The notes below the pieces were generated by a model that saw nothing but the letters and a program-made list of their open reading frames with translations, had not been told where the DNA came from and searched no databases. The translations under genes were made by a program, and so were the position numbers. From NCBI RefSeq assembly GCF_017875735.1, contig NZ_JAGGMZ010000001.1, positions 682,001-746,000 of the forward strand: a stretch of DNA of 64,000 bases, read 5' to 3'. The DNA comes from Arthrobacter sp. CAN_C5 (GTDB lineage: Bacteria > Actinomycetota > Actinomycetes > Actinomycetales > Micrococcaceae). Shown here piece after piece: positions 1 through 64,000 of this stretch (within the stretch, counting starts at the first letter, position 1; each line of letters starts with the position of its first letter).

Positions 1-105
1 GCATACCGCATACTGTGAAGGGTATGGGGCCAGAGAACCAGTGGCGTCCCGTCACGAACCACGCTGAATCACCACCAAAATCAGCGACCTATATATAGGA
101 GAGAA

Positions 106-2868
106 GTGCCCACTAAGGCAACGGACAAGAAGCCCGGCCGCAAGCTCGTCATCGTTGAGTCACCCGCGAAGAGCAAGACCATTGCGGGTTATCTTGGCGA
201 GGGCTTTGAGGTCACGGCGTCCATGGGGCACATCCGGGATCTTCCCCAGCCCTCCGACCTTCCCGCTGAGTTGAAGAAGACCAGTGTAGGCAAGTTCGCG
301 GTGGATGTGGACAATGACTTCGAGCCCTACTACGTGGTGTCCGCCAACAAGAAAAAAACCGTTGCGGAACTCAAGGCAGCACTCAAAGGCGCCGAAGCCC
401 TCTATCTCGCAACTGACGGTGACCGTGAAGGTGAAGCGATTGCCTGGCACCTGCTGGAGGTCCTCAAGCCCAAGGTTCCCGTGTACCGGCTGACCTTCCC
501 CGAAATCACCAAGGAAGCCATCCAGCGAGCGCTGCTGGAAATGCGTGAACTCGACACCCCCATGGTCGATGCCCAGGAGACCCGTCGCATCCTGGACCGC
601 CTGTACGGGTACGAAATCTCCCCCGTGCTCTGGCGCAAGGTTGCCCGCGGTCTCTCCGCCGGCAGGGTACAGTCCGTCGCCACCCGGCTCGTGGTGGAAC
701 GCGAACGTGAGCGGATGGCGTTCCGCGCCGCCTCCTACTGGGATTTGACCGGAACATTCTCACCGTTGAGTGGTGGGGAGCGGCAATCGTTCGGCGCCAA
801 ACTGGTCAGCCTCGACGGTGCACGCGTGGCCACCGGCAAGGACTTCACCGACCTGGGTGAGCTGAAGTCGTCGACAGTGGCACGGCTCGACGCGGAGACC
901 GCCGAATCCTTGGCGACCGAACTCCAGACTTCAGAGTTTGCGGTCCGCTCAGTGGACACCAAGCCCTACACCCGCCGCCCGGCGGCGCCGTTCACGACGT
1001 CGACCCTGCAGCAGGAAGCGGCGCGGAAGCTCCGCTTCTCCTCCCGGGTGACCATGCAGGTGGCGCAGCGGCTGTACGAAAACGGCTACATCACCTACAT
1101 GCGAACCGACTCGCCAGCCCTGTCGGACCAGGCAGTCAACGCTGCCCGCCGCCAGGCGTCCGAACTGTACGGCGCCGAATATGTACCGGACGCCCGCCGG
1201 GTATACAAGGGCAAGTCGAAGAACGCGCAGGAGGCCCACGAGGCCATCCGTCCGGCGGGGGACTCCTTCCGCACCCCCGCCCAGGTGGCGGGGCAGCTCC
1301 GTGGCGACGAGTTCCGGCTGTACGAGCTCATCTGGAAGCGCACCGTCGCATCCCAGATGGCGGACGCCAAGGGGTCGACGGCGACCCTCCGGCTGGGAGC
1401 GCTGGCGACCGGACCGGACGGCAAGACGCGCGACGCTGAGTTCTCGGCTTCCGGAACCGTGATCACCTTCCGCGGCTTCATGGCCGCCTACGAGGAGGGC
1501 AAGGACGCCAGCCGCAACGAACAGGACACGGCCGACGACGGTGGGCAGGGAGCACGGCTCCCGAACCTCACGGCGGGGGACAAGTTGGGCGCCGAGGAAG
1601 TCACCGCGGTCGGACACGAAACCTCGCCGCCGCCGCGCTACACCGAAGCGTCCCTCGTCAAGGTGCTGGAGGAGCTCGGCATCGGCCGTCCCTCCACCTA
1701 CGCCGCGACCATTTCGACCATCATGGACCGCGGGTATGTGCGCACCCGGGGCCAGGCCCTGGTCCCCAGCTGGATTGCCTTCTCGGTGGTCCGGTTGCTG
1801 GAGGAGCATTTCCACGATTACGTCGACTACGACTTCACCGCCGAACTGGAAGAGGATCTGGACCGCATTGCCCGCGGCGAGGCCGGCCGGGTCGACTGGC
1901 TGAACCACTTCTACTACGGGGACCGCAAGGTCACCGGGCTGCACACCATCGTGAACGACCTGGGCGAAATCGATGCACGCAAGATCAACTCCATCGAGAT
2001 CGCCGAGGGCATTACCCTGCGGGTCGGCAAGTTCGGCCCCTACCTGGAGAAGCCGCTCGACCCTGACGCCGAGGAAGGCACCGAGCCGCAACGCGCGAAT
2101 GTTCCGGAGGACCTCGCCCCCGATGAGCTGACCGTCGAGAAGGCCATCGAGTTGATGAACTCGTCCGGCACCGAAGAACGCGTTCTCGGGGAGGATCCCG
2201 AGACGGGGCGCTCGATCGTGGCTCGCGACGGCCGGTACGGACCCTATGTGATCGAACTGATCCCGGAGGTCACCGAGGAGGAACTGGCCAAACAGCCGGT
2301 CGAGTACTACAAGAACGGCAAGCCGAAGCCGCCCAAGAAGCCGGTGAAGGAAAAGCCGCGGACAGGGTCCCTGTTTGCTTCGATGTCCCTGGAGACGGTT
2401 ACGCTCGAGGATGCCCTGAAGCTGATGAACCTTCCCCGGGTCCTCGGAACCGACGAGGACAAGGAGATCACTGTCCAGAACGGGCGATTCGGTCCCTACC
2501 TGAAGAAGGGGACCGATTCGCGATCCATCGGGTCGGAAGAGGAAATCTTCACCATCACCCTCGAGCAGGCACTGGAGATCTACTCGCAGCCGAAGCAGCG
2601 TGGGGGACGGGTGGCTGCCCCGCCGCTCGCCGAGTTTGGCGATGACCCGGTCTCCGAGAAGCCGGTAGTGGTCAAGGACGGTCGCTTCGGCCCGTACATC
2701 ACCGATGGCGTCACCAACATCACCGTTCCGCGGTCGATGGCCATCGAGGAGCTGACCCGTGAGATGGCGCTGGACCTGCTTGCAGAGAAGCGCGCTAAGG
2801 GGCCGGCGCCGAAGAAGAAGACGGCCAGCCGTGCCCCCGCCAAGCGTAAGGTTGCTGCGCGGAAGTAG
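106..2868 (+). CDS. topA: DNA topoisomerase I (type IA)
   Basis: Relaxes negatively supercoiled DNA by single-strand cleavage and passage. The 920-residue protein opens with the TOPRIM domain (LVIVESPAKSKTIAGYLG near residue 14, then DGDREGEAIAWHL). The catalytic tyrosine lies in YITYMRTDS at about residue 331. The C-terminal third repeats the topoisomerase C-terminal motif at least four times (KFGPYLEK, RYGPYVIE, RFGPYLKKG, RFGPYITDG) and ends in a Lys/Ala-rich basic tail instead of the C4 zinc fingers of E. coli TopA, as is usual in actinobacteria. The start is a GTG with AGGAGAG a few bases upstream (about 97-103). Upstream 1-105 holds no gene I can support. Long open frames on the opposite strand here are shadows. 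Confidence 0.97.
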   Translation: MPTKATDKKPGRKLVIVESPAKSKTIAGYLGEGFEVTASMGHIRDLPQPSDLPAELKKTSVGKFAVDVDNDFEPYYVVSANKKKTVAELKAALKGAEALYLATDGDREGEAIAWHLLEVLKPKVPVYRLTFPEITKEAIQRALLEMRELDTPMVDAQETRRILDRLYGYEISPVLWRKVARGLSAGRVQSVATRLVVERERERMAFRAASYWDLTGTFSPLSGGERQSFGAKLVSLDGARVATGKDFTDLGELKSSTVARLDAETAESLATELQTSEFAVRSVDTKPYTRRPAAPFTTSTLQQEAARKLRFSSRVTMQVAQRLYENGYITYMRTDSPALSDQAVNAARRQASELYGAEYVPDARRVYKGKSKNAQEAHEAIRPAGDSFRTPAQVAGQLRGDEFRLYELIWKRTVASQMADAKGSTATLRLGALATGPDGKTRDAEFSASGTVITFRGFMAAYEEGKDASRNEQDTADDGGQGARLPNLTAGDKLGAEEVTAVGHETSPPPRYTEASLVKVLEELGIGRPSTYAATISTIMDRGYVRTRGQALVPSWIAFSVVRLLEEHFHDYVDYDFTAELEEDLDRIARGEAGRVDWLNHFYYGDRKVTGLHTIVNDLGEIDARKINSIEIAEGITLRVGKFGPYLEKPLDPDAEEGTEPQRANVPEDLAPDELTVEKAIELMNSSGTEERVLGEDPETGRSIVARDGRYGPYVIELIPEVTEEELAKQPVEYYKNGKPKPPKKPVKEKPRTGSLFASMSLETVTLEDALKLMNLPRVLGTDEDKEITVQNGRFGPYLKKGTDSRSIGSEEEIFTITLEQALEIYSQPKQRGGRVAAPPLAEFGDDPVSEKPVVVKDGRFGPYITDGVTNITVPRSMAIEELTREMALDLLAEKRAKGPAPKKKTASRAPAKRKVAARK

Positions 2869-2967
2869 GGGTTTGGTGGCGTGCGCCACTGGGTAGGTCT
2901 GGATCAGTCACAGGATGTCGTGGGGGCGCGTCGTCAACGAAAGTAGCTAACGAGACATAATGGAACC

Positions 2968-3990
2968 ATGCGTCTAGGCGTCCTCGATATCGGGTCAAAT
3001 ACCGTGCACCTGCTCCTGGTTGATGCACATGCCGGGGCGCGACCGGTGCCCTTCGCATCCCACAAGCGTTCACTCCAGTTGGTGGCGCACCTGGACGCCG
3101 ACGGCGCCATCACCGATCAGGGTCAGGTCGAGCTGATCAGTTTTGTCCGGGAGGCCAGGAAATTTGCCGATCGGCACGGAGCTGAGGACTTCCTCGCGTT
3201 CTGCACCTCAGCGATCCGGGAGTCGGCGAACGGCGCCGCAGTGCTGCAGCGGGTCAAAGAGGAGACGGCCGTAGCGCTTCAGGAGCTCAGTGGAGACCAG
3301 GAGGCGGCCATGACGTTCCAGGCCGTCCGTCGCTGGTACGGCTGGAGCGCCGGTTCAATTCTCAACCTTGACATCGGTGGTGGCTCCTTCGAAATGGCCA
3401 TGGGAGCCGACGAGCTGCCCGAGGTCGCTATCTCAGTGCCCCTGGGAGCCGGGCGGCTCACCCGGGACTGGCTGGCCGAGGACCCGCCGAGTGCGAAGAG
3501 CGTCAAGGACGTCCGGAGGTACATCCGCGGCACCATGAAGGAAGCGGCTACCGAGTTCGCCGCCCTCGGTGAACCACATCTGGTGGCGGGGACATCGAAA
3601 ACGTTTCGTTCGCTGGCCAGGCTGGCCGGGGCTGCGCCGTCGGCGGCGGGGCCGTTTGTGGGCAGGGAACTCCGCCTTGAGGACCTGTCCCTGTGGACCA
3701 AGCGGTTGGCAGCCATGTCCGTGAAGGACCGGGTCAACCTTGACGGTGTTTCTGAGGCCCGGGCGGCGCAGGTGCTGGCGGGTGCGTTGGTGGCCGAGGC
3801 AGCCCTCAAGGCGTTCAGGGTGGACAGCATCAAGATCTGCCCGTGGGCGCTGCGGGAAGGGTTACTGCTCCGAAGGTTCGACACCCTGATGTTCGAAGCC
3901 CAGGAACCGATGCCTGCTGTCGGCGTGGGTCACGTGCAACTCAACTCTGCCCTCCAAGACACCCCGTGGGCAGGGCGCGCGGCGCTGTGA
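2968..3990 (+). CDS. Ppx/GppA family phosphatase (exopolyphosphatase-like)
   Basis: A 340-residue member of the Ppx/GppA fold of the ASKHA superfamily, which hydrolyses polyphosphate or (p)ppGpp-type substrates. The phosphate-binding loops are visible: DIGSNTVHLLLVDA near residue 7 and NLDIGGGSFEMAMG near residue 131. At 340 residues it is a short form with only the two ASKHA domains, like one of the two actinobacterial Ppx proteins. A CATAAT hexamer (2957-2962) just before the ATG suggests a very short leader or leaderless transcript. It overlaps the next gene by 4 bases (GTGA), so the two are probably translationally coupled. The true substrate cannot be told from sequence. Confidence 0.9.
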   Translation: MRLGVLDIGSNTVHLLLVDAHAGARPVPFASHKRSLQLVAHLDADGAITDQGQVELISFVREARKFADRHGAEDFLAFCTSAIRESANGAAVLQRVKEETAVALQELSGDQEAAMTFQAVRRWYGWSAGSILNLDIGGGSFEMAMGADELPEVAISVPLGAGRLTRDWLAEDPPSAKSVKDVRRYIRGTMKEAATEFAALGEPHLVAGTSKTFRSLARLAGAAPSAAGPFVGRELRLEDLSLWTKRLAAMSVKDRVNLDGVSEARAAQVLAGALVAEAALKAFRVDSIKICPWALREGLLLRRFDTLMFEAQEPMPAVGVGHVQLNSALQDTPWAGRAAL

Positions 3991-4802
3991 GCGGGGAGTC
4001 TGCACCGGAGCGGAACGGGGTGCGGATCGCTCTCTCCAGCGCGTCCGTCTACCCCCTCGCGGTGCATGAGGCTTTTGCGGTCTCCCGGAGCCTGGGATAC
4101 GACGGCGTGGAGGTAATGGTCACCAACAATCATGTGAGCCAGAACCCGGACATGCTCAGTGCTCTCAGCCGGCAGTACGACCAGCCGATTGTGGCGATCC
4201 ATGCGCCGACTCTCCTGCTCACCCAGCAGGTGTGGGGCAAAGCGTGGACCAAGGTGGAAATGTCCGCTGCGATGGCTGTGGAGGTGGGCGCCGACACGGT
4301 GGTGGTGCACCCCCCATTTCGATGGCAAAGCGGCTACGCGGAGAATTTCGCGGAGGGAGTGCTCCGCATCACCGCGGAGTACGGAGTTACGGTCGCCGTC
4401 GAGAACATGTATCCATGGCGGGTCCGCGGGCGTGAGGCGAAGGCCTACCTGCCGCACTGGAACCCGGTGCCGCAGGCCTATGACGCCGTCACCTGGGACT
4501 TTTCCCACGCGGCGATCTCCGGGATGGATTCGCTCGACGAGATGCGGACGCTGGGCGACCGGCTGTCGCATGTACACCTGACCGACGGCACGCCCAATGG
4601 AAGGGACGAGCATTTGTTGCCCGGGCAGGGCACACAACGCTGCGCCGAGTCACTGCAGTTCCTCGCTGATTCGGGATTCACCGGTGTGGTGGCGGTGGAG
4701 GTCAGTACCAGAAAAGCGAAAGGTGCCGACGAGCGGGACAAGTGGTTGGGTGAAACACTTGCTTTTGCTCGACGGCACCTGGGTCAGGCCAAGGAAGCCT
4801 GA
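3987..4802 (+). CDS. sugar phosphate isomerase/epimerase (xylose-isomerase-like TIM barrel)
   Basis: AP-endonuclease-2/xylose-isomerase-like TIM barrel of 271 residues. Supporting motifs are the family-like strands GYDGVEVMV, ADTVVVHPPFRWQ, VAVENMYPW, WDFSHAAISG and SHVHLTDG, which carry the His/Glu/Asp metal ligands. The GTG at 3987 is preferred because it overlaps the phosphatase stop (GTGA); a second in-frame GTG lies at 4020. Cotranscribed with the Ppx/GppA gene, a pairing common in Micrococcaceae. Substrate unknown. Confidence 0.82.
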   Translation: MSGESAPERNGVRIALSSASVYPLAVHEAFAVSRSLGYDGVEVMVTNNHVSQNPDMLSALSRQYDQPIVAIHAPTLLLTQQVWGKAWTKVEMSAAMAVEVGADTVVVHPPFRWQSGYAENFAEGVLRITAEYGVTVAVENMYPWRVRGREAKAYLPHWNPVPQAYDAVTWDFSHAAISGMDSLDEMRTLGDRLSHVHLTDGTPNGRDEHLLPGQGTQRCAESLQFLADSGFTGVVAVEVSTRKAKGADERDKWLGETLAFARRHLGQAKEA

Positions 4803-4807
4803 CTGAT

Positions 4808-5002
4808 ATCACTCGCACCTCAAGGAGGTGTTACCCACACTAGGACCGCTATTTGTGTGTTAGCCGTGAGGTACCTGAGTGTTGGGCTTAAAAGAAACGG
4901 TGCCGGCAAGCTGTCCAGGCAAGTGGGGGGCAAGCCTGAGTCGCTCACCGGCACCTGAGACGGATCAGACCACGAGGGTCCGATCCGTCATCACTCGCAC
5001 CT
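4808..5002 (+). repeat. 13-bp direct repeat pair bracketing a hairpin region
   Basis: The identical 13-mer ATCACTCGCACCT occurs at 4808-4820 and 4990-5002 inside the 295-bp gap between the isomerase gene and proC. The first copy runs into a small hairpin (CACCTC, loop AAG, GAGGTG). The two copies bracket the inverted repeats at 4899-4989. The origin is unknown; duplication of an insertion target is one option, but no mobile gene lies between them. Confidence 0.6.
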
Positions 5003-5037
5003 TTATGAGGCAATAACGAGTGTACTGTTATTGCCTC
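4899..5037. other. three consecutive hairpins upstream of proC, possible structured RNA or terminators
   Basis: Three inverted repeats lie in series. Hairpin 1 pairs GGTGCCGG (4899-4906) with CCGGCACC (4948-4955) and holds an inner CAGGC/GCCTG stem (4916-4920, 4934-4938). Hairpin 2 pairs GACGGATC (4959-4966) with GATCCGTC (4982-4989), continued inward after one mismatch by GACC/GGTC with a five-base loop. Hairpin 3 pairs GAGGCAATAAC (5007-5017) with GTTATTGCCTC (5027-5037), an 11-bp perfect stem that is unusually AT-rich for this genome. No T-tract follows any of them. They could be terminators of the upstream operon, a small RNA, or a leader of proC. I do not recognise a known RNA family. 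Confidence 0.5.
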
Positions 5038-5097
5038 GCGGATTACCCCGAAAAGGCTGGGATATCGCTGTGAATTTCTCCGTGGCAGGATGGATTC

Positions 5098-5943
5098 ATG
5101 AAAAACACCCCTGAACCCACGATTTCCTTCCTCGGCTGCGGCTCCATGAACGAGGCAATTTTGCGGGGATTACTCGCCGGCGGACTCCCACCCGAGCGGG
5201 TGACAGCGACGGTTCGGGGCGCGGAACGGGCGGCAGAGCTGCGCAGCACACATGGCATTACGGTGCTCGCCACGTCGGAAGACCCGGAGGCCAACCGTGT
5301 GGCGGCCGCGGGAGCCGACGTCGTCATCATGGGTGTCAAGCCAGTGGGAACGATCGACCTCGCCCGCGAGATCGGGCCGGTACTGAAACCGACCACCACC
5401 GTCCTGAGCGTCGCCGCCGCCATCTCCCTTGCGATGCTGGAGGCTGCGCTCCCGGACGGCCAGCCGGTCATCCGATCGATGCCCAACACGCCGTCCCGGC
5501 TCGGCCGGGGGGTTCTCTCCATTTCGGCGGGAACACACGCTGATACGGCCCTGATGTCGCAGGCGCGGGAGATCCTTGGCTCGGCCGGAACGGTGGTGGA
5601 TATTCCGGAGAGCCAGGTCGACGCCCTGTCAGCGGTCAGCGGCTCCGGCCCCGCATACGTGTTCTACCTCGCTGAGGCCATGGCGGCGGCCGGCGTGGAG
5701 CTGGGCCTGGATCCCGACCTGGCCAAGGTCCTGGCCACCGAGACGGTGGCCGGGGCCGGTCTGATGCTGGCGGAGCCGGGGGCCGATCCCATCGCGCTTC
5801 GGCGGGCAGTGACCAGCCCCAATGGCACCACCGAGCAGGCGATCGCCACCTTCGACCGGCTGGACCTGCCCGTGATCGTTGCCGCGGGAGCCCGGTCTGC
5901 CAGCAACCGTGCGAAGGCGATCAGCGAGGAGCTGGACAGCTGA
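5098..5943 (+). CDS. proC: pyrroline-5-carboxylate reductase
   Basis: NAD(P)H-dependent reduction of 1-pyrroline-5-carboxylate to L-proline, the last step of proline synthesis, in the cytoplasm. The 281 residues match the family length. The Rossmann nucleotide loop is FLGCGSMNEAIL near residue 11. The C-terminal dimer/active-site signature SAVSGSGPAYVFYLAEAM and the later VTSPNGTTEQAI block are intact. The ATG follows the hairpin-rich intergenic region directly, so leader structure could affect its expression. Confidence 0.96.
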   Translation: MKNTPEPTISFLGCGSMNEAILRGLLAGGLPPERVTATVRGAERAAELRSTHGITVLATSEDPEANRVAAAGADVVIMGVKPVGTIDLAREIGPVLKPTTTVLSVAAAISLAMLEAALPDGQPVIRSMPNTPSRLGRGVLSISAGTHADTALMSQAREILGSAGTVVDIPESQVDALSAVSGSGPAYVFYLAEAMAAAGVELGLDPDLAKVLATETVAGAGLMLAEPGADPIALRRAVTSPNGTTEQAIATFDRLDLPVIVAAGARSASNRAKAISEELDS

Positions 5944-5973
5944 CACTGCCCCGCCCCTCCGGGTGCTCCCGGG

Positions 5974-6642
5974 CTAGGGGCGGGCGGCGAAGCGCTCCAA
6001 AAGGTCCACGTGGCCCGAGACAATCAGCATGTCCCGGCTGGTCACCTTCGTGTCCGGACGCGCGTAGGTGAAGTCCTCGCCCGGCGATTTCACGCCGACC
6101 ACCGTGACTCCGTACTTGGACCGCACCGCTGACTCGCCGAGGGTGAACCCCTGGGTCTCCTTGGGTGGGTACATCTTCACGATCGCGAAGCCGTCGTCGA
6201 ACTCGATGAAGTCCAGCATGCGTCCGCCCACCAGGTGGGCCGCCCGCACCCCGGCGTCCGCCTCGGGGTAGATGACGTGGTTGGCACCGATCCGTTTCAG
6301 GATCTTGCCATGCGCAGGGGTGATCGCCTTGACCCACAGATGGTCGATGCCCAGGTCCACCAGGTTCGCCGTGATCAGGACGCTGGACTCGATTGACGTT
6401 CCCACGCCCACGACGGCGGCGGTGAACTCCTGCGCCCCCAGCTGGCGGAGCGCGTCGATGTTGGTCGCGTCGGCTTCGACCACATGGGTGAGGACCCCCG
6501 ACCATTTCTGGACGAGCTGGGTGTCGCGTTCAATTGCCAGGACCTCGCGGCCCTGCTTCACCAGTTGGTCGGCGGTGGCTGAGCCGAAGCGGCCGAGTCC
6601 GATCACCAGGACCGGTGCGTTATGTGCTGGTCTTTCAGCCAA
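5974..6642 (-). CDS. trkA: Trk/Ktr potassium uptake regulatory subunit (TrkA)
   Basis: Cytoplasmic RCK subunit gating the TrkH/KtrB potassium channel. The 222 residues contain an N-terminal Rossmann NAD/ATP site (VLVIGLGRFGSATADQL near residue 10) and a C-terminal TrkA_C domain ending in a strand-rich segment. The start chosen is a TTG at 6642 that overlaps the last codons of trkH, giving a protein that begins right before the nucleotide-binding strand; a longer frame reading back into trkH is implausible. It forms a two-gene operon with trkH. Confidence 0.92.
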   Translation of the reverse strand: MAERPAHNAPVLVIGLGRFGSATADQLVKQGREVLAIERDTQLVQKWSGVLTHVVEADATNIDALRQLGAQEFTAAVVGVGTSIESSVLITANLVDLGIDHLWVKAITPAHGKILKRIGANHVIYPEADAGVRAAHLVGGRMLDFIEFDDGFAIVKMYPPKETQGFTLGESAVRSKYGVTVVGVKSPGEDFTYARPDTKVTSRDMLIVSGHVDLLERFAARP

Positions 6643-8047
6643 TGATTGGCCTCTCTTCGGGGTAGTGATACAGGGTACTGCGTTGCCGCAGGGCAAGCGC
6701 GGAGGCGAGCGTGATGGTTCCCATCCGGCCAGCAAACATCAGCGCGGACAGGACATACTTGCCCTCCGGTGGCAGCTCGGCGCTGAGGTTGGTGCTCAGC
6801 CCGCAGGTGGCAAACGCCGAGATCACCTCAAAGAGCACCCTGTTGAGGTCCTCCTCGGTCATCCAGAGCAGGATTCCACAGCCAACCAGCACCAGGGTTG
6901 CGCCCATGAAGATGACCGAGATGGCAACCCTCATCACACCCTCGGGGATCTTGCGGCCGTAGGCCTTGACATCCGAGTTGCCGCGGGCTTCAGCCACGAT
7001 GGCAAGGAACATGACGGCGATCGTGGTCACCTTGATTCCGCCCGCGGTGGAGGCCGACCCGCCGCCGGCGAACATCAGCGCGTCGGTGAGCAGCATCGTC
7101 GCCGAGCCCATCTCCGACTGGTCCACCAGGTTGAACCCGCCGGAGCGGGTCATCACCGAGGCGAAGAGGGCATGGATCACCTTGTCACTGCCGCTAAACG
7201 CCCCGATGGTCCGGTCGTTGGACCATTCCATCGCCCCCCACGCGAGCGCACCCAAAACCAGGAGGATCACCGAAACGTTGATCGTCAGCTTGGTGTGGAG
7301 GGTCCACTTACGGACCCGGTGGCGGTACTGGATCAGGACCAGGATCACCGGGAACCCGAGGCTACCCAGGAACACTCCGAGCATGATCGGGACCAGTATG
7401 AACAGGTCTGTCTCGTAGGGAACCAGCCCGTCCGAGTGCGGCGTGAAACCCGCATTGTTGAAAGCGGAAATGGAGTAGAACACGCCGTGCCAGACGGCGA
7501 GCCAGAACGGTTCCCCCAACACCATGAACCGTGGGATCAGCATCAGGGCGAGCACGATCTCCACCACCACCGACGTGGTGATCACGATCCGCAGCAGTGT
7601 TCCCACCTCGCCAAGCCGGCTGGCGTTATTAAGGGCCGACTGCGCCAGAAGCTTGCCGCGCACGCCGAGCCGCTTGCTCACCATCAGCGCGAGCAGCGAG
7701 GCAAGGGTCAGGGTGCCCAGGCCGCCCACGAAAATGGCAATCAGGATTACCAGCTGGCCGAAGAAGGACCAGTACGCCGCAGTGGAGACCACGGTCAGCC
7801 CCACCACGCAGACCGCCGATACCGCTGTGAACATCGCATCGTGCAGGGGGGCGGCCTCGCCGCCGGCGGTCGCTATCGGCAGGCTGAGAAGGGCGGTGAA
7901 AATGAGGATAACGCTAAAGAAGATGATCAGCGCGACGCGGGCGGGTGAACTGTTCGCCACCCCGTCGACGAAATCCCGGATGCGAGCCAGCAGCCGCAGG
8001 TACACGCTCTGCTCTTCCCGCAGCCAGGACGGCTGTTGTCTTGCCAT
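6635..8047 (-). CDS. trkH: TrkH/KtrB family potassium uptake channel
   Basis: Membrane-spanning potassium translocation subunit of 470 residues. It has the four-fold membrane-pore-membrane arrangement of the SKT superfamily: pore-like loops include AVSAVCVVGLTVVST, SISAFNNAGFTPHSDG, SVMTRSGGFNLVD and ISAFATCGLSTNLS, each with the conserved selectivity-filter glycine. It starts with a short soluble N-terminus (MARQQPSWLREEQ). The stop overlaps the trkA TTG start, so the subunits are translationally coupled. Confidence 0.94.
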   Translation of the reverse strand: MARQQPSWLREEQSVYLRLLARIRDFVDGVANSSPARVALIIFFSVILIFTALLSLPIATAGGEAAPLHDAMFTAVSAVCVVGLTVVSTAAYWSFFGQLVILIAIFVGGLGTLTLASLLALMVSKRLGVRGKLLAQSALNNASRLGEVGTLLRIVITTSVVVEIVLALMLIPRFMVLGEPFWLAVWHGVFYSISAFNNAGFTPHSDGLVPYETDLFILVPIMLGVFLGSLGFPVILVLIQYRHRVRKWTLHTKLTINVSVILLVLGALAWGAMEWSNDRTIGAFSGSDKVIHALFASVMTRSGGFNLVDQSEMGSATMLLTDALMFAGGGSASTAGGIKVTTIAVMFLAIVAEARGNSDVKAYGRKIPEGVMRVAISVIFMGATLVLVGCGILLWMTEEDLNRVLFEVISAFATCGLSTNLSAELPPEGKYVLSALMFAGRMGTITLASALALRQRSTLYHYPEERPIIG

Positions 8048-8176
8048 AGCGTTCGCTTTGCCCCGGTTCCGCGGTCTCGACTTCGGCTGGATTACACCAG
8101 ATGTCCTCCGAGTAGTAAACCACTTTCGGGGGGCCAGCGTGTCCAGACATCCCGCACATCACGTACCCTGTCAGTG

Positions 8177-9376
8177 ATGAGTAGCGAATCCGCGTCGTTC
8201 CCCACCAGCGTTGTCTGGGACGACTCAATGCTGGCCTACAACTTTGGCCCGACGCACCCGATGAACCCGCAGCGGCTGGCGCTCACGGCACGGCTTTCCT
8301 CTGACCTGGGGCTCTTCGACCATCAGGCCGTCACCCTCACCCCACCGTTCGTGGCCAGCGACACCGAGTTGGCGACCGTGCACGACGACGACTACATCGA
8401 CGCCGTGCGGACAGCCGGAGTGGATCCCGGGCAGGCGGATCAGGCCATGGGCCTGGGCACCGCGGACAATCCTGCGTTTGTCGGCATGCACGAGGCCAGC
8501 GCGCGGCTGGTCGGGGGATCACTCGCCGCCGCCGACGCAATCGTCGCTGGGCGCGCAGTGCACGCGGTGAACTTCGGTGGCGGGATGCATCACGCCGGCC
8601 GTTCACTGGCCAGTGGCTTCTGTATCTATAACGACGCCGCCGCCGCCATCCAGCGGCTGCTCGACTCAGGGACACAACGGGTCCTCTATGTCGACGTCGA
8701 CGCCCATCACGGTGACGGAACCCAGAGTATCTTCTGGAATGACCCGCGGGTGATGACCATTTCACTGCATGAGACAGGCATGTCCCTGTTCCCGGGGACC
8801 GGGTTTGCCAACGAAATCGGAGGGCCGCGGGCCGAAGGATACGCGGTCAATGTCGCGCTTCCGACGCTGGCCGGCGATGGCGCCCTCCTCCGGGCGTTCC
8901 ACGCGGTGGTTCCGCCGCTCACAGAGGCATTCCAGCCCGAGGTGATCCTGAGCCAGCACGGCTGCGACAGCCATGTTGACGACCCGCTGACCAACCTCAG
9001 AATCAGTGTTGATGCCCAACGCGACCTGATGGTCAGTATCAGTGACCTGGCAGCACGGATCTGCGAGGGGCGGTGGATCGCCACCGGCGGAGGTGGCTAC
9101 AACCTCACCAGCGTGGTGCCCCGCGTCTGGTCAACACTGGTCGCGGTGGCCGCCGGTGCGTCAATCGGTCCCCATACCCCGGTGCCCGAGGCCTGGCGTT
9201 CATACGTGCTCGAGCAGTACGGGGCGACCGTGCCCCTGCTGATGGGTGACGGCGCTGATACCTGGTGGCGTTCCTGGGAGGTCGGCTACGATCCGAATGA
9301 TGAGCTGGACCGCACGGTGATGGCCACCCGCAAGGCAATTTTTCCGCTGCACGGGCTTGATCCGTGGTTTGACTAG
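8177..9376 (+). CDS. acuC: acetoin utilization protein AcuC (histone deacetylase superfamily)
   Basis: Zinc-dependent deacetylase of the arginase/HDAC fold, 399 residues. In Bacillus AcuC deacetylates acetyl-CoA synthetase. The HDAC core is intact: GGGMHHAGRSLASGFCIYND (tandem His and charge-relay) and VDVDAHHGDGTQSIFW with the Asp/His metal ligands, followed by a GGGYN motif. The ATG at 8177 is preferred to upstream in-frame codons because the protein then begins shortly before the conserved core. It is divergent from trkH. Confidence 0.9.
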   Translation: MSSESASFPTSVVWDDSMLAYNFGPTHPMNPQRLALTARLSSDLGLFDHQAVTLTPPFVASDTELATVHDDDYIDAVRTAGVDPGQADQAMGLGTADNPAFVGMHEASARLVGGSLAAADAIVAGRAVHAVNFGGGMHHAGRSLASGFCIYNDAAAAIQRLLDSGTQRVLYVDVDAHHGDGTQSIFWNDPRVMTISLHETGMSLFPGTGFANEIGGPRAEGYAVNVALPTLAGDGALLRAFHAVVPPLTEAFQPEVILSQHGCDSHVDDPLTNLRISVDAQRDLMVSISDLAARICEGRWIATGGGGYNLTSVVPRVWSTLVAVAAGASIGPHTPVPEAWRSYVLEQYGATVPLLMGDGADTWWRSWEVGYDPNDELDRTVMATRKAIFPLHGLDPWFD

Positions 9377-9409
9377 CATCGACCGCATATATGCCGCTAG
9401 GGTAATGGA

Positions 9410-9859
9410 ATGGTCATTGAGGATGTTTTCGCCGTCGTCGCCGAAGGTACCCGCCGGGAGATCCTCGGGTCGCTCCGCGCGGGGGACAAGGCGGTTGGCG
9501 AGCTGGTCGACGAGCTCGAGGTCAGCCAGCCGACAGTATCTAAGCACCTGAAGGTGTTGCGCGTTGCAGGCCTGGTGTCCATGCGGGCCCAGGGACAGCG
9601 CCGTTATTATTCACTGAACCCCGCGCCTCTGCGAGAGATAGAACTTTGGCTGGGTTCGTTCGACCTCCCGGCCCGGACGCCAGCGGAGCCTGAACTGGCC
9701 GGAGTTGCTCCCCGCCCGTCAACGGTGCTGGCGACCGCCGTTGACCCTGCCACCGATCTAGCCGGTCAGCAGGCGTTCGGGCGCACCGTGGGGAGGGCGG
9801 CCGAACGCGCTGCTGATCTCTTCGCGCAACTGCCGAAACTGCGGCGTCGACGCGACTGA
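9410..9859 (+). CDS. ArsR-family winged-helix transcriptional regulator
   Basis: A 149-residue protein with an N-terminal ArsR winged helix: VAEGTRREILGSL, the recognition helix SQPTVSKHLKVLRVAGLV and the wing QGQRRYYSLNP. There is no metal-binding CxC motif in the recognition helix, so it is probably not a metal sensor. The C-terminal 60 residues are Ala/Pro-rich and end in a basic stretch (LPKLRRRRD). It lies 33 bases after acuC on the same strand. Target genes are unknown. Confidence 0.85.
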   Translation: MVIEDVFAVVAEGTRREILGSLRAGDKAVGELVDELEVSQPTVSKHLKVLRVAGLVSMRAQGQRRYYSLNPAPLREIELWLGSFDLPARTPAEPELAGVAPRPSTVLATAVDPATDLAGQQAFGRTVGRAAERAADLFAQLPKLRRRRD

Positions 9860-10041
9860 CACGGCGGCTCCCGCCTCGCCCTACAGGGTCCAATGGCACT
9901 TTCACTTTAGTCACATCAGCCACTAGAATATTAGGTGGCGGAATCTTCCCTTCACGTGGTGAAACGCCGTTTGGTCTGCCACAAGGCACGCCTCAGACTG
10001 CACACGTTGGGGGTGCAAGCCTCAGTTTTTAGGAGCAAGGT

Positions 10042-10257
10042 GTGATGGTAGAAGTGAGCAACTTCTCGGATGTGCGGTTTGTGACCGTAGCCGAGGTGGC
10101 CGACATGATGCGGGTCTCCAAAATGACCGTTTATCGCCTGATTCACGCCGGTGAAATGCCAGCAGTACGCTTCGGCCGGTCCTACCGGGTCCCGGAATCG
10201 GCGGTCGAACAGTTCGTCCGGGGCGCGGTAGTGGACGATCACTCCGAAACTGGCTAG
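10042..10257 (+). CDS. small helix-turn-helix DNA-binding protein (excisionase/BldC-like)
   Basis: A 71-residue single-domain MerR/excisionase-type winged helix: FVTVAEVADMMRVSKMTVYRL, then HAGEMPAVRFGRSYRVPESAV. This small protein followed by the bS22 ribosomal gene is a conserved actinobacterial arrangement, so it is a chromosomal regulator and not a phage excisionase. A good Shine-Dalgarno (AGGAGCAAGG) precedes the ATG. The 220-bp gap to bS22 contains short GC hairpins and no further gene. Confidence 0.85.
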   Translation: MMVEVSNFSDVRFVTVAEVADMMRVSKMTVYRLIHAGEMPAVRFGRSYRVPESAVEQFVRGAVVDDHSETG

Positions 10258-10477
10258 TTGTCCTCGGGTGCCCAGGTGCCCGATGCGCACGATGTAGGCC
10301 CGGTCGGGAGAGGTCACAATTAGCGGTACCCTGTTAAGGAGCGTTTTACGCGCTGTTGGCTGTGTGCCCGCCTTGCGGGAAGGCCGATCCGCGTAGGTAG
10401 TTGCGTTATTGTCAGAATCCGGTCCTTGGCCCCACCCGGGCCGGGTCGGAAATCGAAGATCAGTTTGTGAGGACTTT

Positions 10478-10576
10478 ATGGGTTCAGTAATTAAGAAGCG
10501 CCGCAAGCGTATGGCCAAGAAGAAGCACCGCAAGCTGCTTCGTAAGACCCGTCACCAGCGTCGCAACAAGAAGTAG
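10478..10576 (+). CDS. 30S ribosomal protein bS22 (AURKAIP1/COX24 domain)
   Basis: A 32-residue, extremely basic protein (begins [20 protein letters not shown]; 20 of 32 residues are Lys, Arg or His). It matches the actinobacterial bS22 protein seen in mycobacterial 30S subunits near the decoding centre. A purine-rich GTGAGGA Shine-Dalgarno lies just upstream. A very strong hairpin follows 10 bases after the stop. Confidence 0.93.
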
Positions 10577-10586
10577 TTTCAGTTTT

Positions 10587-10624
10587 GCTCAAGGGCCCGT
10601 CACTTCGGTGACGGGCCCTTGAGC
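10587..10624 (+). terminator. strong hairpin terminator after bS22
   Basis: A perfect 17-bp stem, GCTCAAGGGCCCGTCAC paired with its complement, closed by a UUCG tetraloop. No T-tract follows, as is common in high-GC actinobacteria. It lies between the convergent bS22 and HAD phosphatase genes and may stop transcription from both sides. Confidence 0.85.
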
Positions 10625-10640
10625 GTTAACCGGGCGCTGC

Positions 10641-11465
10641 CTAGTTCCCGCGCATCCTGGTGAACCCGCGCCAGAGTCCGTAGACCGCCCCCGCGCCCGT
10701 GGCCGCCTTCAGCCCCAGGGTTGCGGCCCGGCGGCCACTGCGGAAGTCGTAGATTGGCCAGTTGTTCTCGCGGGCATGCCGCCGCAGTTTGCGGTCCGGG
10801 TTGATCGCTACCGGATGCCCCACGATGCTCAGCAGTGGAATGTCATTGAAAGAATCTGAGTATCCCCAGCACCGCCGCAGATTGAGGCCCTCCTTCTCCG
10901 CCAGGGCGCGAACTGCAACCGCCTTGGCCGGCCCGTGGAGAAACTCGCCCACGAGCTTCCCGGTGTACAGGCCATCAGCCACTTCTCCTACCGTGCCCAG
11001 CGCGCCGGTCAGACCCAGCCGGTTGGCGATCACGCTGGCCACCTCCACGGGTGTCCCGGTGACAAGCCAGACGCGTCGCCCTGACTTGAGGTGCTGTTCG
11101 GCCAGGGCGCGGGCGCCGGGCCAGATCTTGGAGGCGATCATCTCGTCGTAGACCTCTTCGCCCAGAGCCTTCACATCTTCATGGGCAATGCCGATGGCGA
11201 AGGCCAATGCCGCATCACGCACTGAATTGATGTCGGTCATGTTCTCGCCACGCATGACAAAGCGGAGTTGTTTCCACGCCAGCCCGGTAGCGAACCGGAG
11301 GGTGAATGCCCTGCGCTGATACATCTTCCGTCCCACGTGGAAAAGGCTGGCGCCGCGCATCATGGTGTTGTCGACGTCGAAGAAAGCGGCATCTCCTCCT
11401 GGGCCGGGGAGGGTGTCGGCTACCCCTGGGATCACGCGCAGGGGTCCGGTGCTGGCAACGGACAT
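10641..11465 (-). CDS. HAD-superfamily subfamily IB hydrolase (SerB-like phosphatase)
   Basis: A 274-residue HAD phosphatase. Motif I is AAFFDVDNTMMRGAS with the nucleophile Asp (about residue 29), motif II is the WLVTGTPVEV region, and motif IV is WGYSDSFNDIPLL. This is the actinobacterial HAD-IB group related to SerB and to lysophosphatidate phosphatases. A C-terminal basic/amphipathic segment (AATGAGAVYGLWRGFTRMRGN) may touch the membrane. Substrate unknown. Confidence 0.88.
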   Translation of the reverse strand: MSVASTGPLRVIPGVADTLPGPGGDAAFFDVDNTMMRGASLFHVGRKMYQRRAFTLRFATGLAWKQLRFVMRGENMTDINSVRDAALAFAIGIAHEDVKALGEEVYDEMIASKIWPGARALAEQHLKSGRRVWLVTGTPVEVASVIANRLGLTGALGTVGEVADGLYTGKLVGEFLHGPAKAVAVRALAEKEGLNLRRCWGYSDSFNDIPLLSIVGHPVAINPDRKLRRHARENNWPIYDFRSGRRAATLGLKAATGAGAVYGLWRGFTRMRGN

Positions 11466-11541
11466 GCTCTGAGTCTAAATCACTTGAGTCTGGGCCCGGT
11501 CCGATGCCGCGCGGTGATCGGAGAGGCGGTAACTTGGTGGC

Positions 11542-11823
11542 ATGATCCCAACACACCAGTCCGGCTCGCCAGGGAACGGGGCACCCGCACGCCGTGTGGA
11601 GCTGCTCACCCGGCCCGACTGCCATCTGTGCACCGATGCCCGGGCCGTGGTCGAGTTGGTATGCGGCGATCTAGGTATGCCCTGGCGGGAACTGTCGACG
11701 GCGGAGAGGGCGGATCTGCTCGACCAGTTTGCCGAGGAGATCCCGGTGCTGTTCATTGATGGTGTGCAGCGGGACTTCTGGAAGATTGACGAACGGCGAC
11801 TTCGGTCGCTGCTGACCCCGTGA
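11542..11823 (+). CDS. glutaredoxin-like (DUF836) thiol protein
   Basis: A 93-residue thioredoxin-fold protein with the redox motif CHLC in LLTRPDCHLCTDAR near residue 25 and the cis-Pro strand EEIPVLFIDG. It is divergent from the HAD gene and about 140 bases upstream of rex, an arrangement conserved in Micrococcaceae. Probably a cytoplasmic disulfide reductase or redox partner. The specific role is not known. Confidence 0.85.
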   Translation: MIPTHQSGSPGNGAPARRVELLTRPDCHLCTDARAVVELVCGDLGMPWRELSTAERADLLDQFAEEIPVLFIDGVQRDFWKIDERRLRSLLTP

Positions 11824-11959
11824 CTGTTCGGTCGGCCACTGCCAGCTTTGTGCGGTCCACTCGGCACCCTACAGTGGAGTTACCCACGGCATCGGCTAGT
11901 CCGGCGTCGTGCAACCCTGCCGCCTGAGCGGCTGGTGGATAGCAACGGAGCGATGGAAA

Positions 11960-12676
11960 GTGACGACGCCGGAAGTACCCGAGCTGAGACTGTCGATGAG
12001 CGGCAACGCCGCACGCCAGATCCCGAGCGCCTCCCTGACGCGCCTGACCATTTACTTACGCGCCCTGAATTCCTTTCTGGCGGAAGGCACGGAACGGGTG
12101 TCTTCCGATCGCCTGGCGGAGGCCGCTGGTGTCAACTCTCCGATCCTGCGCAAGGACCTGTCCTACCTAGGCTCCTACGGCACACGGGGTGTCGGCTATG
12201 ACGTGCAATATCTGAACCGGCAGATCTCGGCGGCGCTCGGCCTGACCCATGACTGGCGGGTAGCCATCCTGGGGGCGGGCAACCTGGGCCGGGCGCTCGC
12301 CGGTTACTCCGGGTTTGAGTCCCGGGGATTCGAGATTGTTTCCCTCTTTGACGCCGACCAGCTCATTGTCGGAGCGGAGGTGGGCTGGCTGCGGGTCAGC
12401 CCGGTTACCGACCTGGAGCAGGTGCTGGAACGGACCCGGGCCAACATGGCGGTCCTCGCCGTGCCGGCGGCGGTGGCGCAATCGCTATGTGACCGGTTGG
12501 TCGCGGCAGGAATCACGAGCATTCTGAGTTTCGCCCCGGTGGTGCTGCAGGTGCCAGATGGGGTTCAGCTGCGCAAGGTCGACATGGCCACTGAGCTGCA
12601 AATCCTTGCCTATCACGCACAGCGGGCGCAGGAGCCGGAGATCACAGATGGCTCCCGCGCCCGTTCGGCCCAGTAG
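11960..12676 (+). CDS. rex: redox-sensing transcriptional repressor Rex
   Basis: Rex binds operators when NAD+ is high and leaves DNA when NADH rises, controlling respiration genes. The N-terminal winged helix (IPSASLTRLTIYLRALN, then SSDRLAEAAGVNSPILRKDL) is followed by SYLGSYGTRGVGYDV and the Rossmann domain (VAILGAGNLGRALAGY). With the GTG at 11960 (GGAG at 11947-11950) it is 238 residues; an ATG at 11996 is an alternative. Unlike Streptomyces, no hemA follows, so target genes must lie elsewhere. I found no clear Rex box in the window. Confidence 0.92.
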   Translation: MTTPEVPELRLSMSGNAARQIPSASLTRLTIYLRALNSFLAEGTERVSSDRLAEAAGVNSPILRKDLSYLGSYGTRGVGYDVQYLNRQISAALGLTHDWRVAILGAGNLGRALAGYSGFESRGFEIVSLFDADQLIVGAEVGWLRVSPVTDLEQVLERTRANMAVLAVPAAVAQSLCDRLVAAGITSILSFAPVVLQVPDGVQLRKVDMATELQILAYHAQRAQEPEITDGSRARSAQ

Positions 12677-12755
12677 GTCTCAGGCCCAGTAGGTTTCGGC
12701 CCAGCAGGTTTCAGGCCTGAAGGTTTCGCGCAGTCGGTTTCCCGCTCGGGCCTAT

Positions 12756-13394
12756 CTAATACTGGCCGGGAGCGGTCTGCTTCTGGAAGTACGGCCGGGC
12801 CGGCTTCAGGAAGGTCATCGCGACGCCGGCGATCCCGAGCAGCAGCACAGCGATGTTCAGGATGGTCTGCAGCGGCCCTGGTGTGACCATCTCCTGGCCT
12901 TGCAACAGCTCACTGCCCTCAAGGATTGATGCCGACAGCAGGCCAAAGAGGTAGCTCAGCACCGAGAGAACGGCCAGCACCGCCGCGGTGATCCGCGCCC
13001 AGTTGTGACCCTTGCGGATGAAGATCGCCAGCAGGATGTAGATGCCGGTCGCGATGGCGGCGAAGACCACGGTAATCGCGGTTGCCGCGCCGGCACCGAG
13101 GCCCTCCAGCTGCGTTGACGTTGCGCTGAGGATGCTGGAGATCAGGCTGAGCGCGCCCGCAGCAATGATCAACCAGAAAGCCCGCTTCACTTCCTGGGGG
13201 GCCGGGCCCTTTTCCGTCATGGCGACCTGACTCATGTTCCCCGGGTAGTTGTAGCTGGCGGGCGGATTGCTGGGCGATCCGTACGGCGACGAAGTGTGGC
13301 CCGCCGCGTTCTGGCCTGGGGCGGACTGTCCCGCCGAGGGATCGCGCGGCATTTGATCCTGGCCGTAGTTGGGGTCGTTGGGAGGTGTGCTCAT
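12756..13394 (-). CDS. four-helix membrane protein with disordered N-terminus
   Basis: A 212-residue protein. The first 65 or so residues are rich in Pro, Gln, Ser, Asn and Tyr and look disordered. Four hydrophobic segments follow: AFWLIIAAGALSLISSIL, AITVVFAAIATGIYILLA, ITAAVLAVLSVLSYLFGL and ILNIAVLLLGIAGVAMTF. This layout is common among uncharacterised actinobacterial membrane proteins. Function unknown. Between rex and this gene, 12677-12755 contains a short imperfect AGGTTTC/AGTAGGT-type repetition and nothing else. Confidence 0.75.
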   Translation of the reverse strand: MSTPPNDPNYGQDQMPRDPSAGQSAPGQNAAGHTSSPYGSPSNPPASYNYPGNMSQVAMTEKGPAPQEVKRAFWLIIAAGALSLISSILSATSTQLEGLGAGAATAITVVFAAIATGIYILLAIFIRKGHNWARITAAVLAVLSVLSYLFGLLSASILEGSELLQGQEMVTPGPLQTILNIAVLLLGIAGVAMTFLKPARPYFQKQTAPGQY

Positions 13395-13509
13395 TGCCGT
13401 TTCCTCTTCACTTGAGACTGACTGGTGCAGACCCTGCGGGGTCCCAAAATCAACCCTAGCCCGGAGGGCCGAGCGTCGGCAGCATTAGACAAGAGGCAGC
13501 ATGAAACAA

Positions 13510-13546
13510 CAGTGGCTGCCCTTCCCATGGGGAAGGGCAGCCACTG
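13510..13546 (-). terminator. intrinsic terminator of the YceI gene
   Basis: A perfect 17-bp stem (CAGTGGCTGCCCTTCCC with its complement) and a 3-base loop, followed on the minus strand by a T-rich run (TTGTTTC). It lies 10 bases beyond the YceI stop. Confidence 0.88.
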
Positions 13547-13556
13547 AGAGGGATGC

Positions 13557-14105
13557 TTAGGCTGCTGGTGCTACAAACGCTGCATCGAGGTTGATGGTGA
13601 CCTTGTCGCCGACCAGGACGCCGCCTGCTTCGAGCGCTGCGTTCCAGGTGAGGCCGAAGTCCTTACGGGAGATCACGGTCTTGCCGGAGAAGCCGGCGCG
13701 GGTTGCACCGAAGGGATCCACTGCAACTCCGTTGAACTCGGTCTCGAAGACTACGGGAAGGGTGGTGTCGCGGATGGTCAGGTTGCCTGAGAGCTTGTAG
13801 GTCTCGCCGGAGCCGTCGATGGAGGTCGACTCAAAGGTCATCTCGGGGAAACGCTCGACGTCGAAGAAGTCCTCGCCACGCACGTGGGCGTCGCGGTTCT
13901 CGTCGTTGGAGTTGAAGGATGCGGTCTTGATGGTCGCGGTGATCTTGGAATCGCTCAGCGAGGAGCCCACCTGCATGGCTGCATCGACGGTGTCGAAGTT
14001 GCCGCGCACCTTGCTGATGCCAGCGTGCCGCACGGTAAAGCCGACCTCGCTGTGCGAGCCATCGAGGGTCCAGGTGCCGTTGTTCAGTCCGGTGGGAATT
14101 GCCAT
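13557..14105 (-). CDS. YceI family lipocalin-like protein
   Basis: A 182-residue YceI-fold protein (isoprenoid-binding beta-barrel family). Characteristic blocks are WTLDGSHSEVGFTVRHAGIS near residue 11, FDTVDAA, the RDAHVRGEDFFDVERFPEMTF motif and FGLTWNAALEAGGVLVGDKV near the end. No signal peptide, so this copy is cytoplasmic, unlike the periplasmic proteobacterial form. It is monocistronic with its own terminator. An AT-rich palindromic region upstream suggests tight control. Confidence 0.92.
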   Translation of the reverse strand: MAIPTGLNNGTWTLDGSHSEVGFTVRHAGISKVRGNFDTVDAAMQVGSSLSDSKITATIKTASFNSNDENRDAHVRGEDFFDVERFPEMTFESTSIDGSGETYKLSGNLTIRDTTLPVVFETEFNGVAVDPFGATRAGFSGKTVISRKDFGLTWNAALEAGGVLVGDKVTINLDAAFVAPAA

Positions 14106-14201
14106 GGTAGTTCTCCTGATCGTGGTGCCGTCTAGGTGATGCTGCTGTCGCTGCCGGGAGGCCGCTACTCAGAATAAGCATGCATTTGCATTGATTATTC
14201 C

Positions 14202-14222
14202 TCAAGTTACTTGAATGTTCAA
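14202..14222. promoter_or_regulatory. overlapping palindromes upstream of yceI, candidate operator
   Basis: TCAAGTTACTTGA (14202-14214) has perfect 6-bp arms, and it shares bases with a second palindrome TTGAATGTTCAA (14211-14222). The region is much more AT-rich than its surroundings. It lies about 100 bp upstream of yceI (minus strand) and about 70 bp upstream of the phosphatase gene on the plus strand. The form resembles MarR-family sites. No MarR gene is adjacent. Confidence 0.5.
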
Positions 14223-14290
14223 ATAAATGGTTCCTGAGCTACACCCGGCACGGATTTCGAGGCATGAGCGAACTCTGAGAAACTAGAGGC

Positions 14291-14968
14291 ATGTCCCTAG
14301 CTACCGTTCACCTCGTGCGCCACGGTGAGGTCCATAATCCCGACCGCGTCCTCTATGGACGGCTGCCCGAATTTCACCTCTCCGAGTTGGGGCATGAGAT
14401 GGCAGCCCGGGTTGCCGGGCATTTCGCGCAAAGCGCCGCCGAGGGTGCAAACATCGTGCGAATCGTGGCATCACCATTGACACGTGCGCAGGAAACCGCT
14501 GCTCCGATCGCTGAACGGCTTGGCCTGGAAGTGCGGACGGATGGGCGTGTGATTGAGGCGTTCAGCCGTTTCGAGGGCATGTCGCAGGTAGTCCGTCAGC
14601 TCAAGCACCCCCGCTACTGGCCGCTCCTTGCAAATCCCTTCCGGCCATCCTGGGGGGAGCCCTATCGCCAGCAGGTCGCGCGGATGAAGTCGGCCGTGGA
14701 TGACGCGCGGAGGAGCGCTGTCACGCTGGCAGAAGCTGCCGGAACCTCCGGCCCGGCCGAGGCGATCGTGGTCAGCCACCAGCTGCCGATTTGGGTTTCC
14801 CGCCTGGCCGCTGAGGATCGTCGGCTCTGGCACGACCCCCGTGACCGCGAGTGCACCCTCACCTCCGTCACGTCTTTGGATTTTGATGGCGAGCGGTTGA
14901 CCGGGGTGCGCTACCACGAGCCGTGCGCGGATCTGCTGCCCGGTGCGGCGAACCTGCCGGGAGCATAA
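14291..14968 (+). CDS. histidine phosphatase family protein (phosphoglycerate-mutase-like)
   Basis: A 225-residue branch-1 histidine phosphatase. The catalytic RHG is in VHLVRHGEVHNPDRVLYGR near residue 10, the second Arg in SPLTRAQETA, the Glu region in VIEAFSRFEG, and the second His in VVSHQLPIWV. It starts the segment leading into the cytochrome c maturation genes and overlaps no other gene. Substrate not predictable. Confidence 0.9.
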   Translation: MSLATVHLVRHGEVHNPDRVLYGRLPEFHLSELGHEMAARVAGHFAQSAAEGANIVRIVASPLTRAQETAAPIAERLGLEVRTDGRVIEAFSRFEGMSQVVRQLKHPRYWPLLANPFRPSWGEPYRQQVARMKSAVDDARRSAVTLAEAAGTSGPAEAIVVSHQLPIWVSRLAAEDRRLWHDPRDRECTLTSVTSLDFDGERLTGVRYHEPCADLLPGAANLPGA

Positions 14969-14976
14969 TAGAATTA

Positions 14977-14989
14977 CTACACGTTGTAG
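14977..14989. promoter_or_regulatory. palindrome in front of resA, candidate BlaI/CopY-type operator
   Basis: CTACA-CGT-TGTAG is a perfect 5-bp inverted repeat set in an AT-rich stretch in an otherwise GC-rich region. It lies 17 bp before the resA start. TACA/TGTA half-sites are typical of BlaI/MecI/CopY-family repressors. The regulator is not in the window. Confidence 0.45.
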
Positions 14990-15005
14990 AACTGTGGAAG
15001 AAGCT

Positions 15006-15620
15006 GTGAAGAAATCTGACCGATCTGCCGGGCGCCTGAAAAAGCTGGGTGCCGCGTTGGCCCTTGGGCTGGCTGCCTCACTCGCCCTTTCGGCGTGCGC
15101 CGCTGACGACCCCCTCGCGCAGCAAGCCGCCGTCGGGGACAACAAGAACTACATTGCTGGCGACGGATCGGTGACCGAATACGCTGCCAGTGACCGCGGT
15201 GAGCCGCTCGCCATCACCGGCACGCAGTACGACGGCACGGTAGTGGATTCTGAGGAGTGGGCCGGCCAGGTCACGGTGGTGAATTTCTGGTACGCGGCTT
15301 GTGCGCCTTGCCGCGAGGAGGCGCCCGACCTGGTGGCATTGCATGACGAATACGCGTCGGCTGGCACCGAGTTCTACGGGGTCAATATCCGCGATACGCA
15401 GCGCACAGCCGAGGCTTTCGAGCGCAGCTTTGACATTCCCTACCCAAGCCTGGACGACCAGGATGGTGGGGTACTGCTGGCAATGACCAGCTATGTGCCC
15501 CCGCAGGCGGTCCCCACCACGCTGGTGATCGACAAGGAAGGCCGTGTCTCAGCGCGGATCCTCGGGTTGGCCGACAAGAGCACGCTGGCCGCTCTCATCG
15601 ACGCCGCGTTGGCCGAGTAA
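15006..15620 (+). CDS. resA: ResA/TlpA-type thiol-disulfide oxidoreductase lipoprotein
   Basis: Extracytoplasmic thioredoxin-fold protein that reduces apocytochrome c haem-binding cysteines. It has a lipoprotein signal (LGAALALGLAASLALSAC, lipobox LSAC) and the active site CAPC in WYAACAPCREEAPDL, with a cis-Pro in QAVPTTLVIDK. The GTG at 15006 (204 residues) has a GGAAG Shine-Dalgarno 5 bases upstream; an in-frame GTG at 14994 is possible. First gene of resA-ccdA-resB-ccsB. Confidence 0.92.
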   Translation: MKKSDRSAGRLKKLGAALALGLAASLALSACAADDPLAQQAAVGDNKNYIAGDGSVTEYAASDRGEPLAITGTQYDGTVVDSEEWAGQVTVVNFWYAACAPCREEAPDLVALHDEYASAGTEFYGVNIRDTQRTAEAFERSFDIPYPSLDDQDGGVLLAMTSYVPPQAVPTTLVIDKEGRVSARILGLADKSTLAALIDAALAE

Positions 15621-15627
15621 GACACAA

Positions 15628-16434
15628 GTGACTTTTCAGCTGCACCTCAATGCCGCCGTCGGGGGTTCACTTCCGACGGCTACCTCCAACGCGTTCGCCG
15701 ACACCGTGCTGAACGGGTCGATGCTTCTGGCGCTCCCTGTGGCCCTGCTGGCTGGCCTGGTGTCGTTCGCCTCACCGTGCGTCCTGCCGCTCGTCCCGGG
15801 CTACCTGGGATATGTCACAGGGTTGACCGGCGTCGATCTTGAACAGCAGAAGCGCGGCCGGATGTTGACCGGGATCGCCCTCTTTGTGCTCGGGTTCTCG
15901 TTGGTCTTCATGGCGTACGGCGCCCTGTTCGGCCAGCTGGGCGCCTGGATGGTCGGGTCGGAGAGTTGGCTCATCCCGGTGCTGGGTGTGGTGGTAGTGC
16001 TCATGGGCCTGATCTTCATGGGAGGTTTTTCCTGGTTCCAGACCGAGAAGAAGCTCCACACCAAAGTACCGACCGGACTCTGGGGTGCGCCCCTGCTGGG
16101 TCTGACCTTTGGGCTGGGCTGGGCACCCTGCATCGGGCCCACCCTGTCGGCGGTGCAGCTGCTCGCCTTCTCGAACGACGACGCCAGCGCCGCGAAGGGC
16201 GCCGCCCTCACCTTCGTATATTGCCTCGGACTGGGCCTGCCGTTTCTGCTCATTGCGCTAGGGGTGCGGCGCGGCATGGGCGCCATGGCGTTCTTCCGGA
16301 AGCACCGCCTGGCCCTGCAACGGTTCGGAGGCGGGATGCTGGTGGTGGTTGGCCTGCTCATGGCAACCGGCGTCTGGACGCTCTGGATCAATGAACTGCA
16401 GAACTGGCTCGGCGGGGTGACCCTTCCCATCTAA
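15628..16434 (+). CDS. ccdA: cytochrome c biogenesis protein CcdA
   Basis: Polytopic membrane protein that carries reducing equivalents from cytoplasmic thioredoxin to ResA. Six or so hydrophobic segments over 268 residues. The two redox cysteines are in VSFASPCVLPLVPGYLGYV and LGWAPCIGPTLSA. The start is uncertain: the GTG at 15628 lies 7 bases after the resA stop, and an ATG at 15721 would begin directly at the first membrane helix. Confidence 0.93.
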   Translation: MTFQLHLNAAVGGSLPTATSNAFADTVLNGSMLLALPVALLAGLVSFASPCVLPLVPGYLGYVTGLTGVDLEQQKRGRMLTGIALFVLGFSLVFMAYGALFGQLGAWMVGSESWLIPVLGVVVVLMGLIFMGGFSWFQTEKKLHTKVPTGLWGAPLLGLTFGLGWAPCIGPTLSAVQLLAFSNDDASAAKGAALTFVYCLGLGLPFLLIALGVRRGMGAMAFFRKHRLALQRFGGGMLVVVGLLMATGVWTLWINELQNWLGGVTLPI

Positions 16435-16466
16435 TGACTTCTGACCACTTTGAAAGGGGGCAGACA

Positions 16467-18161
16467 ATGACCCCCGACACTCCCGACGGCGGTAAACCCG
16501 ACGTCGCTCTACCGGCCCTCGGCTTCCTCGGCAGCCTGCGCTGGGGCTGGACCCAGCTCACCAGCATGCGCACCGCACTGTTTCTGCTGCTGCTCCTTGC
16601 GGTCGCAGCGGTGCCCGGATCGTTGTTCCCTCAGCGTCCAGCCAACCCGGCAGTAGTCACCCAGTACATTCAGGACAACCCGGACACCGGGCCGATCCTC
16701 GACTGGTTCCAGCTGTTCGATGTCTACTCCTCGGTCTGGTTCTCGGCGATCTACCTGCTGCTCTTCGTGTCCCTGATCGGTTGCGTCATCCCGCGGGCTC
16801 TCGCCCACGGCCGGGCCATGAAATCAAAGCCACCCCGGACACCCCGAAAGCTCTCGAGGATGCCGATCTACGGCACCCTGGTCCTTCCTGCCTCCACACA
16901 GTTCGGCGGCTCCCCGATCACTGCGGCGTCCGCTGCCGCTGACGCCGCAGCGATGCTGAAAAAGCGCGGCTACCGGGTGGACCTCCGGGATGCCGCCTCC
17001 GCGCAGCCCTCCGTCGGCGCCGAACGCGGCTTCCTCAAGGAAGTCGGCAACCTGGTATTCCACTTCTCGCTGATCGGCGTGCTGGTCTCAGTGGCAGTTG
17101 GCGGTCTTTTTGGCTACAGCGGGCAGAAAATCATCGTCGAGGGTGACAGTTTCGTCAATACGCTCGTCGGCTACGACACGTTCACCCCCGGAGCCAACTT
17201 CACCGCCGGCCAGCTGGAGCCCTACTCGTTGCGCCTCGACAATTTCGACGTGCAGTTCGACCGCCAGGAAACCCACTACGGGCAGCCCCTCGACTTCACC
17301 GCCAACGTCACCACCAAGGACGGGCCGGACGCCGACGAGGAAGAACAGGTCCTCAAGGTAAACTCGCCGCTGAGCATCGGCGGTACCGGCATCTACCTGG
17401 TGGGCAACGGTTACGCGCCGGTGGTCACCGTCCGCGACGGCAACGGCGACATCGCCATGCAGGGTCCGGTGGTGACCATCCCGCAGGACGGACTCTTCAC
17501 CTCCCTTGTCGTGGTCAAGGCCCCGGACGCCGCACCAGACCAGCTGGGCTTCGTCGGATTCTTCCTTCCCACAGCCTTTGTGGGCGAGGACGGCGTAGCC
17601 TTCTCCCGTGATCCTGACCCGTTCAACCCCCAGCTGAACCTCAACTCCTACTACGGTGACCTCGGTCTCGACGACGGCGAACCGCGCAGCGTCTACGTCC
17701 TCGACACCGAGGACCTGACCGAGCTGAACAGCCGCACCAGCGATGAGGGTGGGATTGTCCTTGGCGCCGGACAGACCTACGATCTTCCCGAGGGCAAGGG
17801 CTCGATCTCCTTCGATGGGCTGGACCGCTACATCGCCGTCGACATCCGCCACGATCCCGGGCAGCTGGGCGCCCTCGTGTTCTCCTCCCTCGCGTTGGCC
17901 GGGCTGACGGCATCGCTGTTTATCGGACGGCGGCGGGTCTGGGTGCGAACCGGCACCCACGCCGATGGCCGCACCATGCTCGAGTACGGACTACTCGCGC
18001 GGGGCGAGGACCACAGGCTGACCGGTGAGGGAGCTGCGATCGAGAAGGCGCTCCGAGCGCAGTGGCTGGTGGACGAGCCCGTTGAGGAGCAAAATGGGAA
18101 GCTTGGCGCACCAGGCAGCACGAACATCGAACACGCGTCACACCAGGCAAGAAACCGGTAA
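16467..18161 (+). CDS. resB: cytochrome c biogenesis protein ResB
   Basis: ResB (Ccs1) forms the System II haem transporter/ligase with CcsB. 564 residues: membrane segments near TALFLLLLLAVAAVPGSLFP and VWFSAIYLLLFVSLIGC, a third at LVFHFSLIGVLVSVAVGG, a large extracytoplasmic domain (about residues 215-470), and a last helix LGALVFSSLALAGLTASLF. The ATG at 16467 has a strong AAAGGGGG Shine-Dalgarno; an alternative ATG at 16434 overlaps the ccdA stop. Confidence 0.93.
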   Translation: MTPDTPDGGKPDVALPALGFLGSLRWGWTQLTSMRTALFLLLLLAVAAVPGSLFPQRPANPAVVTQYIQDNPDTGPILDWFQLFDVYSSVWFSAIYLLLFVSLIGCVIPRALAHGRAMKSKPPRTPRKLSRMPIYGTLVLPASTQFGGSPITAASAAADAAAMLKKRGYRVDLRDAASAQPSVGAERGFLKEVGNLVFHFSLIGVLVSVAVGGLFGYSGQKIIVEGDSFVNTLVGYDTFTPGANFTAGQLEPYSLRLDNFDVQFDRQETHYGQPLDFTANVTTKDGPDADEEEQVLKVNSPLSIGGTGIYLVGNGYAPVVTVRDGNGDIAMQGPVVTIPQDGLFTSLVVVKAPDAAPDQLGFVGFFLPTAFVGEDGVAFSRDPDPFNPQLNLNSYYGDLGLDDGEPRSVYVLDTEDLTELNSRTSDEGGIVLGAGQTYDLPEGKGSISFDGLDRYIAVDIRHDPGQLGALVFSSLALAGLTASLFIGRRRVWVRTGTHADGRTMLEYGLLARGEDHRLTGEGAAIEKALRAQWLVDEPVEEQNGKLGAPGSTNIEHASHQARNR

Positions 18162-18170
18162 GGAAAGCTA

Positions 18171-19196
18171 ATGCCACCAATCAGCCAGACCCTGGGGGAG
18201 TTCAGTGAGCGCTTCATGCTGCTCGCTGCGCTCACCTACACGGTCGCCTTCATTGTCTTCACGCTTGACCTTGTAAAGAGCAGTAAGCGAATCCGCGCGG
18301 TGGAGGAGAATCTCGCCGCATCCCAGCAGGCCGAGCAGAAGGTGCTGGTGGGGGCGGACCGTACCGGTGGCCCCTCGGCACGTGGCGGCGCTGCCCGTCT
18401 CGAAGCTGACACCACCGCCGACGATTCGATGGATTACTCGGGCCGGCGGAAACTGGCGCGCATCGCCGTCGTCCTCACTGTCATCGCCGCTCTGATCCAC
18501 GCGGCCGGGGTGATCTCCCGCGGGCTGGCAACCAACCGGGTCCCCTGGGGCAACATGTACGAGTTTTGTACCACCGGCGCCCTCGTGGTGGTGCTCGTCT
18601 TCCTCATCGCGCTGATTCGGAAGGACCTCCGGTTCCTCGGCACGTTCGTGGTCGGTCTGACCCTGGTGATGCTCTGCGCTGCGACCATCGGCTTCTTCAC
18701 CCCGGCCGGCAACGTGGTTCCCGCCCTGCAGAGCTACTGGCTCATTATTCACGTCTCGGTGGCGGTAGCCGCCTCGGCGCTGTTCACCCTGACCTTTGCC
18801 ATGTCAGTCCTGCAGCTCATCCAGACGAGCCGGATCCGCAAGCTTGCCGCCGGCGGTGTGGACCGCGCCCCGTTCATGCGGTTGGTTCCGTCGGCTCTGA
18901 GCCTTGAGAACCTCTCCTACCGGATCAACGCTTTCGCCTTCGTGATGTGGACCTTCACCCTGATGGCCGGCGCCATCTGGGCTGAAGAGGCCTGGGGCCG
19001 TTACTGGGGCTGGGACGTGAAGGAAGTCTGGACCTTCGTCATCTGGGTCGTCTTCGCCGGGTACCTGCACGCCCGGGCCACCCGTGGCTGGACCGGCATC
19101 CGCGCCGCCTGGCTGTGCATCATCGGGTACCTGTGCATCGTGTTCAACTTCACGATCGTGAACATCTACTTCTCGGGCCTTCACAGCTACGCCTAG
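18171..19196 (+). CDS. ccsB: cytochrome c biogenesis protein CcsB/ResC
   Basis: Haem handling subunit of the System II cytochrome c synthase, 341 residues with about eight membrane segments. The tryptophan-rich WWD haem-binding motif is clear (WGRYWGWDVKEVWTFVIW) with flanking conserved features WGNMYEFCTTGAL and HARATRGWTG. The start has GGAAAG upstream. It is followed by a bidirectional terminator. Together with resA, ccdA and resB this is a complete ccs set for cytochrome bc1/c-type maturation. Confidence 0.95.
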   Translation: MPPISQTLGEFSERFMLLAALTYTVAFIVFTLDLVKSSKRIRAVEENLAASQQAEQKVLVGADRTGGPSARGGAARLEADTTADDSMDYSGRRKLARIAVVLTVIAALIHAAGVISRGLATNRVPWGNMYEFCTTGALVVVLVFLIALIRKDLRFLGTFVVGLTLVMLCAATIGFFTPAGNVVPALQSYWLIIHVSVAVAASALFTLTFAMSVLQLIQTSRIRKLAAGGVDRAPFMRLVPSALSLENLSYRINAFAFVMWTFTLMAGAIWAEEAWGRYWGWDVKEVWTFVIWVVFAGYLHARATRGWTGIRAAWLCIIGYLCIVFNFTIVNIYFSGLHSYA

Positions 19197-19220
19197 CGAG
19201 GCAACCGACCAGTCAGAAAA

Positions 19221-19255
19221 GTGCAGCCACCCCTTACGGAGTGGCTGCACTTTTT
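19221..19255 (+). terminator. intrinsic terminator of the ccs operon
   Basis: A 10-bp perfect stem (GTGCAGCCAC with GTGGCTGCAC), a 10-base loop and a TTTTT tail. The opposite strand also ends in TTTTC, so it can serve the convergent PLDc_N gene. Confidence 0.92.
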
Positions 19256-19358
19256 GTCTCGGGCGGTCGGTGGGCCTCAGGTGTCACCAATCCGACAACG
19301 ACGGCGCCGCAGGGAGGTCCGCCACGACGTAGCCGGGAGGTGCGTGACGGCGAAGGAA

Positions 19359-19772
19359 TCAGGCGGTCTGGCTACCCGGTTCGGGGTCGGTTTCCCCGTC
19401 TTTCTTCTGTTGTTCCTCGCGGGCCTTCTTCTCCTGGGCTGCGCGCAGCTCCTGCTCCTTGCGCCGGATTTCCTTCTCGCGGGCCTGCTGCCGACGCTTT
19501 GCCTCAAGGTTCCGGAGGAACTGGGGATCGTCGTCGGGTGCGGTGGGATGGCGGGGAGCGGGGCGGGTGCGTCCGCGGGTGCCACTGGGCCGGGGACGAC
19601 CGAAGAGGAACCACAGTCCCGCACCGAGAAGCGGTACCAGGGCAATGGTGAGGATCCACGCGGGTTTGGAGATGCTGCGCACCGAGTGCGCCTTGGTCAT
19701 GATGCAGTCGATCAGAGCGTAGACGATAACGGCAACTGCAACGAGGATGAGAAACAACAACAGGCGAGGCAT
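19359..19772 (-). CDS. PLDc_N domain membrane protein with charged coiled tail
   Basis: 137 residues. Two membrane helices (LLLFLILVAVAVIVYALIDC and AWILTIALVPLLGAGLWFLF, ending in GRPRP) match the phospholipase-D N-terminal (PLDc_N) domain. The C-terminal half is a charged, Lys/Glu/Gln-rich helix that may form a coiled coil (AKRRQQAREKEIRRKEQELR). No PLD catalytic domain is present. Function unknown; small proteins of this kind are common beside men genes in Arthrobacter relatives. Confidence 0.82.
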   Translation of the reverse strand: MPRLLLFLILVAVAVIVYALIDCIMTKAHSVRSISKPAWILTIALVPLLGAGLWFLFGRPRPSGTRGRTRPAPRHPTAPDDDPQFLRNLEAKRRQQAREKEIRRKEQELRAAQEKKAREEQQKKDGETDPEPGSQTA

Positions 19773-19802
19773 CTATCAATTGTAGGCGAGTAAACTTGAT
19801 GA

Positions 19803-20099
19803 GTGCCCTTCTTCAAATTCACTGCCCTCCGCCTCGGCCTCGTCGTGGTGTTCTTCGTTATTGCCTATTGGCTCGGCCTTGGCGCCATCTTCTCGGCCGT
19901 CGCAGCAGCAATCCTTGCCTGGTGCGTGACCTACCTGTTTTTCCGCTCCCAGCGGGACGCCGCCGCAGCCTCCCTGCAACGCCGGTTCCGGGACGGAGCG
20001 CCGCCGCAGCGCAACCCTGCCGAGCTCGACGACGCCGCCGCTGAGGACGCGTACGACCCCAACGCAGCGGTGAACCCCGACCGCAAACCCAGCCCTTAG
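19803..20099 (+). CDS. DUF4229 small membrane protein
   Basis: 98 residues from a GTG start: two hydrophobic helices (LRLGLVVVFFVIAYWLGLGA and IFSAVAAAILAWCVTYLFF), then an RSQRDAAAASLQRRF segment and a disordered, Asp/Ala/Pro-rich tail. This matches the actinobacterial DUF4229 family. Function unknown. It is divergent from the PLDc_N gene and convergent with menA. Confidence 0.82.
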   Translation: MPFFKFTALRLGLVVVFFVIAYWLGLGAIFSAVAAAILAWCVTYLFFRSQRDAAAASLQRRFRDGAPPQRNPAELDDAAAEDAYDPNAAVNPDRKPSP

Positions 20100-20126
20100 G
20101 CCCCGGGGTCCCCAGGGTAGGAAGCG

Positions 20127-21014
20127 TCAGGACACGATGATAGTCGTCAGGATAAGGCCGGCCCCGTAGAGGACGCTGAACCCGAGGTTGATCAGGCCGG
20201 TCTGCTTGAGCACCGGGATCAGGCTGCTACGTTGCTCACCCTTGAGTATCAACCGGCTCGGCATCAGGCAGGCCGGGACGAGTAGCAGCACCAGTAGCAC
20301 CCACGGGTGGTTGAAGACCAGGAGCACCGGAAGCAGCAGCGCGACGGCAAGCATCATCACGTAGGTGATCCGCGCCGTGGTGTCACCAAGTCGGACAGCC
20401 AGGGTGATCTTCCCCGCCTCACGGTCGGTCGGGATGTCCCGGACGTTGTTGGCCATCAGGAGCGCCATCGCGATGAGGCCGGTGCTGATCGCGCCGATCC
20501 ACGCCGCAGCGCTCAGCTGACCGGCTTGCGTGTAGGTGGTGCCGAGTGTCGCGACCAGCCCGAAGAAGACGAACACAAAGACATCGCCCAGACCCAGGTA
20601 CCCATACGGCTTCCTGCCGCCGGTGTAGCCCCAGGCCGCCGCGATGCAGCCCACTCCCACGAGCAGCAGGAACCAGGCCTGGGACAGTACGACCAGCCCA
20701 CCGCCGGCGATCATCGCGAGCGCGAAGCACGCGAAGGCTGCCCGCTTCACCTGTTCCGGCCGCGCGGCCCCGGATCCTGTGAGGCGTAGCGGGCCGACCC
20801 GGTCCGCGTCGGTGCCCCTGACGCCGTCGGAGTAATCGTTGGCGTAGTTGACGCCGATCTGCAGCAGGATGGCGACGAAGGCCGCCAGGGCAGCGTTGAC
20901 GGGTTTGAAGGCCCCGAGGTCGAAGGCGGCGGCACAGCCCACGATTACCGGTGCGATAGCCATCGGGAGAGTTCGCGGGCGGGCGCCCTCAAGCCATTGT
21001 GCGGCAGTAGCCAC
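20127..21014 (-). CDS. menA: 1,4-dihydroxy-2-naphthoate polyprenyltransferase
   Basis: Membrane UbiA-family prenyltransferase that attaches the isoprenoid side chain to DHNA, giving demethylmenaquinone. 295 residues, about nine membrane helices. The two Asp-rich magnesium/diphosphate motifs are NYANDYSDGVRGTD near residue 56 and NNVRDIPTDREAGK near residue 188. Last gene of a menB-menE-menA transcription unit. Confidence 0.95.
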   Translation of the reverse strand: MATAAQWLEGARPRTLPMAIAPVIVGCAAAFDLGAFKPVNAALAAFVAILLQIGVNYANDYSDGVRGTDADRVGPLRLTGSGAARPEQVKRAAFACFALAMIAGGGLVVLSQAWFLLLVGVGCIAAAWGYTGGRKPYGYLGLGDVFVFVFFGLVATLGTTYTQAGQLSAAAWIGAISTGLIAMALLMANNVRDIPTDREAGKITLAVRLGDTTARITYVMMLAVALLLPVLLVFNHPWVLLVLLLVPACLMPSRLILKGEQRSSLIPVLKQTGLINLGFSVLYGAGLILTTIIVS

Positions 21015-21044
21015 GGTGTTGTCCTTTGTTTCGGGGCGGGAGGT

Positions 21045-22178
21045 CTAGGCGCCGGCGCGTTCGAGCAGGGCCAGCACGGCGAGCCGGTCGGGTTTGCCGT
21101 TGGGCAGCACCGGCAGCGATGCGAGGGTGAGGATGGTGTGCGGCGTGGCGTGCGCGCCGAGGGCAGCCTTCGTATGCCGGCGCACGTCGTCAGGGCTTAC
21201 CTGGCCGACGACGGCGGCCGCCACCTCCGAGCCCCACTCGGCGCTCTCGATGCCCAGCACAAGAGCCGACTGCACCCCGGGCATCGACTCGATGGCGGAG
21301 GCGACGGCGGTGGCAGACACCTTGACGCCCCCGGTAACGATGACGTCGTCGATCCGGCCGGAGACTGACAGTTTCCCGCCGGTAAGGTCACCGGTGTCAT
21401 CGGTTCTGAACCAGCGGCGGCCCGAGTTGAACCTGAACCGGTCGGCGCTGAGCTCGGGCTGTCCCAGATAGCCGTCGGCCAGGACCGGACCGCTGATCCA
21501 CAGCCGGCCGTCCTCGTTGATCAGGTCAACTCCCTCCAGCGGGACGCCGTCGTAGACGCAGCCGCCGCAGGTCTCGCTCATCCCGTAGGTGAGCACCAGG
21601 TTCAGCCCCTGCCGTCGCGCTTCCTCACGGAGGCTCGCCGATGCGGGCGCGCCACCGAGGAGGATCGCGTTGAACCGGCGCAACGCTTGGAGTGTTTCCG
21701 GACGGGGATCCTGGAGCAACCGGTGCAGTTGGGTGGGTACCAGCGAGGTGAATCGAACCTTGTCGGTGAGCTCGCCAGCGGCTGCGGTGAACGATTCGGC
21801 GCTGAACGGTGCCGCCAGGTCCATGGCCCAGGGGCGGGTGCCAGCGTACAGCGATCGGACCAGGACCTGGAACCCTGCCACGTAGTGCACGGGAAGGGTG
21901 AGAAGCCACTGGCCCTCGGCCTTCAGTGCCAGGGCTGTGCCCATCGCCGAGGCGGCGAGCGCGTCGACGCTGAGCATGGTTTGCTTGGGCGTCCCGGTCG
22001 AGCCGGAGGTGCTGAGGACGGCGGCTATCTCGTCGTTGGGCAGTTCACCATCGAAGGTCTGCCCCTGATCCAGATGGGGAGCAATGGCTGGGCCTTCACC
22101 GGCGAGGGCAGCAGCCAACGGAGTGAGGAGGGCATGGGGGTCGGATCCGGGCGGGGTGTGAAGTGGGAGCAGTTCCAT
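21045..22178 (-). CDS. menE: o-succinylbenzoate-CoA ligase
   Basis: Acyl-adenylate-forming ligase that activates o-succinylbenzoate. 377 residues, short for the superfamily but usual for actinobacterial MenE. P-loop STSGSTGTPKQTM near residue 50, then LTYGMSETCGGCVYDG, the WFRTDDTGDL motif and a C-terminal lysine region (LPNGKPDRLAV). It begins 6 bases after the menB stop, consistent with cotranscription. Confidence 0.94.
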   Translation of the reverse strand: MELLPLHTPPGSDPHALLTPLAAALAGEGPAIAPHLDQGQTFDGELPNDEIAAVLSTSGSTGTPKQTMLSVDALAASAMGTALALKAEGQWLLTLPVHYVAGFQVLVRSLYAGTRPWAMDLAAPFSAESFTAAAGELTDKVRFTSLVPTQLHRLLQDPRPETLQALRRFNAILLGGAPASASLREEARRQGLNLVLTYGMSETCGGCVYDGVPLEGVDLINEDGRLWISGPVLADGYLGQPELSADRFRFNSGRRWFRTDDTGDLTGGKLSVSGRIDDVIVTGGVKVSATAVASAIESMPGVQSALVLGIESAEWGSEVAAAVVGQVSPDDVRRHTKAALGAHATPHTILTLASLPVLPNGKPDRLAVLALLERAGA

Positions 22179-22184
22179 GGTGGC

Positions 22185-23135
22185 CTAGAAGTAGTAGGGG
22201 TAGGCGGACCAGTCTGGTGCCCGTTTTTCCAGGAAGGCTTCCTTGCCTTCGACCGCCTCATTGGTCATGTAGGCCATCCGGGTGGCTTCGCCAGCGAAGA
22301 CCTGCTGGCCGGCGAGGCCGTCGTCGGCCAGGTTGAACGCAAACTTCAGCATCCGGATAGCCTGTGGACTCTGCCGCGCGATGTCTGCGGCGTACTGCAG
22401 CGCAGTGGTCTCCAGTTCCGCGTGGTCCACCGCCTCGTTCACGGCGCCCATGGCAACCATCTCATCCGCTGAGTATTCGCGGGCGAGGAAGAAGATCTCG
22501 CGGGCCTTCTTCTGGCCGATCTGCCGGGCCAGCAGGGCAGACCCGTAACCGGCGTCGAAACTGCCCACCGTGGCATCGGTCTGTTTGAACTTGCCGTGTT
22601 CGCGGGACGCGATCGTGAGGTCCGCCACCACGTGCAGGCTGTGCCCACCGCCGGCTGCCCACCCGTTGACGACGGCGATGACCACCTTGGGCATGGTGCG
22701 CATCAGTCGCTGCACCTCCAGGATGTGGAGCCGTCCCGCACGGGCCGGATCGACGCTTTCGCTGGTCTCGCCGTCGGCGTAGCGGTAGCCGTCGCGCCCG
22801 CGGATCCGCTGGTCACCGCCGGAGCAGAAGGAGTGACCGCCGTCCTTGGGCGACGGACCGTTTCCGGTAAGCAGCACGGTGGCCACGTCGGAGGTCATCC
22901 GGGCATGATCCATGGTCCGGTACAGCTCATCGACGGTCCCGGGGCGGAAGGCGTTGCGGACCTCGGGCCGGTTGAAGGCAATTCTCACGGTGGGGAGATC
23001 CCGCGTCTTCCCATCCACGGCCCGCTCAACCTGCCGGTGGTAGGTGATGTCCTGGAGGTCACCAAACCCGGAGACGAGTCGCCAGCGGGCAGGGTCGAAG
23101 AGGTCTGAAACCTGTGGGGGAAGGTCGATAGTCAC
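22185..23135 (-). CDS. menB: 1,4-dihydroxy-2-naphthoyl-CoA synthase
   Basis: Crotonase-fold ring-closing enzyme of menaquinone synthesis. It has the CoA/oxyanion signature VVNGWAAGGGHSLHVVADLT, the SGGDQRIRGRDGY segment and the C-terminal YMTNEAVEGKEAFLEKRAPDW motif typical of MenB. The GTG at 23135 gives 316 residues starting just before the conserved DLFDPARWR block. First gene of the men unit here. Confidence 0.94.
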   Translation of the reverse strand: MTIDLPPQVSDLFDPARWRLVSGFGDLQDITYHRQVERAVDGKTRDLPTVRIAFNRPEVRNAFRPGTVDELYRTMDHARMTSDVATVLLTGNGPSPKDGGHSFCSGGDQRIRGRDGYRYADGETSESVDPARAGRLHILEVQRLMRTMPKVVIAVVNGWAAGGGHSLHVVADLTIASREHGKFKQTDATVGSFDAGYGSALLARQIGQKKAREIFFLAREYSADEMVAMGAVNEAVDHAELETTALQYAADIARQSPQAIRMLKFAFNLADDGLAGQQVFAGEATRMAYMTNEAVEGKEAFLEKRAPDWSAYPYYF

Positions 23136-23296
23136 CCATCGAGTGTAACTTCGCGGCGGGCCCTTCATGTGATCAGGTCGGTCTGCTGGGATCGGCCGGA
23201 AGAGGGAAACCACGAGGGCTGGCGGTTTTTCTTGGTGTTTGGTTAGCTGGCGCGTGAGAGCTGGCCAAGAGGGGCAGCCGACATCAAGGGGGAGTC

Positions 23297-23722
23297 ATGA
23301 GACTCACTAAAATCCTCACCATCGCGGCGGCCTCGGCTGTGATCGCTCTCACGGGCGCCCCGGCGGCCCTCGGAGCTCCCGATGAGATTGTGTTCGTTCC
23401 CTTTGACGAGGCGACGGTGATCGACCCGAACACCGTCACCTTCGTGACCGGGGGCCTGCTTGACGCCAACGGAAACAATCTGTGTGCCGTCAACCCCGGT
23501 TCCATTGTGTTCCCGGATGGAACCTACCCCTGCTTCATCGATTTTGCGTCGCCCACGCCGGACCCCGCACCGCAGGTGGGTCAGCTGCCCGTGGGAGGGG
23601 TCGACACGGGGGTGTCCACGCCCCCCGTTCTGCCCGGGGTGACGGCCACGATCGCGGGAGCCGCCGCTGGGGCTCTCAGCCTTGCAGCAGCGGGCGTGGT
23701 GTTGCGGAGGCGGGACGTTTAG
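23297..23722 (+). CDS. secreted protein with C-terminal membrane anchor, possible sortase substrate
   Basis: 141 residues. An N-terminal signal peptide (KILTIAAASAVIALTGAPAALGA) is followed by a short extracellular domain with two cysteines (NNLCAV and YPCFI), probably a disulfide. Then come a proline-rich linker, the sequence QLPVGGVDTGV, a hydrophobic stretch and a terminal RRRD. Motif, helix and positive tail together look like a cell-wall sorting signal of a non-LPXTG type. ATG preceded by AGGGGGAG. Function unknown. Confidence 0.75.
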   Translation: MRLTKILTIAAASAVIALTGAPAALGAPDEIVFVPFDEATVIDPNTVTFVTGGLLDANGNNLCAVNPGSIVFPDGTYPCFIDFASPTPDPAPQVGQLPVGGVDTGVSTPPVLPGVTATIAGAAAGALSLAAAGVVLRRRDV

Positions 23723-23728
23723 CCAGCG

Positions 23729-24166
23729 TCAGCCAATGCAGAACTCGTTGCCCTCGGGGTCGGCCATCGTGTACCAGATGTGCGGCCCCTGGTTCGCCTG
23801 GTAGAGGAACCGGGTGCCCCGTCCCTCAAGCCGGGACCGGAGTTGGTCCTTGTCGTCGCTTTCGAGGTTGATGTCCAGATGGCAGCGGTTTTTTGCGGTT
23901 TTCGGTTCGGGGACCGGTTGAAAGAGTATGCGCAACCGGCCCGGGGTGCCCTCCTCGCCGGGACGGCAGATAGCTGCGCCGTCCCGCCAGACCCGCACCC
24001 CGTTGTGCACCACCAGTTCGTCAGGTTGAGCCCAGCCTTTGGCAAGCACGTCATCGATGAAGGCCTGGTTCGTGGGCTCCACTACCCAGCCAAGCGTTTC
24101 AGCCCACCAATCCGCCTGCTGGTGAGTATCGGTGCAGTCGAAAGTGATCTGAATGTTGTAGGTCAT
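23729..24166 (-). CDS. VOC-family (glyoxalase/bleomycin-resistance fold) protein
   Basis: 145 residues of the vicinal-oxygen-chelate fold: ITFDCTDTHQQADWWAETLGW at the start, CHLDINLES in the middle and WYTMADPEGNEFCIG at the C-terminus, the actinobacterial glyoxalase_6-like pattern. Converges tightly with the anchored protein gene, with 6 bases between stops. Could be a resistance or a catalytic protein. Confidence 0.87.
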   Translation of the reverse strand: MTYNIQITFDCTDTHQQADWWAETLGWVVEPTNQAFIDDVLAKGWAQPDELVVHNGVRVWRDGAAICRPGEEGTPGRLRILFQPVPEPKTAKNRCHLDINLESDDKDQLRSRLEGRGTRFLYQANQGPHIWYTMADPEGNEFCIG

Positions 24167-24336
24167 GCACCGACACTAGGGAAGTACGGCTGCGGCAACC
24201 ACCCCATAGCGGACAGCATTTGTCCGTGGGAGTGGGCCGTCCCTGGCAGCAGCTACTTCCACCACTGTGCTGGCCCGGGAGGTACCGGTTACTGGCAGTT
24301 GAGAGGATGGTTTTCGGTGAGCTAGAATCTTCTTAT
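24167..24336. other. intergenic region between the VOC gene and the riboswitch
   Basis: No gene is visible. It must hold the divergent promoters for the VOC gene and for the riboswitch-terC transcript. GAATCTTCTTAT just before the riboswitch is the AT-rich part. I found no convincing -35/-10 pair or operator. Confidence 0.4.
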
Positions 24337-24474
24337 CAAGGGGAGTACTCCCGTCTGTGATTGGCCCGTCAATACGGATGCACTGAAGCATCCCGGGTCG
24401 TCAGTACCGGTGCCGTCCGGGCGGAGGAGACCTTGGCGTATTTGTTCAACGCCTAAACCCCTGGGAGTCTCCTC
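24337..24474 (+). promoter_or_regulatory. yybP-ykoY (manganese) riboswitch with expression platform
   Basis: The aptamer boundaries are recognisable: CAAGGGGAGTA at 24337-24347 and GGAGGAGACCTTG at 24423-24435, whose ends pair as the P1 stem (CAAGG with CCTTG). Between them lie two arms carrying CCGTCAATACGG (24366-24377) and GTCGTCAGTACCGG (24397-24410). Downstream, GTCTCCTC (24467-24474) is an exact complement of GAGGAGAC (24424-24431) and adjoins the start codon and the GGGAG Shine-Dalgarno, so aptamer folding and an alternative start-site hairpin are mutually exclusive. This class binds Mn2+ and controls manganese exporters and TerC-family genes, matching the gene below. Confidence 0.88.
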
Positions 24475-25482
24475 ATGCAAATCACCCCTCAGATTTGGCT
24501 CATCACAATCGCTGTGACGATCCTGTTCTTCGTGTACGAGTTTTTCGCCCACGTGCGTAAACCCCACGAACCCTCCATCGGAGAATCGGCGCGCTGGTCC
24601 GCGTTCTATATCGGACTAGCGCTACTGTTCGGCGTCGGAATCGGAGTGGTCTCCGGCTGGAGGTTCGGTGGCGAGTACTTCGCCGGGTACCTCACCGAGA
24701 AGGCACTCTCGATCGACAATTTATTCGTCTTCCTCATCGTGATGACCGGATTTGCTGTGCCAAAGAAGTACCAGCAGAAGGTGCTGATGATCGGGATCAT
24801 CATTGCCCTGATCCTGCGTGGCGGGTTCATCGCCATCGGGGCGGCCCTGATCGAGAACTTCTCCTGGGTTTTTTATATTTTCGGCGCTCTGCTGCTTGTC
24901 TTGGCGTACCGGCAAGCATTTGGCAGCCACGAATCCAATCCGGCTAACGGTAAGTTCATGGCACTGGTACGCCGGTTCCTGCCGGTCACGGATGAGTACC
25001 ACGAGGACAAACTCACTGTGAAGCAGGGCGGGAAGCGGTTCGTCACGCCCATGCTGTTGACAATCATCGCGATTGGCTTTGTGGACCTCATATTCGCTGT
25101 CGATTCGATTCCCGCCATCTATGGTCTGACCAACGAGGCCTACATCGTTTTCACCGCCAACGCGTTCGCATTGATGGGTCTGCGTCAACTGTTTTTCCTC
25201 ATCGGAGGGCTGCTTGAGCGCCTGGTCTACCTTGCCCAGGGTCTGGCCGTTATCCTTGGCTTCATCGGCGTGAAGCTCGTCTTCCACGCACTGCATGTCA
25301 ACGAGCTTCCCTTCGTTAACGGCGGGGAACCGCTCCTCTGGGTACCAGAAATCCCCATCTGGTTCTCGCTGCTCTTCATCACCGCAACCATCGCTGTGGC
25401 GACCGTCGCGAGTCTGCTCAAAACCCGCGGAGCCGATGACAAGGACGACCACGCCGTGGCGACGGCAAAGCGCTCAAGCTAG
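24475..25482 (+). CDS. TerC family integral membrane protein (Alx-like)
   Basis: 335 residues, about nine helices. The TerC signatures include EKALSIDNLFVFLIVM and IGFVDLIFAVDSIPAIYGL, with membrane-embedded acidic residues thought to take part in metal transport, and a charged loop after the fourth helix. Its manganese riboswitch leader suggests a manganese homeostasis/efflux role (as for Alx/MntP-linked TerC proteins), not tellurite resistance. Monocistronic; AGGGCTA/TAGCCCT arms (25516-25522, 25539-25545) downstream may terminate it. Confidence 0.92.
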   Translation: MQITPQIWLITIAVTILFFVYEFFAHVRKPHEPSIGESARWSAFYIGLALLFGVGIGVVSGWRFGGEYFAGYLTEKALSIDNLFVFLIVMTGFAVPKKYQQKVLMIGIIIALILRGGFIAIGAALIENFSWVFYIFGALLLVLAYRQAFGSHESNPANGKFMALVRRFLPVTDEYHEDKLTVKQGGKRFVTPMLLTIIAIGFVDLIFAVDSIPAIYGLTNEAYIVFTANAFALMGLRQLFFLIGGLLERLVYLAQGLAVILGFIGVKLVFHALHVNELPFVNGGEPLLWVPEIPIWFSLLFITATIAVATVASLLKTRGADDKDDHAVATAKRSS

Positions 25483-25621
25483 CCTTCAGTCTCGAAATCG
25501 AGGAGTCCTGATAAGAGGGCTAGCGAAAGTCTGAGCTGTAGCCCTGCGACTGTAACCCTGCGTGTTACAGGGCGGTGGATGCTTCGTTTCCGGTGACGGT
25601 GCCTGAAAGGGTGGAATAGTG

Positions 25622-26517
25622 ATGGTGTCCACAACGGGGCCTCGCCGAATGATTGGAGACCCCTTGACCATCATGCCTGCTCCTCAGATCGGCCGGTATG
25701 CCGCTTTCTCGGACCGGGCCGACTGTGGAAACCCCGCCGGAGTTGTCCTCGACGCACAGCATCTGAGCGTCGAGGACATGCAGCGCATCGCGGCCGATGT
25801 GGGAGATAGCGAAACCGCGTTCGTGATCTCTTCCCTCCAGCGCAACACCGCGCTGACAGTCCGCTATTTCGCACCCGGGGGCGAGGTCGATTTCTGTGGT
25901 CATGCGACCATCTCCACTGCTGTCGCGCTGGGACATGAACTAGGTTTCGGGGATTTCACACTGGATACCAGGGTGGGAAACGTTTTGCGTCAGCCACCAC
26001 CACTGACGCAGGGACCAGCGGCGCATTCCAGAGCCCCACCATCTCAAGCGCACCCATAACTGCTGGTCAGCTCAAAGATGTCCTCCACCATCTCGGGTGG
26101 GACGGCACAGACCTGCATCCGGATTTCCCGCCGGCGATCGGATTCGGCGGCAACCATCACCCGGTGCTCGTCGCCTGCAACACATCGCGGCTTGCGCTGC
26201 TCAACTATGACTTTGAGAAACTCCGGGCCCTCTGTTTGGCGCAAAACTGGGTGACCGTCCAGCTCATCACCCCCACCGGGGCTGGGCAATGGCACTCACG
26301 GAACCCGTTTCCGTGGGGCGGAGTCATCGAAGACCCAGCCACAGGTGCAGCGGCAGCAGCCTTCGCCGGTTACCTTGCAAAGCTTGGCCGTGCCACAACC
26401 GGTGACACATTGACGATCACCCAAGGAGTCGAAATGGGACGCCGCAGCCACATCAACGTGGAACTCCTCGCCACCACCGCCCTGATCTCGGGATCAGTCA
26501 CCCCTATCCGGGCTTGA
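25622..26517 (+). pseudogene. PhzF family isomerase/epimerase, frameshifted
   Basis: PhzF-fold (diaminopimelate-epimerase-like) gene in two frames. Part 1 encodes YAAFSDRADCGNPAGVVLD, the FAPGGEVDFCGHATIST active-site region and ends in nonsense after DTRVGN (stop near 26057). From about 25984 the next frame carries on in register (ASATTTDAGTSGAFQ, then GWDGTDLHPDFPP, FGGNHHPVLVA) to VIEDPATGAAAAAFAGYL and the stop at 26517. One missing base in the run of four T at 25983-25986 explains everything. All domain blocks are present, so this is a recent lesion, a sequencing error, or rarely a programmed shift. Confidence 0.88.
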
Positions 26518-26538
26518 CCCCGACCGGACTGTTCGGGG
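26518..26538. terminator. short hairpin between convergent phzF and cupin genes
   Basis: CCCCGA (26518-26523) pairs with TCGGGG (26533-26538) immediately after the phzF stop. Only six base pairs, no T-tract. A weak candidate terminator. Confidence 0.35.
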
Positions 26539-26641
26539 GAATCAGCACTATGGATGGTTCAGACCGAAGGTCTCCTGATGGACTCCGGACAACACGCGCC
26601 CCGCCCGAGTGAGTAGCGACGCTGTTCGCTTCTGGGACTGT

Positions 26642-27001
26642 TCAGCCCTTCCAGGCGGAGGCGGGCCCGAGAATGGCGTCAGACCCGTCAGGTGCTGCGG
26701 GTGTAAGTTCCTTCAACTCTACGAAGAATGAATGAGTGTTCGACTGCCCGATATTGTCCCCTACGTGATCCTGGGCGGGCAACCAGCGGACAACCCCGGC
26801 GGGAAGGTCAACCTCCACTGACTTTCCATTGGCAGAGATACGACGGCGGAAATCGCTGGCAGTGATCATTACGCTATCCGGGTGATGATGTTCTGTGGTG
26901 ACGTTCCCCGGTTCGTCCGTGTATTCGAGAACACGGACTCGCTCATTTTCGAATACAACGCGGTAGTTCTCAGGATTTGTCTCGACGGGATCCTTTGCCA
27001 T
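26642..27001 (-). CDS. small cupin-domain protein
   Basis: 119 residues of a single cupin barrel: VRVLEYTDEPGNVTTEHHHPDSVMI holds the His-rich metal-binding strand pair, with a second half RWLPAQDHVGDNIGQSNTHSFFVELKE. The ATG at 27001 starts MAKDPVETNPENYRVVFENE, matching relatives; an upstream in-frame start at 27058 would add 19 residues of low similarity. Substrate unknown. Confidence 0.82.
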   Translation of the reverse strand: MAKDPVETNPENYRVVFENERVRVLEYTDEPGNVTTEHHHPDSVMITASDFRRRISANGKSVEVDLPAGVVRWLPAQDHVGDNIGQSNTHSFFVELKELTPAAPDGSDAILGPASAWKG

Positions 27002-27080
27002 GGACGGCAACTTACGCTCGTCCGAGGATAGTGGCAAGACAACGCGTTGACTCATCAATACCTACGATGATGATTGGCCG

Positions 27081-27914
27081 CTACGTCGGGCTGCTGAACG
27101 GTTCCAGTTTCCGTCCCGACCGCTTCCCGGTGGGCCCGCATACAGTGACGGTCAATATAGTGGCGGCCGCTCCGGCCGCCACTGCAACTGCGGACCGGGA
27201 ACGACCGCGTTGCCCGATGATCACACCGGCGAATGCCCAGAGGAGAGTGCCGATGTAGAAACGGGAGGAGACGCTGGTGCGTTCCGGCATGGCCGCAGCT
27301 CTGGTGCCGAGCACACCGAGCCCCGCGAGGAGCGCCGCTCCTGCGGTGGCGGCTTTCGGCCCGGCGGGGACAATGTTGTTGCTGACGAGCATGGCTGCCA
27401 GGTTGACTCCGCATGCTGCCTGACCCCAGGCCGCGAGCATTCCCGCTGCGGGGGCGGCCGCAGCCACTTCTGCGGTGGTCAGATCGCCCTTGAGCTCTGC
27501 ATGAGCGATTCGGCGGCGTCCCAACTCTGCGAGCACAGCGATTGTGACCAGCGCTCCCTGGGCGCTCCAGAACTTGCCGGATCGCACGAGTGGCGCCCAG
27601 ATACCGGTGGCGGCGAACGCCCCGGCGAGAGGCCAGCCCACTGCACGCGAGATGTCCAGGTTCCGGGCCGGGCCGAGGGCCTGATGGACCGCGTAGGCGA
27701 TGGACGAGGCGAAGATGGGGAACCAAACGGTAAAGGTGTAAGGGGCCGGTTGAATCACGTTGGGTGGAGCGTTCTCCCCGTTGAAGCGTGGACCGTAGAC
27801 CGTTGGCAAGAGGACCTGGGCGGCAGCGGCCGCACACGTGAGCACGCGCCGGGATGGGTCGCCCGTGGCAAATGCCCACACTCGGCTGGGGAGACTGGGA
27901 ACGGGGTCGGTCAT
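27081..27914 (-). CDS. TspO/MBR-like polytopic membrane protein
   Basis: 277 residues with about eight hydrophobic helices. PPNVIQPAPYTFTVWFPIF resembles the TspO/MBR signature (proline-tyrosine-phenylalanine then W-x-P-I) and is followed by SSIAYAVHQAL, but tryptophans elsewhere are fewer than in classical TspO. The ATG at 27914 has AGGAG 5 bases upstream, better than the upstream in-frame start. Could be a tetrapyrrole-related transporter/sensor or an unrelated membrane family; function uncertain. Confidence 0.65.
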   Translation of the reverse strand: MTDPVPSLPSRVWAFATGDPSRRVLTCAAAAAQVLLPTVYGPRFNGENAPPNVIQPAPYTFTVWFPIFASSIAYAVHQALGPARNLDISRAVGWPLAGAFAATGIWAPLVRSGKFWSAQGALVTIAVLAELGRRRIAHAELKGDLTTAEVAAAAPAAGMLAAWGQAACGVNLAAMLVSNNIVPAGPKAATAGAALLAGLGVLGTRAAAMPERTSVSSRFYIGTLLWAFAGVIIGQRGRSRSAVAVAAGAAATILTVTVCGPTGKRSGRKLEPFSSPT

Positions 27915-28146
27915 GTGAACTCCTAGGAGGGTGCGAGCAATTCCCGGCCGGAACGCCAGTTTCATCAGTAGTGGGAAAGCAAAGTGGTGTCTCAGGCATC
28001 ACTCCTGCGGGAGAGGAGTTCCTGACGTGCCGATTCCATCGCTGTCCCCGAGGGATGGGACTAGGGTAGGGCCTCACAGGGCTGGCAACAAGCCCTGGGG
28101 TGGTCACACTGGATCCGATAGCTGGGCTCCCCGTCACACCAGCGGG

Positions 28147-28284
28147 TTGACGGGCCCACCGTCCCGGGGCACGCTAGGGGCATGTGGAATTAGCCGCCCC
28201 GCCCGTCCCGTCGGTGCCCACCGTGCGCCGTGACAATGACGCGCCGTCCCACCGGTGCCCCCTTCCACAGTACGAGGAACCCCC
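28147..28284 (+). promoter_or_regulatory. candidate promoter and attenuator-like leader of the ABC-F gene
   Basis: A TTGACG (28147-28152) is followed some 19 bases later by CGCTAG, a possible promoter. The expected transcript begins at or near a 3-codon ORF ATG TGG AAT TAG (28182-28193). The remaining 90 bases are GC-rich with competing CGGTG/CACCG-type pairings and a second ATG at 28236 in another frame, overlapping the ABC-F start. ABC-F resistance genes are often controlled by ribosome-mediated attenuation. No supporting experiment or alignment available here. Confidence 0.35.
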
Positions 28285-29910
28285 GTGAGCGAACACATAG
28301 AGCTATCCGAGGTGTCCCATGGTTACGGCGATCGCCTGCTGCTGGATCACGTCAACCTGAGAATCGGCAGCGGCGAACGGGTAGCAGTGGTCGGTGAAAA
28401 CGGTGCCGGGAAGTCCACCCTCCTGCGGCTCATCGCGGGGCTGGAGTCTCCCGACGGCGGTCAGGTCTCCGTGCACGGGGCAGTCGGTCACCTGCCGCAG
28501 ACCCTCGACCATGCTCCGACCGACACGGTGCAGACGGTCATCGATACGGCGTTGGCCAGGATCCGCTCCATCGAGGCGGAGCTGCGGACCCGGGAGGCCG
28601 CGTTGGCTGTCGCTGACTCCGACGAGCTTGAACGCTATGGCGCGGCCCAATCCGCGTACGACCTCCATGATGGCTACGCCGTCGATTCTCGGGTCGATGC
28701 TGCACTCAGCCAGCTCCGCCTGGGTGGTCTGCAGCGGAACCGCACCCTCGACACACTGTCCGGTGGGGAGCAGGAACGTCTGGCGCTGGCCTGCCTGCTC
28801 GCGGATCCCGCCGCCATCCTGCTGCTGGATGAACCGACCAACCACCTCGACGACAACGCCGTCGCCTGGCTGGAGCGCGAGCTGGCCGCCCACCGGGGCG
28901 CGGTCGTTGCCATCTCCCACGATCGTTCGTTCCTGCGCACCTTCGCCACGACAATCATCGAGGTCGATGGCGACCGACGGGAGCTGCGCCGCTACGGTGA
29001 CGGGTACAACGGGTATCTGCAGGCCAAGGCCGCCGAGCGGCGCCGCTGGGAACAGGACTACCAGCAGTGGATGGACGCCAAGGAAGCTGAACGGGCCAAG
29101 GCCGCGGCGGTCGAGGGCCGGATGGGTTACGGTCGGCGACGCGACGGGGACAAGATGGGCTACGACTTCAAGCAGGGAACGGTCCAGGAAGCAATCACCA
29201 GCCAGAAACGCAACGCCCTGGAACGCCTGCGCCGACTCCAGGAACACCCGGTGGACCGGCCACCGCAGCCACTGACACTCTCAGCACAGTTCGGGGGCCA
29301 GTCGCTCACTGGTACAGTCCTGGAACTGGACGGCGCGGCGGTAGCCGACCGACTCGCCGTGGAGGCCCTGGCTGTCGGAGCGGGGGACAACCTCCTGGTC
29401 ACCGGACCCAACGGGGCGGGCAAAACCACCCTTCTCGAGGTCATGGCCGGGGTGTGTCCCGTGGACCGGGGCACCCTAGCCCAGCGCGGACACCTGGGGT
29501 ACCTTCCGCAGGAACTGCGTCCACACCGGAAACCGTCAATGCGCCTGCTGCCAGCCTTTGCCTCCGGGCTCATCGGGGATCTGGAGGAGCATGCGGATCG
29601 CCTGCTGAACCTGGGCCTGTTCCGCACCGCTGATCTCCTGGTGCCTGTGGGATCGCTGTCCGCCGGGCAGTATCGGAGGCTCGCACTGGCCCGCCTGCTG
29701 GTGGGGCGCTACGACGTCATCCTGTTCGATGAGCCGACCAACCATCTGGCGCCCGTCCTGGTAGGGGAACTCGAGGAGGCCTTGGCTGGCTACGGAGGGA
29801 CGCTGGTGATCGCCAGTCACGACCGCGAGCTGCGGCGGTGGTTCTCGACCCTCCCCACGGGGCGTGAGCTGCGGCTGGAATCCGGACGGGTCGCAGGATC
29901 GCCCAGCTAG
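28285..29910 (+). CDS. ABC-F family ATPase (ribosome-protection type)
   Basis: Soluble tandem-ATPase ABC protein with no membrane domain, 541 residues. Walker A motifs GENGAGKSTLL and GPNGAGKTTLL, signatures LSGGEQERLALA and LSAGQYRRLALA, Walker B LLLDEPTNHLDD and LFDEPTNHLAP. The linker between the domains is charged (RRRWEQDYQQWMDAKEAERA). The overall form matches actinobacterial ABC-F proteins related to the macrolide/lincosamide/pleuromutilin protectors. Resistance is not proven from sequence; it might instead be a translation factor. GTG start with GAGGAA upstream. Confidence 0.88.
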   Translation: MSEHIELSEVSHGYGDRLLLDHVNLRIGSGERVAVVGENGAGKSTLLRLIAGLESPDGGQVSVHGAVGHLPQTLDHAPTDTVQTVIDTALARIRSIEAELRTREAALAVADSDELERYGAAQSAYDLHDGYAVDSRVDAALSQLRLGGLQRNRTLDTLSGGEQERLALACLLADPAAILLLDEPTNHLDDNAVAWLERELAAHRGAVVAISHDRSFLRTFATTIIEVDGDRRELRRYGDGYNGYLQAKAAERRRWEQDYQQWMDAKEAERAKAAAVEGRMGYGRRRDGDKMGYDFKQGTVQEAITSQKRNALERLRRLQEHPVDRPPQPLTLSAQFGGQSLTGTVLELDGAAVADRLAVEALAVGAGDNLLVTGPNGAGKTTLLEVMAGVCPVDRGTLAQRGHLGYLPQELRPHRKPSMRLLPAFASGLIGDLEEHADRLLNLGLFRTADLLVPVGSLSAGQYRRLALARLLVGRYDVILFDEPTNHLAPVLVGELEEALAGYGGTLVIASHDRELRRWFSTLPTGRELRLESGRVAGSPS

Positions 29911-30005
29911 ACCCGGGCCGCCCAGGGAAAGTGCCTCACCAGCAGGCGAGTGGTGTGGCAACAACGCCTGTGCAGTAGCGCCACTTTTTTGGGCACGTCT
30001 GTAAT

Positions 30006-30023
30006 ATAGAACGAACGGTCAGT
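30006..30023. promoter_or_regulatory. PaaR operator in front of paaJFH
   Basis: ATAGAACGAACGGTCAGT; its reverse complement aligns with the other three copies (37094, 41876, 51397) to a consensus close to ACCGAACGTTCGTTCAGT. It overlaps a TAATAT -10-like hexamer at 30002-30007 and lies about 52 bp before the paaJ start. Confidence 0.75.
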
Positions 30024-30075
30024 AATTGAGCTGGCCGAAGGACTAACAAAATCGCTGATGATTCTGGAGGCAGGC

Positions 30076-31284
30076 ATGGCCGAGGCATTTCTGGTCGGCG
30101 GGGTTCGCACCCCGGTAGGACGCTACGGCGGGGCCCTTTCAGGAGTCAGGCCCGACGATCTGGCGGCGCTGGCGATCCGCGAAGCCGTAACCCGCGCGGG
30201 AATCGACCCCGGGGAAATTGACGAGGTAATCTTCGGCAACGCCAACGGAGCCGGTGAGGAAAACCGCAACGTCGCCCGGATGGCGTCCCTGCTCGCCGGC
30301 CTGCCGGAGACGGTTCCCGGCATCACCGTTAACCGGCTCTGCGCGTCAGGCCTGTCAGCAATCATTATGGCCTCCCACATGATCAAGTCCGGGGCAGCAG
30401 ATATCGTCGTCGCCGGCGGCGTGGAATCCATGAGCCGTGCCCCCTGGGTAATGGAGAAACCCGCCAAGGCCTTCGCTAAGCCGGGCGATGTCTTCGACAC
30501 CTCCATTGGGTGGCGCTTCACCAACCCGATCTTCGCGGCGCAGCACAAGACCACCTACTCCATGCCTGAGACGGCCGAGGAGCTCGCATCGGTCGACGGG
30601 ATCACCCGTGACGAAGCCGACGCCTTCGCCCTGCGGTCCCATCAACGGGCCCTCGCCGCCATCGAGGCGGGCCACTTCCGCGACGAGATCGTGCCGGTGC
30701 CCACCCGTGCAGGCAAGCGGGAGGTCCTCGTCGACACCGATGAGGGTCCTCGCGCTGACACCACGCTCGACGTACTCGCGGGTCTCCGCCCGGTCGTCAA
30801 ACGCGACGGGGTGGTCACGGCCGGCAACTCCAGTTCCCTGAACGACGGCGCCTCCGCTATCATCGTCGCTTCAGAAGCGGCGGTAAACCGACTGGGACTC
30901 GCAGCCCGCGCCCGCATTCTCGATGGCGCATCGGCGGGCGTGCCGCCGGCGATCATGGGCATCGGCCCGGTCCCCGCCACCCAGAAGGTGCTTCAGCGCA
31001 CCGGCCTGGGCATCGGCGACCTCACCGCCGTCGAACTTAACGAAGCCTTCGCCACCCAGTCGATCGCCTGCATCCGCAGGCTGGGACTCGATGAGGAAGT
31101 GGTGAACCGGGATGGCGGCGCGATTGCCCTCGGACATCCCCTCGGCTCCTCCGGATCGCGCCTCGCCATCACCCTGCTGGGCCGCCTCGAACGTGAGGCA
31201 CGCGGCGAGGGACGGGCGATCGGACTGGCGACCATGTGCGTCGGCGTCGGCCAGGGCACCGCAATGCTGCTGGAGCGCGTCTAG
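30076..31284 (+). CDS. paaJ: 3-oxoadipyl-CoA/3-oxo-5,6-dehydrosuberyl-CoA thiolase
   Basis: Final thiolase steps of phenylacetate breakdown, releasing acetyl-CoA and succinyl-CoA. 402 residues. The nucleophile Cys lies in VNRLCASGLSAI near residue 90, the His in GGAIALGHPLGSSGSR and the second Cys in TMCVGVGQGTAML. The sequence AEAFLVGGVRTPVGRYGG is PaaJ/PcaF-like. ATG chosen for the GGAGG Shine-Dalgarno. First gene of paaJ-paaF-paaH. Confidence 0.9.
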   Translation: MAEAFLVGGVRTPVGRYGGALSGVRPDDLAALAIREAVTRAGIDPGEIDEVIFGNANGAGEENRNVARMASLLAGLPETVPGITVNRLCASGLSAIIMASHMIKSGAADIVVAGGVESMSRAPWVMEKPAKAFAKPGDVFDTSIGWRFTNPIFAAQHKTTYSMPETAEELASVDGITRDEADAFALRSHQRALAAIEAGHFRDEIVPVPTRAGKREVLVDTDEGPRADTTLDVLAGLRPVVKRDGVVTAGNSSSLNDGASAIIVASEAAVNRLGLAARARILDGASAGVPPAIMGIGPVPATQKVLQRTGLGIGDLTAVELNEAFATQSIACIRRLGLDEEVVNRDGGAIALGHPLGSSGSRLAITLLGRLEREARGEGRAIGLATMCVGVGQGTAMLLERV

Positions 31285-32027
31285 TGGCTGGGTTCACCAC
31301 GCTGAAGGTGCGCGACGACGGCGACCGCCTCACGGTCCAGCTGCACCGGCCGGAGGTTCGCAACGCCATTGACCAGACAATGGTCGATGAACTGCATGCA
31401 GTGTGCGTCCTTCTGGAGAAAGAGCCCCGGGTCCTGATCCTCGCCGGGAGCAACGGCGTCTTTGCCTCAGGGGCGGATATCGCGCAACTGCGCGAGCGAC
31501 GCCGGGACGATGCCCTTGCTGGTATCAACTCCACCCTGTTCGCCCGGATCGCCCGGCTGCCCATGCCGGTGATCGCCGCGCTCGACGGGTACGCGCTCGG
31601 GGGAGGTGCTGAGCTTGCCTACGCAGCAGATTTCAGGATCGGTACGCCCAGCCTGAAGATCGGCAATCCCGAGACCGGCCTTGGCATCCTCGCCGCGGCC
31701 GGTGCAACGTGGCGGCTGCGTGAGCTGGTCGGCGAGCCGCTCGCCAAGGAGATCCTGCTCGCGGGCCGGATCCTGGGGGCTGACGAGGCGCTCGCCGCCA
31801 GGCTCATCACCGAGATCCATGAGCCAGACGCCTTGCTCCCCGCCGCCAACGCGCTGGCCGTCCGGATCGGACGGCAGGACCCGCTGGCCGTCCGGATCAC
31901 CAAGTCCGTGTTCCATGCCCCGCCCGAAGCCCACCCGGTCATCGACCAGTTGGCCCAGGGAATACTGTTCGAATCCGAGGCGAAGTTCGACCGGATGCAG
32001 GCATTCCTCGACAGGAAGAACAAATGA
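31284..32027 (+). CDS. paaF: enoyl-CoA hydratase/isomerase (PaaF-like)
   Basis: Crotonase-fold hydratase, 247 residues, likely acting on 2,3-dehydroadipyl-CoA. CoA-binding oxyanion segments are FASGADIAQL and ALDGYALGGGAELAYAAD. Both catalytic glutamates of true hydratases are kept (GGGAELA and NPETGLG). The usual PGAGGT is replaced by AAAGAT. GTG start overlaps the paaJ stop by one base. Assignment to PaaF rests on the operon. Confidence 0.82.
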   Translation: MAGFTTLKVRDDGDRLTVQLHRPEVRNAIDQTMVDELHAVCVLLEKEPRVLILAGSNGVFASGADIAQLRERRRDDALAGINSTLFARIARLPMPVIAALDGYALGGGAELAYAADFRIGTPSLKIGNPETGLGILAAAGATWRLRELVGEPLAKEILLAGRILGADEALAARLITEIHEPDALLPAANALAVRIGRQDPLAVRITKSVFHAPPEAHPVIDQLAQGILFESEAKFDRMQAFLDRKNK

Positions 32028-32905
32028 CACCATCACCGGAAACCCCTGACACGGTTCCTATCCCCGACCTCGTCGGCGTCCTGGGCGGCGGCCGGATGGG
32101 GGCGGGTATCGCCCATGCGTTCTGCACGGCGGGTGCCACCGTTGTGGTCGTCGAGCGCGACGGCGACGCCGCCGAGGCAGCCCTCCAACGCGTCCTCGAC
32201 GCACTCGGAAAAAGCGTGCAGCGCGGGACGACGACAGAGACCCTCGACACCCTTTCGGCACGGGTGTCCGTCTCCGTTGACTACGCAGCGTTCGAGTCAT
32301 GCGGGTTGGTGGTCGAGGCGGTTCCTGAGGATACAGACCTCAAGTCAGCCGCCCTCACCGCCGTCGAGGAACGGCTGGCTCCCACCGCGTGGCTGGCGAC
32401 CAACACCTCGTCCCTGTCCGTCAGCGACCTGGCCGAGAGACTGCAGCGTCCCGATCGCTTCTGCGGGCTCCACTTCTTCAACCCGGTGCCCGCCTCAACG
32501 CTCATCGAGGTGGTCCTGGCACGGCAGACATCGGACGAGCTGGCCGTCGCAGCGCGCGGGTGGGTGCAGCAGCTGGGGAAGACCCCCGTCGTCGTGAAGG
32601 ATGCGCCTGGGTTTGCGAGCTCGCGGTTGGGCGTTGCGATCGCGCTCGAGGCCATGAGGATGGTCGAGGACGGTGTTGCCTCGGCCGAGGATATCGACAC
32701 CGCAATGGTACTGGGCTACAAGCACCCGGTCGGCCCGCTGCGGACCACCGACCTGGTGGGTCTCGACGTCCGGCTCGGCATTGCCGAGTACCTGGAGTCG
32801 ACGCTGGGGGAGCGGTTCGCGCCGCCTCAGCTGCTGCGGGACAAGGTGGCCCGCGGAGAGCTGGGCCGAAAGTCGGGCAAAGGCTTCTTTGACTGGACCG
32901 AGTAA
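32024..32905 (+). CDS. paaH: 3-hydroxyacyl-CoA dehydrogenase (3-hydroxyadipyl-CoA)
   Basis: NAD-dependent oxidation of 3-hydroxyadipyl-CoA. 293 residues with a Rossmann motif (GVLGGGRMGAGIAHAF near residue 17), the GLHFFNPVP signature with catalytic His, and the C-terminal HPVGPLRTTDLVGLDVRL. ATG overlaps the previous stop by 4 bases (ATGA), so paaJ-paaF-paaH is a coupled operon. Confidence 0.9.
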   Translation: MTPSPETPDTVPIPDLVGVLGGGRMGAGIAHAFCTAGATVVVVERDGDAAEAALQRVLDALGKSVQRGTTTETLDTLSARVSVSVDYAAFESCGLVVEAVPEDTDLKSAALTAVEERLAPTAWLATNTSSLSVSDLAERLQRPDRFCGLHFFNPVPASTLIEVVLARQTSDELAVAARGWVQQLGKTPVVVKDAPGFASSRLGVAIALEAMRMVEDGVASAEDIDTAMVLGYKHPVGPLRTTDLVGLDVRLGIAEYLESTLGERFAPPQLLRDKVARGELGRKSGKGFFDWTE

Positions 32906-33064
32906 ACCAGGGGAGGGTCGAGGATTGCTGAAGTTGGTCGACTGGTTTCCACCAGCCAGGGCGAAGGCCTTGCCAGCGACCGCAAGGTGGGCCATAGTGG
33001 CAATCCACCGACGGCTTTGGTTGAGGAGCCGCCACACCCGGTGAGGTGTTCCAGGAGGCACCCT

Positions 33065-34189
33065 TTGAGCCAGCCCAGCCAACAATCACAGGATCACGAG
33101 CACACGACCCCAACCGCGGAGGCGGTGGCACAGCGTGTGCTCGATGCGTCCCTTGGCATGGTCGACGCGCTGGCCATCCATCTGGGAGACCGGCTGGGGT
33201 GGTACCGGCAGTTGCGGGATGGCGGACCCGCGACAGCAGCTGAGCTGGCCCAGCGATCCGGGACGAACGAGCGGTATACCCGGGAATGGCTGGAGCAGCA
33301 GGCGGTCACCGGAATCCTGTCCGTCGCTTCCGGACCGGCGGACGGTGTAGACGCCGCAGCGCGCGAGCGGCGATTCAGCATCCCCCCGGGCGCGGTGGAG
33401 GCGCTCACCGATGAGGGCAGCCTGAACTACCTCGCCCCGCTGGCCAGGATGTTTGCGGGCGCCGCGGTACAACTGCCATCCCTGCTGGACGCCTATCGGA
33501 CCGGAGGCGGCGTGGGATGGTCAGACTTCGGCGCTGACGCCCGGGAGTCGCAAGCTGATATGAACCGGCCCTGGTTCGAGTCGGTCCTGCCTGGCGCGTT
33601 GCGGGGGATCGAACACCTTGATGCGCGGTTGCGCCTCCCCGGGGCCCGGATAGCCGATGTGGGCGCCGGGGGAGGATGGTCGAGCATCGCCCTGGCCCGC
33701 GCCTATCCGAACGCCACGGTGGAGGGCTTCGACGTCGACCCCGCATCAGTGAAACTGGCGACAGTCAATGCCACCCATGCGGGCATGCAGGACCGGGTCA
33801 GCTTCTGGGAGGCGGACGCCAAGGCGCTCCCCGCAGCGTCCTACGACGCCGTGTTCGCCTTCGAGTGCATCCACGACCTGCCCCACCCCGTGGAGGTCCT
33901 CGCCGCGGCCCGGCAGGCGCTCGCCCCGCATGGCACCGTGATTGTCATGGACGAGGCTGTCGCCGACACTTTCACCGCACCGGGGGATGAATTGGAGCGG
34001 CTCATGTACGGAGTCAGCCTGCTCGTCTGCCTGCCTGATGGCATGTCGCACAAACTCAGCACCGCCACCGGGACGGTGATGCGCCGCGACGTCCTGCACG
34101 CGTACGCGGTGGCGGCCGGGTTTGCCGGCATCAGGACGCTACCGATCGAGGACTTCGGTTTCTGGCGGTTCTACGAGCTGCTCCGATAG
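33065..34189 (+). CDS. SAM-dependent methyltransferase with N-terminal winged helix
   Basis: 374 residues. The N-terminal part (VLDASLGMVDALAIHLGDRL, then LAQRSGTNERYTREWLEQQA) is a winged-helix dimerisation-type domain. The class I methyltransferase core follows: DVGAGGGWSSIALARAYP, GFDVDPASV, then FAFECIHDLPHPVEVL and VIVMDEAVAD. TTG start chosen because AGGAGG lies 6 bases upstream. Set apart from paaH by 159 bases, so probably not a paa gene. Substrate unknown. Confidence 0.8.
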   Translation: MSQPSQQSQDHEHTTPTAEAVAQRVLDASLGMVDALAIHLGDRLGWYRQLRDGGPATAAELAQRSGTNERYTREWLEQQAVTGILSVASGPADGVDAAARERRFSIPPGAVEALTDEGSLNYLAPLARMFAGAAVQLPSLLDAYRTGGGVGWSDFGADARESQADMNRPWFESVLPGALRGIEHLDARLRLPGARIADVGAGGGWSSIALARAYPNATVEGFDVDPASVKLATVNATHAGMQDRVSFWEADAKALPAASYDAVFAFECIHDLPHPVEVLAAARQALAPHGTVIVMDEAVADTFTAPGDELERLMYGVSLLVCLPDGMSHKLSTATGTVMRRDVLHAYAVAAGFAGIRTLPIEDFGFWRFYELLR

Positions 34190-34233
34190 CCGTGTCTCAC
34201 CCAGCGCCGGAGCCGTTCGGTGCCGGGTCCCGT

Positions 34234-35112
34234 TCAGCGCGCCAGGGTGGACAGGTTGACCATGCTGCGGACCGCCTTGAAGTAGCCCCGCTCATACCCC
34301 CTGGCGTTCGGGTGCAGATCGTCGATTGCGGTGAAACCGGTATAGGTGATCCAGGGGTCCCTGGTCCCGATGCCGTGTCCCTTGAACTTCTGGACCACGT
34401 CCACGTACTGCAGACGGTTGGCCTGGGCGTTGTGGCGGATGACCTCATTGAGCGCATCAGTGCCGTCATTGAACAATCGTTGCGCCTCCGTGCTGAGGAG
34501 TACTTCGGAGCCCGATCGTGGCGAGAACAGGTGAGGGTAGCCGGTGACCACAATCTCCGCCGTCGGCGCGGCGGCGCGGAGGTCCCCATACAGGTCATCC
34601 AGGGCGGCGGCGAGGGTGGTCTGAGCCTGGAGCGTGCGGGAATCAATGACCTGCTCGCAGACGGCGAGTGGTTGAGAGGCACACGCGCCCACCACCGAGC
34701 CGAAGTTGAGATCGTTGCCTCCCGCGGAAAGGGTGACCAGATCGGTGCCCTGTCCGATCAACCTGGCGCCGACGAGTTGCTCCAACTGCTCGGGAAGGTC
34801 AGGGACGGCGTCAGTACGGTCGGCGGAAGCCTTCGCTCCGCTGCAGGAGGCATTAAAGGTCAGTTCGATCCCCCGCCGCTCATCGAGGAGACCAGGCAGC
34901 CCCAGCGGTGATTGTCCGCAGGCGTTGACATAGGAGCCTGCACCGAATCCCGCGGCGTAGGAGTCCCCCAGCGCAACATAGTCGGCCGACACCCGGTGGC
35001 GGTCGGGGGTGGTGGCCGAGGTGGGGCCGGCGACGGTGCCGGCGACCAGGCCAAAAGCGAGAAGTGTGGCGGCAGTGCCGCGTCCCAATAGGGACCAGAC
35101 GGGAGTTTTCAT
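34234..35112 (-). CDS. secreted SGNH/GDSL-family lipase/esterase
   Basis: 292 residues with a signal peptide (SLLGRGTAATLLAFGLVAGTV). The GDSL block is YVALGDSYAAGFGAGSYVNA, the Gly/Asn blocks are TLSAGGNDLNFGSVVGAC, and the Asp-His pair is DDLHPNARG near the end. Four or more cysteines suggest disulfides, as in Streptomyces secreted SGNH lipases. The ATG at 35112 is preferred to an in-frame TTG 21 bases upstream. Extracellular lipid or ester hydrolase. Confidence 0.9.
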   Translation of the reverse strand: MKTPVWSLLGRGTAATLLAFGLVAGTVAGPTSATTPDRHRVSADYVALGDSYAAGFGAGSYVNACGQSPLGLPGLLDERRGIELTFNASCSGAKASADRTDAVPDLPEQLEQLVGARLIGQGTDLVTLSAGGNDLNFGSVVGACASQPLAVCEQVIDSRTLQAQTTLAAALDDLYGDLRAAAPTAEIVVTGYPHLFSPRSGSEVLLSTEAQRLFNDGTDALNEVIRHNAQANRLQYVDVVQKFKGHGIGTRDPWITYTGFTAIDDLHPNARGYERGYFKAVRSMVNLSTLAR

Positions 35113-35198
35113 GGATTCAAGGTACTCCTGCAAAGGGCTTCCTGGATACGGGTAGCGGGAAGAACCCGCTACCCGGCCGACACTTGTTAGGGTGGGGC

Positions 35199-35948
35199 AT
35201 GACCCCGCACCCAGACCAGGCCACCGACCCCTCCCGCGCGGGAATTGTCGGGTGGGACGGCGCGGTCAACGCCCGCGATCTTGGCGGCTTAGGCGGCCTC
35301 ATTCAACCGGGCCGGATCTACCGGATGGGCCGCCACGAGTGGATCACCGCTGACGGCTGGCAGCACGCGCACGACGACGGCGTCCGCACCGTCGTCGACC
35401 TGCGGAATCCCGGCGAGTTTGGCCGGCGGGACAGCGACCCGGCGGTTGCCGATGAAGCCATGGGCCGTTTCTTCATCGTCAACCGCCCCACAGAGGACCA
35501 GTCCGACGCTGAGTTCATGGAGCTGGTCGGCCCGTACCTGAGCTCACCGAAGTACTATCTGGAGAATTTGCGGCGCTGGCCGGAAAAGATCGTCGCAGTG
35601 GTGAGGGCTGTGATCAACGCACCTGACGGCGGAGTCGTGGTCCACTGTTCGGCGGGCCGCGACCGCACTGGCCTCGTGGTGACGGTGATGCTGTCAGCCG
35701 CGGGGGTCCCTACCGACGAGATTGTCCAGGATTATGCCAGGGGCGTCCGGGGGATCAACGAGTTCCACTCCACGCAGGAGACTCCCCGAGAGGTTCCGCT
35801 GTCCGAAACTGAGCTGGTGGAGCGTCTTGACGGTGCGGTCGCCCATCTGCGGGAGCTGCTGGATGTCTTCGACGCCGAGCGGTATCTCCTGGATGCGGGC
35901 CTCACCGCGGCGGAACTGGCAGCGTTGAGGGCCCGGCTGACCGGCTAG
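35199..35948 (+). CDS. tyrosine-protein phosphatase (Y_phosphatase3 / MptpB-like)
   Basis: 249 residues. The P-loop HCSAGRDRTGLV near residue 149 has the nucleophile Cys and the invariant Arg; the added RD is characteristic of the MptpB-like bacterial subgroup. The N-terminal NARDLGG block (near residue 27) fits the same family. Divergent from the SGNH hydrolase. Target could be phosphotyrosine protein or phosphoinositide. Confidence 0.9.
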   Translation: MTPHPDQATDPSRAGIVGWDGAVNARDLGGLGGLIQPGRIYRMGRHEWITADGWQHAHDDGVRTVVDLRNPGEFGRRDSDPAVADEAMGRFFIVNRPTEDQSDAEFMELVGPYLSSPKYYLENLRRWPEKIVAVVRAVINAPDGGVVVHCSAGRDRTGLVVTVMLSAAGVPTDEIVQDYARGVRGINEFHSTQETPREVPLSETELVERLDGAVAHLRELLDVFDAERYLLDAGLTAAELAALRARLTG

Positions 35949-36026
35949 CCTGGCCGGCTGACCTACCCAGCCAGTGGTTCCTCAGCGCAGCCCCCGGGAG
36001 GATGGATCGCGTGGTTGAATGAGCCC

Positions 36027-36620
36027 ATGACCGCACTGCTGCCCGTAACGCTGACCGGCCCAACAATCACCCTGGAGCCGCTCTCGACTGAGCACCATGA
36101 CGGGCTGGTCGATGCCGTCCGGGACGGCGAGCTGTGGAATCTCTGGTACACCTCGGTCCCCACCCCCGAGACGATGGCAGCGGAGACCGACCGGCGGCTG
36201 GCGCTCCAGGCCCAGGGCGCCATGCTGCCCTTCACCCTCCGCCGGAATGACAACGGCCAGGTTCTCGGCATGACCACGTACTGCAACATCGATGCCGACA
36301 CCCCGCGGGTCGAGATCGGCTACACCTGGAACCGTGCCTCCATCCAGGGCACAGGAACGAACCCCGAAAGCAAGTGGCTGCTCCTGGCCCACGCCTTCGA
36401 CCAGATCGGGTGCACCGCCGTCGAATTCCGCACCCACTGGATGAACCATCAGTCGCGGGATGCGATCGCCCGGCTCGGGGCCAAACAGGACGGCGTGTTA
36501 CGAGCCCACCGGCGGGGGCCCGACGGAAGTCTTCGGGACACCGTCGTGTTCTCGATCGTCGCGGCCGAGTGGCCGCAGGTGTTGGCGGGGCTCACCTACC
36601 GGCTGGCAAGGAAGCGCTAG
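36027..36620 (+). CDS. GNAT-family acetyltransferase (RimJ/RimL type)
   Basis: 197 residues of acetyltransf_3 type: LEPLSTEHHDGLVDAVRDGE at the N-terminus, MTTYCNIDADTPRVEIGYTW, ESKWLLLAHAFDQIGCTAVEF and the NHQSRDAIARLGAKQDGVL motif. An ATG 12 bases upstream is an alternative start. Substrate unknown. Confidence 0.85.
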   Translation: MTALLPVTLTGPTITLEPLSTEHHDGLVDAVRDGELWNLWYTSVPTPETMAAETDRRLALQAQGAMLPFTLRRNDNGQVLGMTTYCNIDADTPRVEIGYTWNRASIQGTGTNPESKWLLLAHAFDQIGCTAVEFRTHWMNHQSRDAIARLGAKQDGVLRAHRRGPDGSLRDTVVFSIVAAEWPQVLAGLTYRLARKR

Positions 36621-36628
36621 CGGATGAC

Positions 36629-37027
36629 CTAGCGGCGGTCGATGATCAGGTTGGTGATCCTCAGGCTGCACAGGCGGGCGCCGTCGTCGTTGGTGAGGAC
36701 CACCTCGTGGGTGGTGAGGGTGCCGCCCAGGTGGATCGGGGTGGCGGTGATCGTGACCAGACCCTCGCGGGCAGACTTGTGGTGGGTGGCTGAGACATCC
36801 ACGCCCACGGCTGTCTTCCCCATGGTGCTCGCATGGATCACGGCTGCCCAGGACCCCACAGCCTCGCCCACGGCGAGGGAAGCACCGCCGTGCAGCAGAC
36901 CGAACGACTGCCGGTTGCCCTCCACCGGCATGGTGGCTACCACCCGCTGAACCGACTGCTCAAGAATTTTCACGCCCATCTTCTCGTCGAGTTCGCCAAG
37001 CTGAATCTGCCAGACCTGATGGGTCAC
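36629..37027 (-). CDS. hotdog-fold acyl-CoA thioesterase (YdiI/MenI-like)
   Basis: 132 residues. QSFGLLHGGASLAVGEAVGS and SATHHKSAREGLV closely follow the E. coli YdiI/YbdB pattern, with the catalytic Glu in VGEAVGS. That family includes DHNA-CoA thioesterases (MenI). It is divergent from paaZ, with which it shares a PaaR operator, so either a phenylacetate-linked salvage thioesterase or the missing menaquinone thioesterase for menB/menE/menA. Distinct from the PaaI at 41337. Confidence 0.85.
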   Translation of the reverse strand: MTHQVWQIQLGELDEKMGVKILEQSVQRVVATMPVEGNRQSFGLLHGGASLAVGEAVGSWAAVIHASTMGKTAVGVDVSATHHKSAREGLVTITATPIHLGGTLTTHEVVLTNDDGARLCSLRITNLIIDRR

Positions 37028-37093
37028 GGAGGGCTCCTTAGGGAGGAAAGAAACGGGTGCGGAAAATGTCGACTAATGTACGCTGGACATATT

Positions 37094-37111
37094 ACCGAAC
37101 GTCCGTTCAGT
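37094..37111. promoter_or_regulatory. PaaR operator between paaZ and thioesterase
   Basis: ACCGAACGTCCGTTCAGT, the most symmetric of four copies. It lies 61 bp before paaZ and 67 bp before the divergent thioesterase, so one site may control both. Confidence 0.78.
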
Positions 37112-37171
37112 TATCCTCCTTCAGGGGGCGGCGGGCGCTTGAGACACCCAGAGGCGAAAGGTAAGTCGACG

Positions 37172-39256
37172 ATGACTTCAACAGCGGTACGCGTTCAGAC
37201 GGTTCCCAGTTTTATCGAGGATGCCTGGTGGACGCCCGACACCAGCTCCCTGACCGACCGCAACAGTGCGGATGTCAGGGATGCCAGCACCGGCGAAACA
37301 CTCGCGGTAGTCAGCACCGAGGGCCTCGACGTCGCCCGGGTGGTCGACTACGCGCGCACCACCGGTCAGCGGACGCTGGGCGAATTCACGATCCACCAGC
37401 GCGCGCTGATGCTCAAGGCGCTGGCGCAGTTCCTCAACGACCAGCGCACCTCGCTGTACGAACTGTCGGCCCGGACCGGTGCCACGAAAATTGACTCGAT
37501 GGTGGATATCGACGGCGGGATCGGGGTGCTCTTCACCTTCGGGTCCAAGGGTCGCCGCGAGCTGCCGAACTCGAACGTGGTGGTGGACGGGCCGCCGGAG
37601 ATTCTCTCGAAGGATGGCACCTTCCTTGGCGAGCACATCTACACCCGGATCCCCGGTGCAGCCGTCCAGATCAACGCCTTCAACTTCCCTGTCTGGGGCA
37701 TGCTGGAGAAGCTGGCTCCTGCCTTCCTGGCCGGAGTGCCGACCATCGTCAAACCGGCTACGCCCACCGGATACTTGACTGCCGCCGTCGTGAAGTTCAT
37801 CATCGAGTCCAACATCCTGCCGAAGGGGGCGCTCCAGCTGATCTCCGGGTCCGCTCGTGACCTGCTGGATTACCTGGACTACCGGGACCTGGTGTCCTTC
37901 ACCGGATCGGCGTCGACCGCCAACAAGCTGAAGTCCCACGACAACGTGGTGCACGGGGGAGTCCGCTTCACCTCCGAAACCGATTCCCTCAACGCCGCGA
38001 TCCTCGGTGAGGACGCCGTCCCGGGCACACCCGAATTCGACGCGTTCATCAAGTCGCTGGTCACCGAGATCACCGTCAAGGCTGGACAGAAGTGCACGAG
38101 CATCCGCCGCACCATCGTGCCCAAGGCGCTGGTGAACGACGTCGTCGCGGCGGCGAAGGAGCGCATTGAGCAGCGCGTCGTCCTCGGCGACCCGCGGGCC
38201 GAGGGTGTCACCATGGGCGCCCTCGCATCGCTGGACCAGCTCAGGGATGTCAGAAGTGCCGTCGAGACGATGATCGCGGCCGGCGGTGAGCTGGCCTACG
38301 GCACCCTTGATGCTCCCCGCGTCACCCGCGCCGACGGCACGGTGGACACCGTCACCGACGGTGCTTTTATGTCCCCGGTTCTCCTGACCTGGGAAAACGC
38401 CGAGGCGATCGAACTGCACACTGTTGAGGCATTCGGTCCGGTGGCGTCGGTGATCGGGTACGACGACGCCGCCCACGCCGTCCGGCTCGCCGCCCTCGGC
38501 GCCGGGTCACTGGTGGCGACGGTCTGCACCAACGACCCCGCCGTCGCCCGCGAACTGGTCCTGGGTATCTCCGCCCACCACGGCCGGGTACTGATGCTCA
38601 ACCGGGAAGATGCCCGCAGCTCCACCGGCCACGGCTCACCCGTGCCTCACCTGGTCCATGGCGGGCCGGGGCGTGCCGGCGGCGGCGAGGAACTCGGTGG
38701 TATCCGCTCGGTCCTGCACCACATGCAGCGCACTGCGATCCAGGGATCGCCGAACATGCTCACCGCGGTGACCGGTGTGTGGCATACCGGGGCCGACCAG
38801 CGGTTCGATGACGCCCACCCGTTCCGGAAAAATCTGGCCACCCTCCGGATTGGGGACGCCGTCCGCTCGGAGCTGCGACAGGTGACCCTCGAGGACATCA
38901 CCGCGTTCGCGAACAGCACGGGGGACACTTTCTACGCGCATACCAACGAGGAAGCCGCGGCGGCCAACCCGTTTTTCCCCGGCATCGTGGCGCACGGGTA
39001 CCTGTTGCTGTCCTGGGGTGCGGGATTGTTCGTCGACCCCGCTCCGGGTCCGGTGCTCGCCAACTATGGGCTGGAGAACCTGCGGTTCATCACCCCGGTG
39101 GCCGCCGGTGATTCGATCCGCGTCACCCTGACGTCCAAGCGGATCACCCCGCGTGAAGACGAAGAATACGGCGAGGTCGCCTGGGATGCGGTGCTGCACA
39201 ACCAGAACGACGAGATCGTCGCCACCTACGACGTCCTGACCCTCGTCGAGAAGTAG
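37172..39256 (+). CDS. paaZ: bifunctional oxepin-CoA hydrolase / 3-oxo-5,6-dehydrosuberyl-CoA semialdehyde dehydrogenase
   Basis: Opens the oxepin-CoA ring and oxidises the resulting aldehyde. 694 residues in two domains: an aldehyde dehydrogenase (about 1-525) with the catalytic Cys in VKAGQKCTSIRRT (about residue 308) and the Glu in RFTSETDSLNAAIL, then a MaoC-type hotdog hydratase (about 535-690) with FYAHTNEEAAAANPFFPGIV and AHGYLLLSW. The ATG at 37172 agrees with family N-termini; longer upstream readings would run through the operator. Confidence 0.95.
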   Translation: MTSTAVRVQTVPSFIEDAWWTPDTSSLTDRNSADVRDASTGETLAVVSTEGLDVARVVDYARTTGQRTLGEFTIHQRALMLKALAQFLNDQRTSLYELSARTGATKIDSMVDIDGGIGVLFTFGSKGRRELPNSNVVVDGPPEILSKDGTFLGEHIYTRIPGAAVQINAFNFPVWGMLEKLAPAFLAGVPTIVKPATPTGYLTAAVVKFIIESNILPKGALQLISGSARDLLDYLDYRDLVSFTGSASTANKLKSHDNVVHGGVRFTSETDSLNAAILGEDAVPGTPEFDAFIKSLVTEITVKAGQKCTSIRRTIVPKALVNDVVAAAKERIEQRVVLGDPRAEGVTMGALASLDQLRDVRSAVETMIAAGGELAYGTLDAPRVTRADGTVDTVTDGAFMSPVLLTWENAEAIELHTVEAFGPVASVIGYDDAAHAVRLAALGAGSLVATVCTNDPAVARELVLGISAHHGRVLMLNREDARSSTGHGSPVPHLVHGGPGRAGGGEELGGIRSVLHHMQRTAIQGSPNMLTAVTGVWHTGADQRFDDAHPFRKNLATLRIGDAVRSELRQVTLEDITAFANSTGDTFYAHTNEEAAAANPFFPGIVAHGYLLLSWGAGLFVDPAPGPVLANYGLENLRFITPVAAGDSIRVTLTSKRITPREDEEYGEVAWDAVLHNQNDEIVATYDVLTLVEK

Positions 39257-39311
39257 GCCGCTACCTGCGAACCGACCCCAATCGGGGGTAGCACCACTGC
39301 GCCGAGGAGCC

Positions 39312-39350
39312 AGATCTGGTGGGTCCGGGGGTTCCTGGCCCACCAGATCT
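39312..39350. terminator. hairpin between convergent paaZ and paaR
   Basis: AGATCTGGTGGGTC (39312-39325) pairs with GGCCCACCAGATCT (39337-39350), 14 bp with one G-T pair. No T-tract. Probable bidirectional terminator. Confidence 0.7.
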
Positions 39351-39394
39351 CACCGTTCGGGGGACGGGGTTGGCCGGGTCCTCGATGCAGCTGA

Positions 39395-40003
39395 TCAGGT
39401 GCTGTGGAGCCCGTCGAAGACCATCGTGATGACGTCGTCGGCCAGCTGATCCGGTGACACCGCGCCGCCGGGTTTGTACCACTCGACAATCGAGTTGATG
39501 GTGCCGAACAGCAAGCGGGTGGTGGTGCGTGGGTCGATATCGGAGCGCAGGGACCCCTCGGTGCGCGCGGCGTCCACCAGTGCCGCCACCTGATGGTCGA
39601 AGGCCCGGCGACGTTCCAGGGCGCCGCGCTCCACCTCGGTATTCCCCCGAAGCCTCAACAGCAGGGTCACGAACGGGAGCCGCTCGATCAGCACGGCGAT
39701 GGTGCCCCTCAACACGAACTCCAGCCGGGCGTCTGCCTTGCCCGAGGTGGCGGCTGGATCGGTCAGCACGGCTTCCAGCCCGCCGAGTGCGTGATCGAGC
39801 GCGAGGCGGAGCAGGTCCCCCTTGGAGGGGACATGGTGGTAGATGGCGGACTTGCTGATCCCCAGGTTCTCGGCGAGGATGCCCATCGACGTTGCCTCAT
39901 AGCCGTGTCGGTTGAACACGTCGACGGCGATCGTCAGGACGGTCTGCTGGTCGTAGCCGGGCCGCCCGCGGCGGTTGCCCGTCTGCGGGGAAGCGGTCGG
40001 CAT
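39395..40003 (-). CDS. paaR: TetR-family regulator of phenylacetate degradation
   Basis: 202 residues: N-terminal TetR helix-turn-helix (ATSMGILAENLGISKSAIYHH near residue 37) and a C-terminal ligand-binding domain of the TetR_C_33-like kind. Position in a paaI-paaK-paaR operon, with a palindrome in front of each paa unit, makes it the PaaR repressor (in Thermus and Corynebacterium PaaR releases DNA on phenylacetyl-CoA). It overlaps the paaK stop, so it is autoregulated through the operator at 41876. Confidence 0.88.
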   Translation of the reverse strand: MPTASPQTGNRRGRPGYDQQTVLTIAVDVFNRHGYEATSMGILAENLGISKSAIYHHVPSKGDLLRLALDHALGGLEAVLTDPAATSGKADARLEFVLRGTIAVLIERLPFVTLLLRLRGNTEVERGALERRRAFDHQVAALVDAARTEGSLRSDIDPRTTTRLLFGTINSIVEWYKPGGAVSPDQLADDVITMVFDGLHST

Positions 40004-41340
40004 CAGCTGCCGCCCTTGGGTCGCAGGTCATAGATGCGGCGGAGTTTGCCGCTCGACCGGGCCAGTGAACCCGGCTCAGCGACGGTGACCGCGCAGCTGG
40101 ACCCGATGTGGATCTTGATCTGCTCGCTGAGGTGGCTGGCCGCTGTTTCGGCGTCGTGCGCTGAAACCCCTTCCCGTGGTTCAATCTTGACGGTCATGGC
40201 ATCCATCCGCTGGCCTTCCGGACGGGTGATCTCCAGCTGGAAATGCGGGCTGAGCGCCGGGATGCGAAGCGCGATCTCCTCGATCTGGGTAGGGAAGAGG
40301 TTGACCCCGCGGAGGATGATCATGTCGTCGCTGCGTCCGGTGATGCGACCCATCCGGCGCATGCCGGGCCGCGCGGTGCCGGGAAGCAGTCGGGTCAGGT
40401 CGTGGGTGCGGTACCTGATGATGGGTAGCGCCTCCTTGGTGAGGGAGGTGAACACCAGTTCTCCGTGCTCGCCGTCGTCGAGCACCTTGTCGGTGAACGG
40501 GTCGATGATCTCGGGCCGGAAGTGGTCCTCCCAGATGTGGGAGCCGTCCTTACTTTCGACGCATTCACCTGCCACACCGGGGCCCATCACCTCGGACAGG
40601 CCGTAGATGTCACAGGCATCGAACCCCATCCGGCTCTCCAGTTCGTGGCGCATCTCCTCGGTCCAGGGCTCGGCGCCGAGCACAGCAGTCTTCAGGGACG
40701 TGCTGGCGGGGTCGATGCCCGCGGCAGCCATCGCGTCAAGGATGGTGAGCAAATAGGTGGGGGTCGCCAGGATCGCGTCGGGTTCGAAGTCGGAGATCAG
40801 CTGGACCTGTCGCTCGGTCTGCCCGCCCGAAATGGGGATCACGGTGCAACCGAGCTTCTCGGCCCCGAAGTGGGCCCCGAGGCCTCCGGTGAAAAGCCCG
40901 TAGCCGTACGCGTTGTGGACCTTGTCGCCCTTCTTGACGCCCGACGCGCGGAGCGACCGGGCCACCAGCGTGGCCCAGCGGTCAAGATCACCGGTGGTGT
41001 AGCCGACGACCGTCGGGCGGCCAGTGGTGCCCGACGACGCGTGGATCCGCGCCACCCGGTTCTGGGGGACGGCGAACATCCCAAAAGGGTAGGTTCGCCG
41101 CAGGTCCTCCTTGGTGGTGTACGGGAAGGCCGAGAGGTCGCTGAGTTCCTTGAGGTCGGTGGGGTGCACCCCCGCCGCATCGAACTTGTCCCGGTACAGC
41201 GGCACGTTTTCGTAGGCGTACTGCACGGTGTGCTTCAGGCGGGTTAGCTGAAGAGCCTCGATCTGATCGCGGGACATCAGCTCCTCGGCGTCGAGGGTTG
41301 CGGGATCCGCGGCGGTGGCCTTGAGTGCCGTGCTGGTCAT
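40003..41340 (-). CDS. paaK: phenylacetate-CoA ligase
   Basis: ATP-dependent activation of phenylacetate, first step of the pathway. 445 residues. P-loop ASSGTTGRPTVVGYT near residue 100, DIYGLSEVMGPGVAGEC, and the C-terminal GRSDDMIILRGVNLFP block with lysine-bearing SGKLRRIYDLR. The ATG overlaps the paaI stop (ATGA) and its stop overlaps the paaR start, so the three genes are coupled. Confidence 0.95.
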   Translation of the reverse strand: MTSTALKATAADPATLDAEELMSRDQIEALQLTRLKHTVQYAYENVPLYRDKFDAAGVHPTDLKELSDLSAFPYTTKEDLRRTYPFGMFAVPQNRVARIHASSGTTGRPTVVGYTTGDLDRWATLVARSLRASGVKKGDKVHNAYGYGLFTGGLGAHFGAEKLGCTVIPISGGQTERQVQLISDFEPDAILATPTYLLTILDAMAAAGIDPASTSLKTAVLGAEPWTEEMRHELESRMGFDACDIYGLSEVMGPGVAGECVESKDGSHIWEDHFRPEIIDPFTDKVLDDGEHGELVFTSLTKEALPIIRYRTHDLTRLLPGTARPGMRRMGRITGRSDDMIILRGVNLFPTQIEEIALRIPALSPHFQLEITRPEGQRMDAMTVKIEPREGVSAHDAETAASHLSEQIKIHIGSSCAVTVAEPGSLARSSGKLRRIYDLRPKGGS

Positions 41341-41831
41341 GGGAGGCTCTTTTCTGTCCTGGTGCCGGTGGAGCTGTCGGAGGTTGCGTTGTTGGGCATG
41401 ATGCGTTGCGGATTCGGGATGGTGCGGGACCGCCCACGGAACTCGGCAATCGCACGCGTGCCCTCGCTGTTCTCGGCGGTCACCGAAATGTCGTAGAGAC
41501 CGCTGCGCCCCGCCGACGCGCGGCGGGTGGCGGTGGCAGTCAGTCGGTCGCCGGGCTGCGCGGATGCGAGGAAGGTGATGTCCGCGCCCGAGGCCACCGT
41601 GGCAGTTTCGGTCTTACCGACCGGGTTGCAGGCCAGGGCGAACGCCGAGTCGGCGAACGCAAACACCATCCCGCCGTGAGCTATCCCGAACCCGTTCAGC
41701 ATTTCGTGGCGGAGCGTCATGGTGATCACCGCGTAACCGTCGTCGAGGGCAACGACGTCGATCCCGAGCCAGCGCGAGGCGTGGTCCCGTTCGAGAATCG
41801 GATGCGTGGGTTGGACGCCGGTGTCCGCCAT
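41337..41831 (-). CDS. paaI: phenylacetic acid degradation thioesterase PaaI
   Basis: Hotdog thioesterase of 164 residues that removes dead-end hydroxyphenylacetyl-CoA esters. HGGMVFAFADSAFALACN near residue 50 holds the catalytic Asp region. First gene of paaI-paaK-paaR, directly behind a PaaR operator. A disordered C-terminal tail of about 25 residues (NPQRIMPNNATSDSSTGTR) is longer than usual. Confidence 0.9.
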   Translation of the reverse strand: MADTGVQPTHPILERDHASRWLGIDVVALDDGYAVITMTLRHEMLNGFGIAHGGMVFAFADSAFALACNPVGKTETATVASGADITFLASAQPGDRLTATATRRASAGRSGLYDISVTAENSEGTRAIAEFRGRSRTIPNPQRIMPNNATSDSSTGTRTEKSLP

Positions 41832-41875
41832 TGGAGCCTCACTTAGGTATCGCTGATAGGTGATTCATTTTAGTG

Positions 41876-41893
41876 ACCGAATGTTCATTCAGA
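41876..41893. promoter_or_regulatory. PaaR operator in front of paaI-paaK-paaR
   Basis: ACCGAATGTTCATTCAGA, 45 bp upstream of the paaI start. It has the same spacing and arms as the other three sites. The gap 41832-42170 (339 bp) otherwise holds the CebR boxes and the cebE promoter; nothing is visible at 41894-42060. Confidence 0.72.
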
Positions 41894-42062
41894 TAATCCC
41901 GCGGGCGGGACGGTGTCAAGAGATGACGCACTAGCGGACGGGTCGATGGCGCACCCGCGTGGCCGGACGCGTTCCATGGCGCATAACGATTTGATTACGG
42001 CCGATTCGAGCACGCTCGTCTGACTAGGAGCTTTGGTTCGAAGTGATCCCGAAATGGATCCG

Positions 42063-42076
42063 TGGAAGCGCTCCCA
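42063..42076. promoter_or_regulatory. CebR box 1
   Basis: TGGAAGCGCTCCCA, 13 of 14 bases of the CebR consensus TGGGAGCGCTCCCA. It ends 1 base before the -35 hexamer TTGACA. Confidence 0.88.
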
Positions 42077-42077
42077 C

Positions 42078-42106
42078 TTGACATGAGACGCAGGTCACTC
42101 AAAGAT
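42078..42106 (+). promoter_or_regulatory. cebEFG-bglC promoter
   Basis: A consensus TTGACA (42078-42083), a 17-base spacer and AAAGAT (42101-42106) as a weak -10. It lies exactly between the two CebR boxes, the geometry expected for LacI-family repression. Confidence 0.65.
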
Positions 42107-42118
42107 GAATCAAGAACG

Positions 42119-42132
42119 TGAGAGCGCTCCCA
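42119..42132. promoter_or_regulatory. CebR box 2
   Basis: TGAGAGCGCTCCCA, 13 of 14 matches to the CebR consensus. Centre-to-centre 56 bp from box 1, downstream of the presumed transcription start. Confidence 0.88.
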
Positions 42133-42170
42133 TGACGATTTAGGTCAACACCCGACAAAGGAGTCACCCC

Positions 42171-43463
42171 GTGCACAATCGAGCAAGATTCACCGCACTA
42201 TCAGCCAGCGCAGTTTGCCTGGCCCTCGCCGTCTCAGCCTGCGGTTCCAATTCAGCCCCGGCGGGCAATATCGACGACGCTACCGGCGAGTCAGACGTCA
42301 CCCTCACCGTTGCCACCTTCAACGAGTTCGGGTACGAGGACCTCTTCACCGAATATGAAGAACTCAACGACAACGTCACCATCGAACACAAGAAAGCGGC
42401 GACCTCCAACGAGGCCCGTGATAATCTCACGACCCGCCTCGCCGCAGGATCAGGTTTGTCCGACGTCGAAGCCATCGAGGTTGACTGGCTGGCCGAACTG
42501 ATGGAATTCCCCGACCAGTTCGCTGACCTCGCCGACCCGGCAGTCGACGGCCGCTGGCTGGACTGGAAAACCGAGGCCGCCACTACCCCCGACGGCAAGC
42601 TCATTGGGTATGGCACCGACGTTGGCCCCCAAGCTGTTTGCTACCGGTCCGACCTCTTTGAGGAAGCCGGTCTGCCCACCGACAGGGAGGAAGTCGCAAC
42701 GATGCTCGGCGGTACCTGGGATAGCTACTTCGAGGCTGGCCGGGACTTCGTCGCCGCAAGCGACGGAGTCGCGTGGTTCGATTCGGCGGGAGCCACCTAC
42801 CAGGGCATGATCAATCAGGTCGAAAACGCCTACGAAACTGAGGACGGCACCATCATCGCCGCCGACAACGCTGAGGTTAAGGAGATCTACGAAACGGTTC
42901 TCGCTGCCTCCGTTGACGACAATCTTTCGGCACACCTGGGCCAGTGGAGCGAAGACTGGACCGCAGGATTCCAGTCGGATGCGTTTGCCACCATGCTGTG
43001 TCCCGGCTGGATGCTCGGTGTGATTGAAGGCAATGCCGACGGCGTAGAGGGATGGGACATCGCCAACGTCTTTCCCGGCGGCGGCGGCAACTGGGGAGGA
43101 TCCTATCTGACGGTTCCGGTACAGGGTGAAAACCAGGCCGAGGCCAAGAAACTGGCGGACTGGCTCACCGCACCCGAGCAACAGATCAAGGCGTTCACCT
43201 CGAAGGGAACCTTCCCAAGCCAGGTTGATGCTCTCGAAAGCCCGGATCTGCTGAGCGCAACCAACGAATTCTTCAACGAAGCACCCACCGGCGAAATCCT
43301 TGCCGAAAGGGCTTTGGCCGTGGATGTCACCCCCTTCAAGGGGCCGAAGTATTTCCCGATCAATGATGCGATGCAGCAGGCCCTGACGCGAGTCGATGTC
43401 GATCAGACAGACGACGAGGCATCCTCCTGGGACAAGTTCGTCACCGCGGTCAACGCTCTCTAA
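42171..43463 (+). CDS. cebE: cellobiose/cellooligosaccharide ABC transporter substrate-binding lipoprotein
   Basis: 430 residues, extracellular type 1 solute-binding protein. Lipoprotein signal with lipobox VSAC after residue 20 or so (VCLALAVSACGSN). Domain features fit family 1 sugar binders (LTTRLAAGSGLSDVEAIEV, GAWMLGVIEG-like PGWMLGVIEGN). The GTG has AAAGGAG 7 bases upstream. Behind a double CebR box, so it is the CebE orthologue; ligand specificity is inferred from the operator and the GH1 gene. Confidence 0.9.
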   Translation: MHNRARFTALSASAVCLALAVSACGSNSAPAGNIDDATGESDVTLTVATFNEFGYEDLFTEYEELNDNVTIEHKKAATSNEARDNLTTRLAAGSGLSDVEAIEVDWLAELMEFPDQFADLADPAVDGRWLDWKTEAATTPDGKLIGYGTDVGPQAVCYRSDLFEEAGLPTDREEVATMLGGTWDSYFEAGRDFVAASDGVAWFDSAGATYQGMINQVENAYETEDGTIIAADNAEVKEIYETVLAASVDDNLSAHLGQWSEDWTAGFQSDAFATMLCPGWMLGVIEGNADGVEGWDIANVFPGGGGNWGGSYLTVPVQGENQAEAKKLADWLTAPEQQIKAFTSKGTFPSQVDALESPDLLSATNEFFNEAPTGEILAERALAVDVTPFKGPKYFPINDAMQQALTRVDVDQTDDEASSWDKFVTAVNAL

Positions 43464-43467
43464 CATC

Positions 43468-44451
43468 ATGGCCATCACTGACCGCGGGCTGAAACCAGCC
43501 CCGCCCCGGCGCCCACCAGAGTCAAGGAGGGTCCGGCGAATAGCTTTCTCCCATCGGCTCTCCCACTGGGATGTGAAGTTCTCCCCCTACCTCTACATCT
43601 CGCCGTTCTTCCTCCTGTTCGCCATCACCGGTCTCTTCCCCCTGGGATACACGGCCTGGGTTTCCATTCATAACTGGAACCTGATCGGCGGGCAGGGGGA
43701 GTTCACCGGATTGGAAAACTACTCGTTCGTCCTGTCCCAGCCGTTCTTCTGGAATGCAGTGGGCAATACCTTCAGTATCTTCCTGCTGTCCTCGGTGCCT
43801 CAGGTGGTGGCGGCGCTGGTCATTGCGGCTTTCCTTGACGCCAACCTCAGGGCAAAAACGTTCTGGCGGATGGGGGTCCTGATTCCCTTCGTCGTCGCGC
43901 CCGTTGCTGTTGGTCTGATCTTCAACAATCTCTTTGCTGACCAATTTGGACTGGTCAACGAAATCCTGCGGTTTCTCGGGTTTGAGGGAATCCGGTGGCA
44001 TTCTGATGCCACTGCCAGCCATGTGGCCATTGCCACCATGGTGAACTTCCGCTGGACCGGATACAACACCCTGATCTTCCTCGCCGCTATGCAGGCGATT
44101 CCCAGGGACGTCTATGAGTCAGCAGCGATCGATGGTGCGGGCCGGCTGCGCCAGTTCTTTTCCCTCACGGTCCCAATGCTGCGACCCACAGTAATCTTTG
44201 TGGTGATCACCTCCACCATTGGCGGACTTCAAATCTTTGATGAGCCACGCGTCTTCGACCAGTATGGGCTGGGCGGGTCAGACCGACAGTGGCAGACCCT
44301 CACCATGTACATCTGGGAACTCGGGTGGGGGCAACGCAACTTTGGACGCGCGTCAGCCGTTGCCTGGCTGCTGTTCCTCATCATCGTGCTGATCGCTGTG
44401 CTGAACTTCTTCATCACCCGTCGCATCGCTAACCAGGGAGGTGCCAAGTGA
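43468..44451 (+). CDS. cebF: cellobiose ABC transporter permease
   Basis: MalF-type permease of 327 residues. Six helices, first SPYLYISPFFLLFAITGLFP. The EAA loop is YESAAIDGAGRLRQFFSLTVP. Start ATG lies 5 bases after the cebE stop. It overlaps cebG by 4 bases. Confidence 0.9.
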   Translation: MAITDRGLKPAPPRRPPESRRVRRIAFSHRLSHWDVKFSPYLYISPFFLLFAITGLFPLGYTAWVSIHNWNLIGGQGEFTGLENYSFVLSQPFFWNAVGNTFSIFLLSSVPQVVAALVIAAFLDANLRAKTFWRMGVLIPFVVAPVAVGLIFNNLFADQFGLVNEILRFLGFEGIRWHSDATASHVAIATMVNFRWTGYNTLIFLAAMQAIPRDVYESAAIDGAGRLRQFFSLTVPMLRPTVIFVVITSTIGGLQIFDEPRVFDQYGLGGSDRQWQTLTMYIWELGWGQRNFGRASAVAWLLFLIIVLIAVLNFFITRRIANQGGAK

Positions 44452-45362
44452 GTTCCATACCGTTGATCGCACAGACAGCCGGCAAGGGAGCGGCGAAGGC
44501 TGCCGCCCGTAAGGGCGGCCGCCGACGGCGCCCGGGTCCAGGGGGGACCGGCCGGCGTCCGGGTTTCATCACCTACGGCTTCCTCGGCGCAGTCCTGCTG
44601 GGTTCGTTGTTTCCGCTGTACTGGTCGTTCCTCGTCGGCAGTCACGACAGCACTGTTCTCTCGAGAGGGATCCCCTTAATCCCGGGAGGCAACTTCCTGG
44701 CCAACGCGGCAGAAGTGATGGATAGCATCCCGTTCTGGCAAGCGCTAGGCAACTCCCTGGTGGTGTCCACCGTCACGGCGTTTTCGGTGGTGTTTTTCTC
44801 CACGCTGGCGGGGTTTGCCTTCGCGAAACTGAAGTTCAGGGGCAGCAAATGGCTGCTGGTGTTCGTCATTGCCACCATGGCTGTGCCGACCCAGCTCGGT
44901 GTGGTGCCATTGTTCATCGTCATGTCCAGGTTCGGTTGGACCGGGTCTCTGTGGGCGGTCATCATCCCGGCCCTCGTGACGGCGTTCGGTGTGTTCTGGA
45001 TGACCCAGTACATCAGGGAAGCCCTGCCCGATGAGCTGATCGAGGCGGTGCGGGTGGACGGCGCGTCAATGATCAGGGCGTTCTGGCATGTGGGCCTTCC
45101 GGCCGCGCGGCCCGCCGCCGCCATGCTGGCCCTCTTCACCTTCATGGCCACGTGGACCAACTTCTTCTGGCCGTTCATTGTGCTCGATCCCAGTAACCCC
45201 ACCCTTCCGGTGGCACTGCAGCTACTGCAGGCAGCACACTTCGTCGACTACTCAGTGGTTCTCGCAGGTGCAGTGCTTTCGACCATTCCGCTCCTGCTGG
45301 TATTCGTTATTGCAGGACGCCAACTCGTTTCAGGAATCATGCAAGGAGCAGTTAAAGGATGA
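44448..45362 (+). CDS. cebG: cellobiose ABC transporter permease
   Basis: MalG-type permease of 304 residues. GTG start overlaps the cebF stop. Basic N-terminus (KAAARKGGRRRRPG), six helices, and the EAA loop IEAVRVDGASMIRAFWHVGLP. No ATPase gene is nearby, which fits the shared multi-sugar ATPase MsiK used by Ceb systems. Confidence 0.9.
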   Translation: MSSIPLIAQTAGKGAAKAAARKGGRRRRPGPGGTGRRPGFITYGFLGAVLLGSLFPLYWSFLVGSHDSTVLSRGIPLIPGGNFLANAAEVMDSIPFWQALGNSLVVSTVTAFSVVFFSTLAGFAFAKLKFRGSKWLLVFVIATMAVPTQLGVVPLFIVMSRFGWTGSLWAVIIPALVTAFGVFWMTQYIREALPDELIEAVRVDGASMIRAFWHVGLPAARPAAAMLALFTFMATWTNFFWPFIVLDPSNPTLPVALQLLQAAHFVDYSVVLAGAVLSTIPLLLVFVIAGRQLVSGIMQGAVKG

Positions 45363-46849
45363 CCACTACACCCATCACCTTTCCAGAGGGTTTCCTCTGG
45401 GGTGCAGCCACGGCTGCCTACCAGATCGAAGGGGCGGCCCACGAGGGCGGCCGGCAGGATTCCATCTGGGACGTGTTTTCTCGGGAGCCCGGCGCGGTGG
45501 CCGATGCGCACAACGGTGACATCGCCTGCGACCACTACCACCGGTCGGCTGAGGACGTTGCTCTGATGAAACAGCTCAACCTTCAGGCCTATCGCTTCTC
45601 GACCTCCTGGGCCAGGTGCATGCCGGACGGTGTGACTCCCAACGTCGAGGGAATCGAGTTCTATTCACGGCTGGTGGACCAGCTCGTCGCCGCAGGGATC
45701 AAGCCCTGGCTGACGTTGTACCACTGGGACCTGCCGCAAGCTCTGGAAGCCCAGGGTGGGTGGGCTAATCGTGAAACCGCCTACCGGTTCGCCGAGTATG
45801 CCGCGGTAATGCATGAGGCCCTTGGCGACCGGGTCCGTATCTGGACCACACTGAACGAGCCGTGGTGCTCCGCATTCCTGGGCTATGCAGGGGGAATCCA
45901 CGCGCCGGGACGTCAGGAACCGCGTGCGGCACTGGCGGCCGCGCACCACCTGCTCCTGGGACACGGCCTGGCCGCGCAGGAGCTACGTCGCCGCGACCCA
46001 TCCGTAGAGCTGGGTCTTACCCTGAATCTCACGGTGCCGGATCCTGTGGATCCAGCCAGTGATGCCGACGTCGATGCCGCTCGCCGCATCGATGGCCAGT
46101 TCAACCGGATCTTCCTTGATCCGGTGTTCCGGGGAGAATACCCCGAGGATGTGCTCGACGACGTCCGCCACCTCGGTCTGGACGACTTCATTCAGAGCGG
46201 TGATCTGGCCATCATTGCCGAGCCTCTCGACCTTTTGGGAGTGAACTACTACCACGGCGAGGCAGTCACAGCGTCAGCAGACCCAGCCGATGGCGGCAGT
46301 CAAGCACCGGAGGGGCGGCCTGTCTCGTCACCGTACGTGGCGGCCGACGGGATCCGTTCGATTCCGCGGGGTCTCCCCGTCACCGGGATGGGCTGGGAGG
46401 TGCAACCCGAGGGGCTGCGACGGCTCCTGGGACGCGTCCACCGGGAATACACCGGTCCTGCCGGGATCCCGGTCTATATCACCGAGAACGGGGCTGCTTA
46501 CGACGACCTGCCCGATGACCTCGGTTATGTGGACGACCAGGACCGCTTGGCCTATTTCGAGGCGCACCTGCGCGCCGTGAAGGAGGCGATCAACGATGGT
46601 GCCGATGTCCGCGGATATCTTGCCTGGTCCTTCCTCGACAACTTCGAGTGGGCCTGGGGCTATCACCAGCGTTTCGGTCTGGTCCGGGTTGACTATGACA
46701 CCCAACAGCGGATCCCCAAAGCAAGTGCCCTGTGGTTTTCGCAGGTAGCTAAGACAAACGCGCTACCGCCCTCAGCGCGCTCCATCGATAGTGCCTCCAT
46801 GGAGGGGGCGGCAGGGCCGGGGGAGGTCATGGCAACCGTCCCCCGGTGA
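45359..46849 (+). CDS. bglC: family 1 beta-glucosidase
   Basis: Intracellular GH1 hydrolase of 496 residues that splits imported cellobiose to glucose. The acid/base Glu is in TLNEPWCSAFLGY (around residue 168) and the nucleophile Glu in VYITENGAAYDD near residue 377; DNFEWAWGY is also conserved. GH1 start FLWGAATAAYQIEGAA. ATG overlaps the cebG stop. A 35-residue C-terminal tail (after about residue 461) is low-complexity. Confidence 0.94.
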   Translation: MTTTPITFPEGFLWGAATAAYQIEGAAHEGGRQDSIWDVFSREPGAVADAHNGDIACDHYHRSAEDVALMKQLNLQAYRFSTSWARCMPDGVTPNVEGIEFYSRLVDQLVAAGIKPWLTLYHWDLPQALEAQGGWANRETAYRFAEYAAVMHEALGDRVRIWTTLNEPWCSAFLGYAGGIHAPGRQEPRAALAAAHHLLLGHGLAAQELRRRDPSVELGLTLNLTVPDPVDPASDADVDAARRIDGQFNRIFLDPVFRGEYPEDVLDDVRHLGLDDFIQSGDLAIIAEPLDLLGVNYYHGEAVTASADPADGGSQAPEGRPVSSPYVAADGIRSIPRGLPVTGMGWEVQPEGLRRLLGRVHREYTGPAGIPVYITENGAAYDDLPDDLGYVDDQDRLAYFEAHLRAVKEAINDGADVRGYLAWSFLDNFEWAWGYHQRFGLVRVDYDTQQRIPKASALWFSQVAKTNALPPSARSIDSASMEGAAGPGEVMATVPR

Positions 46850-46883
46850 GCTTCACCGGCGGCCATCGTGTCGTATCCTCTAA

Positions 46884-47972
46884 ATGATGGAAGATCAGCA
46901 GCGACGAACAGAGCGTCTCGGACTTGCCCAGCCGTTGGCTGCCAAGTCCACTCCCACTCTTGAGGATTTGGCGGCGGCCGCCGGCGTGTCCCGGTCGACG
47001 GCGTCGCGCGCCATCAATGGTGGGAGCAGGGTGAGCCCCGAGGCCCAGGCGGCGGTTGACGCTGCTGTTGTCGCCCTCGCCTACACGCCCAACCGCGCCG
47101 CCCGGTCGCTGGTCACCCGGCGTACCTCCTCCATAGCGCTGGTGATTCCCGAACCTGACATGCGGGTCATGATGGACCCGTTCTTTGCGATGGTGATTAC
47201 CGGTGTTACCGAATCACTCAGAGATACCGATGTGCAGATGGTCCTGCTGATGTCGCGCAGCGACGATTCCGCGAGGACCGTCCGCTATTTGCGCGGTGGT
47301 CACGTGGACGGGGCAATCGTGGTCTCTCACCATCAGGGTGACAGTTGGGTTGGTCCACTTGCAGAAAGTGGCCTGCCGATGATTTTCATCGGCAGGCCAT
47401 GGCAGAGCGGTCCGGGCCTGACCTATGTCGACACCGACAATTACGGGGGAGGCATCCAGGCGGCGCGTCATCTGATCGCGGCGGGAAGTAAGCGCCCCGC
47501 CACTATCGCGGGCCCCGCCGATATGACCGCAGCAGTGGACCGACTTCGCGGTTGGCAGGCCGGGCTACGCGAGGCAGGCCTGGCGCCGAGCCCCGTCGAG
47601 TTCGCTGACTTCACCACGGTGGGGGCAGCAGCAGCAACCCGGCGGCTGATGGATGCTGTGCCCGGAACCGACGCCATTTTTGCTGCTTCTGACCTGATGG
47701 CCGTGGGAGCGCTCGAGGTGCTTCGCGATCGTGGCCTGCAGGTGCCCGGCGATGTAGCGCTCCTGGGTTACGACAACCACAGCATTTCAGCCTTGGCCAA
47801 CCCGACCCTGTCCACCATCACCCAACCGATGGCGGAGATGGCAGCAAAGGCGGGTGCCATGCTCCTCGAGGAAATCGAAGCGCCTGGCACCCACCCTGAT
47901 CCGGTCATCTATCCCGCTGAACTGGTGGTGAGGCGCTCCTCGGCGCCCAGTGCGGCGGCCACAAAGGCGTAG
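46884..47972 (+). CDS. cebR: LacI-family repressor CebR
   Basis: 362 residues. N-terminal LacI HTH (TLEDLAAAAGVSRSTASRAI, then NGGSRVSPEAQ) with hinge NRAARSLVTRRT, and a periplasmic-binding-like sensor domain (SIALVIPEPD, then DTDNYGGGIQAARHLIAAG). The two boxes upstream of cebE match CebR, whose effector is cellobiose. No box lies before cebR itself. Its 3' end overlaps the convergent peptidase gene by 64 bases. Confidence 0.9.
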   Translation: MMEDQQRRTERLGLAQPLAAKSTPTLEDLAAAAGVSRSTASRAINGGSRVSPEAQAAVDAAVVALAYTPNRAARSLVTRRTSSIALVIPEPDMRVMMDPFFAMVITGVTESLRDTDVQMVLLMSRSDDSARTVRYLRGGHVDGAIVVSHHQGDSWVGPLAESGLPMIFIGRPWQSGPGLTYVDTDNYGGGIQAARHLIAAGSKRPATIAGPADMTAAVDRLRGWQAGLREAGLAPSPVEFADFTTVGAAAATRRLMDAVPGTDAIFAASDLMAVGALEVLRDRGLQVPGDVALLGYDNHSISALANPTLSTITQPMAEMAAKAGAMLLEEIEAPGTHPDPVIYPAELVVRRSSAPSAAATKA

Positions 47973-50089
47973 TCCCAGGCAACGTCCTTCCATTTCTCGT
48001 ACCGGCCACTGGCGCCGCCGTGTCCGCCGTCCATCTCGGTCTTCAGGAGGATCGGTTCGCTGCCGGTGGTCGTTTCACGGAGTTTAGCCACCCACTTGGC
48101 GGGCTCCACGTACAGCACCCGCGTGTCGTTGAAGCTGGTTACCGCGGCAATCCGGGGGTAGGCGGTCGACTGGATGTTCTCGTAGGGGGTGTATTCCTTC
48201 ATGTACCGGTACACCTCGGGGTCGGTGATGGGGTTGCCCCATTCTTCCCATTCCAGGGCCGACAACGGCAGCTCGGGATCGAGGATGGTGGTCAGCGCGT
48301 CGACGAACGGCACCTGGGCCACGACCGCCCGGTACATTTCGGGTGCAAGGTTGGTGATGGCGCCCATCAGCAGGCCACCCGCCGACCCGCCCATGGCGGC
48401 GATCCGGGCCGGATCAACGAAGGGTGACGCCGCCACGTGGCGGGTGGCGTCCACGAAGTCGGTGAACGTGTTCTTCTTGGTGAGCTTCTTGCCGCCCTCA
48501 TACCAGGTACGGCCCATCTCGCCACCACCCCTGATGTGCGCGACGACGAAGACCACGCCGCGGTCCAGGAGCGAAAGCCGCGAGATGGAGAAGCCGGGAT
48601 CCATGCTGATCTCGTAGCTGCCGTAGGCGTACACCAGCGCCGGGTTGCTGCCATTCGCAGGAAGGTCAGCTCGCCGCAGCACCGAGAGCGGCACCAGGGT
48701 ACCGTCGGTGGCGGTGGCCCATTGCCGCTCGGCCACGTAGTCCTCCGGCCGGTATCCGCCGCGCACCTCGGTCTGCTTGCGGAGCAGCAGGCTGCCGGTG
48801 TCGAGCACATAGTCGTAAACGCGTGGGGGAGTGAAGAACGAGGTGTAGGAGAGCCTGATGATCGGTGAGTCGAACTCCGCGTCGGCCAGGTGACAGGTGA
48901 ACAGCTCCTCATCGAATGCTGGTTCCTCGGGGACGGGCTGGGTGGTGGTCCCGAGCCCCTCGAGCGGGAGCACCTGGACCCGCTCGATGGTGTCCTTGCG
49001 GACAGAGACGACGAGGTGTGTGGAGGTGACGGCGACGCCACCGACGCGGACGGCGTCGTCGTGCTCCACCACGGTCCGCCACTGCTGGTCGGCGAGCGGC
49101 TTCCTGAACTCGGATTCGGCGGCGAGGCTGACCATCGAGTTCTTGGCGTTCCGGTTGTGGGTCAGCACGTAGTGGCGCTCGCCGTCGATCGTCACTGGAT
49201 CCGCCTCGTAGAGCACCTTCTCGCTGCGCGGGATCAGCGTGAGGAGACCGGCGGACGGGTTGGCCAGGTCGAGCACGCGGTACTCGCTGTACTCGGAGCA
49301 GCCGATGCCGATGATGAGCTGCGAGCGGTCGGCGGACAGGTCGAAACCGGTCCACATCGCGACGTCGTCCTCCTGGTACACCACAGCGTCCTGTTCCACC
49401 GGGGTGCCGAGGGTGTGGGACTTGATTTGGTACGGGCGCCACGAGTCGTCGACCACCGTGTAGAACACCTGGGTGCCATCAGGGGAGAATGCCAGGCCGT
49501 AGAAGATGTGGGGCACTACGTCGGGAAGCAGTTCGCCGGTGCGCAGGTCCTTGATCCGCAGGGTGAATCGCTCGTCGCCGGCGTTGTCCTCGCAGTAGGC
49601 CAGCAGGTGCCCGTCCTCGGTGACAGCCAGCCCGCCGAGAGAGAAGAACGGCTTTCCCTCGGCCTCGGCGTTGCCGTCCAGCATGATCTGTTCGCCGTCG
49701 ATCGGCTGGCCCGGGACTATTTCCGGTGGGGTCCAGTCCCTGTTGAGGTCCCCGGTGTCAGCGGCAGCGACCCGGCAGTTGATGGCATACTGTTTGCCCT
49801 CCTCGGTGCGGGCGTAATACCACCAGCCCCGTTTGCGGGAGGGAACCGACAGGTCGGTCTCCTGCGTGCGGTTCTTGATCTCGGTGAAGATGTCCTGCCG
49901 GAGCTTCTCCTGGCCAGCGGTCACGGCCTGGGTGTACTCGTTCTCGGCGGTGAGGTGGGCAACCACCTCGGGGCTTTCCTTTTCCCGCAGCCACTCATAC
50001 TCATCCACGAAGGTGTCCGAATGGTGCACGCGCTCCGTCGGAACCTTCTTGGCGACGGGCGGGGCGGGAAAATGCGTCTCTGCAGTCAT
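47909..50089 (-). CDS. ptrB: S9 family prolyl oligopeptidase / protease II
   Basis: Cytoplasmic oligopeptidase B type, 726 residues. An N-terminal beta-propeller (about 60-440) is followed by the alpha/beta-hydrolase domain: nucleophile Ser in MGGSAGGLLMG (about residue 571), Asp in SFNDTRVLYVEP and His in EMDGGHGGASGRYEK. The ATG at 50089 has GGATGG at a suitable distance; an ATG 9 bases upstream is possible. The C-terminus overlaps cebR antisense. Confidence 0.92.
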   Translation of the reverse strand: MTAETHFPAPPVAKKVPTERVHHSDTFVDEYEWLREKESPEVVAHLTAENEYTQAVTAGQEKLRQDIFTEIKNRTQETDLSVPSRKRGWWYYARTEEGKQYAINCRVAAADTGDLNRDWTPPEIVPGQPIDGEQIMLDGNAEAEGKPFFSLGGLAVTEDGHLLAYCEDNAGDERFTLRIKDLRTGELLPDVVPHIFYGLAFSPDGTQVFYTVVDDSWRPYQIKSHTLGTPVEQDAVVYQEDDVAMWTGFDLSADRSQLIIGIGCSEYSEYRVLDLANPSAGLLTLIPRSEKVLYEADPVTIDGERHYVLTHNRNAKNSMVSLAAESEFRKPLADQQWRTVVEHDDAVRVGGVAVTSTHLVVSVRKDTIERVQVLPLEGLGTTTQPVPEEPAFDEELFTCHLADAEFDSPIIRLSYTSFFTPPRVYDYVLDTGSLLLRKQTEVRGGYRPEDYVAERQWATATDGTLVPLSVLRRADLPANGSNPALVYAYGSYEISMDPGFSISRLSLLDRGVVFVVAHIRGGGEMGRTWYEGGKKLTKKNTFTDFVDATRHVAASPFVDPARIAAMGGSAGGLLMGAITNLAPEMYRAVVAQVPFVDALTTILDPELPLSALEWEEWGNPITDPEVYRYMKEYTPYENIQSTAYPRIAAVTSFNDTRVLYVEPAKWVAKLRETTTGSEPILLKTEMDGGHGGASGRYEKWKDVAWDYAFVAAALGAEERLTTSSAG

Positions 50090-50251
50090 GGAATCCATCC
50101 TGCCAGAGACTCCGGCGTGCAGGTTTCCCCAGGTTCTGCGGCCCACACCGCGTGGCGGGCTGCGACGCGCCGGTCAATGGCCGACGACGGCGGCAGCACC
50201 TGGGGGATCCGGTACGCCCTGGTGGGGTGTCAGAGAGCCGGGGGTTGCGGC

Positions 50252-50956
50252 TCAGGCGGACAGGAAGGCGCCAGCGGTGAAAATGCCCGCGCCGATGGCC
50301 ATCAGCCAAGGCACGGCTGCAACCACCGCTCGTTCCACGGCCGTTTCCTGTTCCGGAACGCCAGCATTGGCCGGGCGGACGATTCCCTCGCTGCTATTGA
50401 CCGACGCACGGGTCCAGAATCCAGCGCCGATGATTATTGCGCCCGACAGGATGGACGCGGGAACGGCCGGGGCTTCCCACAGTGGAAGACCGAGAAGTCC
50501 CGGCAGGACCGATGCCAGGACGCCAAAGCCCACGACCGCCAGCCAGATCGCAAGCAGCACCCACCACTTCCTCACCATCGTGAAAATGTTCCTCGCAATC
50601 AGGAGCATGGCGATCCCGAGAACCAGGAACACGGCGAACTCGACCCCGCTGAAGCTCACCGGTTCGCCCTGGGTTGCAGCCGAGATCGAGGGGAGGTAGA
50701 TTAGCAGTCCGAAGATGCCCAGCAACGCGGGGATGAGTATCCGGGGGAAACCTGGCTCCGGTGTGGTGGGCAGCTCGAGGGCCTGCGCATAGGCCACCGG
50801 GTCCCCGAAGGACTCCGCAGCAGATTCCCCACTATCGGCCAGATGGGATTCGACTGATGCCTTGGCATCACCAATATCCCGGCCGTTGACTCCCCGGTGG
50901 GAAAGCTCAAGAACAAAATCCGTCAACCACTGCTGGTCCTTTTTGGTGTCGTTCAC
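50252..50956 (-). CDS. DUF1700-like membrane protein, partner of PadR
   Basis: 234 residues. N-terminal soluble helix-rich part (WLTDFVLELSHRGVNGRDIGDAKASVESHL) then five to six membrane helices. A PadR regulator plus membrane protein that begins with such a helical domain is a common bacterial pair. GTG start overlaps the padR stop (GTGA). Function unknown. Confidence 0.8.
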   Translation of the reverse strand: MNDTKKDQQWLTDFVLELSHRGVNGRDIGDAKASVESHLADSGESAAESFGDPVAYAQALELPTTPEPGFPRILIPALLGIFGLLIYLPSISAATQGEPVSFSGVEFAVFLVLGIAMLLIARNIFTMVRKWWVLLAIWLAVVGFGVLASVLPGLLGLPLWEAPAVPASILSGAIIIGAGFWTRASVNSSEGIVRPANAGVPEQETAVERAVVAAVPWLMAIGAGIFTAGAFLSA

Positions 50957-51306
50957 TGGGTGTCTCCGTTCAGGTGGGTCAGTGTCTGGGCGGTGAAGGC
51001 CCGCCAGTCGGTGGCTTGCTGAGCCAGCTCGGCGCGGCCGGCGTCGGTGAGCGAGAAGTACTTGCGGCCCGGGCCGCCGTCCCCGGCTCGCCACTCGGTG
51101 GTGACCAGCTGTGCCGCTTCGAATCGGGTCAGCAGGGGATACAGGGTGCCGCCCTTGATCGAGCCCAACCCCGCTTCCGCCAGGGCGGCGGCAATCGCGT
51201 AGCCGTAGGTGGGTCCGCCGTCGAGGACCTTGAGCACACTCATGCCGAGTACGCCCCGCATCCACTCGCTGGGCCATTGTTTGTCAGTCACGTGTTTGTC
51301 AGTCAC
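50953..51306 (-). CDS. PadR-family transcriptional regulator
   Basis: 117 residues: a winged helix (EWMRGVLGMSVLKVLDGGPT, then YGYAIAAALAEAGLGSIKGGTLYPLL) with the PadR signature. The first codons lie in a perfect tandem repeat of a 15-mer (51278-51292 and 51293-51307), so two GTG starts 15 bases apart are equally likely. Probably autoregulates; no repressor site identified. Confidence 0.88.
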   Translation of the reverse strand: MTDKHVTDKQWPSEWMRGVLGMSVLKVLDGGPTYGYAIAAALAEAGLGSIKGGTLYPLLTRFEAAQLVTTEWRAGDGGPGRKYFSLTDAGRAELAQQATDWRAFTAQTLTHLNGDTQ

Positions 51307-51369
51307 GGCTATATAGTTGCACTAACTAGTCAGGCTGTCTACCTAGTTCGAGGATAACTTCACTGACTG

Positions 51370-51399
51370 TTGACTGTCCGGTGGCCGTCCCGATATCCT
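51370..51399 (+). promoter_or_regulatory. paaABCDE promoter
   Basis: TTGACT (51370-51375), an 18-base spacer and TATCCT (51394-51399). The PaaR operator begins inside the -10, as expected for repression. Confidence 0.6.
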
Positions 51400-51414
51400 G
51401 AACGAACGGTCGGT
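51397..51414. promoter_or_regulatory. PaaR operator in front of paaABCDE
   Basis: CCTGAACGAACGGTCGGT; the reverse complement ACCGACCGTTCGTTCAGG matches the copy upstream of paaZ at 15 of 18 bases. It overlaps the -10 and start region. Confidence 0.78.
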
Positions 51415-51469
51415 AATTACCCTGCGGCCGACATCGCGTACTTTTGACGCTCACAGTGAGGTGACCACC

Positions 51470-52474
51470 ATGGCAACAGCACCAGCAGTTGGCCAGACGC
51501 CGGCCGAATCAGCCAACGAGACCGAAGACGAGCGCGCCGGACGGGAACAGTTCGAGCGACTCATCAGCGAGGACTCACGGATCGAGCCCCGCGACTGGAT
51601 GCCCGAGGCCTACCGGAAGACCCTTGCGCGGCAGATCTCCCAGCACGCACACTCCGAGATCATCGGCATGCAGCCCGAGGCCAACTGGATCTCCCGCGCT
51701 CCCTCGCTCAAGCGCAAGGCCATCCTCATGGCCAAGGTACAGGACGAGGCTGGCCACGGCCTGTACCTCTACTCGGCCGCCGAAACCCTGGGCACGCCCC
51801 GGGACAAGATGACCGAGGATCTGATCGCGGGTAAGGCCCGCTACTCAAGCATCTTCAACTACCCCGCCGTCACCTGGGCGGACATGGGTGCCATCGGCTG
51901 GCTGGTCGACGGCGCCGCGATCGCCAACCAGGTGCCGCTCTGCCGGGCCTCCTACGGCCCCTACGGCCGCGCCATGGTGAGGATCTGCAAGGAAGAATCT
52001 TTCCATCAGCGCCAGGGCTTCGAGATCCTGCTGGAACTCGCGAACGGCACCCCGGCCCAGAAGGAAATGGCCCAGGACGCCGTCAACCGCTGGTATGCCC
52101 CCTCGCTGATGATGTTCGGCCCGCCCGACGACGATTCGCCCAACTCCAAGCAGTCGATGGCCTGGAACATCAAGCGGTTCTCCAACGACGAACTCCGCTC
52201 ACGCTTTGTGGGCATGATGGTGGAGCAGGTCAAGGTCCTCGGCCTGACCCTCCCTGATGACCAGATCCGGTTCAACGAGGACACCCAGCAGTGGGAGCAC
52301 GCCCCACTCGACTGGGACGAGTTTAAGGAAGTTCTCGCCGGCAGGGGTCCCTGCAACGCCCAGCGGATGGAACGCCGTCGTGAAGCCCACGAAGATGGCG
52401 CCTGGGTGCGCGAAGCAGCGGCGGCCTACGCCGACAAACGAGCTGCAGCGGCAACACAGCAGAAGGCGGCCTAG
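51470..52474 (+). CDS. paaA: 1,2-phenylacetyl-CoA epoxidase, catalytic subunit
   Basis: Diiron oxygenase subunit that epoxidises phenylacetyl-CoA. 334 residues, ferritin-like. Metal-site motifs are [20 protein letters not shown] and [19 protein letters not shown]-terminal extension rich in Glu/Asp. The ATG follows GAGGTGA. First gene of paaABCDE, with its promoter and operator about 60 bp upstream. Confidence 0.97.
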
Positions 52475-52822
52475 ATGACCGGCGGTTCAACCACAGGCGA
52501 CGACGGTTCGGTAGCACCAGCCCCGGTAGCTCCCGAGAAGCGCCAGCCCTGGCCGCTATGGGAGGTCTTCGTCAGATCCTCCCGCGGTCTGTCGCACGTT
52601 CACGCTGGCTCCCTGCACGCCCCCGACGCCGAAATGGCCGTCAGGAACGCACGGGACCTGTACACCCGGCGCAACGAGGGCGTCAGTCTGTGGGTGGTGC
52701 CGGCGTCGTCGATCATCACCAGCGATCCCGACGCCAAGGGCCAGTTCTTCGAATCCCCGCAGGGCAAGGACTACCGGCATGCGACCTATTACACGAAGAG
52801 CGATGGGGTGAAGCACCTGTGA
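52475..52822 (+). CDS. paaB: 1,2-phenylacetyl-CoA epoxidase subunit PaaB
   Basis: 115 residues, typical PaaB block WPLWEVFVRSSRGLSHVHAG, then SLHAPDAEMAVRNARDLYTR and VVPASSI. A scaffold subunit of the epoxidase with PaaA and PaaC. Starts immediately after the paaA stop. Confidence 0.96.
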   Translation: MTGGSTTGDDGSVAPAPVAPEKRQPWPLWEVFVRSSRGLSHVHAGSLHAPDAEMAVRNARDLYTRRNEGVSLWVVPASSIITSDPDAKGQFFESPQGKDYRHATYYTKSDGVKHL

Positions 52823-53643
52823 ATGAATCCAACACCAGCGCCACCCGGATCACCCCGGGGAACGCCTTGCGCCCCGAGGATATCGCCGCCGCGGACCTGC
52901 GGCCGAGTACCGACGTCGCCGAGTATGCGCTGCGCCTCGGTGACGACTCGCTGATCCTCGCCCAACGGCTCGGCTGGTGGATCTCACGGGCACCGGAACT
53001 GGAAGAGGACGTGGCACTGGGCAACATTGCCCTGGACCTGATTGGCCACGCCCGGTCCTTCCTCAGCTATGCAGGCCATGGCCTCGACAAGACCGAGGAC
53101 GATCTGGCCTACTTCCGCCGCGAACCTCAGTTCCGCTGCGCGCACCTGTTTGTGCAGCCGAACGGCGATTTCGCCCGCACCATCGCCCGCCAGTTGGTGG
53201 TTTCGCACTACCAGTTCGAGCTGTACTCCCGGCTGATGCATTCGTCCGACGCCACCCTGGCGGCTATCGCCGCGAAGGCCGTCAAGGAAGTGGATTACCA
53301 CCGCGACCACAGCACCCAGTGGGTGCTGCGCCTTGCCCTGGGCACCGACGAGTCCCGCCGCCGCATGATCGCCGGGCTGAAACTGACCTGGCCCTACGTC
53401 GAGGAACTGTTCGTCGACGACCAGCTCATCGACACCCTCGGTGACGCGGCGGTCCGCCCGAGCACCCTCCGCGCGCCGTTCGACTCCCTCATCGGTTCAC
53501 TGTTCGCCGAGGCCGAACTGGACATCCCCCAGGTACCTGCTGCGGTTGGTGGCGGCCGCGCCGGCAAGCACAGCGAACACCTCGGCTACCTGCTCGCCGA
53601 AATGCAGGTGCTCGCCCGCGAGCACCCCGGCGCCACCTGGTAA
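52819..53643 (+). CDS. paaC: 1,2-phenylacetyl-CoA epoxidase structural subunit PaaC
   Basis: 274 residues, ferritin-like but non-catalytic: LGDDSLILAQRLGWWISRAP, ALGNIALDLIGHARSFLSYAG, then AVKEVDYHRDHSTQWVLRL. GTG start overlaps the paaB stop (GTGA). Confidence 0.95.
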   Translation: MNESNTSATRITPGNALRPEDIAAADLRPSTDVAEYALRLGDDSLILAQRLGWWISRAPELEEDVALGNIALDLIGHARSFLSYAGHGLDKTEDDLAYFRREPQFRCAHLFVQPNGDFARTIARQLVVSHYQFELYSRLMHSSDATLAAIAAKAVKEVDYHRDHSTQWVLRLALGTDESRRRMIAGLKLTWPYVEELFVDDQLIDTLGDAAVRPSTLRAPFDSLIGSLFAEAELDIPQVPAAVGGGRAGKHSEHLGYLLAEMQVLAREHPGATW

Positions 53644-53657
53644 CGGAGGCTACAGCC

Positions 53658-54215
53658 ATGAGCATTGAGATCAGCAGCACCAACACTGGCAGCACCAACA
53701 CTGGCAGTACCAACACCGCGCATCGCCCCGTCGACGCCGAGACCGCCCGTGTCTGGGACATCGCCGCCACCGTGGTGGACCCCGAGATCCCGGTCCTCAC
53801 CATCGAGGATCTGGGCATCCTGCGCCAGGCAACGGTCGACGACGACGGCGCCGTCACCGTAACCATTACGCCCACCTATTCGGGCTGCCCCGCCATGGAC
53901 GCGATCCGGGATGACGTCACGAGTGCGCTCGCCGGACACGGGTACAGCGATGTCCGGGTGCGGCTCACGCTCGCTCCGGCCTGGACCACCGACTGGATGA
54001 CCAGTGCCGGCAAAGCCAAACTGGACGAGTACGGCATTGCCCCGCCCACCGGCCTCGCTGCGGCGGGACCCATCCGGGTGGGACTCAGCGTGAAGTGCCC
54101 CCAGTGTTCCTCCCTCAATACCCGCGAACTCACCCGCTTCGGTTCCACTTCCTGCAAGGCGCTCTATGTCTGCCAGGACTGCAAGGAACCTTTCGACTAT
54201 TTCAAGGTGCTCTAG
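53658..54215 (+). CDS. paaD: phenylacetate degradation protein PaaD (DUF59 / iron-sulfur assembly type)
   Basis: 185 residues. DUF59/MIP18 domain with DPEIPVLTIEDLGILRQA and TPTYSGCPAMDAI, then a C-terminal four-Cys cluster (CPQCSS and CQDCKEPFDYF) that likely binds zinc. Required for epoxidase maturation in E. coli. The N-terminus carries a 15-bp tandem repeat (53676-53717) giving TNTGS units, unlike other PaaD proteins. Confidence 0.95.
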   Translation: MSIEISSTNTGSTNTGSTNTAHRPVDAETARVWDIAATVVDPEIPVLTIEDLGILRQATVDDDGAVTVTITPTYSGCPAMDAIRDDVTSALAGHGYSDVRVRLTLAPAWTTDWMTSAGKAKLDEYGIAPPTGLAAAGPIRVGLSVKCPQCSSLNTRELTRFGSTSCKALYVCQDCKEPFDYFKVL

Positions 54216-55388
54216 ATGGCAGTCAAGCTCGCCCCGTCCACCCAGCGCCGCACGGCCTTCAACGAACTCACCGTCGCCGAGGTTAGACGGCTCACCGGCG
54301 ACGCCATCGAGGTCACCTTCGCCGTCCCCGACCATCTGACCGACAAGTACAACTACCTGCCGGGCCAGTACGTTGCCTTGCGCACCACCCTCGATCTCGA
54401 CGGCTCACCCGTCGAAGTGCGCCGTAGCTATTCCATCTGCGCCGAACCGGTGCCTGGGGAAATCCGGGTGGCGATCAAGAAAGACCTTGGCGGCGTGTTT
54501 TCCAGCTGGGCGAACGAATCGCTGAAGGCTGGCGACCGGCTCGACGTCATGAGCCCGATGGGGCAGTTCATCTCCAAGCATGAAATGAACGAGCTCAACC
54601 GGCCCGAGCACCTCCAGCAGAACCTCACCGTCGCTGGGGAGTCGACCTTTGTTGCCGTGGCTGCCGGGTCCGGCATCACACCGGTGATCGCTATCGCCCG
54701 GACGGTCCTGGCCGCCAACGATTTTGTGCGCTTCGATTTGATCTATGCCAACAAGGCAGCGATGGACGTGATGTTCCTGGAAGAACTCGCTGACCTCAAA
54801 GACCGCTACCCGGCACGGTTTGCCCTGCACCATGTGCTGTCCCGCGAACAACGGATTTCGCCGTTGCTCAGTGGACGGATCGACGCGGACAAACTGGAGA
54901 AGCTGCTGGGCACGGTAATCCGGACCGACGATGTTGACGAGTGGTTCCTCTGCGGGCCCTTTGAACTCGTCCAGCTGTGTCGAGACACTCTCGGGGAGCG
55001 GGGTGTGGCGCCCGAAAAGATCCGGTTCGAGCTCTTTTCGACCGGCGAGCCTACCCGGCCGGAAGGGCAGATCGGCCGTCCGGTCCGCGCCGACGATAGC
55101 GGTGACAATTACACCATCTCCTTCAACCTCGACGGGTTGCAGGGCAAGGTGGCCAGCCCCACCCATGCCCGGGAGTCAATTCTCAACGCGGCGCTCCGGG
55201 TGCGCCCTGATGTGCCGTTCGCCTGCGCCGGCGGTGTCTGCGGCACCTGCCGCGCGAAACTCGTCTCCGGCACCGTGGAGATGGAAGAGAACTACGCGCT
55301 GGAGGCGGACGAAATCGAGAAGGGCTACGTGCTCACCTGCCAGTCCCGACCCACCAGCGACGCAGTCTCGGTGGACTACGACGCCTGA
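54216..55388 (+). CDS. paaE: 1,2-phenylacetyl-CoA epoxidase reductase
   Basis: 390 residues, NADPH:ferredoxin reductase fused to a plant-type ferredoxin. FAD-binding YLPGQYVALRT and RRSYSIC near residue 50, NAD-binding AAGSGITPVIAIA, C-terminal [2Fe-2S] cluster with four Cys: CAGGVCGTC and the later LTC. Supplies electrons to PaaABC. Starts directly after paaD. Confidence 0.96.
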   Translation: MAVKLAPSTQRRTAFNELTVAEVRRLTGDAIEVTFAVPDHLTDKYNYLPGQYVALRTTLDLDGSPVEVRRSYSICAEPVPGEIRVAIKKDLGGVFSSWANESLKAGDRLDVMSPMGQFISKHEMNELNRPEHLQQNLTVAGESTFVAVAAGSGITPVIAIARTVLAANDFVRFDLIYANKAAMDVMFLEELADLKDRYPARFALHHVLSREQRISPLLSGRIDADKLEKLLGTVIRTDDVDEWFLCGPFELVQLCRDTLGERGVAPEKIRFELFSTGEPTRPEGQIGRPVRADDSGDNYTISFNLDGLQGKVASPTHARESILNAALRVRPDVPFACAGGVCGTCRAKLVSGTVEMEENYALEADEIEKGYVLTCQSRPTSDAVSVDYDA

Positions 55389-55495
55389 GCTATTTCATAA
55401 ACTTTCATGTTTCTGCATCCAAAGAGCCGCCACCGACGGTAGTACCGGTGTAAGCATCAGTTGGAGGCCCTCTGGGCCCGAGTGAGGAGCAAGAA

Positions 55496-56316
55496 ATGCG
55501 AAAGAGTCTTTACGCAGTAGGAGCAGTAGCAGTTCTCGGCGCTGCGTCCGTCGCAGCACCGGCTGTAGCCGCCGAAACCGGTGACACGGCCTCATTGTCA
55601 GTCCTTCACGCTGTCCCCGACCTGACGGTCGACGTCTACGTCAACGGTGACCTGACCCTCGACGACTTCACCCCCGGAGAGCTGGCTGGACCCCTCGAAC
55701 TTCCAGCTGGGGATTACGAACTGGCAGTGACGGCGTCCGACGCCGCTGACGCCAGTGAACCCGTGATCGGCCCTGTCGCAGTGACGCTGGCAGCGGGTGG
55801 CAACTACACCGCCACCGCCAACCTCGATGCTGAGGGCGCCCCCACAGCTAACTTCTGCACGAACGACGTTTCGGCTGTGGAAGCCGGCCAGCCCCGGCTC
55901 ACCGTCCGCCACACCGCCGCTGCGCCAGCGGTCGACGTCCTCGCCGGCGATGCCGCGGTGGTGGAGAACCTCAGCAATCCCGACGAGGCAACCCTGACCA
56001 CCGTCCCGGCACCATTTCCGCCTCCGTGGCGGCCACCGGGACCACCGACCCCGTGATCGGCCCGGCAGACCTGACCCTCGGTGAAGGCACCGCGACCATC
56101 GTTTACGCCTGGGGAAGCCTCGAGGACGGCAATCTCGCCCTCGCCACCCAGGTGATCGAGGGACTGCACTCCGACCCTGCGGCGGTCCCCGGCGCACAGG
56201 CCGGTCCAGCGCAGGACAATACCGCAGCCATCCTCGGAGCGGGATCCCTCGGCCTCGTGCTCCTGTCGGGAGCAGCTGTCGCCGCCCGGGTGCGTACCGC
56301 CCGCGCCGGCAAGTAA
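55496..56316 (+). pseudogene. DUF4397 surface protein, frameshifted
   Basis: Signal peptide (LYAVGAVAVLGAASVAAPAVA) and two DUF4397 repeats: VLHAVPDLTVDVYVNGDLTL and VRHTAAAPAVDVLAGDAAVV. At about 56008-56011 the frame is lost (one missing base); the next frame resumes as TISASVAATGTTDPVIGP, then TATIVYAWGSL, a Pro/Gln linker and a C-terminal anchor helix ending RVRTARAGK (stop 56316). Intact homologues are cell-surface proteins encoded beside class F sortases. AGTGAGGAG Shine-Dalgarno. Confidence 0.85.
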
Positions 56317-56398
56317 ACCAGTGTGGGCAGGGTTGGGGCTCCCTCTCGCTCCTTACCCTGCCCGCCTGTCCACCTCTCCCTCACGAAAGCCCCAGCTC

Positions 56399-57115
56399 TT
56401 GCCGCACAAGTCCCTCCGCCTCACTGCAATGGTTCTCGCCACGTCATGTGGACTATTCGCTGGTGGATGCGCCAACCCCGCAGGCCAAGCCGAACCCGCG
56501 ACCACCGTCGAACGGTCGACACCTCTGGCGACCATCGAGGCGAGCGATCGCCCGGAGAGCGAAACCAGTGGGCCGGCACTGCCGGAAACGAAGGCTCCGG
56601 CCACTCCTGAAGCAGACGTCGACACCGCTGGTGTCGACATCCGCCCTGCCACCGGAGCCCTGGCGGAAGCCTTGCCCCGTCCTGTTTCGCTTGATATTGC
56701 GGGCACCGACATCACCGTCGATGTCATCGACGTAGGCATCGCGAGTGACAACGAAATGGAAATTCCCGACAGCTTCTACGAGGCGGGGTGGTACCGGTAC
56801 GGCCCCGTGCCGGGTGCCGACGCGGGGAACGCTGTTCTCGCCGCGCACATAGACATCGGGACGGAAATGATGCCGTTCACCCAGCTGAAAGACGTGCCGA
56901 TGGGCACGATCATCACCGTCGGACGCGAGAACGCTGAGCCAGTCCAGTACCAGGTCACCGACGTCAGGCATGTACCGAAGGCAACCCTCGATACTTCGCA
57001 GATCTTCCAGCGGGACGGCGAGCACCAGCTGATGATCCTCACCTGCGGAGGGGACTGGCTAGCAGACAAAGATGATTATGAGGATAATGTTGTGCTGACG
57101 GCCTCCCCGCTCTGA
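56399..57115 (+). CDS. class F sortase
   Basis: Extracytoplasmic cysteine transpeptidase. A lipoprotein-like or membrane-anchored N-terminus (LFAGGCAN lipobox) and a disordered linker of about 70 residues precede a sortase domain. Catalytic His in [10 protein letters not shown] and Cys in LMILTCGG. The start is uncertain: TTG 56399 (238 residues), GTG 56321 or ATG 56432. Class F sortases typically sit beside DUF4397 proteins, and with the sigma/anti-sigma genes form a surface module. Confidence 0.85.
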
Positions 57116-57201
57116 ACGGTCCGTGCACGAGCGACCGGCCAGTAGCGTGGATGCCATTTCAGAGGGCACCAGAGACGCGGCCGCGCCGTAAGGAGAGTAG
57201 T

Positions 57202-57770
57202 TTGACACCTCCAGGCCATGACTGGACACGGCAGCGCGATGTCGAATTTTCGGCGGGTGATGAACACGCGTTGGCTCTCGCCTACAAGAGTTTCTCCCCG
57301 CTGATCTTCACCGTAGCTCTCCGTTCGCTCGGTGACCGAGCGGCGGCGTCCGATGTTACCCAGGAAGTGTTTGTCAGGGCGTGGCGGTTCCGCTCCGGGT
57401 ACAGCCCGGAGGCGGGGAGCCTGCCCGCGTGGTTGCTCGGTATCAGCCGCAATGTGGTGTCCGATGCGCAGGGTGCTCGCTAGAAGAGCGAGAAAATTGT
57501 GCAGCGGGCCCACACCGTGGGAGAGCACCGGGTGAGCGAACAGGGTGCGGACGAGATCGAGAGTCGGCCAATCGGGAGGTGCTCGATTCCGAACTCTCGC
57601 TGTTGGGTGAACCCCAGCAATCAATCCTTCGGCGCGCCTTCTACGAAGACTTAACACATCAACAAATATCTTCACGGCTGGATCTGCCCCTCGGAACCGT
57701 CAAGAGCCATATTCGCCGAAGCCTCACCTAACTACGCAGCCGATTGGAGACCTGGAATGCAGCACCTTGA
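57202..57770 (+). pseudogene. ECF sigma factor, decayed by three lesions
   Basis: Part 1 encodes region 2 ([36 protein letters not shown]) to [10 protein letters not shown], then TAG at 57481. A frame shift of one lost base near 57564 then gives region 4 ([48 protein letters not shown]) before a third lesion TAA (57729, where CAA is expected), followed by LRSRLETWNAAP and TGA overlapping the anti-sigma start. TTG 57202 with AAGGAGAG. Region 4 has a rare TTA codon and AT-rich bases, consistent with decay. SigK-like ECF. Confidence 0.87.
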
Positions 57771-58560
57771 CCCGGGAACCATCAGTATGGCTGCCCTCGA
57801 CGAACCCCTGGACGCAGCGGCGCAGGGTCACCTGAACCGCTGTGATACCTGCGCCGGCGAGGTGCTGGAGTTGAACAGTGTGGTCCTCGCCGCCCGGGGG
57901 GATGTGATCGGAGCCCCGCTGGAATCGCCGGACGCACAGGTGTGGGCCGCGATCCACCAGGAACTGGGCCTGCAGTCTTCCCTCCTCCCTGACCCGCTCA
58001 GCAATACCCCGCAGGCCAGCACGACAGTGCCCGGACACCCAATCACCGAAACCACCGCGGCCGATCCTGCGGAGCCCGATACGACCGTGGTGGCCCTCAA
58101 GCCGCGGGCCGGACGGCGGACGTTCACCTCACGATTTCTGGTCGCCGCAGTGACCGTCGGAGTCCTCACCGGTGCGGCAGCGGTCTGGGCAGCGCAGCAG
58201 TTGGGCGCGGAATCCGCCCCCGCCGTGGTGGCACAGAGTGAACTGGATCCTTTGGAAGGCTTCACCGCGCAGGGCAGCGCCACCGTCTACGCCGATGACG
58301 ACGGCGCCGGCACGCTGGAAATCACCGTGACCGACGACCAGGTTGCTGGCTACCAGGAGGTGTGGCTGATCGCGCCGGACCTGCAGCAGATGTACAGCCT
58401 CGGGGTGGTCGGGGCCGGTACCAGCTCCTTCACCATCCCGGACAGCGTTGACCTGGCGGCTTTCCCCATCGTGGACGTCTCGGATGAACCGCTCGACGGC
58501 GATCCGGTGCATTCAGGCGTCAGCGTGCTCCGCGGCACCCTGTCCGCCTCGGCAAGCTAG
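57757..58560 (+). CDS. anti-sigma factor (RskA-type, zinc-binding N-terminus)
   Basis: 267 residues. A ZAS-type HxxxCxxC (HLNRCDTCAGEV, about residue 28), an Ala/Pro-rich cytoplasmic region, one membrane helix (FLVAAVTVGVLTGAAAVWAA) and an extracytoplasmic RskA domain (FTAQGSATVYADDDGAGTLE; ISDEPLDG-like end VDVSDEPLDGDPVHSGVSVL). Start overlaps the old sigma stop region. It is intact although its cognate sigma is dead, so it either lost its target or acts on another sigma. Confidence 0.9.
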   Translation: MQHLDPGTISMAALDEPLDAAAQGHLNRCDTCAGEVLELNSVVLAARGDVIGAPLESPDAQVWAAIHQELGLQSSLLPDPLSNTPQASTTVPGHPITETTAADPAEPDTTVVALKPRAGRRTFTSRFLVAAVTVGVLTGAAAVWAAQQLGAESAPAVVAQSELDPLEGFTAQGSATVYADDDGAGTLEITVTDDQVAGYQEVWLIAPDLQQMYSLGVVGAGTSSFTIPDSVDLAAFPIVDVSDEPLDGDPVHSGVSVLRGTLSASAS

Positions 58561-58619
58561 GGACCCACCAGGCCCGAACCGGCGGGTGGATGCCCTTCTG
58601 GGCGGGTTTCCCGGTGTGG

Positions 58620-58646
58620 GCGCAGCGTCCCGGCAGGACGCTGCGC
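58620..58646 (+). terminator. hairpin after the anti-sigma gene
   Basis: GCGCAGCGTCC (58620-58630) pairs with GGACGCTGCGC (58636-58646), loop CGGCA. Eleven base pairs, no T-tract. It separates the surface module from paaG. Confidence 0.7.
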
Positions 58647-58694
58647 GTGCGGTCCCCGCTAGGCTGGAATCCACCCGACCGGAAGGCCCCGACC

Positions 58695-59474
58695 ATGATT
58701 GACCTGACCTATCAGAACAATGTCGCCGAGATAGTGCTCAATGCCCCTACAAAACTGAACTCCCTGGACGAAGCAGGCATTGCCGAGCTGTCACGCGCCT
58801 ACGACGAGGCGGCGTCCAAGGCCGCCACCGGAGCTGTCCGGTCGCTGGTCCTGCGCGGGGAGGGGAGGGCGTTCTGCGCCGGTCGCGACATCTCGGGGGT
58901 GGAACCGGCAACGGACGACGCCGTCGCCTACCTGGACGGCCTCGTCACACCCCTGCTCCGGAAAATGGCGGACTTCCCGGCGCCCACGTTCGCAGCGGCA
59001 CACGGGGCGTGCCTCGGCGTCGGACTGGGACTGCTGGTCGCGACGGATGTGGTCTATGTCGCCGACACGGCGAAACTGGGATCTCCTTTCGCCAATCTCG
59101 GGGCGACCCTCGATTCCGGAGGGCACTGGCTGTTCACCGAGCGGCTGGGCGCCCACCGCACCCTCGACCTGATCTACACAGCCGAGCTGATGACCGGCGC
59201 CGACGCCGTCGCCGCTGGCCTGTTCAGCAGGGTGATGCCGGCGGAGGAACTCCTGCCGCGCACCCGAGAGACGGCGCAGCGGGTGGCCTCGGGCGCCACC
59301 GGGGCGTTCCGCGCGTCGAAAGCTCTGGTGGCAAGTATCCGCGACCGTCGGCTCGGCCTCTGGGATTCGATCACTGAGGAAAACACCGCCCAGGGGGTCC
59401 TGTGCAGCAGCGAGGACTATGCCGAGGGTTTCACGGCCTTCCAGGAGAAGCGCAAGCCGGTTTTCACCGGCTGA
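58695..59474 (+). CDS. paaG: 1,2-epoxyphenylacetyl-CoA isomerase
   Basis: Crotonase fold, 259 residues, converting the epoxide to oxepin-CoA. It lacks both hydratase glutamates (GVGLGLL instead of GGxxEL; NLGATLDSGG instead of PExxLG) and keeps the Asp in LDSGGHWLF, the PaaG isomerase pattern. The ATG is within a GACCATG context. It stands alone, 3.3 kb from paaE, and no PaaR box is visible in front. Alternative: another phenylacetate-type crotonase. Confidence 0.8.
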   Translation: MIDLTYQNNVAEIVLNAPTKLNSLDEAGIAELSRAYDEAASKAATGAVRSLVLRGEGRAFCAGRDISGVEPATDDAVAYLDGLVTPLLRKMADFPAPTFAAAHGACLGVGLGLLVATDVVYVADTAKLGSPFANLGATLDSGGHWLFTERLGAHRTLDLIYTAELMTGADAVAAGLFSRVMPAEELLPRTRETAQRVASGATGAFRASKALVASIRDRRLGLWDSITEENTAQGVLCSSEDYAEGFTAFQEKRKPVFTG

Positions 59475-59616
59475 GGACCGAGCTCAGGTATCCATCATAC
59501 CCGTAGTCTCAGCCGGGCCCGTCCGGCGTCTAACGGATTCAATTGTTTATAACTTTTGGGAGAATATTCCCGATGAAAGCCTACTTTCAAAGTATTTTAC
59601 CTAGGCAATGACTTTT

Positions 59617-59718
59617 ACTGGTGGTGTGGCCAAGGGGCGGTTCCGCAGCGTCTCATGGGGGAGGGTGACATTCAGAACGGGATGTCACCACCAGTCAGGA
59701 TCGCCCCTTGGTCACACC
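59617..59718. repeat. nested inverted repeats between paaG and the Lrp gene
   Basis: Outer arms of 17 bp, GGTGTGGCCAAGGGGCG (59623-59639) and CGCCCCTTGGTCACACC (59702-59718), differ at one base. A 10-bp pair ACTGGTGGTG (59617-59626) / CACCACCAGT (59686-59695) competes with them, and an inner 8-bp pair GGTGACAT (59664-59671) / ATGTCACC (59682-59689) makes a small hairpin. No coding frame. Could be a large terminator, a non-autonomous element end or regulatory RNA. The gap 59475-59751 contains nothing else; 59530-59600 is AT-rich. Confidence 0.6.
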
Positions 59719-59751
59719 AAATCACCTGAGGTCCCGCAGCCGCCCCGCAGA

Positions 59752-60192
59752 TCACCGAGTGTCAATGTCCTCGAATACCAGGAAGGTCTGCGTATCCATC
59801 ACTCCGGGCATGGACTGGAGTTGATCGAAAATGACGCGCCGGAGGCCCACGTTATCTTCGGCCCGCACTAACAGGATGACGTCGAAGTCCCCGCCGACCA
59901 GGGCAATGTGATGGATCTCGGGAACCAGTCTGAGTTGTTCGCGGAGTTCCCGCCACGCGTGCTGCTGCACCTTCAGGGTGACGTAGGCAGAGGACCGAAG
60001 ACCGGCTTTGATGGGGTCAATGAGGGCCGTGAATTTGGTCAGAACACCTGATTCGGTGAGGCGGGCAATACGGGAGTAGGCGTGTGCACGGGAAATGTGG
60101 ACATTCTCCGCAACCGCGGTAACGGATAGCCTCCCATCCCTGGTGAGCTCGGCAAGAATACGCCGGTCCACTTCGTCCAAGGGCTGGTCCAT
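59752..60192 (-). CDS. Lrp/AsnC-family regulator (BkdR-like)
   Basis: 146 residues. HTH EVDRRILAELTRDGRLSVTA, then VAENVHISRAHAYSRIARL, and the RAM ligand domain (PEIHHIALVGGDFDVILLVR). Divergent from the branched-chain dehydrogenase operon. The 219-bp gap holds two direct TGTCCACA/CGTCCACA elements (60196-60204, 60237-60245; 41 bp apart, about four turns), a plausible Lrp-type site. ATG at 60192 preferred to an upstream in-frame start. Confidence 0.88.
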   Translation of the reverse strand: MDQPLDEVDRRILAELTRDGRLSVTAVAENVHISRAHAYSRIARLTESGVLTKFTALIDPIKAGLRSSAYVTLKVQQHAWRELREQLRLVPEIHHIALVGGDFDVILLVRAEDNVGLRRVIFDQLQSMPGVMDTQTFLVFEDIDTR

Positions 60193-60411
60193 TATTTGTC
60201 CACACCTTCCTACGTAACGCAGCTCACAATAGCAATTCGTCCACAATATTATGCCTCTATCTGGTAGAAGTCCAGAGATGTGCCCGTTGGTAGATACGAA
60301 TAGCTACCCCAGACCATAATTGGACTACACAGCATCCAGTGCCCGGCATCTTCTGGGCCCCTCGGATCAGGAGAACAACCGCCCTACCGGGGCGGTGCGA
60401 CGGAGGCGGAC

Positions 60412-61575
60412 ATGACCATCTCGACCGGTACCAACAGGGCACCCGGCACCGCAAAGACATCGGAGCAGCCGGAATCGGCTGAAGCAGCCATGCTTCCCTC
60501 GGCGACACCGGTGCAACTGGTGGACCCCAACGGAACCCACACCCCGCACGCGGACTATCCGCTGCCGGACGGCGGGAGCCTCCTGGCCGCGTATCGCAAG
60601 CTCGTGGTCGGACGGCGGATCAATGATCAGGCGAACGCCTTGGTGCGGCAGGGCCGGATGGCCGTCTACCCCTCCTCCCATGGCCAGGAAGCCTGCCAGG
60701 TGGCTGCCGCCGTCGTCCTTGATCGCCAGGACTGGCTGTTCCCCACGTACCGGGACACCGTCGCAGTCATCACCCGGGGGGTGGACCCGATGGAGGTGCT
60801 GACGCTCCTGCGCGGCGACTGGCATTCGGGGTATGACCCCCTGGAACACAAGGTAGCCACCCAGGCCACCCCGCTGGCCACTCAGCTGCTCCACGCTGTT
60901 GGGGTGGCCCACGCGGCGAAGCTCAAAGGCGAGGACACCGTGGTACTGGCTCTCTGCGGCGATGGTGCCACCAGCGAAGGGGACTTCCATGAGGCGCTGA
61001 ATTTCGCCGCAGTATTCCACGTCCCGGTGGTCTTCCTCATCCAGAACAACGAGTACGCCATATCGGTCCCGCTGAAGTCGCAGACCGTCGCACCGTCGCT
61101 CGCCCACAAGGCGATCGGGTACGGAATGCCGGGCGAGCGGGTGGACGGCAACGATCTCGCCGCCCTCCTCTCCGTTCTCGGGAAGGCAGTGACACGGGCA
61201 CGCGACGGTGGCGGACCGACGCTGGTCGAGGCCCATACGTACCGGATGCAGGCCCACACCAATGCCGACGATCCGTCGCGCTACCGCTCCCAGGACGATG
61301 TGGAAAAGTGGATTCCCAAGGACCCGCTCAGCCGCATGCGTACCTATCTGCGGGAACTGGCAGTACTTGATGACGACGGCGAGGCCCGCATTGCCGCGGC
61401 CGCCGAGGAGATGGCTGCGAGCCTGAGGAACGGCCTGAATACTGACCCAGTGGTGAACCCCGAGGACCTGTTCAACTTCGTCTTCACCGAAAAGACCAGC
61501 CAGCTGCGCGAACAGGCGGATCTCCTGCGCGGGGAACTTAGCCGCGAAGAGTCCTCCGAGGAAGTGACACCATGA
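60412..61575 (+). CDS. bkdA: 2-oxoacid dehydrogenase E1 component, alpha subunit (branched-chain type)
   Basis: 387 residues, thiamine-diphosphate domain. Binding motif GDGATSEGDFHEALNFAAVFHVPVV... ends in the paired NN (FLIQNNEYAI). Phosphorylation-loop-like TYRMQAHTNADDPSRYRS. Decarboxylates branched-chain 2-oxoacids with E1 beta; a pyruvate-type enzyme is less likely given the Lrp regulator. First gene of the E1a-E1b-E2 operon. Confidence 0.9.
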   Translation: MTISTGTNRAPGTAKTSEQPESAEAAMLPSATPVQLVDPNGTHTPHADYPLPDGGSLLAAYRKLVVGRRINDQANALVRQGRMAVYPSSHGQEACQVAAAVVLDRQDWLFPTYRDTVAVITRGVDPMEVLTLLRGDWHSGYDPLEHKVATQATPLATQLLHAVGVAHAAKLKGEDTVVLALCGDGATSEGDFHEALNFAAVFHVPVVFLIQNNEYAISVPLKSQTVAPSLAHKAIGYGMPGERVDGNDLAALLSVLGKAVTRARDGGGPTLVEAHTYRMQAHTNADDPSRYRSQDDVEKWIPKDPLSRMRTYLRELAVLDDDGEARIAAAAEEMAASLRNGLNTDPVVNPEDLFNFVFTEKTSQLREQADLLRGELSREESSEEVTP

Positions 61576-62684
61576 CCGATACAACCGAACGGGTGATCGA
61601 CGCTGCGGCGGAGCTGCCCGACGCGCCGCAGGCCGGAGAGCTGAACGAGCCGGGGCAGGCCGAGGCGCGCATCGCTGGGCCAGTCACTTTCGCCAAGGCC
61701 CTGAACGCAGCACTGGCCGATGCCATGGAAGCCGACAGTTCGGTGGTCATGTTCGGTGAAGACGTCGGCGCACTGGGGGGCGTGTTCAGGATTACCGACG
61801 GGCTCACCGCACGGTTCGGCACCAGCCGCTGCTTCGACACTCCGCTCGCGGAGGCGGGGATCATGGGGATGGCAGTCGGGATGGCGATGAACGGGATCCG
61901 GCCCGTGGTCGAGATGCAGTTCGACGCGTTCGCCTACCCGGCCTTCGAGCAGGTGGTCAGCCACGTCGCCAAGATGCCGAACCGCACCAAGGGCAAGGTC
62001 AAACTGCCGATAGTCATCCGCATCCCCTACGCTGGCGGCATCGGCGGGGTCGAGCACCACTGTGACTCCTCTGAGTCCTACTACGCCCACACCCCTGGTC
62101 TGACAGTCCTTGCGCCGGCAACGGTCCGGGACGCCTACACCATGTTGCGCGAGGCGATCAGCTACCCGGATCCGGTGGTCTTCCTGGAACCGAAAAAGCT
62201 GTACTGGTCCAAGGAAGTGCTGGACCTGGCGGAACTGAGGGAAACCTTCGAAGCCAGCACCGCGGCGCCGAGCATCGGCCGGGCCGTAGTGGCCCGCGCC
62301 GGCACTGATGCGACCCTGGTCGCGTATGGGCCGTCGGTACCCACCGCGATGGCCGCCGCTGCCGCAGCGGCTGAGGAAGGCCGGTCGCTCGAGGTGATCG
62401 ATGTGCGGTCGATCGTCCCGTTCGATGACGAAACAGTCTGCGCGAGCGTGCGCAAGACGGGACGGGCTGTGGTGATCGCTGAAGCGCCCGGGTTCGCGTC
62501 CGTCGCGTCCGAGATCGTGGCCCGCATCCAGGAGCGCTGCTTCCATTCGCTGGCGGCGCCTGTGCGCCGGGTGACCGGATTCGACGTGCCGTATCCGTCA
62601 CCGAAGCTGGAACACTTCTTCCTGCCCAGCGTTGACCGTATCCTTGACACCGTCGACGAACTGCAGTGGGAGGATCAGGCGTGA
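61572..62684 (+). CDS. bkdB: 2-oxoacid dehydrogenase E1 component, beta subunit
   Basis: 370 residues. The transketolase pyrimidine domain begins TFAKALNAALADAMEADSSV, then VVMFGEDVGALGGVFRIT, the FDTPLAEAGIMGMAVGMA block, IPYAGGIGGVEHHCDSSES and the C-terminal transketolase domain (LEVIDVRSIVPFDDETV). Starts with an ATGA overlap of the E1 alpha stop. Confidence 0.93.
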   Translation: MTDTTERVIDAAAELPDAPQAGELNEPGQAEARIAGPVTFAKALNAALADAMEADSSVVMFGEDVGALGGVFRITDGLTARFGTSRCFDTPLAEAGIMGMAVGMAMNGIRPVVEMQFDAFAYPAFEQVVSHVAKMPNRTKGKVKLPIVIRIPYAGGIGGVEHHCDSSESYYAHTPGLTVLAPATVRDAYTMLREAISYPDPVVFLEPKKLYWSKEVLDLAELRETFEASTAAPSIGRAVVARAGTDATLVAYGPSVPTAMAAAAAAAEEGRSLEVIDVRSIVPFDDETVCASVRKTGRAVVIAEAPGFASVASEIVARIQERCFHSLAAPVRRVTGFDVPYPSPKLEHFFLPSVDRILDTVDELQWEDQA

Positions 62685-64000
62685 GCGCTACAACTGCCAG
62701 CGCACCGGCGCCGGCCACTGGGATGCAGGTCTTTAATCTCCCCGACCTGGGCGAAGGCCTGACCGAGGCGGAACTGGTGAACTGGCTGGTCGCCGAGGGC
62801 GACGTCGTCGTGGTGGACCAGGCCATCGCAGAGGTGGAGACCGCGAAGTCCGTCGTGGAGGTGCCGTCGCCGTTCGCGGGGGTGGTCGAGAAACTCCACG
62901 GCAGCGCGGGAGAGACAATCGACGTCGGGAAGCCGCTCATCTCAGTCCGCCCCGCGGACCAGGCTGGAGTCACGTCGCCTTCGGCGGCCGAAGAGACCTA
63001 CCGGCAAGAAGAGCGTGCCGGGATCACCCCGCCCCAGGACCGCGAACCCGTGGCCGCACCTGCGCCCGACGAGGGGTCCGGAAATGTCCTGATCGGCTAC
63101 GGCACCCCCGGCGGGCTCGCCTCCGGGAGGCGGCGACGTCCCAAGCATCAGGGTGCGGCCGCAAACCCGCAGCAGGTCGCCGTCACCCCCCACGCCGCCG
63201 CCAGTGAGGTGTCCACTCGCCAGGCACCCCTGTTTATCTCCCCGCTGGTCCGCAAACTCGCGCGGGATGCGGGCCTGCGGGCAGTCGACCTCACCGGTTC
63301 GGGCCCCGACGGCATGGTCCTGCGCCGGGACGTGGAGTTGCACCTCGGCCGGTCCGCCGCCCAGCCGCCGTCCGACGGCGAAGCCACCGCGGCTGTTTCC
63401 GCGCCCGCCGTTCCGGCAACCGACGTTCCGGCAACCGCAGCTCCGGGCGTTCCCTCCGCGGAATCCTCGACCGATCGCAAATCCGGCCTGGGCATCTCCA
63501 CCCGCACGCCCGTGAAGGGAGTGCGGAAGACGGTCGCCGACAACATGTCGCGCAGCCGGCGCGAAATACCCGAGGCAACGGTCTGGGTGGACGTCGACGC
63601 CACGGCACTGATGGACCTGCGCGCTTCGCTCAAAAGCACCGATCCGGACGGCACTCCCGGTCTGTTGGCCTTCGTAGCGCGGTTCGTGACGGCCGGGCTG
63701 GCGAAGTACCCGGAGTTGAACACCAGGATCATCACCGACGAGGGAGGGAGCCAGGAAATCCTCGGGTTTGATGGGGTGAACCTCGGGATTGCAGCCCAGA
63801 CCCCTCGCGGGCTGATGGTGCCCTGTGTGCAGCGGGCCGATGCCCTGAGCGCGCGCGGGCTGGACACCGAGATCCGGCGGCTTACCGCCGTCGTCAGGGA
63901 AGGAAAGGCGACCCCCGCCGAACTGACCTCGGGCACCTTCACCCTGAACAACTACGGCGTGTTTGGTGTGGACGGCAGCGCCGCGATCATCAATCACCCG
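62681..64000 (+). CDS. bkdC: dihydrolipoamide acyltransferase E2, partial
   Basis: GTG start overlapping the E1 beta stop (GTGA). 440 codons lie in the window and the gene runs off the right end. One lipoyl domain near residues 10-90 (lipoyl Lys in EVETAKSVVEVPS), an Ala/Pro linker, a peripheral-subunit-binding domain (ISPLVRKLARDAGLRAVDLT), a second Ala/Pro linker and the catalytic domain (VKGVRKTVADNMSRS, LNNYGVFGVDGSAAIINHP at the edge). The catalytic HxxxD is beyond the window. Confidence 0.9.
   Translation, partial: MSATTASAPAPATGMQVFNLPDLGEGLTEAELVNWLVAEGDVVVVDQAIAEVETAKSVVEVPSPFAGVVEKLHGSAGETIDVGKPLISVRPADQAGVTSPSAAEETYRQEERAGITPPQDREPVAAPAPDEGSGNVLIGYGTPGGLASGRRRRPKHQGAAANPQQVAVTPHAAASEVSTRQAPLFISPLVRKLARDAGLRAVDLTGSGPDGMVLRRDVELHLGRSAAQPPSDGEATAAVSAPAVPATDVPATAAPGVPSAESSTDRKSGLGISTRTPVKGVRKTVADNMSRSRREIPEATVWVDVDATALMDLRASLKSTDPDGTPGLLAFVARFVTAGLAKYPELNTRIITDEGGSQEILGFDGVNLGIAAQTPRGLMVPCVQRADALSARGLDTEIRRLTAVVREGKATPAELTSGTFTLNNYGVFGVDGSAAIINHP

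Follow-up and report, generated by a model that had tools for sequence, protein, structure and literature searches.

Operator-like sites and a probable PaaR circuit in the phenylacetate gene region of Arthrobacter sp. CAN_C5

Gene layout and operator-like sites

The stretch of DNA analysed (the window) covers 64,000 nt of the forward strand of Arthrobacter sp. CAN_C5 (NZ_JAGGMZ010000001.1, positions 682,001-746,000) and is Arthrobacter-like in sequence. Its paa units, and the genes associated with them, were assigned as follows.

30076..31284, + strand: paaJ-type thiolase (best model 3-oxoadipyl-CoA thiolase, below its cut-off)
31236..32027, + strand: enoyl-CoA hydratase family, paaF/G-like (below cut-offs)
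32024..32905, + strand: paaH-type 3-hydroxyacyl-CoA dehydrogenase (below cut-offs)
36629..37027, - strand: EntH/YdiI-like hotdog thioesterase, divergent from paaZ (4HBT; NCBIfam)
37172..39256, + strand: paaZ, bifunctional aldehyde dehydrogenase/hydratase (TIGR02278 above cut-off; Pfam)
39395..40003, - strand: predicted paaR, TetR-family repressor of 202 aa (PF00440 and PF17932 above cut-off)
40003..41340, - strand: paaK, phenylacetate-CoA ligase (TIGR02155 above cut-off)
41337..41831, - strand: paaI, hotdog thioesterase (TIGR02286 above cut-off)
51470..52474, + strand: paaA, epoxidase subunit (TIGR02156 above cut-off)
52475..52822, + strand: paaB (TIGR02157 above cut-off)
52558..53643, + strand: open frame containing paaC (TIGR02158 above cut-off, the match starting at residue 127)
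53658..54215, + strand: paaD (TIGR02159 above cut-off)
54216..55388, + strand: paaE (TIGR02160 above cut-off)

A preliminary description of this DNA had claimed four copies of one operator, each in front of a paa unit. All four were found where it had placed them, and the spacing measured to the start codons judged likely was 44-66 bp.

30006..30023, + strand: operator-like site S1, 52 bp before paaJ (ATG 30076)
37094..37111, - strand: operator-like site S2, common to the divergent paaZ (60 bp) and thioesterase (66 bp) genes
41876..41893, - strand: operator-like site S3, 44 bp before paaI (paaI-paaK-paaR operon)
51397..51414, + strand: operator-like site S4, 55 bp before paaA (ATG 51470)

Against the consensus given in that description, ACCGAACGTTCGTTCAGT, sites S2, S3 and S4 showed one, three and two mismatches, respectively. 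With up to three mismatches allowed, this consensus found three sites in the window versus 0.02 expected, a number that none of 100 shuffles reached. S1, which lies in the opposite orientation, was missing from this search because four of its positions differ (counted by eye). Once all the sites were set in one orientation, GAAYGRACRKTCRGT fitted the four of them.

With leave-one-out matrices, every withheld site ranked in the top four positions of the window, S1 by a narrow margin (15.0 versus 14.7 for the next position). The 15-mer and the matrix used below were derived from S1-S4 and fit the home locus by construction; the evidence independent of that construction is this leave-one-out test and the relatives, which share descent. 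When 109 distinct sites, chosen with the matrix built from S1-S4, were analysed for symmetry, the best dyad centre was 9.5 (0.638), followed by 11.5 (0.599), and one site was a perfect palindrome.

Specificity and conservation of the motif

Frequent occurrence elsewhere in the genome, or absence from related paa clusters, had been named in the preliminary description as evidence against a regulon; neither was observed. A degenerate 15-mer fitted to S1-S4 had exactly four exact matches in the 3.86-Mb genome, all of them S1-S4. Allowing one mismatch added 13 further matches. By a rough check, a coding-like frame encloses 10 of them, one of which also stands 63 bp ahead of a second frame; the other three had no coding-like frame around them by the same check. 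No convincing new target emerged from these 13 sites.

Among 117 genomes (the own genome and 116 relatives), the exact 15-mer occurred 124 times, with 112 occurrences in paa regions and 12 elsewhere, and the reversed pattern used as a control gave four matches. Sixty-four of the 124 sites were located up to 420 bp upstream of a paaA profile match, 16 before paaZ, and 32 others no more than 25 kb away from paaA, paaZ or the thioesterase gene. Eight of the 12 occurrences outside paa regions were inside open frames, one preceded a thiolase gene and another lay 79 bp before a gene for a luciferase-like monooxygenase.

Of the 67 family genomes with paaA, 63 had an exact site at 0-420 bp upstream of this gene, and the remaining four had diverged sites scoring 18.8-23.1. 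In three of the 63 the counted site was 265-375 bp from the paaA match, and in one of these (G006) it was closer to the divergent paaJ than to paaA. Outside the family, none of the 16 paaA genomes had an exact site upstream of paaA; a matrix site scoring at least 12 was present in nine of them, and four genomes with paaR had site scores below 10.

Named-record loci were analysed as the best 80 of 587, chosen by paaR, with sites between divergent genes counted for both genes. In this set, 153 of 162 matrix sites preceded a paa gene or the thioesterase gene by no more than 260 bp. A site at this distance preceded paaA in 38/42 cases, paaI in 62/71, paaZ in 40/63, paaJ in 18/24 and the thioesterase gene in 21/22; the counts for paaH, paaB and paaK were 0/41, 0/38 and 1/72. 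Large negative distances in the spacing table of the relatives, produced by paaJ and paaZ matches cut by locus ends, were ignored as artefacts. Percentiles from a random-segment control were discarded, as the segments came from mostly paa-promoter loci and included real sites.

Promoter-like elements

Two promoter-like elements, taken as consensus matches and not as mapped starts, overlap the sites.

51370..51399, + strand: TTGACT-N18-TATCCT, found by scan, its second hexamer overlapping the left end of S4
41891..41919, - strand: TTGACA-N17-TTATCT, found by eye, its second hexamer overlapping S3

A scan demanding A at position 2 of the second hexamer gave no match for the S3 element; in relatives, the majority consensus ahead of the paaI site is TTGACA. 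The preliminary description had S1 and S4 overlapping -10-like hexamers. This held for S4 on the + strand, and S1 showed only a TAATAT recognised by eye, with no clear -35. At paaZ, some 9 bp separate the likely -10 hexamer from the operator beyond it, as judged by eye. An AT-rich GTAAT flank is conserved beside the operators in relatives.

The TetR protein and known PaaR systems

The TetR protein matched PF00440 (TetR_N helix-turn-helix) and PF17932 (TetR C-terminal ligand domain) above cut-off. Its gene is the third of paaI-paaK-tetR, in which the end of paaK and the start of tetR overlap by ATGA; it faces paaZ, and it accompanies paa genes in relatives too. The nearest solved relative is Streptomyces SCO3833 (2iai; E 2e-51), annotated as a putative transcriptional regulator. 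The proposal that tetR represses itself gained support from several relatives, in which sites precede paaR itself.

Navarro-Llorens reportedly described in 2008 a paaD-paaF-tetR operon in Arthrobacter oxydans CECT386, and no operator or regulator work is known on the paa clusters of this strain. A 22-bp motif of Corynebacterium was given no evidential weight. The other comparisons draw on excerpts of the papers cited, which contained no operator studies on Arthrobacter PaaR. In A. oxydans CECT386, the paa clusters are described as encoding proteins homologous to PaaI, PaaK and the subunits of the epoxidase (PMC3534580).

In Streptomyces pristinaespiralis, PaaR (SSDG_03033) is presented as a TetR repressor of paa genes with the putative operator AACGA-N4-TCGGT, and is discussed in the context of pristinamycin precursor supply (PMC10933834). 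S4 is identical to this motif and S1-S3 have one mismatch each. At up to one mismatch, it had nine matches in the window versus 3.45 expected, a count reached by one of 100 shuffles, and five of the nine fall outside S1-S4. For Corynebacterium glutamicum, another actinobacterial TetR repressor of a paa cluster, also called PaaR (Chen et al. 2012), is mentioned in PMC9493321, PMC10933834 and PMC13186573.

In Burkholderia cenocepacia K56-2, PaaR is a TetR repressor with the operator ACCGACCGGTCGGT; inverted repeats occur in several paa promoters between the putative -35 and -10, and matches to the operator matrix were specific to paa genes (PMC2770484). ACCGACCGGTCGGT does not clearly single out the four Arthrobacter sites: it had three mismatches with S1 and two with S4, S2 and S3 were absent at up to three, and the top one of its 14 window matches (versus 7.60 expected) was a non-site at 49845. 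PaaR of Thermus thermophilus HB8 (TTHA0973) is also a TetR repressor of paa operons, its own included, with the consensus AACnAACGTTnGTT (PMC6651687) and an acyl-CoA as effector (PMC9493321), but its operator form differs. In the comparison with Thermus suggested in the preliminary description, AACnAACGTTnGTT found the sites no better than chance (10 window matches versus 8.98 expected), with two to three mismatches to each of S1-S4. This consensus is a species-specific form, not demanded of the PaaR family, and the published Streptomyces motif fits the sites better. As independent site finders, the Thermus and Burkholderia consensuses were rejected, performing at chance level or weakly better.

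Assignment of the sites to PaaR

The TetR protein is very probably PaaR, repressing the four paa units and itself and released by phenylacetyl-CoA. The sites, their specificity and conservation, the gene layout and the protein family membership were observed directly, and DNA binding, repression and ligand are predicted from studied PaaR proteins.

That the sites serve another regulator (another TetR or a PaaX-type protein), with tetR as a mere neighbour, is improbable. The genome does hold eight further TetR-like matches at E<=1e-3, and in two genomes without a PaaR match one exact site each (loci L152 and L153) is flanked by divergent genes. Pfam identified those of L152 as encoding another TetR protein and a permease of the ABC-2 kind; L153 has the same layout. 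The sites nevertheless track paa genes and precede paaR in some relatives, and their motif equals one listed as putative for a Streptomyces PaaR in the excerpt cited above. They are also absent upstream of paaA in all three paaA genomes without paaR at E<=1e-20 (scores 1.8, -0.2 and 1.2), a set partly poor in quality, as G108 is 73% complete and G085 lies in 450 contigs. PaaX (PF07848) had no match in the own genome at E<=0.001, with five of 14 controls matching, three of them above cut-off. It is still more improbable, to the point of being negligible, that the repeats represent a common core-promoter sequence (-10 plus start region). The overlap of S4 and, by eye, S3 with -10-like hexamers and the conserved GTAAT flank would agree with this, but S1-S4 are the only exact matches of the 15-mer in the genome, a pseudo-dyad forms the conserved core, and the paaZ site lies beyond its likely -10 hexamer.

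In the proposed PaaR circuit, the repressor would bind an 18-bp pseudo-dyad, ACYGAMCG-NN-CGKTCRGT, in all four paa promoters, holding down paaJ-hydratase-paaH, paaZ with the divergent thioesterase gene, paaI-paaK-paaR and paaABCDE. The operator would overlap the -10-like hexamer at paaA and paaI, and at paaZ a single operator would lie between two divergent starts. PaaK would convert phenylacetate to phenylacetyl-CoA, whose binding to PaaR would free the DNA and induce the pathway. As the third gene of an operon that is itself repressed, paaR would make the circuit autoregulated. This is a well-conserved instance of a known control circuit, and a PaaR regulon is what specialists would expect; for Arthrobacter and its family it provides a sequence-supported regulon and an operator matrix usable for annotation.

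The divergent thioesterase

A testable addition beyond the expected regulon is the thioesterase encoded at 36629..37027, which the preliminary description had offered as a possible member and which probably belongs to the PaaR circuit. Its subfamily was defined as the upper 53 genomes of the similarity list (56-99% identity), a boundary set by the analyst, and is tied to paaA, often with an operator common with paaZ, although exceptions exist. The genome also holds a paralogue at position 2074928.

It is rather unlikely that the enzyme is a bystander with a menaquinone (MenI-like) or proofreading (EntH-like) role. EntH and MenI were its best models, albeit far below their cut-offs, and at six loci out of six (L159-L164) the gene was located away from paaZ with no site scoring at least 15. 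On the other hand, paaA was present in 52 of the 53 subfamily genomes, whereas weaker relatives (37-60% identity) occur also in genomes without paaA; 29 of the 52 placed copies were divergent from paaZ within 400 bp, and the operator preceded 21 of 22 copies in the best 80 of 587 loci, chosen by paaR. A MenI role was considered and disfavoured.

As a tentative idea, rather doubtful at present, the divergent thioesterase might be the Micrococcaceae substitute for PaaY, freeing CoA from the shunt product 2-hydroxycyclohepta-1,4,6-triene-1-carboxyl-CoA (formed when the dehydrogenase of PaaZ lags) and being co-induced with PaaZ by their shared PaaR operator. If so, it could offer actinomycetes a way out of the CoA trapping that this pathway entails. 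A dehydrogenase-dead variant of PaaZ has been employed in PMC11110157. PaaY is reported as scarce in this group in the excerpt available (PMC13186573). None of the 117 genomes had a match to the PaaY model TIGR02287 above cut-off, a weak test of absence, as none of 14 controls passed either. Weaker matches occurred in 108 of the genomes, and that of the own genome, outside the paa region, scored 156.6 bits versus a cut-off of 319.6.

Operator-like sites in front of the paa units

The elements concerned are as follows.

30006-30023 (+), site S1, before paaJ
36629-37027 (-), hotdog thioesterase gene, divergent from paaZ
37094-37111 (-), site S2, between the divergent paaZ and thioesterase genes
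39395-40003 (-), TetR-family gene paaR, 202 aa
41876-41893 (-), site S3, before paaI-paaK-paaR
51397-51414 (+), site S4, before paaABCDE

Curated cut-offs were exceeded by PaaK, PaaI, PaaZ and PaaA to PaaE, and the thiolase, hydratase and dehydrogenase encoded from 30076 onwards belong to the paaJ, paaF/G and paaH types, with scores under the cut-offs of those models. PaaR carries a TetR_N and a TetR C-terminal domain, its nearest solved relative being Streptomyces SCO3833 (2iai; E 2e-51, and 1.6e-78 by profile) and its closest named relative, among the best 80 of 587 records, a protein of Arthrobacter sp. H20 (94%). It is the single close member in its own genome (next match E 2.5e-6), where PaaX gave no match.

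The consensus of the preliminary description, said to align all four sites, held for S2, S3 and S4, the sole matches in the window with up to three mismatches (0.02 expected), whereas S1, which lies in the other orientation, departs from it at four positions by manual count. Written in a common orientation, the sites read TAGAACGAACGGTCAGT (S1), CTGAACGGACGTTCGGT (S2), CTGAATGAACATTCGGT (S3) and CTGAACGAACGGTCGGT (S4). When a score matrix was tested by leaving one site out, every site fell within the top four positions of the 64-kb window, by a large margin for S2, S3 and S4 and a narrow one for S1. Dyad symmetry, computed over 109 distinct sites that the matrix had selected, was strongest when centred between positions 9 and 10 of ACTGAACGA/ACGGTCGGT (0.638 complementary; runner-up, 0.599).

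Upstream of paaA, the second hexamer of a promoter-like TTGACT-N18-TATCCT overlaps S4, in agreement with the -10-like overlap described there earlier; a TTGAC at similar distance was seen by eye in 7 of the 13 paaA rows shown. Before paaI, a promoter-like TTGACA-N17-TTATCT was recognized by eye; the promoter scan missed it owing to a restriction placed on the second hexamer. As read by eye, the operator at paaZ stands a few bases past a TANNNT hexamer. The thioesterase begins on the opposite side of this operator, so that a single operator could act on two divergent promoters.

In Arthrobacter kin (loci L122, L137, L140, L206 and others), a less symmetrical operator, CCTAATGAACATTCGGT (consensus over 54 distinct rows), recurs before the paaI operon while that of paaA is near-consensus, which perhaps reflects graded repression. 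The paaI site of the window, S3, is closer to the general form than CCTAATGAACATTCGGT.

Specificity of the motif across genomes

The 15-mer GAAYGRACRKTCRGT, which was fitted to S1-S4, has exactly four matches in its own genome (3,860,921 bases), S1-S4 themselves, so the motif is not a common one in the rest of the genome; of 13 further matches with one mismatch, 10 lie within coding-like frames on a rough check. Among 117 genomes (this one and 116 relatives), 70 contained the 15-mer, at 124 sites in total, compared with 4 matches for the reversed pattern used as a control. Sixty-four sites, in 63 genomes, lie at most 420 bp upstream of a paaA profile match, 16 precede paaZ, 32 have paaA, paaZ or the thioesterase no more than 25 kb away, and the remaining 12 are elsewhere (8 within open frames, 1 before a thiolase).

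In two loci from genomes without a PaaR match, L152 (~3733) and L153 (~3838), the 15-mer sits between divergent genes, which in L152 encode a TetR protein other than PaaR and an ABC-2 permease; a similar word may be read there by another TetR group. An exact 15-mer was also found in locus L144 (3829-3843; genome G029), where a gene for an S9 prolyl oligopeptidase follows after 21 bp. Such a gene is present near paaA in the window as well (47909-50146), with no 15-mer match adjoining it.

Conservation in related paa clusters

paaA (TIGR02156) was present in 83 of the 117 genomes and PaaR (E<=1e-20) in 80. Within the family, the motif recurred in related clusters, with an exact site upstream of paaA in 63 of 67 paaA genomes, at up to 175 bp from the profile match in 60 and at 265-375 bp in G006, G027 and G029. 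The site counted in G006 is closer to the divergent paaJ, and the paaA of that genome carries a one-base variant (locus L105). The other four genomes have diverged sites scoring 18.8-23.1.

Outside the family, none of the 16 paaA genomes has the exact site; nine have a matrix site scoring at least 12, and some clusters hold the perfect 18-bp palindrome ACTGACCGATCGGTCAGT. Against this stand four outside genomes with paaR (G074, G087, G092 and G103) that score below 10 at paaA. All three paaA genomes without a paaR match, two of them incomplete or highly fragmented, lack a site at paaA.

Named records were surveyed at 80 loci, the best 80 of 587, from Arthrobacter, Paenarthrobacter, Pseudarthrobacter, Sinomonas, Citricoccus, Cryobacterium, Microbacterium, Amycolatopsis and other genera; being picked by paaR, these loci are uninformative on the rest of their genomes, and some overlap the genome set. 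In these best 80 loci, 153 of 162 sites scoring at least 15 precede a paa gene or the thioesterase by no more than 260 bp. Genes other than paaA, paaI, paaZ, paaJ, paaR and the thioesterase have at most one such site.

Genes with an upstream site in the best 80 of 587 loci (a site between divergent genes is counted for each)
paaA, 38/42
paaI, 62/71
paaZ, 40/63
paaJ, 18/24
Thioesterase, 21/22
paaR, 10/80
paaK, 1/72
Enoyl-CoA hydratase, 1/37
paaB, 0/38
paaH, 0/41

One record that bears the name Vibrio cholerae strain 35D (WNZI01000012; L199) contains an Arthrobacter-type paa cluster and looks mislabelled.

Predicted autoregulation of paaR

The codons of paaK and the downstream paaR overlap in the window, and S3 would therefore control paaR as part of paaI-paaK-paaR. 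Operators placed directly before paaR in relatives support the self-repression predicted earlier for the TetR gene. In a sister species (L137, 7400-7540) an extra operator, which the window lacks, overlaps the point where the paaK stop meets the paaR start, and loci L138, L165, L166 and L168 carry a site 11-12 bp ahead of where paaR is estimated to begin. In loci L159-L164, where paaI-paaK was not found before paaR, a separate site precedes paaR by 14-27 bp in all six.

The divergent thioesterase

The thioesterase (132 aa, 4HBT fold) has EntH and MenI as nearest models, far under their cut-offs, and the window copy reads HGGAxxxxGE versus HGGxxxxxAD in PaaI. Its subfamily, taken as the upper part of the match list with a boundary set by hand, occurs in 53 of the 117 genomes, 52 of which carry paaA; 31 other paaA genomes lack it (Fisher 3.4e-10, and 0.005 within the family, kinship being ignored). 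Among 52 placed copies, 29 are divergent from paaZ at no more than 400 bp, another 19 are up to 30 kb away and the remaining 4 lie elsewhere. The gene is divergent from paaA in locus L103 and from paaR in L108, in the latter with a weak site (14.2), and stands apart in L159-L164, with no site there. Judged from this co-occurrence, placement and the exceptions, the thioesterase is tied to the pathway; its association with the operator is frequent but not constant. Its suggested membership of the regulon is probable, favoured by the pathway link and by an operator often common with paaZ, with L159-L164 as exceptions.

A replacement of PaaY by this thioesterase is a conjecture. PaaY, described as scarce in actinomycetes (PMC13186573), is stated normally to hydrolyse the PaaZ shunt product (PMC11110157). 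Against a replacement, the PaaY homologue TrlF is reported to do so in some actinobacteria that make tropolone (PMC11110157), and a distant member of the PaaY family (156.6 bits; cut-off, 319.6) is encoded elsewhere in the genome studied here.

Relationship to known PaaR systems

TetR-type PaaR repressors that respond to acyl-CoA are described for Thermus, Burkholderia and Corynebacterium (PMC9493321). A review table (PMC10933834) gives AACGA-N4-TCGGT as the putative PaaR site of Streptomyces pristinaespiralis, which occurs exactly within S4 and with one mismatch in S1, S2 and S3. Given these repressors and the fit of the Streptomyces motif, the system of the window is a well-supported further instance of known PaaR circuits, and the interest for specialist follow-up lies in the thioesterase.

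Neighbouring features

Between paaI-paaK-paaR and paaABCDE, a cluster at 42067-47972 encodes a sugar-type ABC transporter, a GH1 beta-glucosidase and a LacI-type regulator; the words AGCGCTCC at 42067 and 42123, ahead of its first gene, are perhaps LacI operators. An ABC-F ribosomal protection-like protein (28255-29910; best model TlrC/CarA/OleB/SrmB, under cut-off) ends just ahead of the paaJ operon. The 18-mer AGTGATGGAGCGTTCGGT, with at least 10 copies in the genome (e.g. C1:196654, 251424 and 336790), possibly lies within an insertion sequence.
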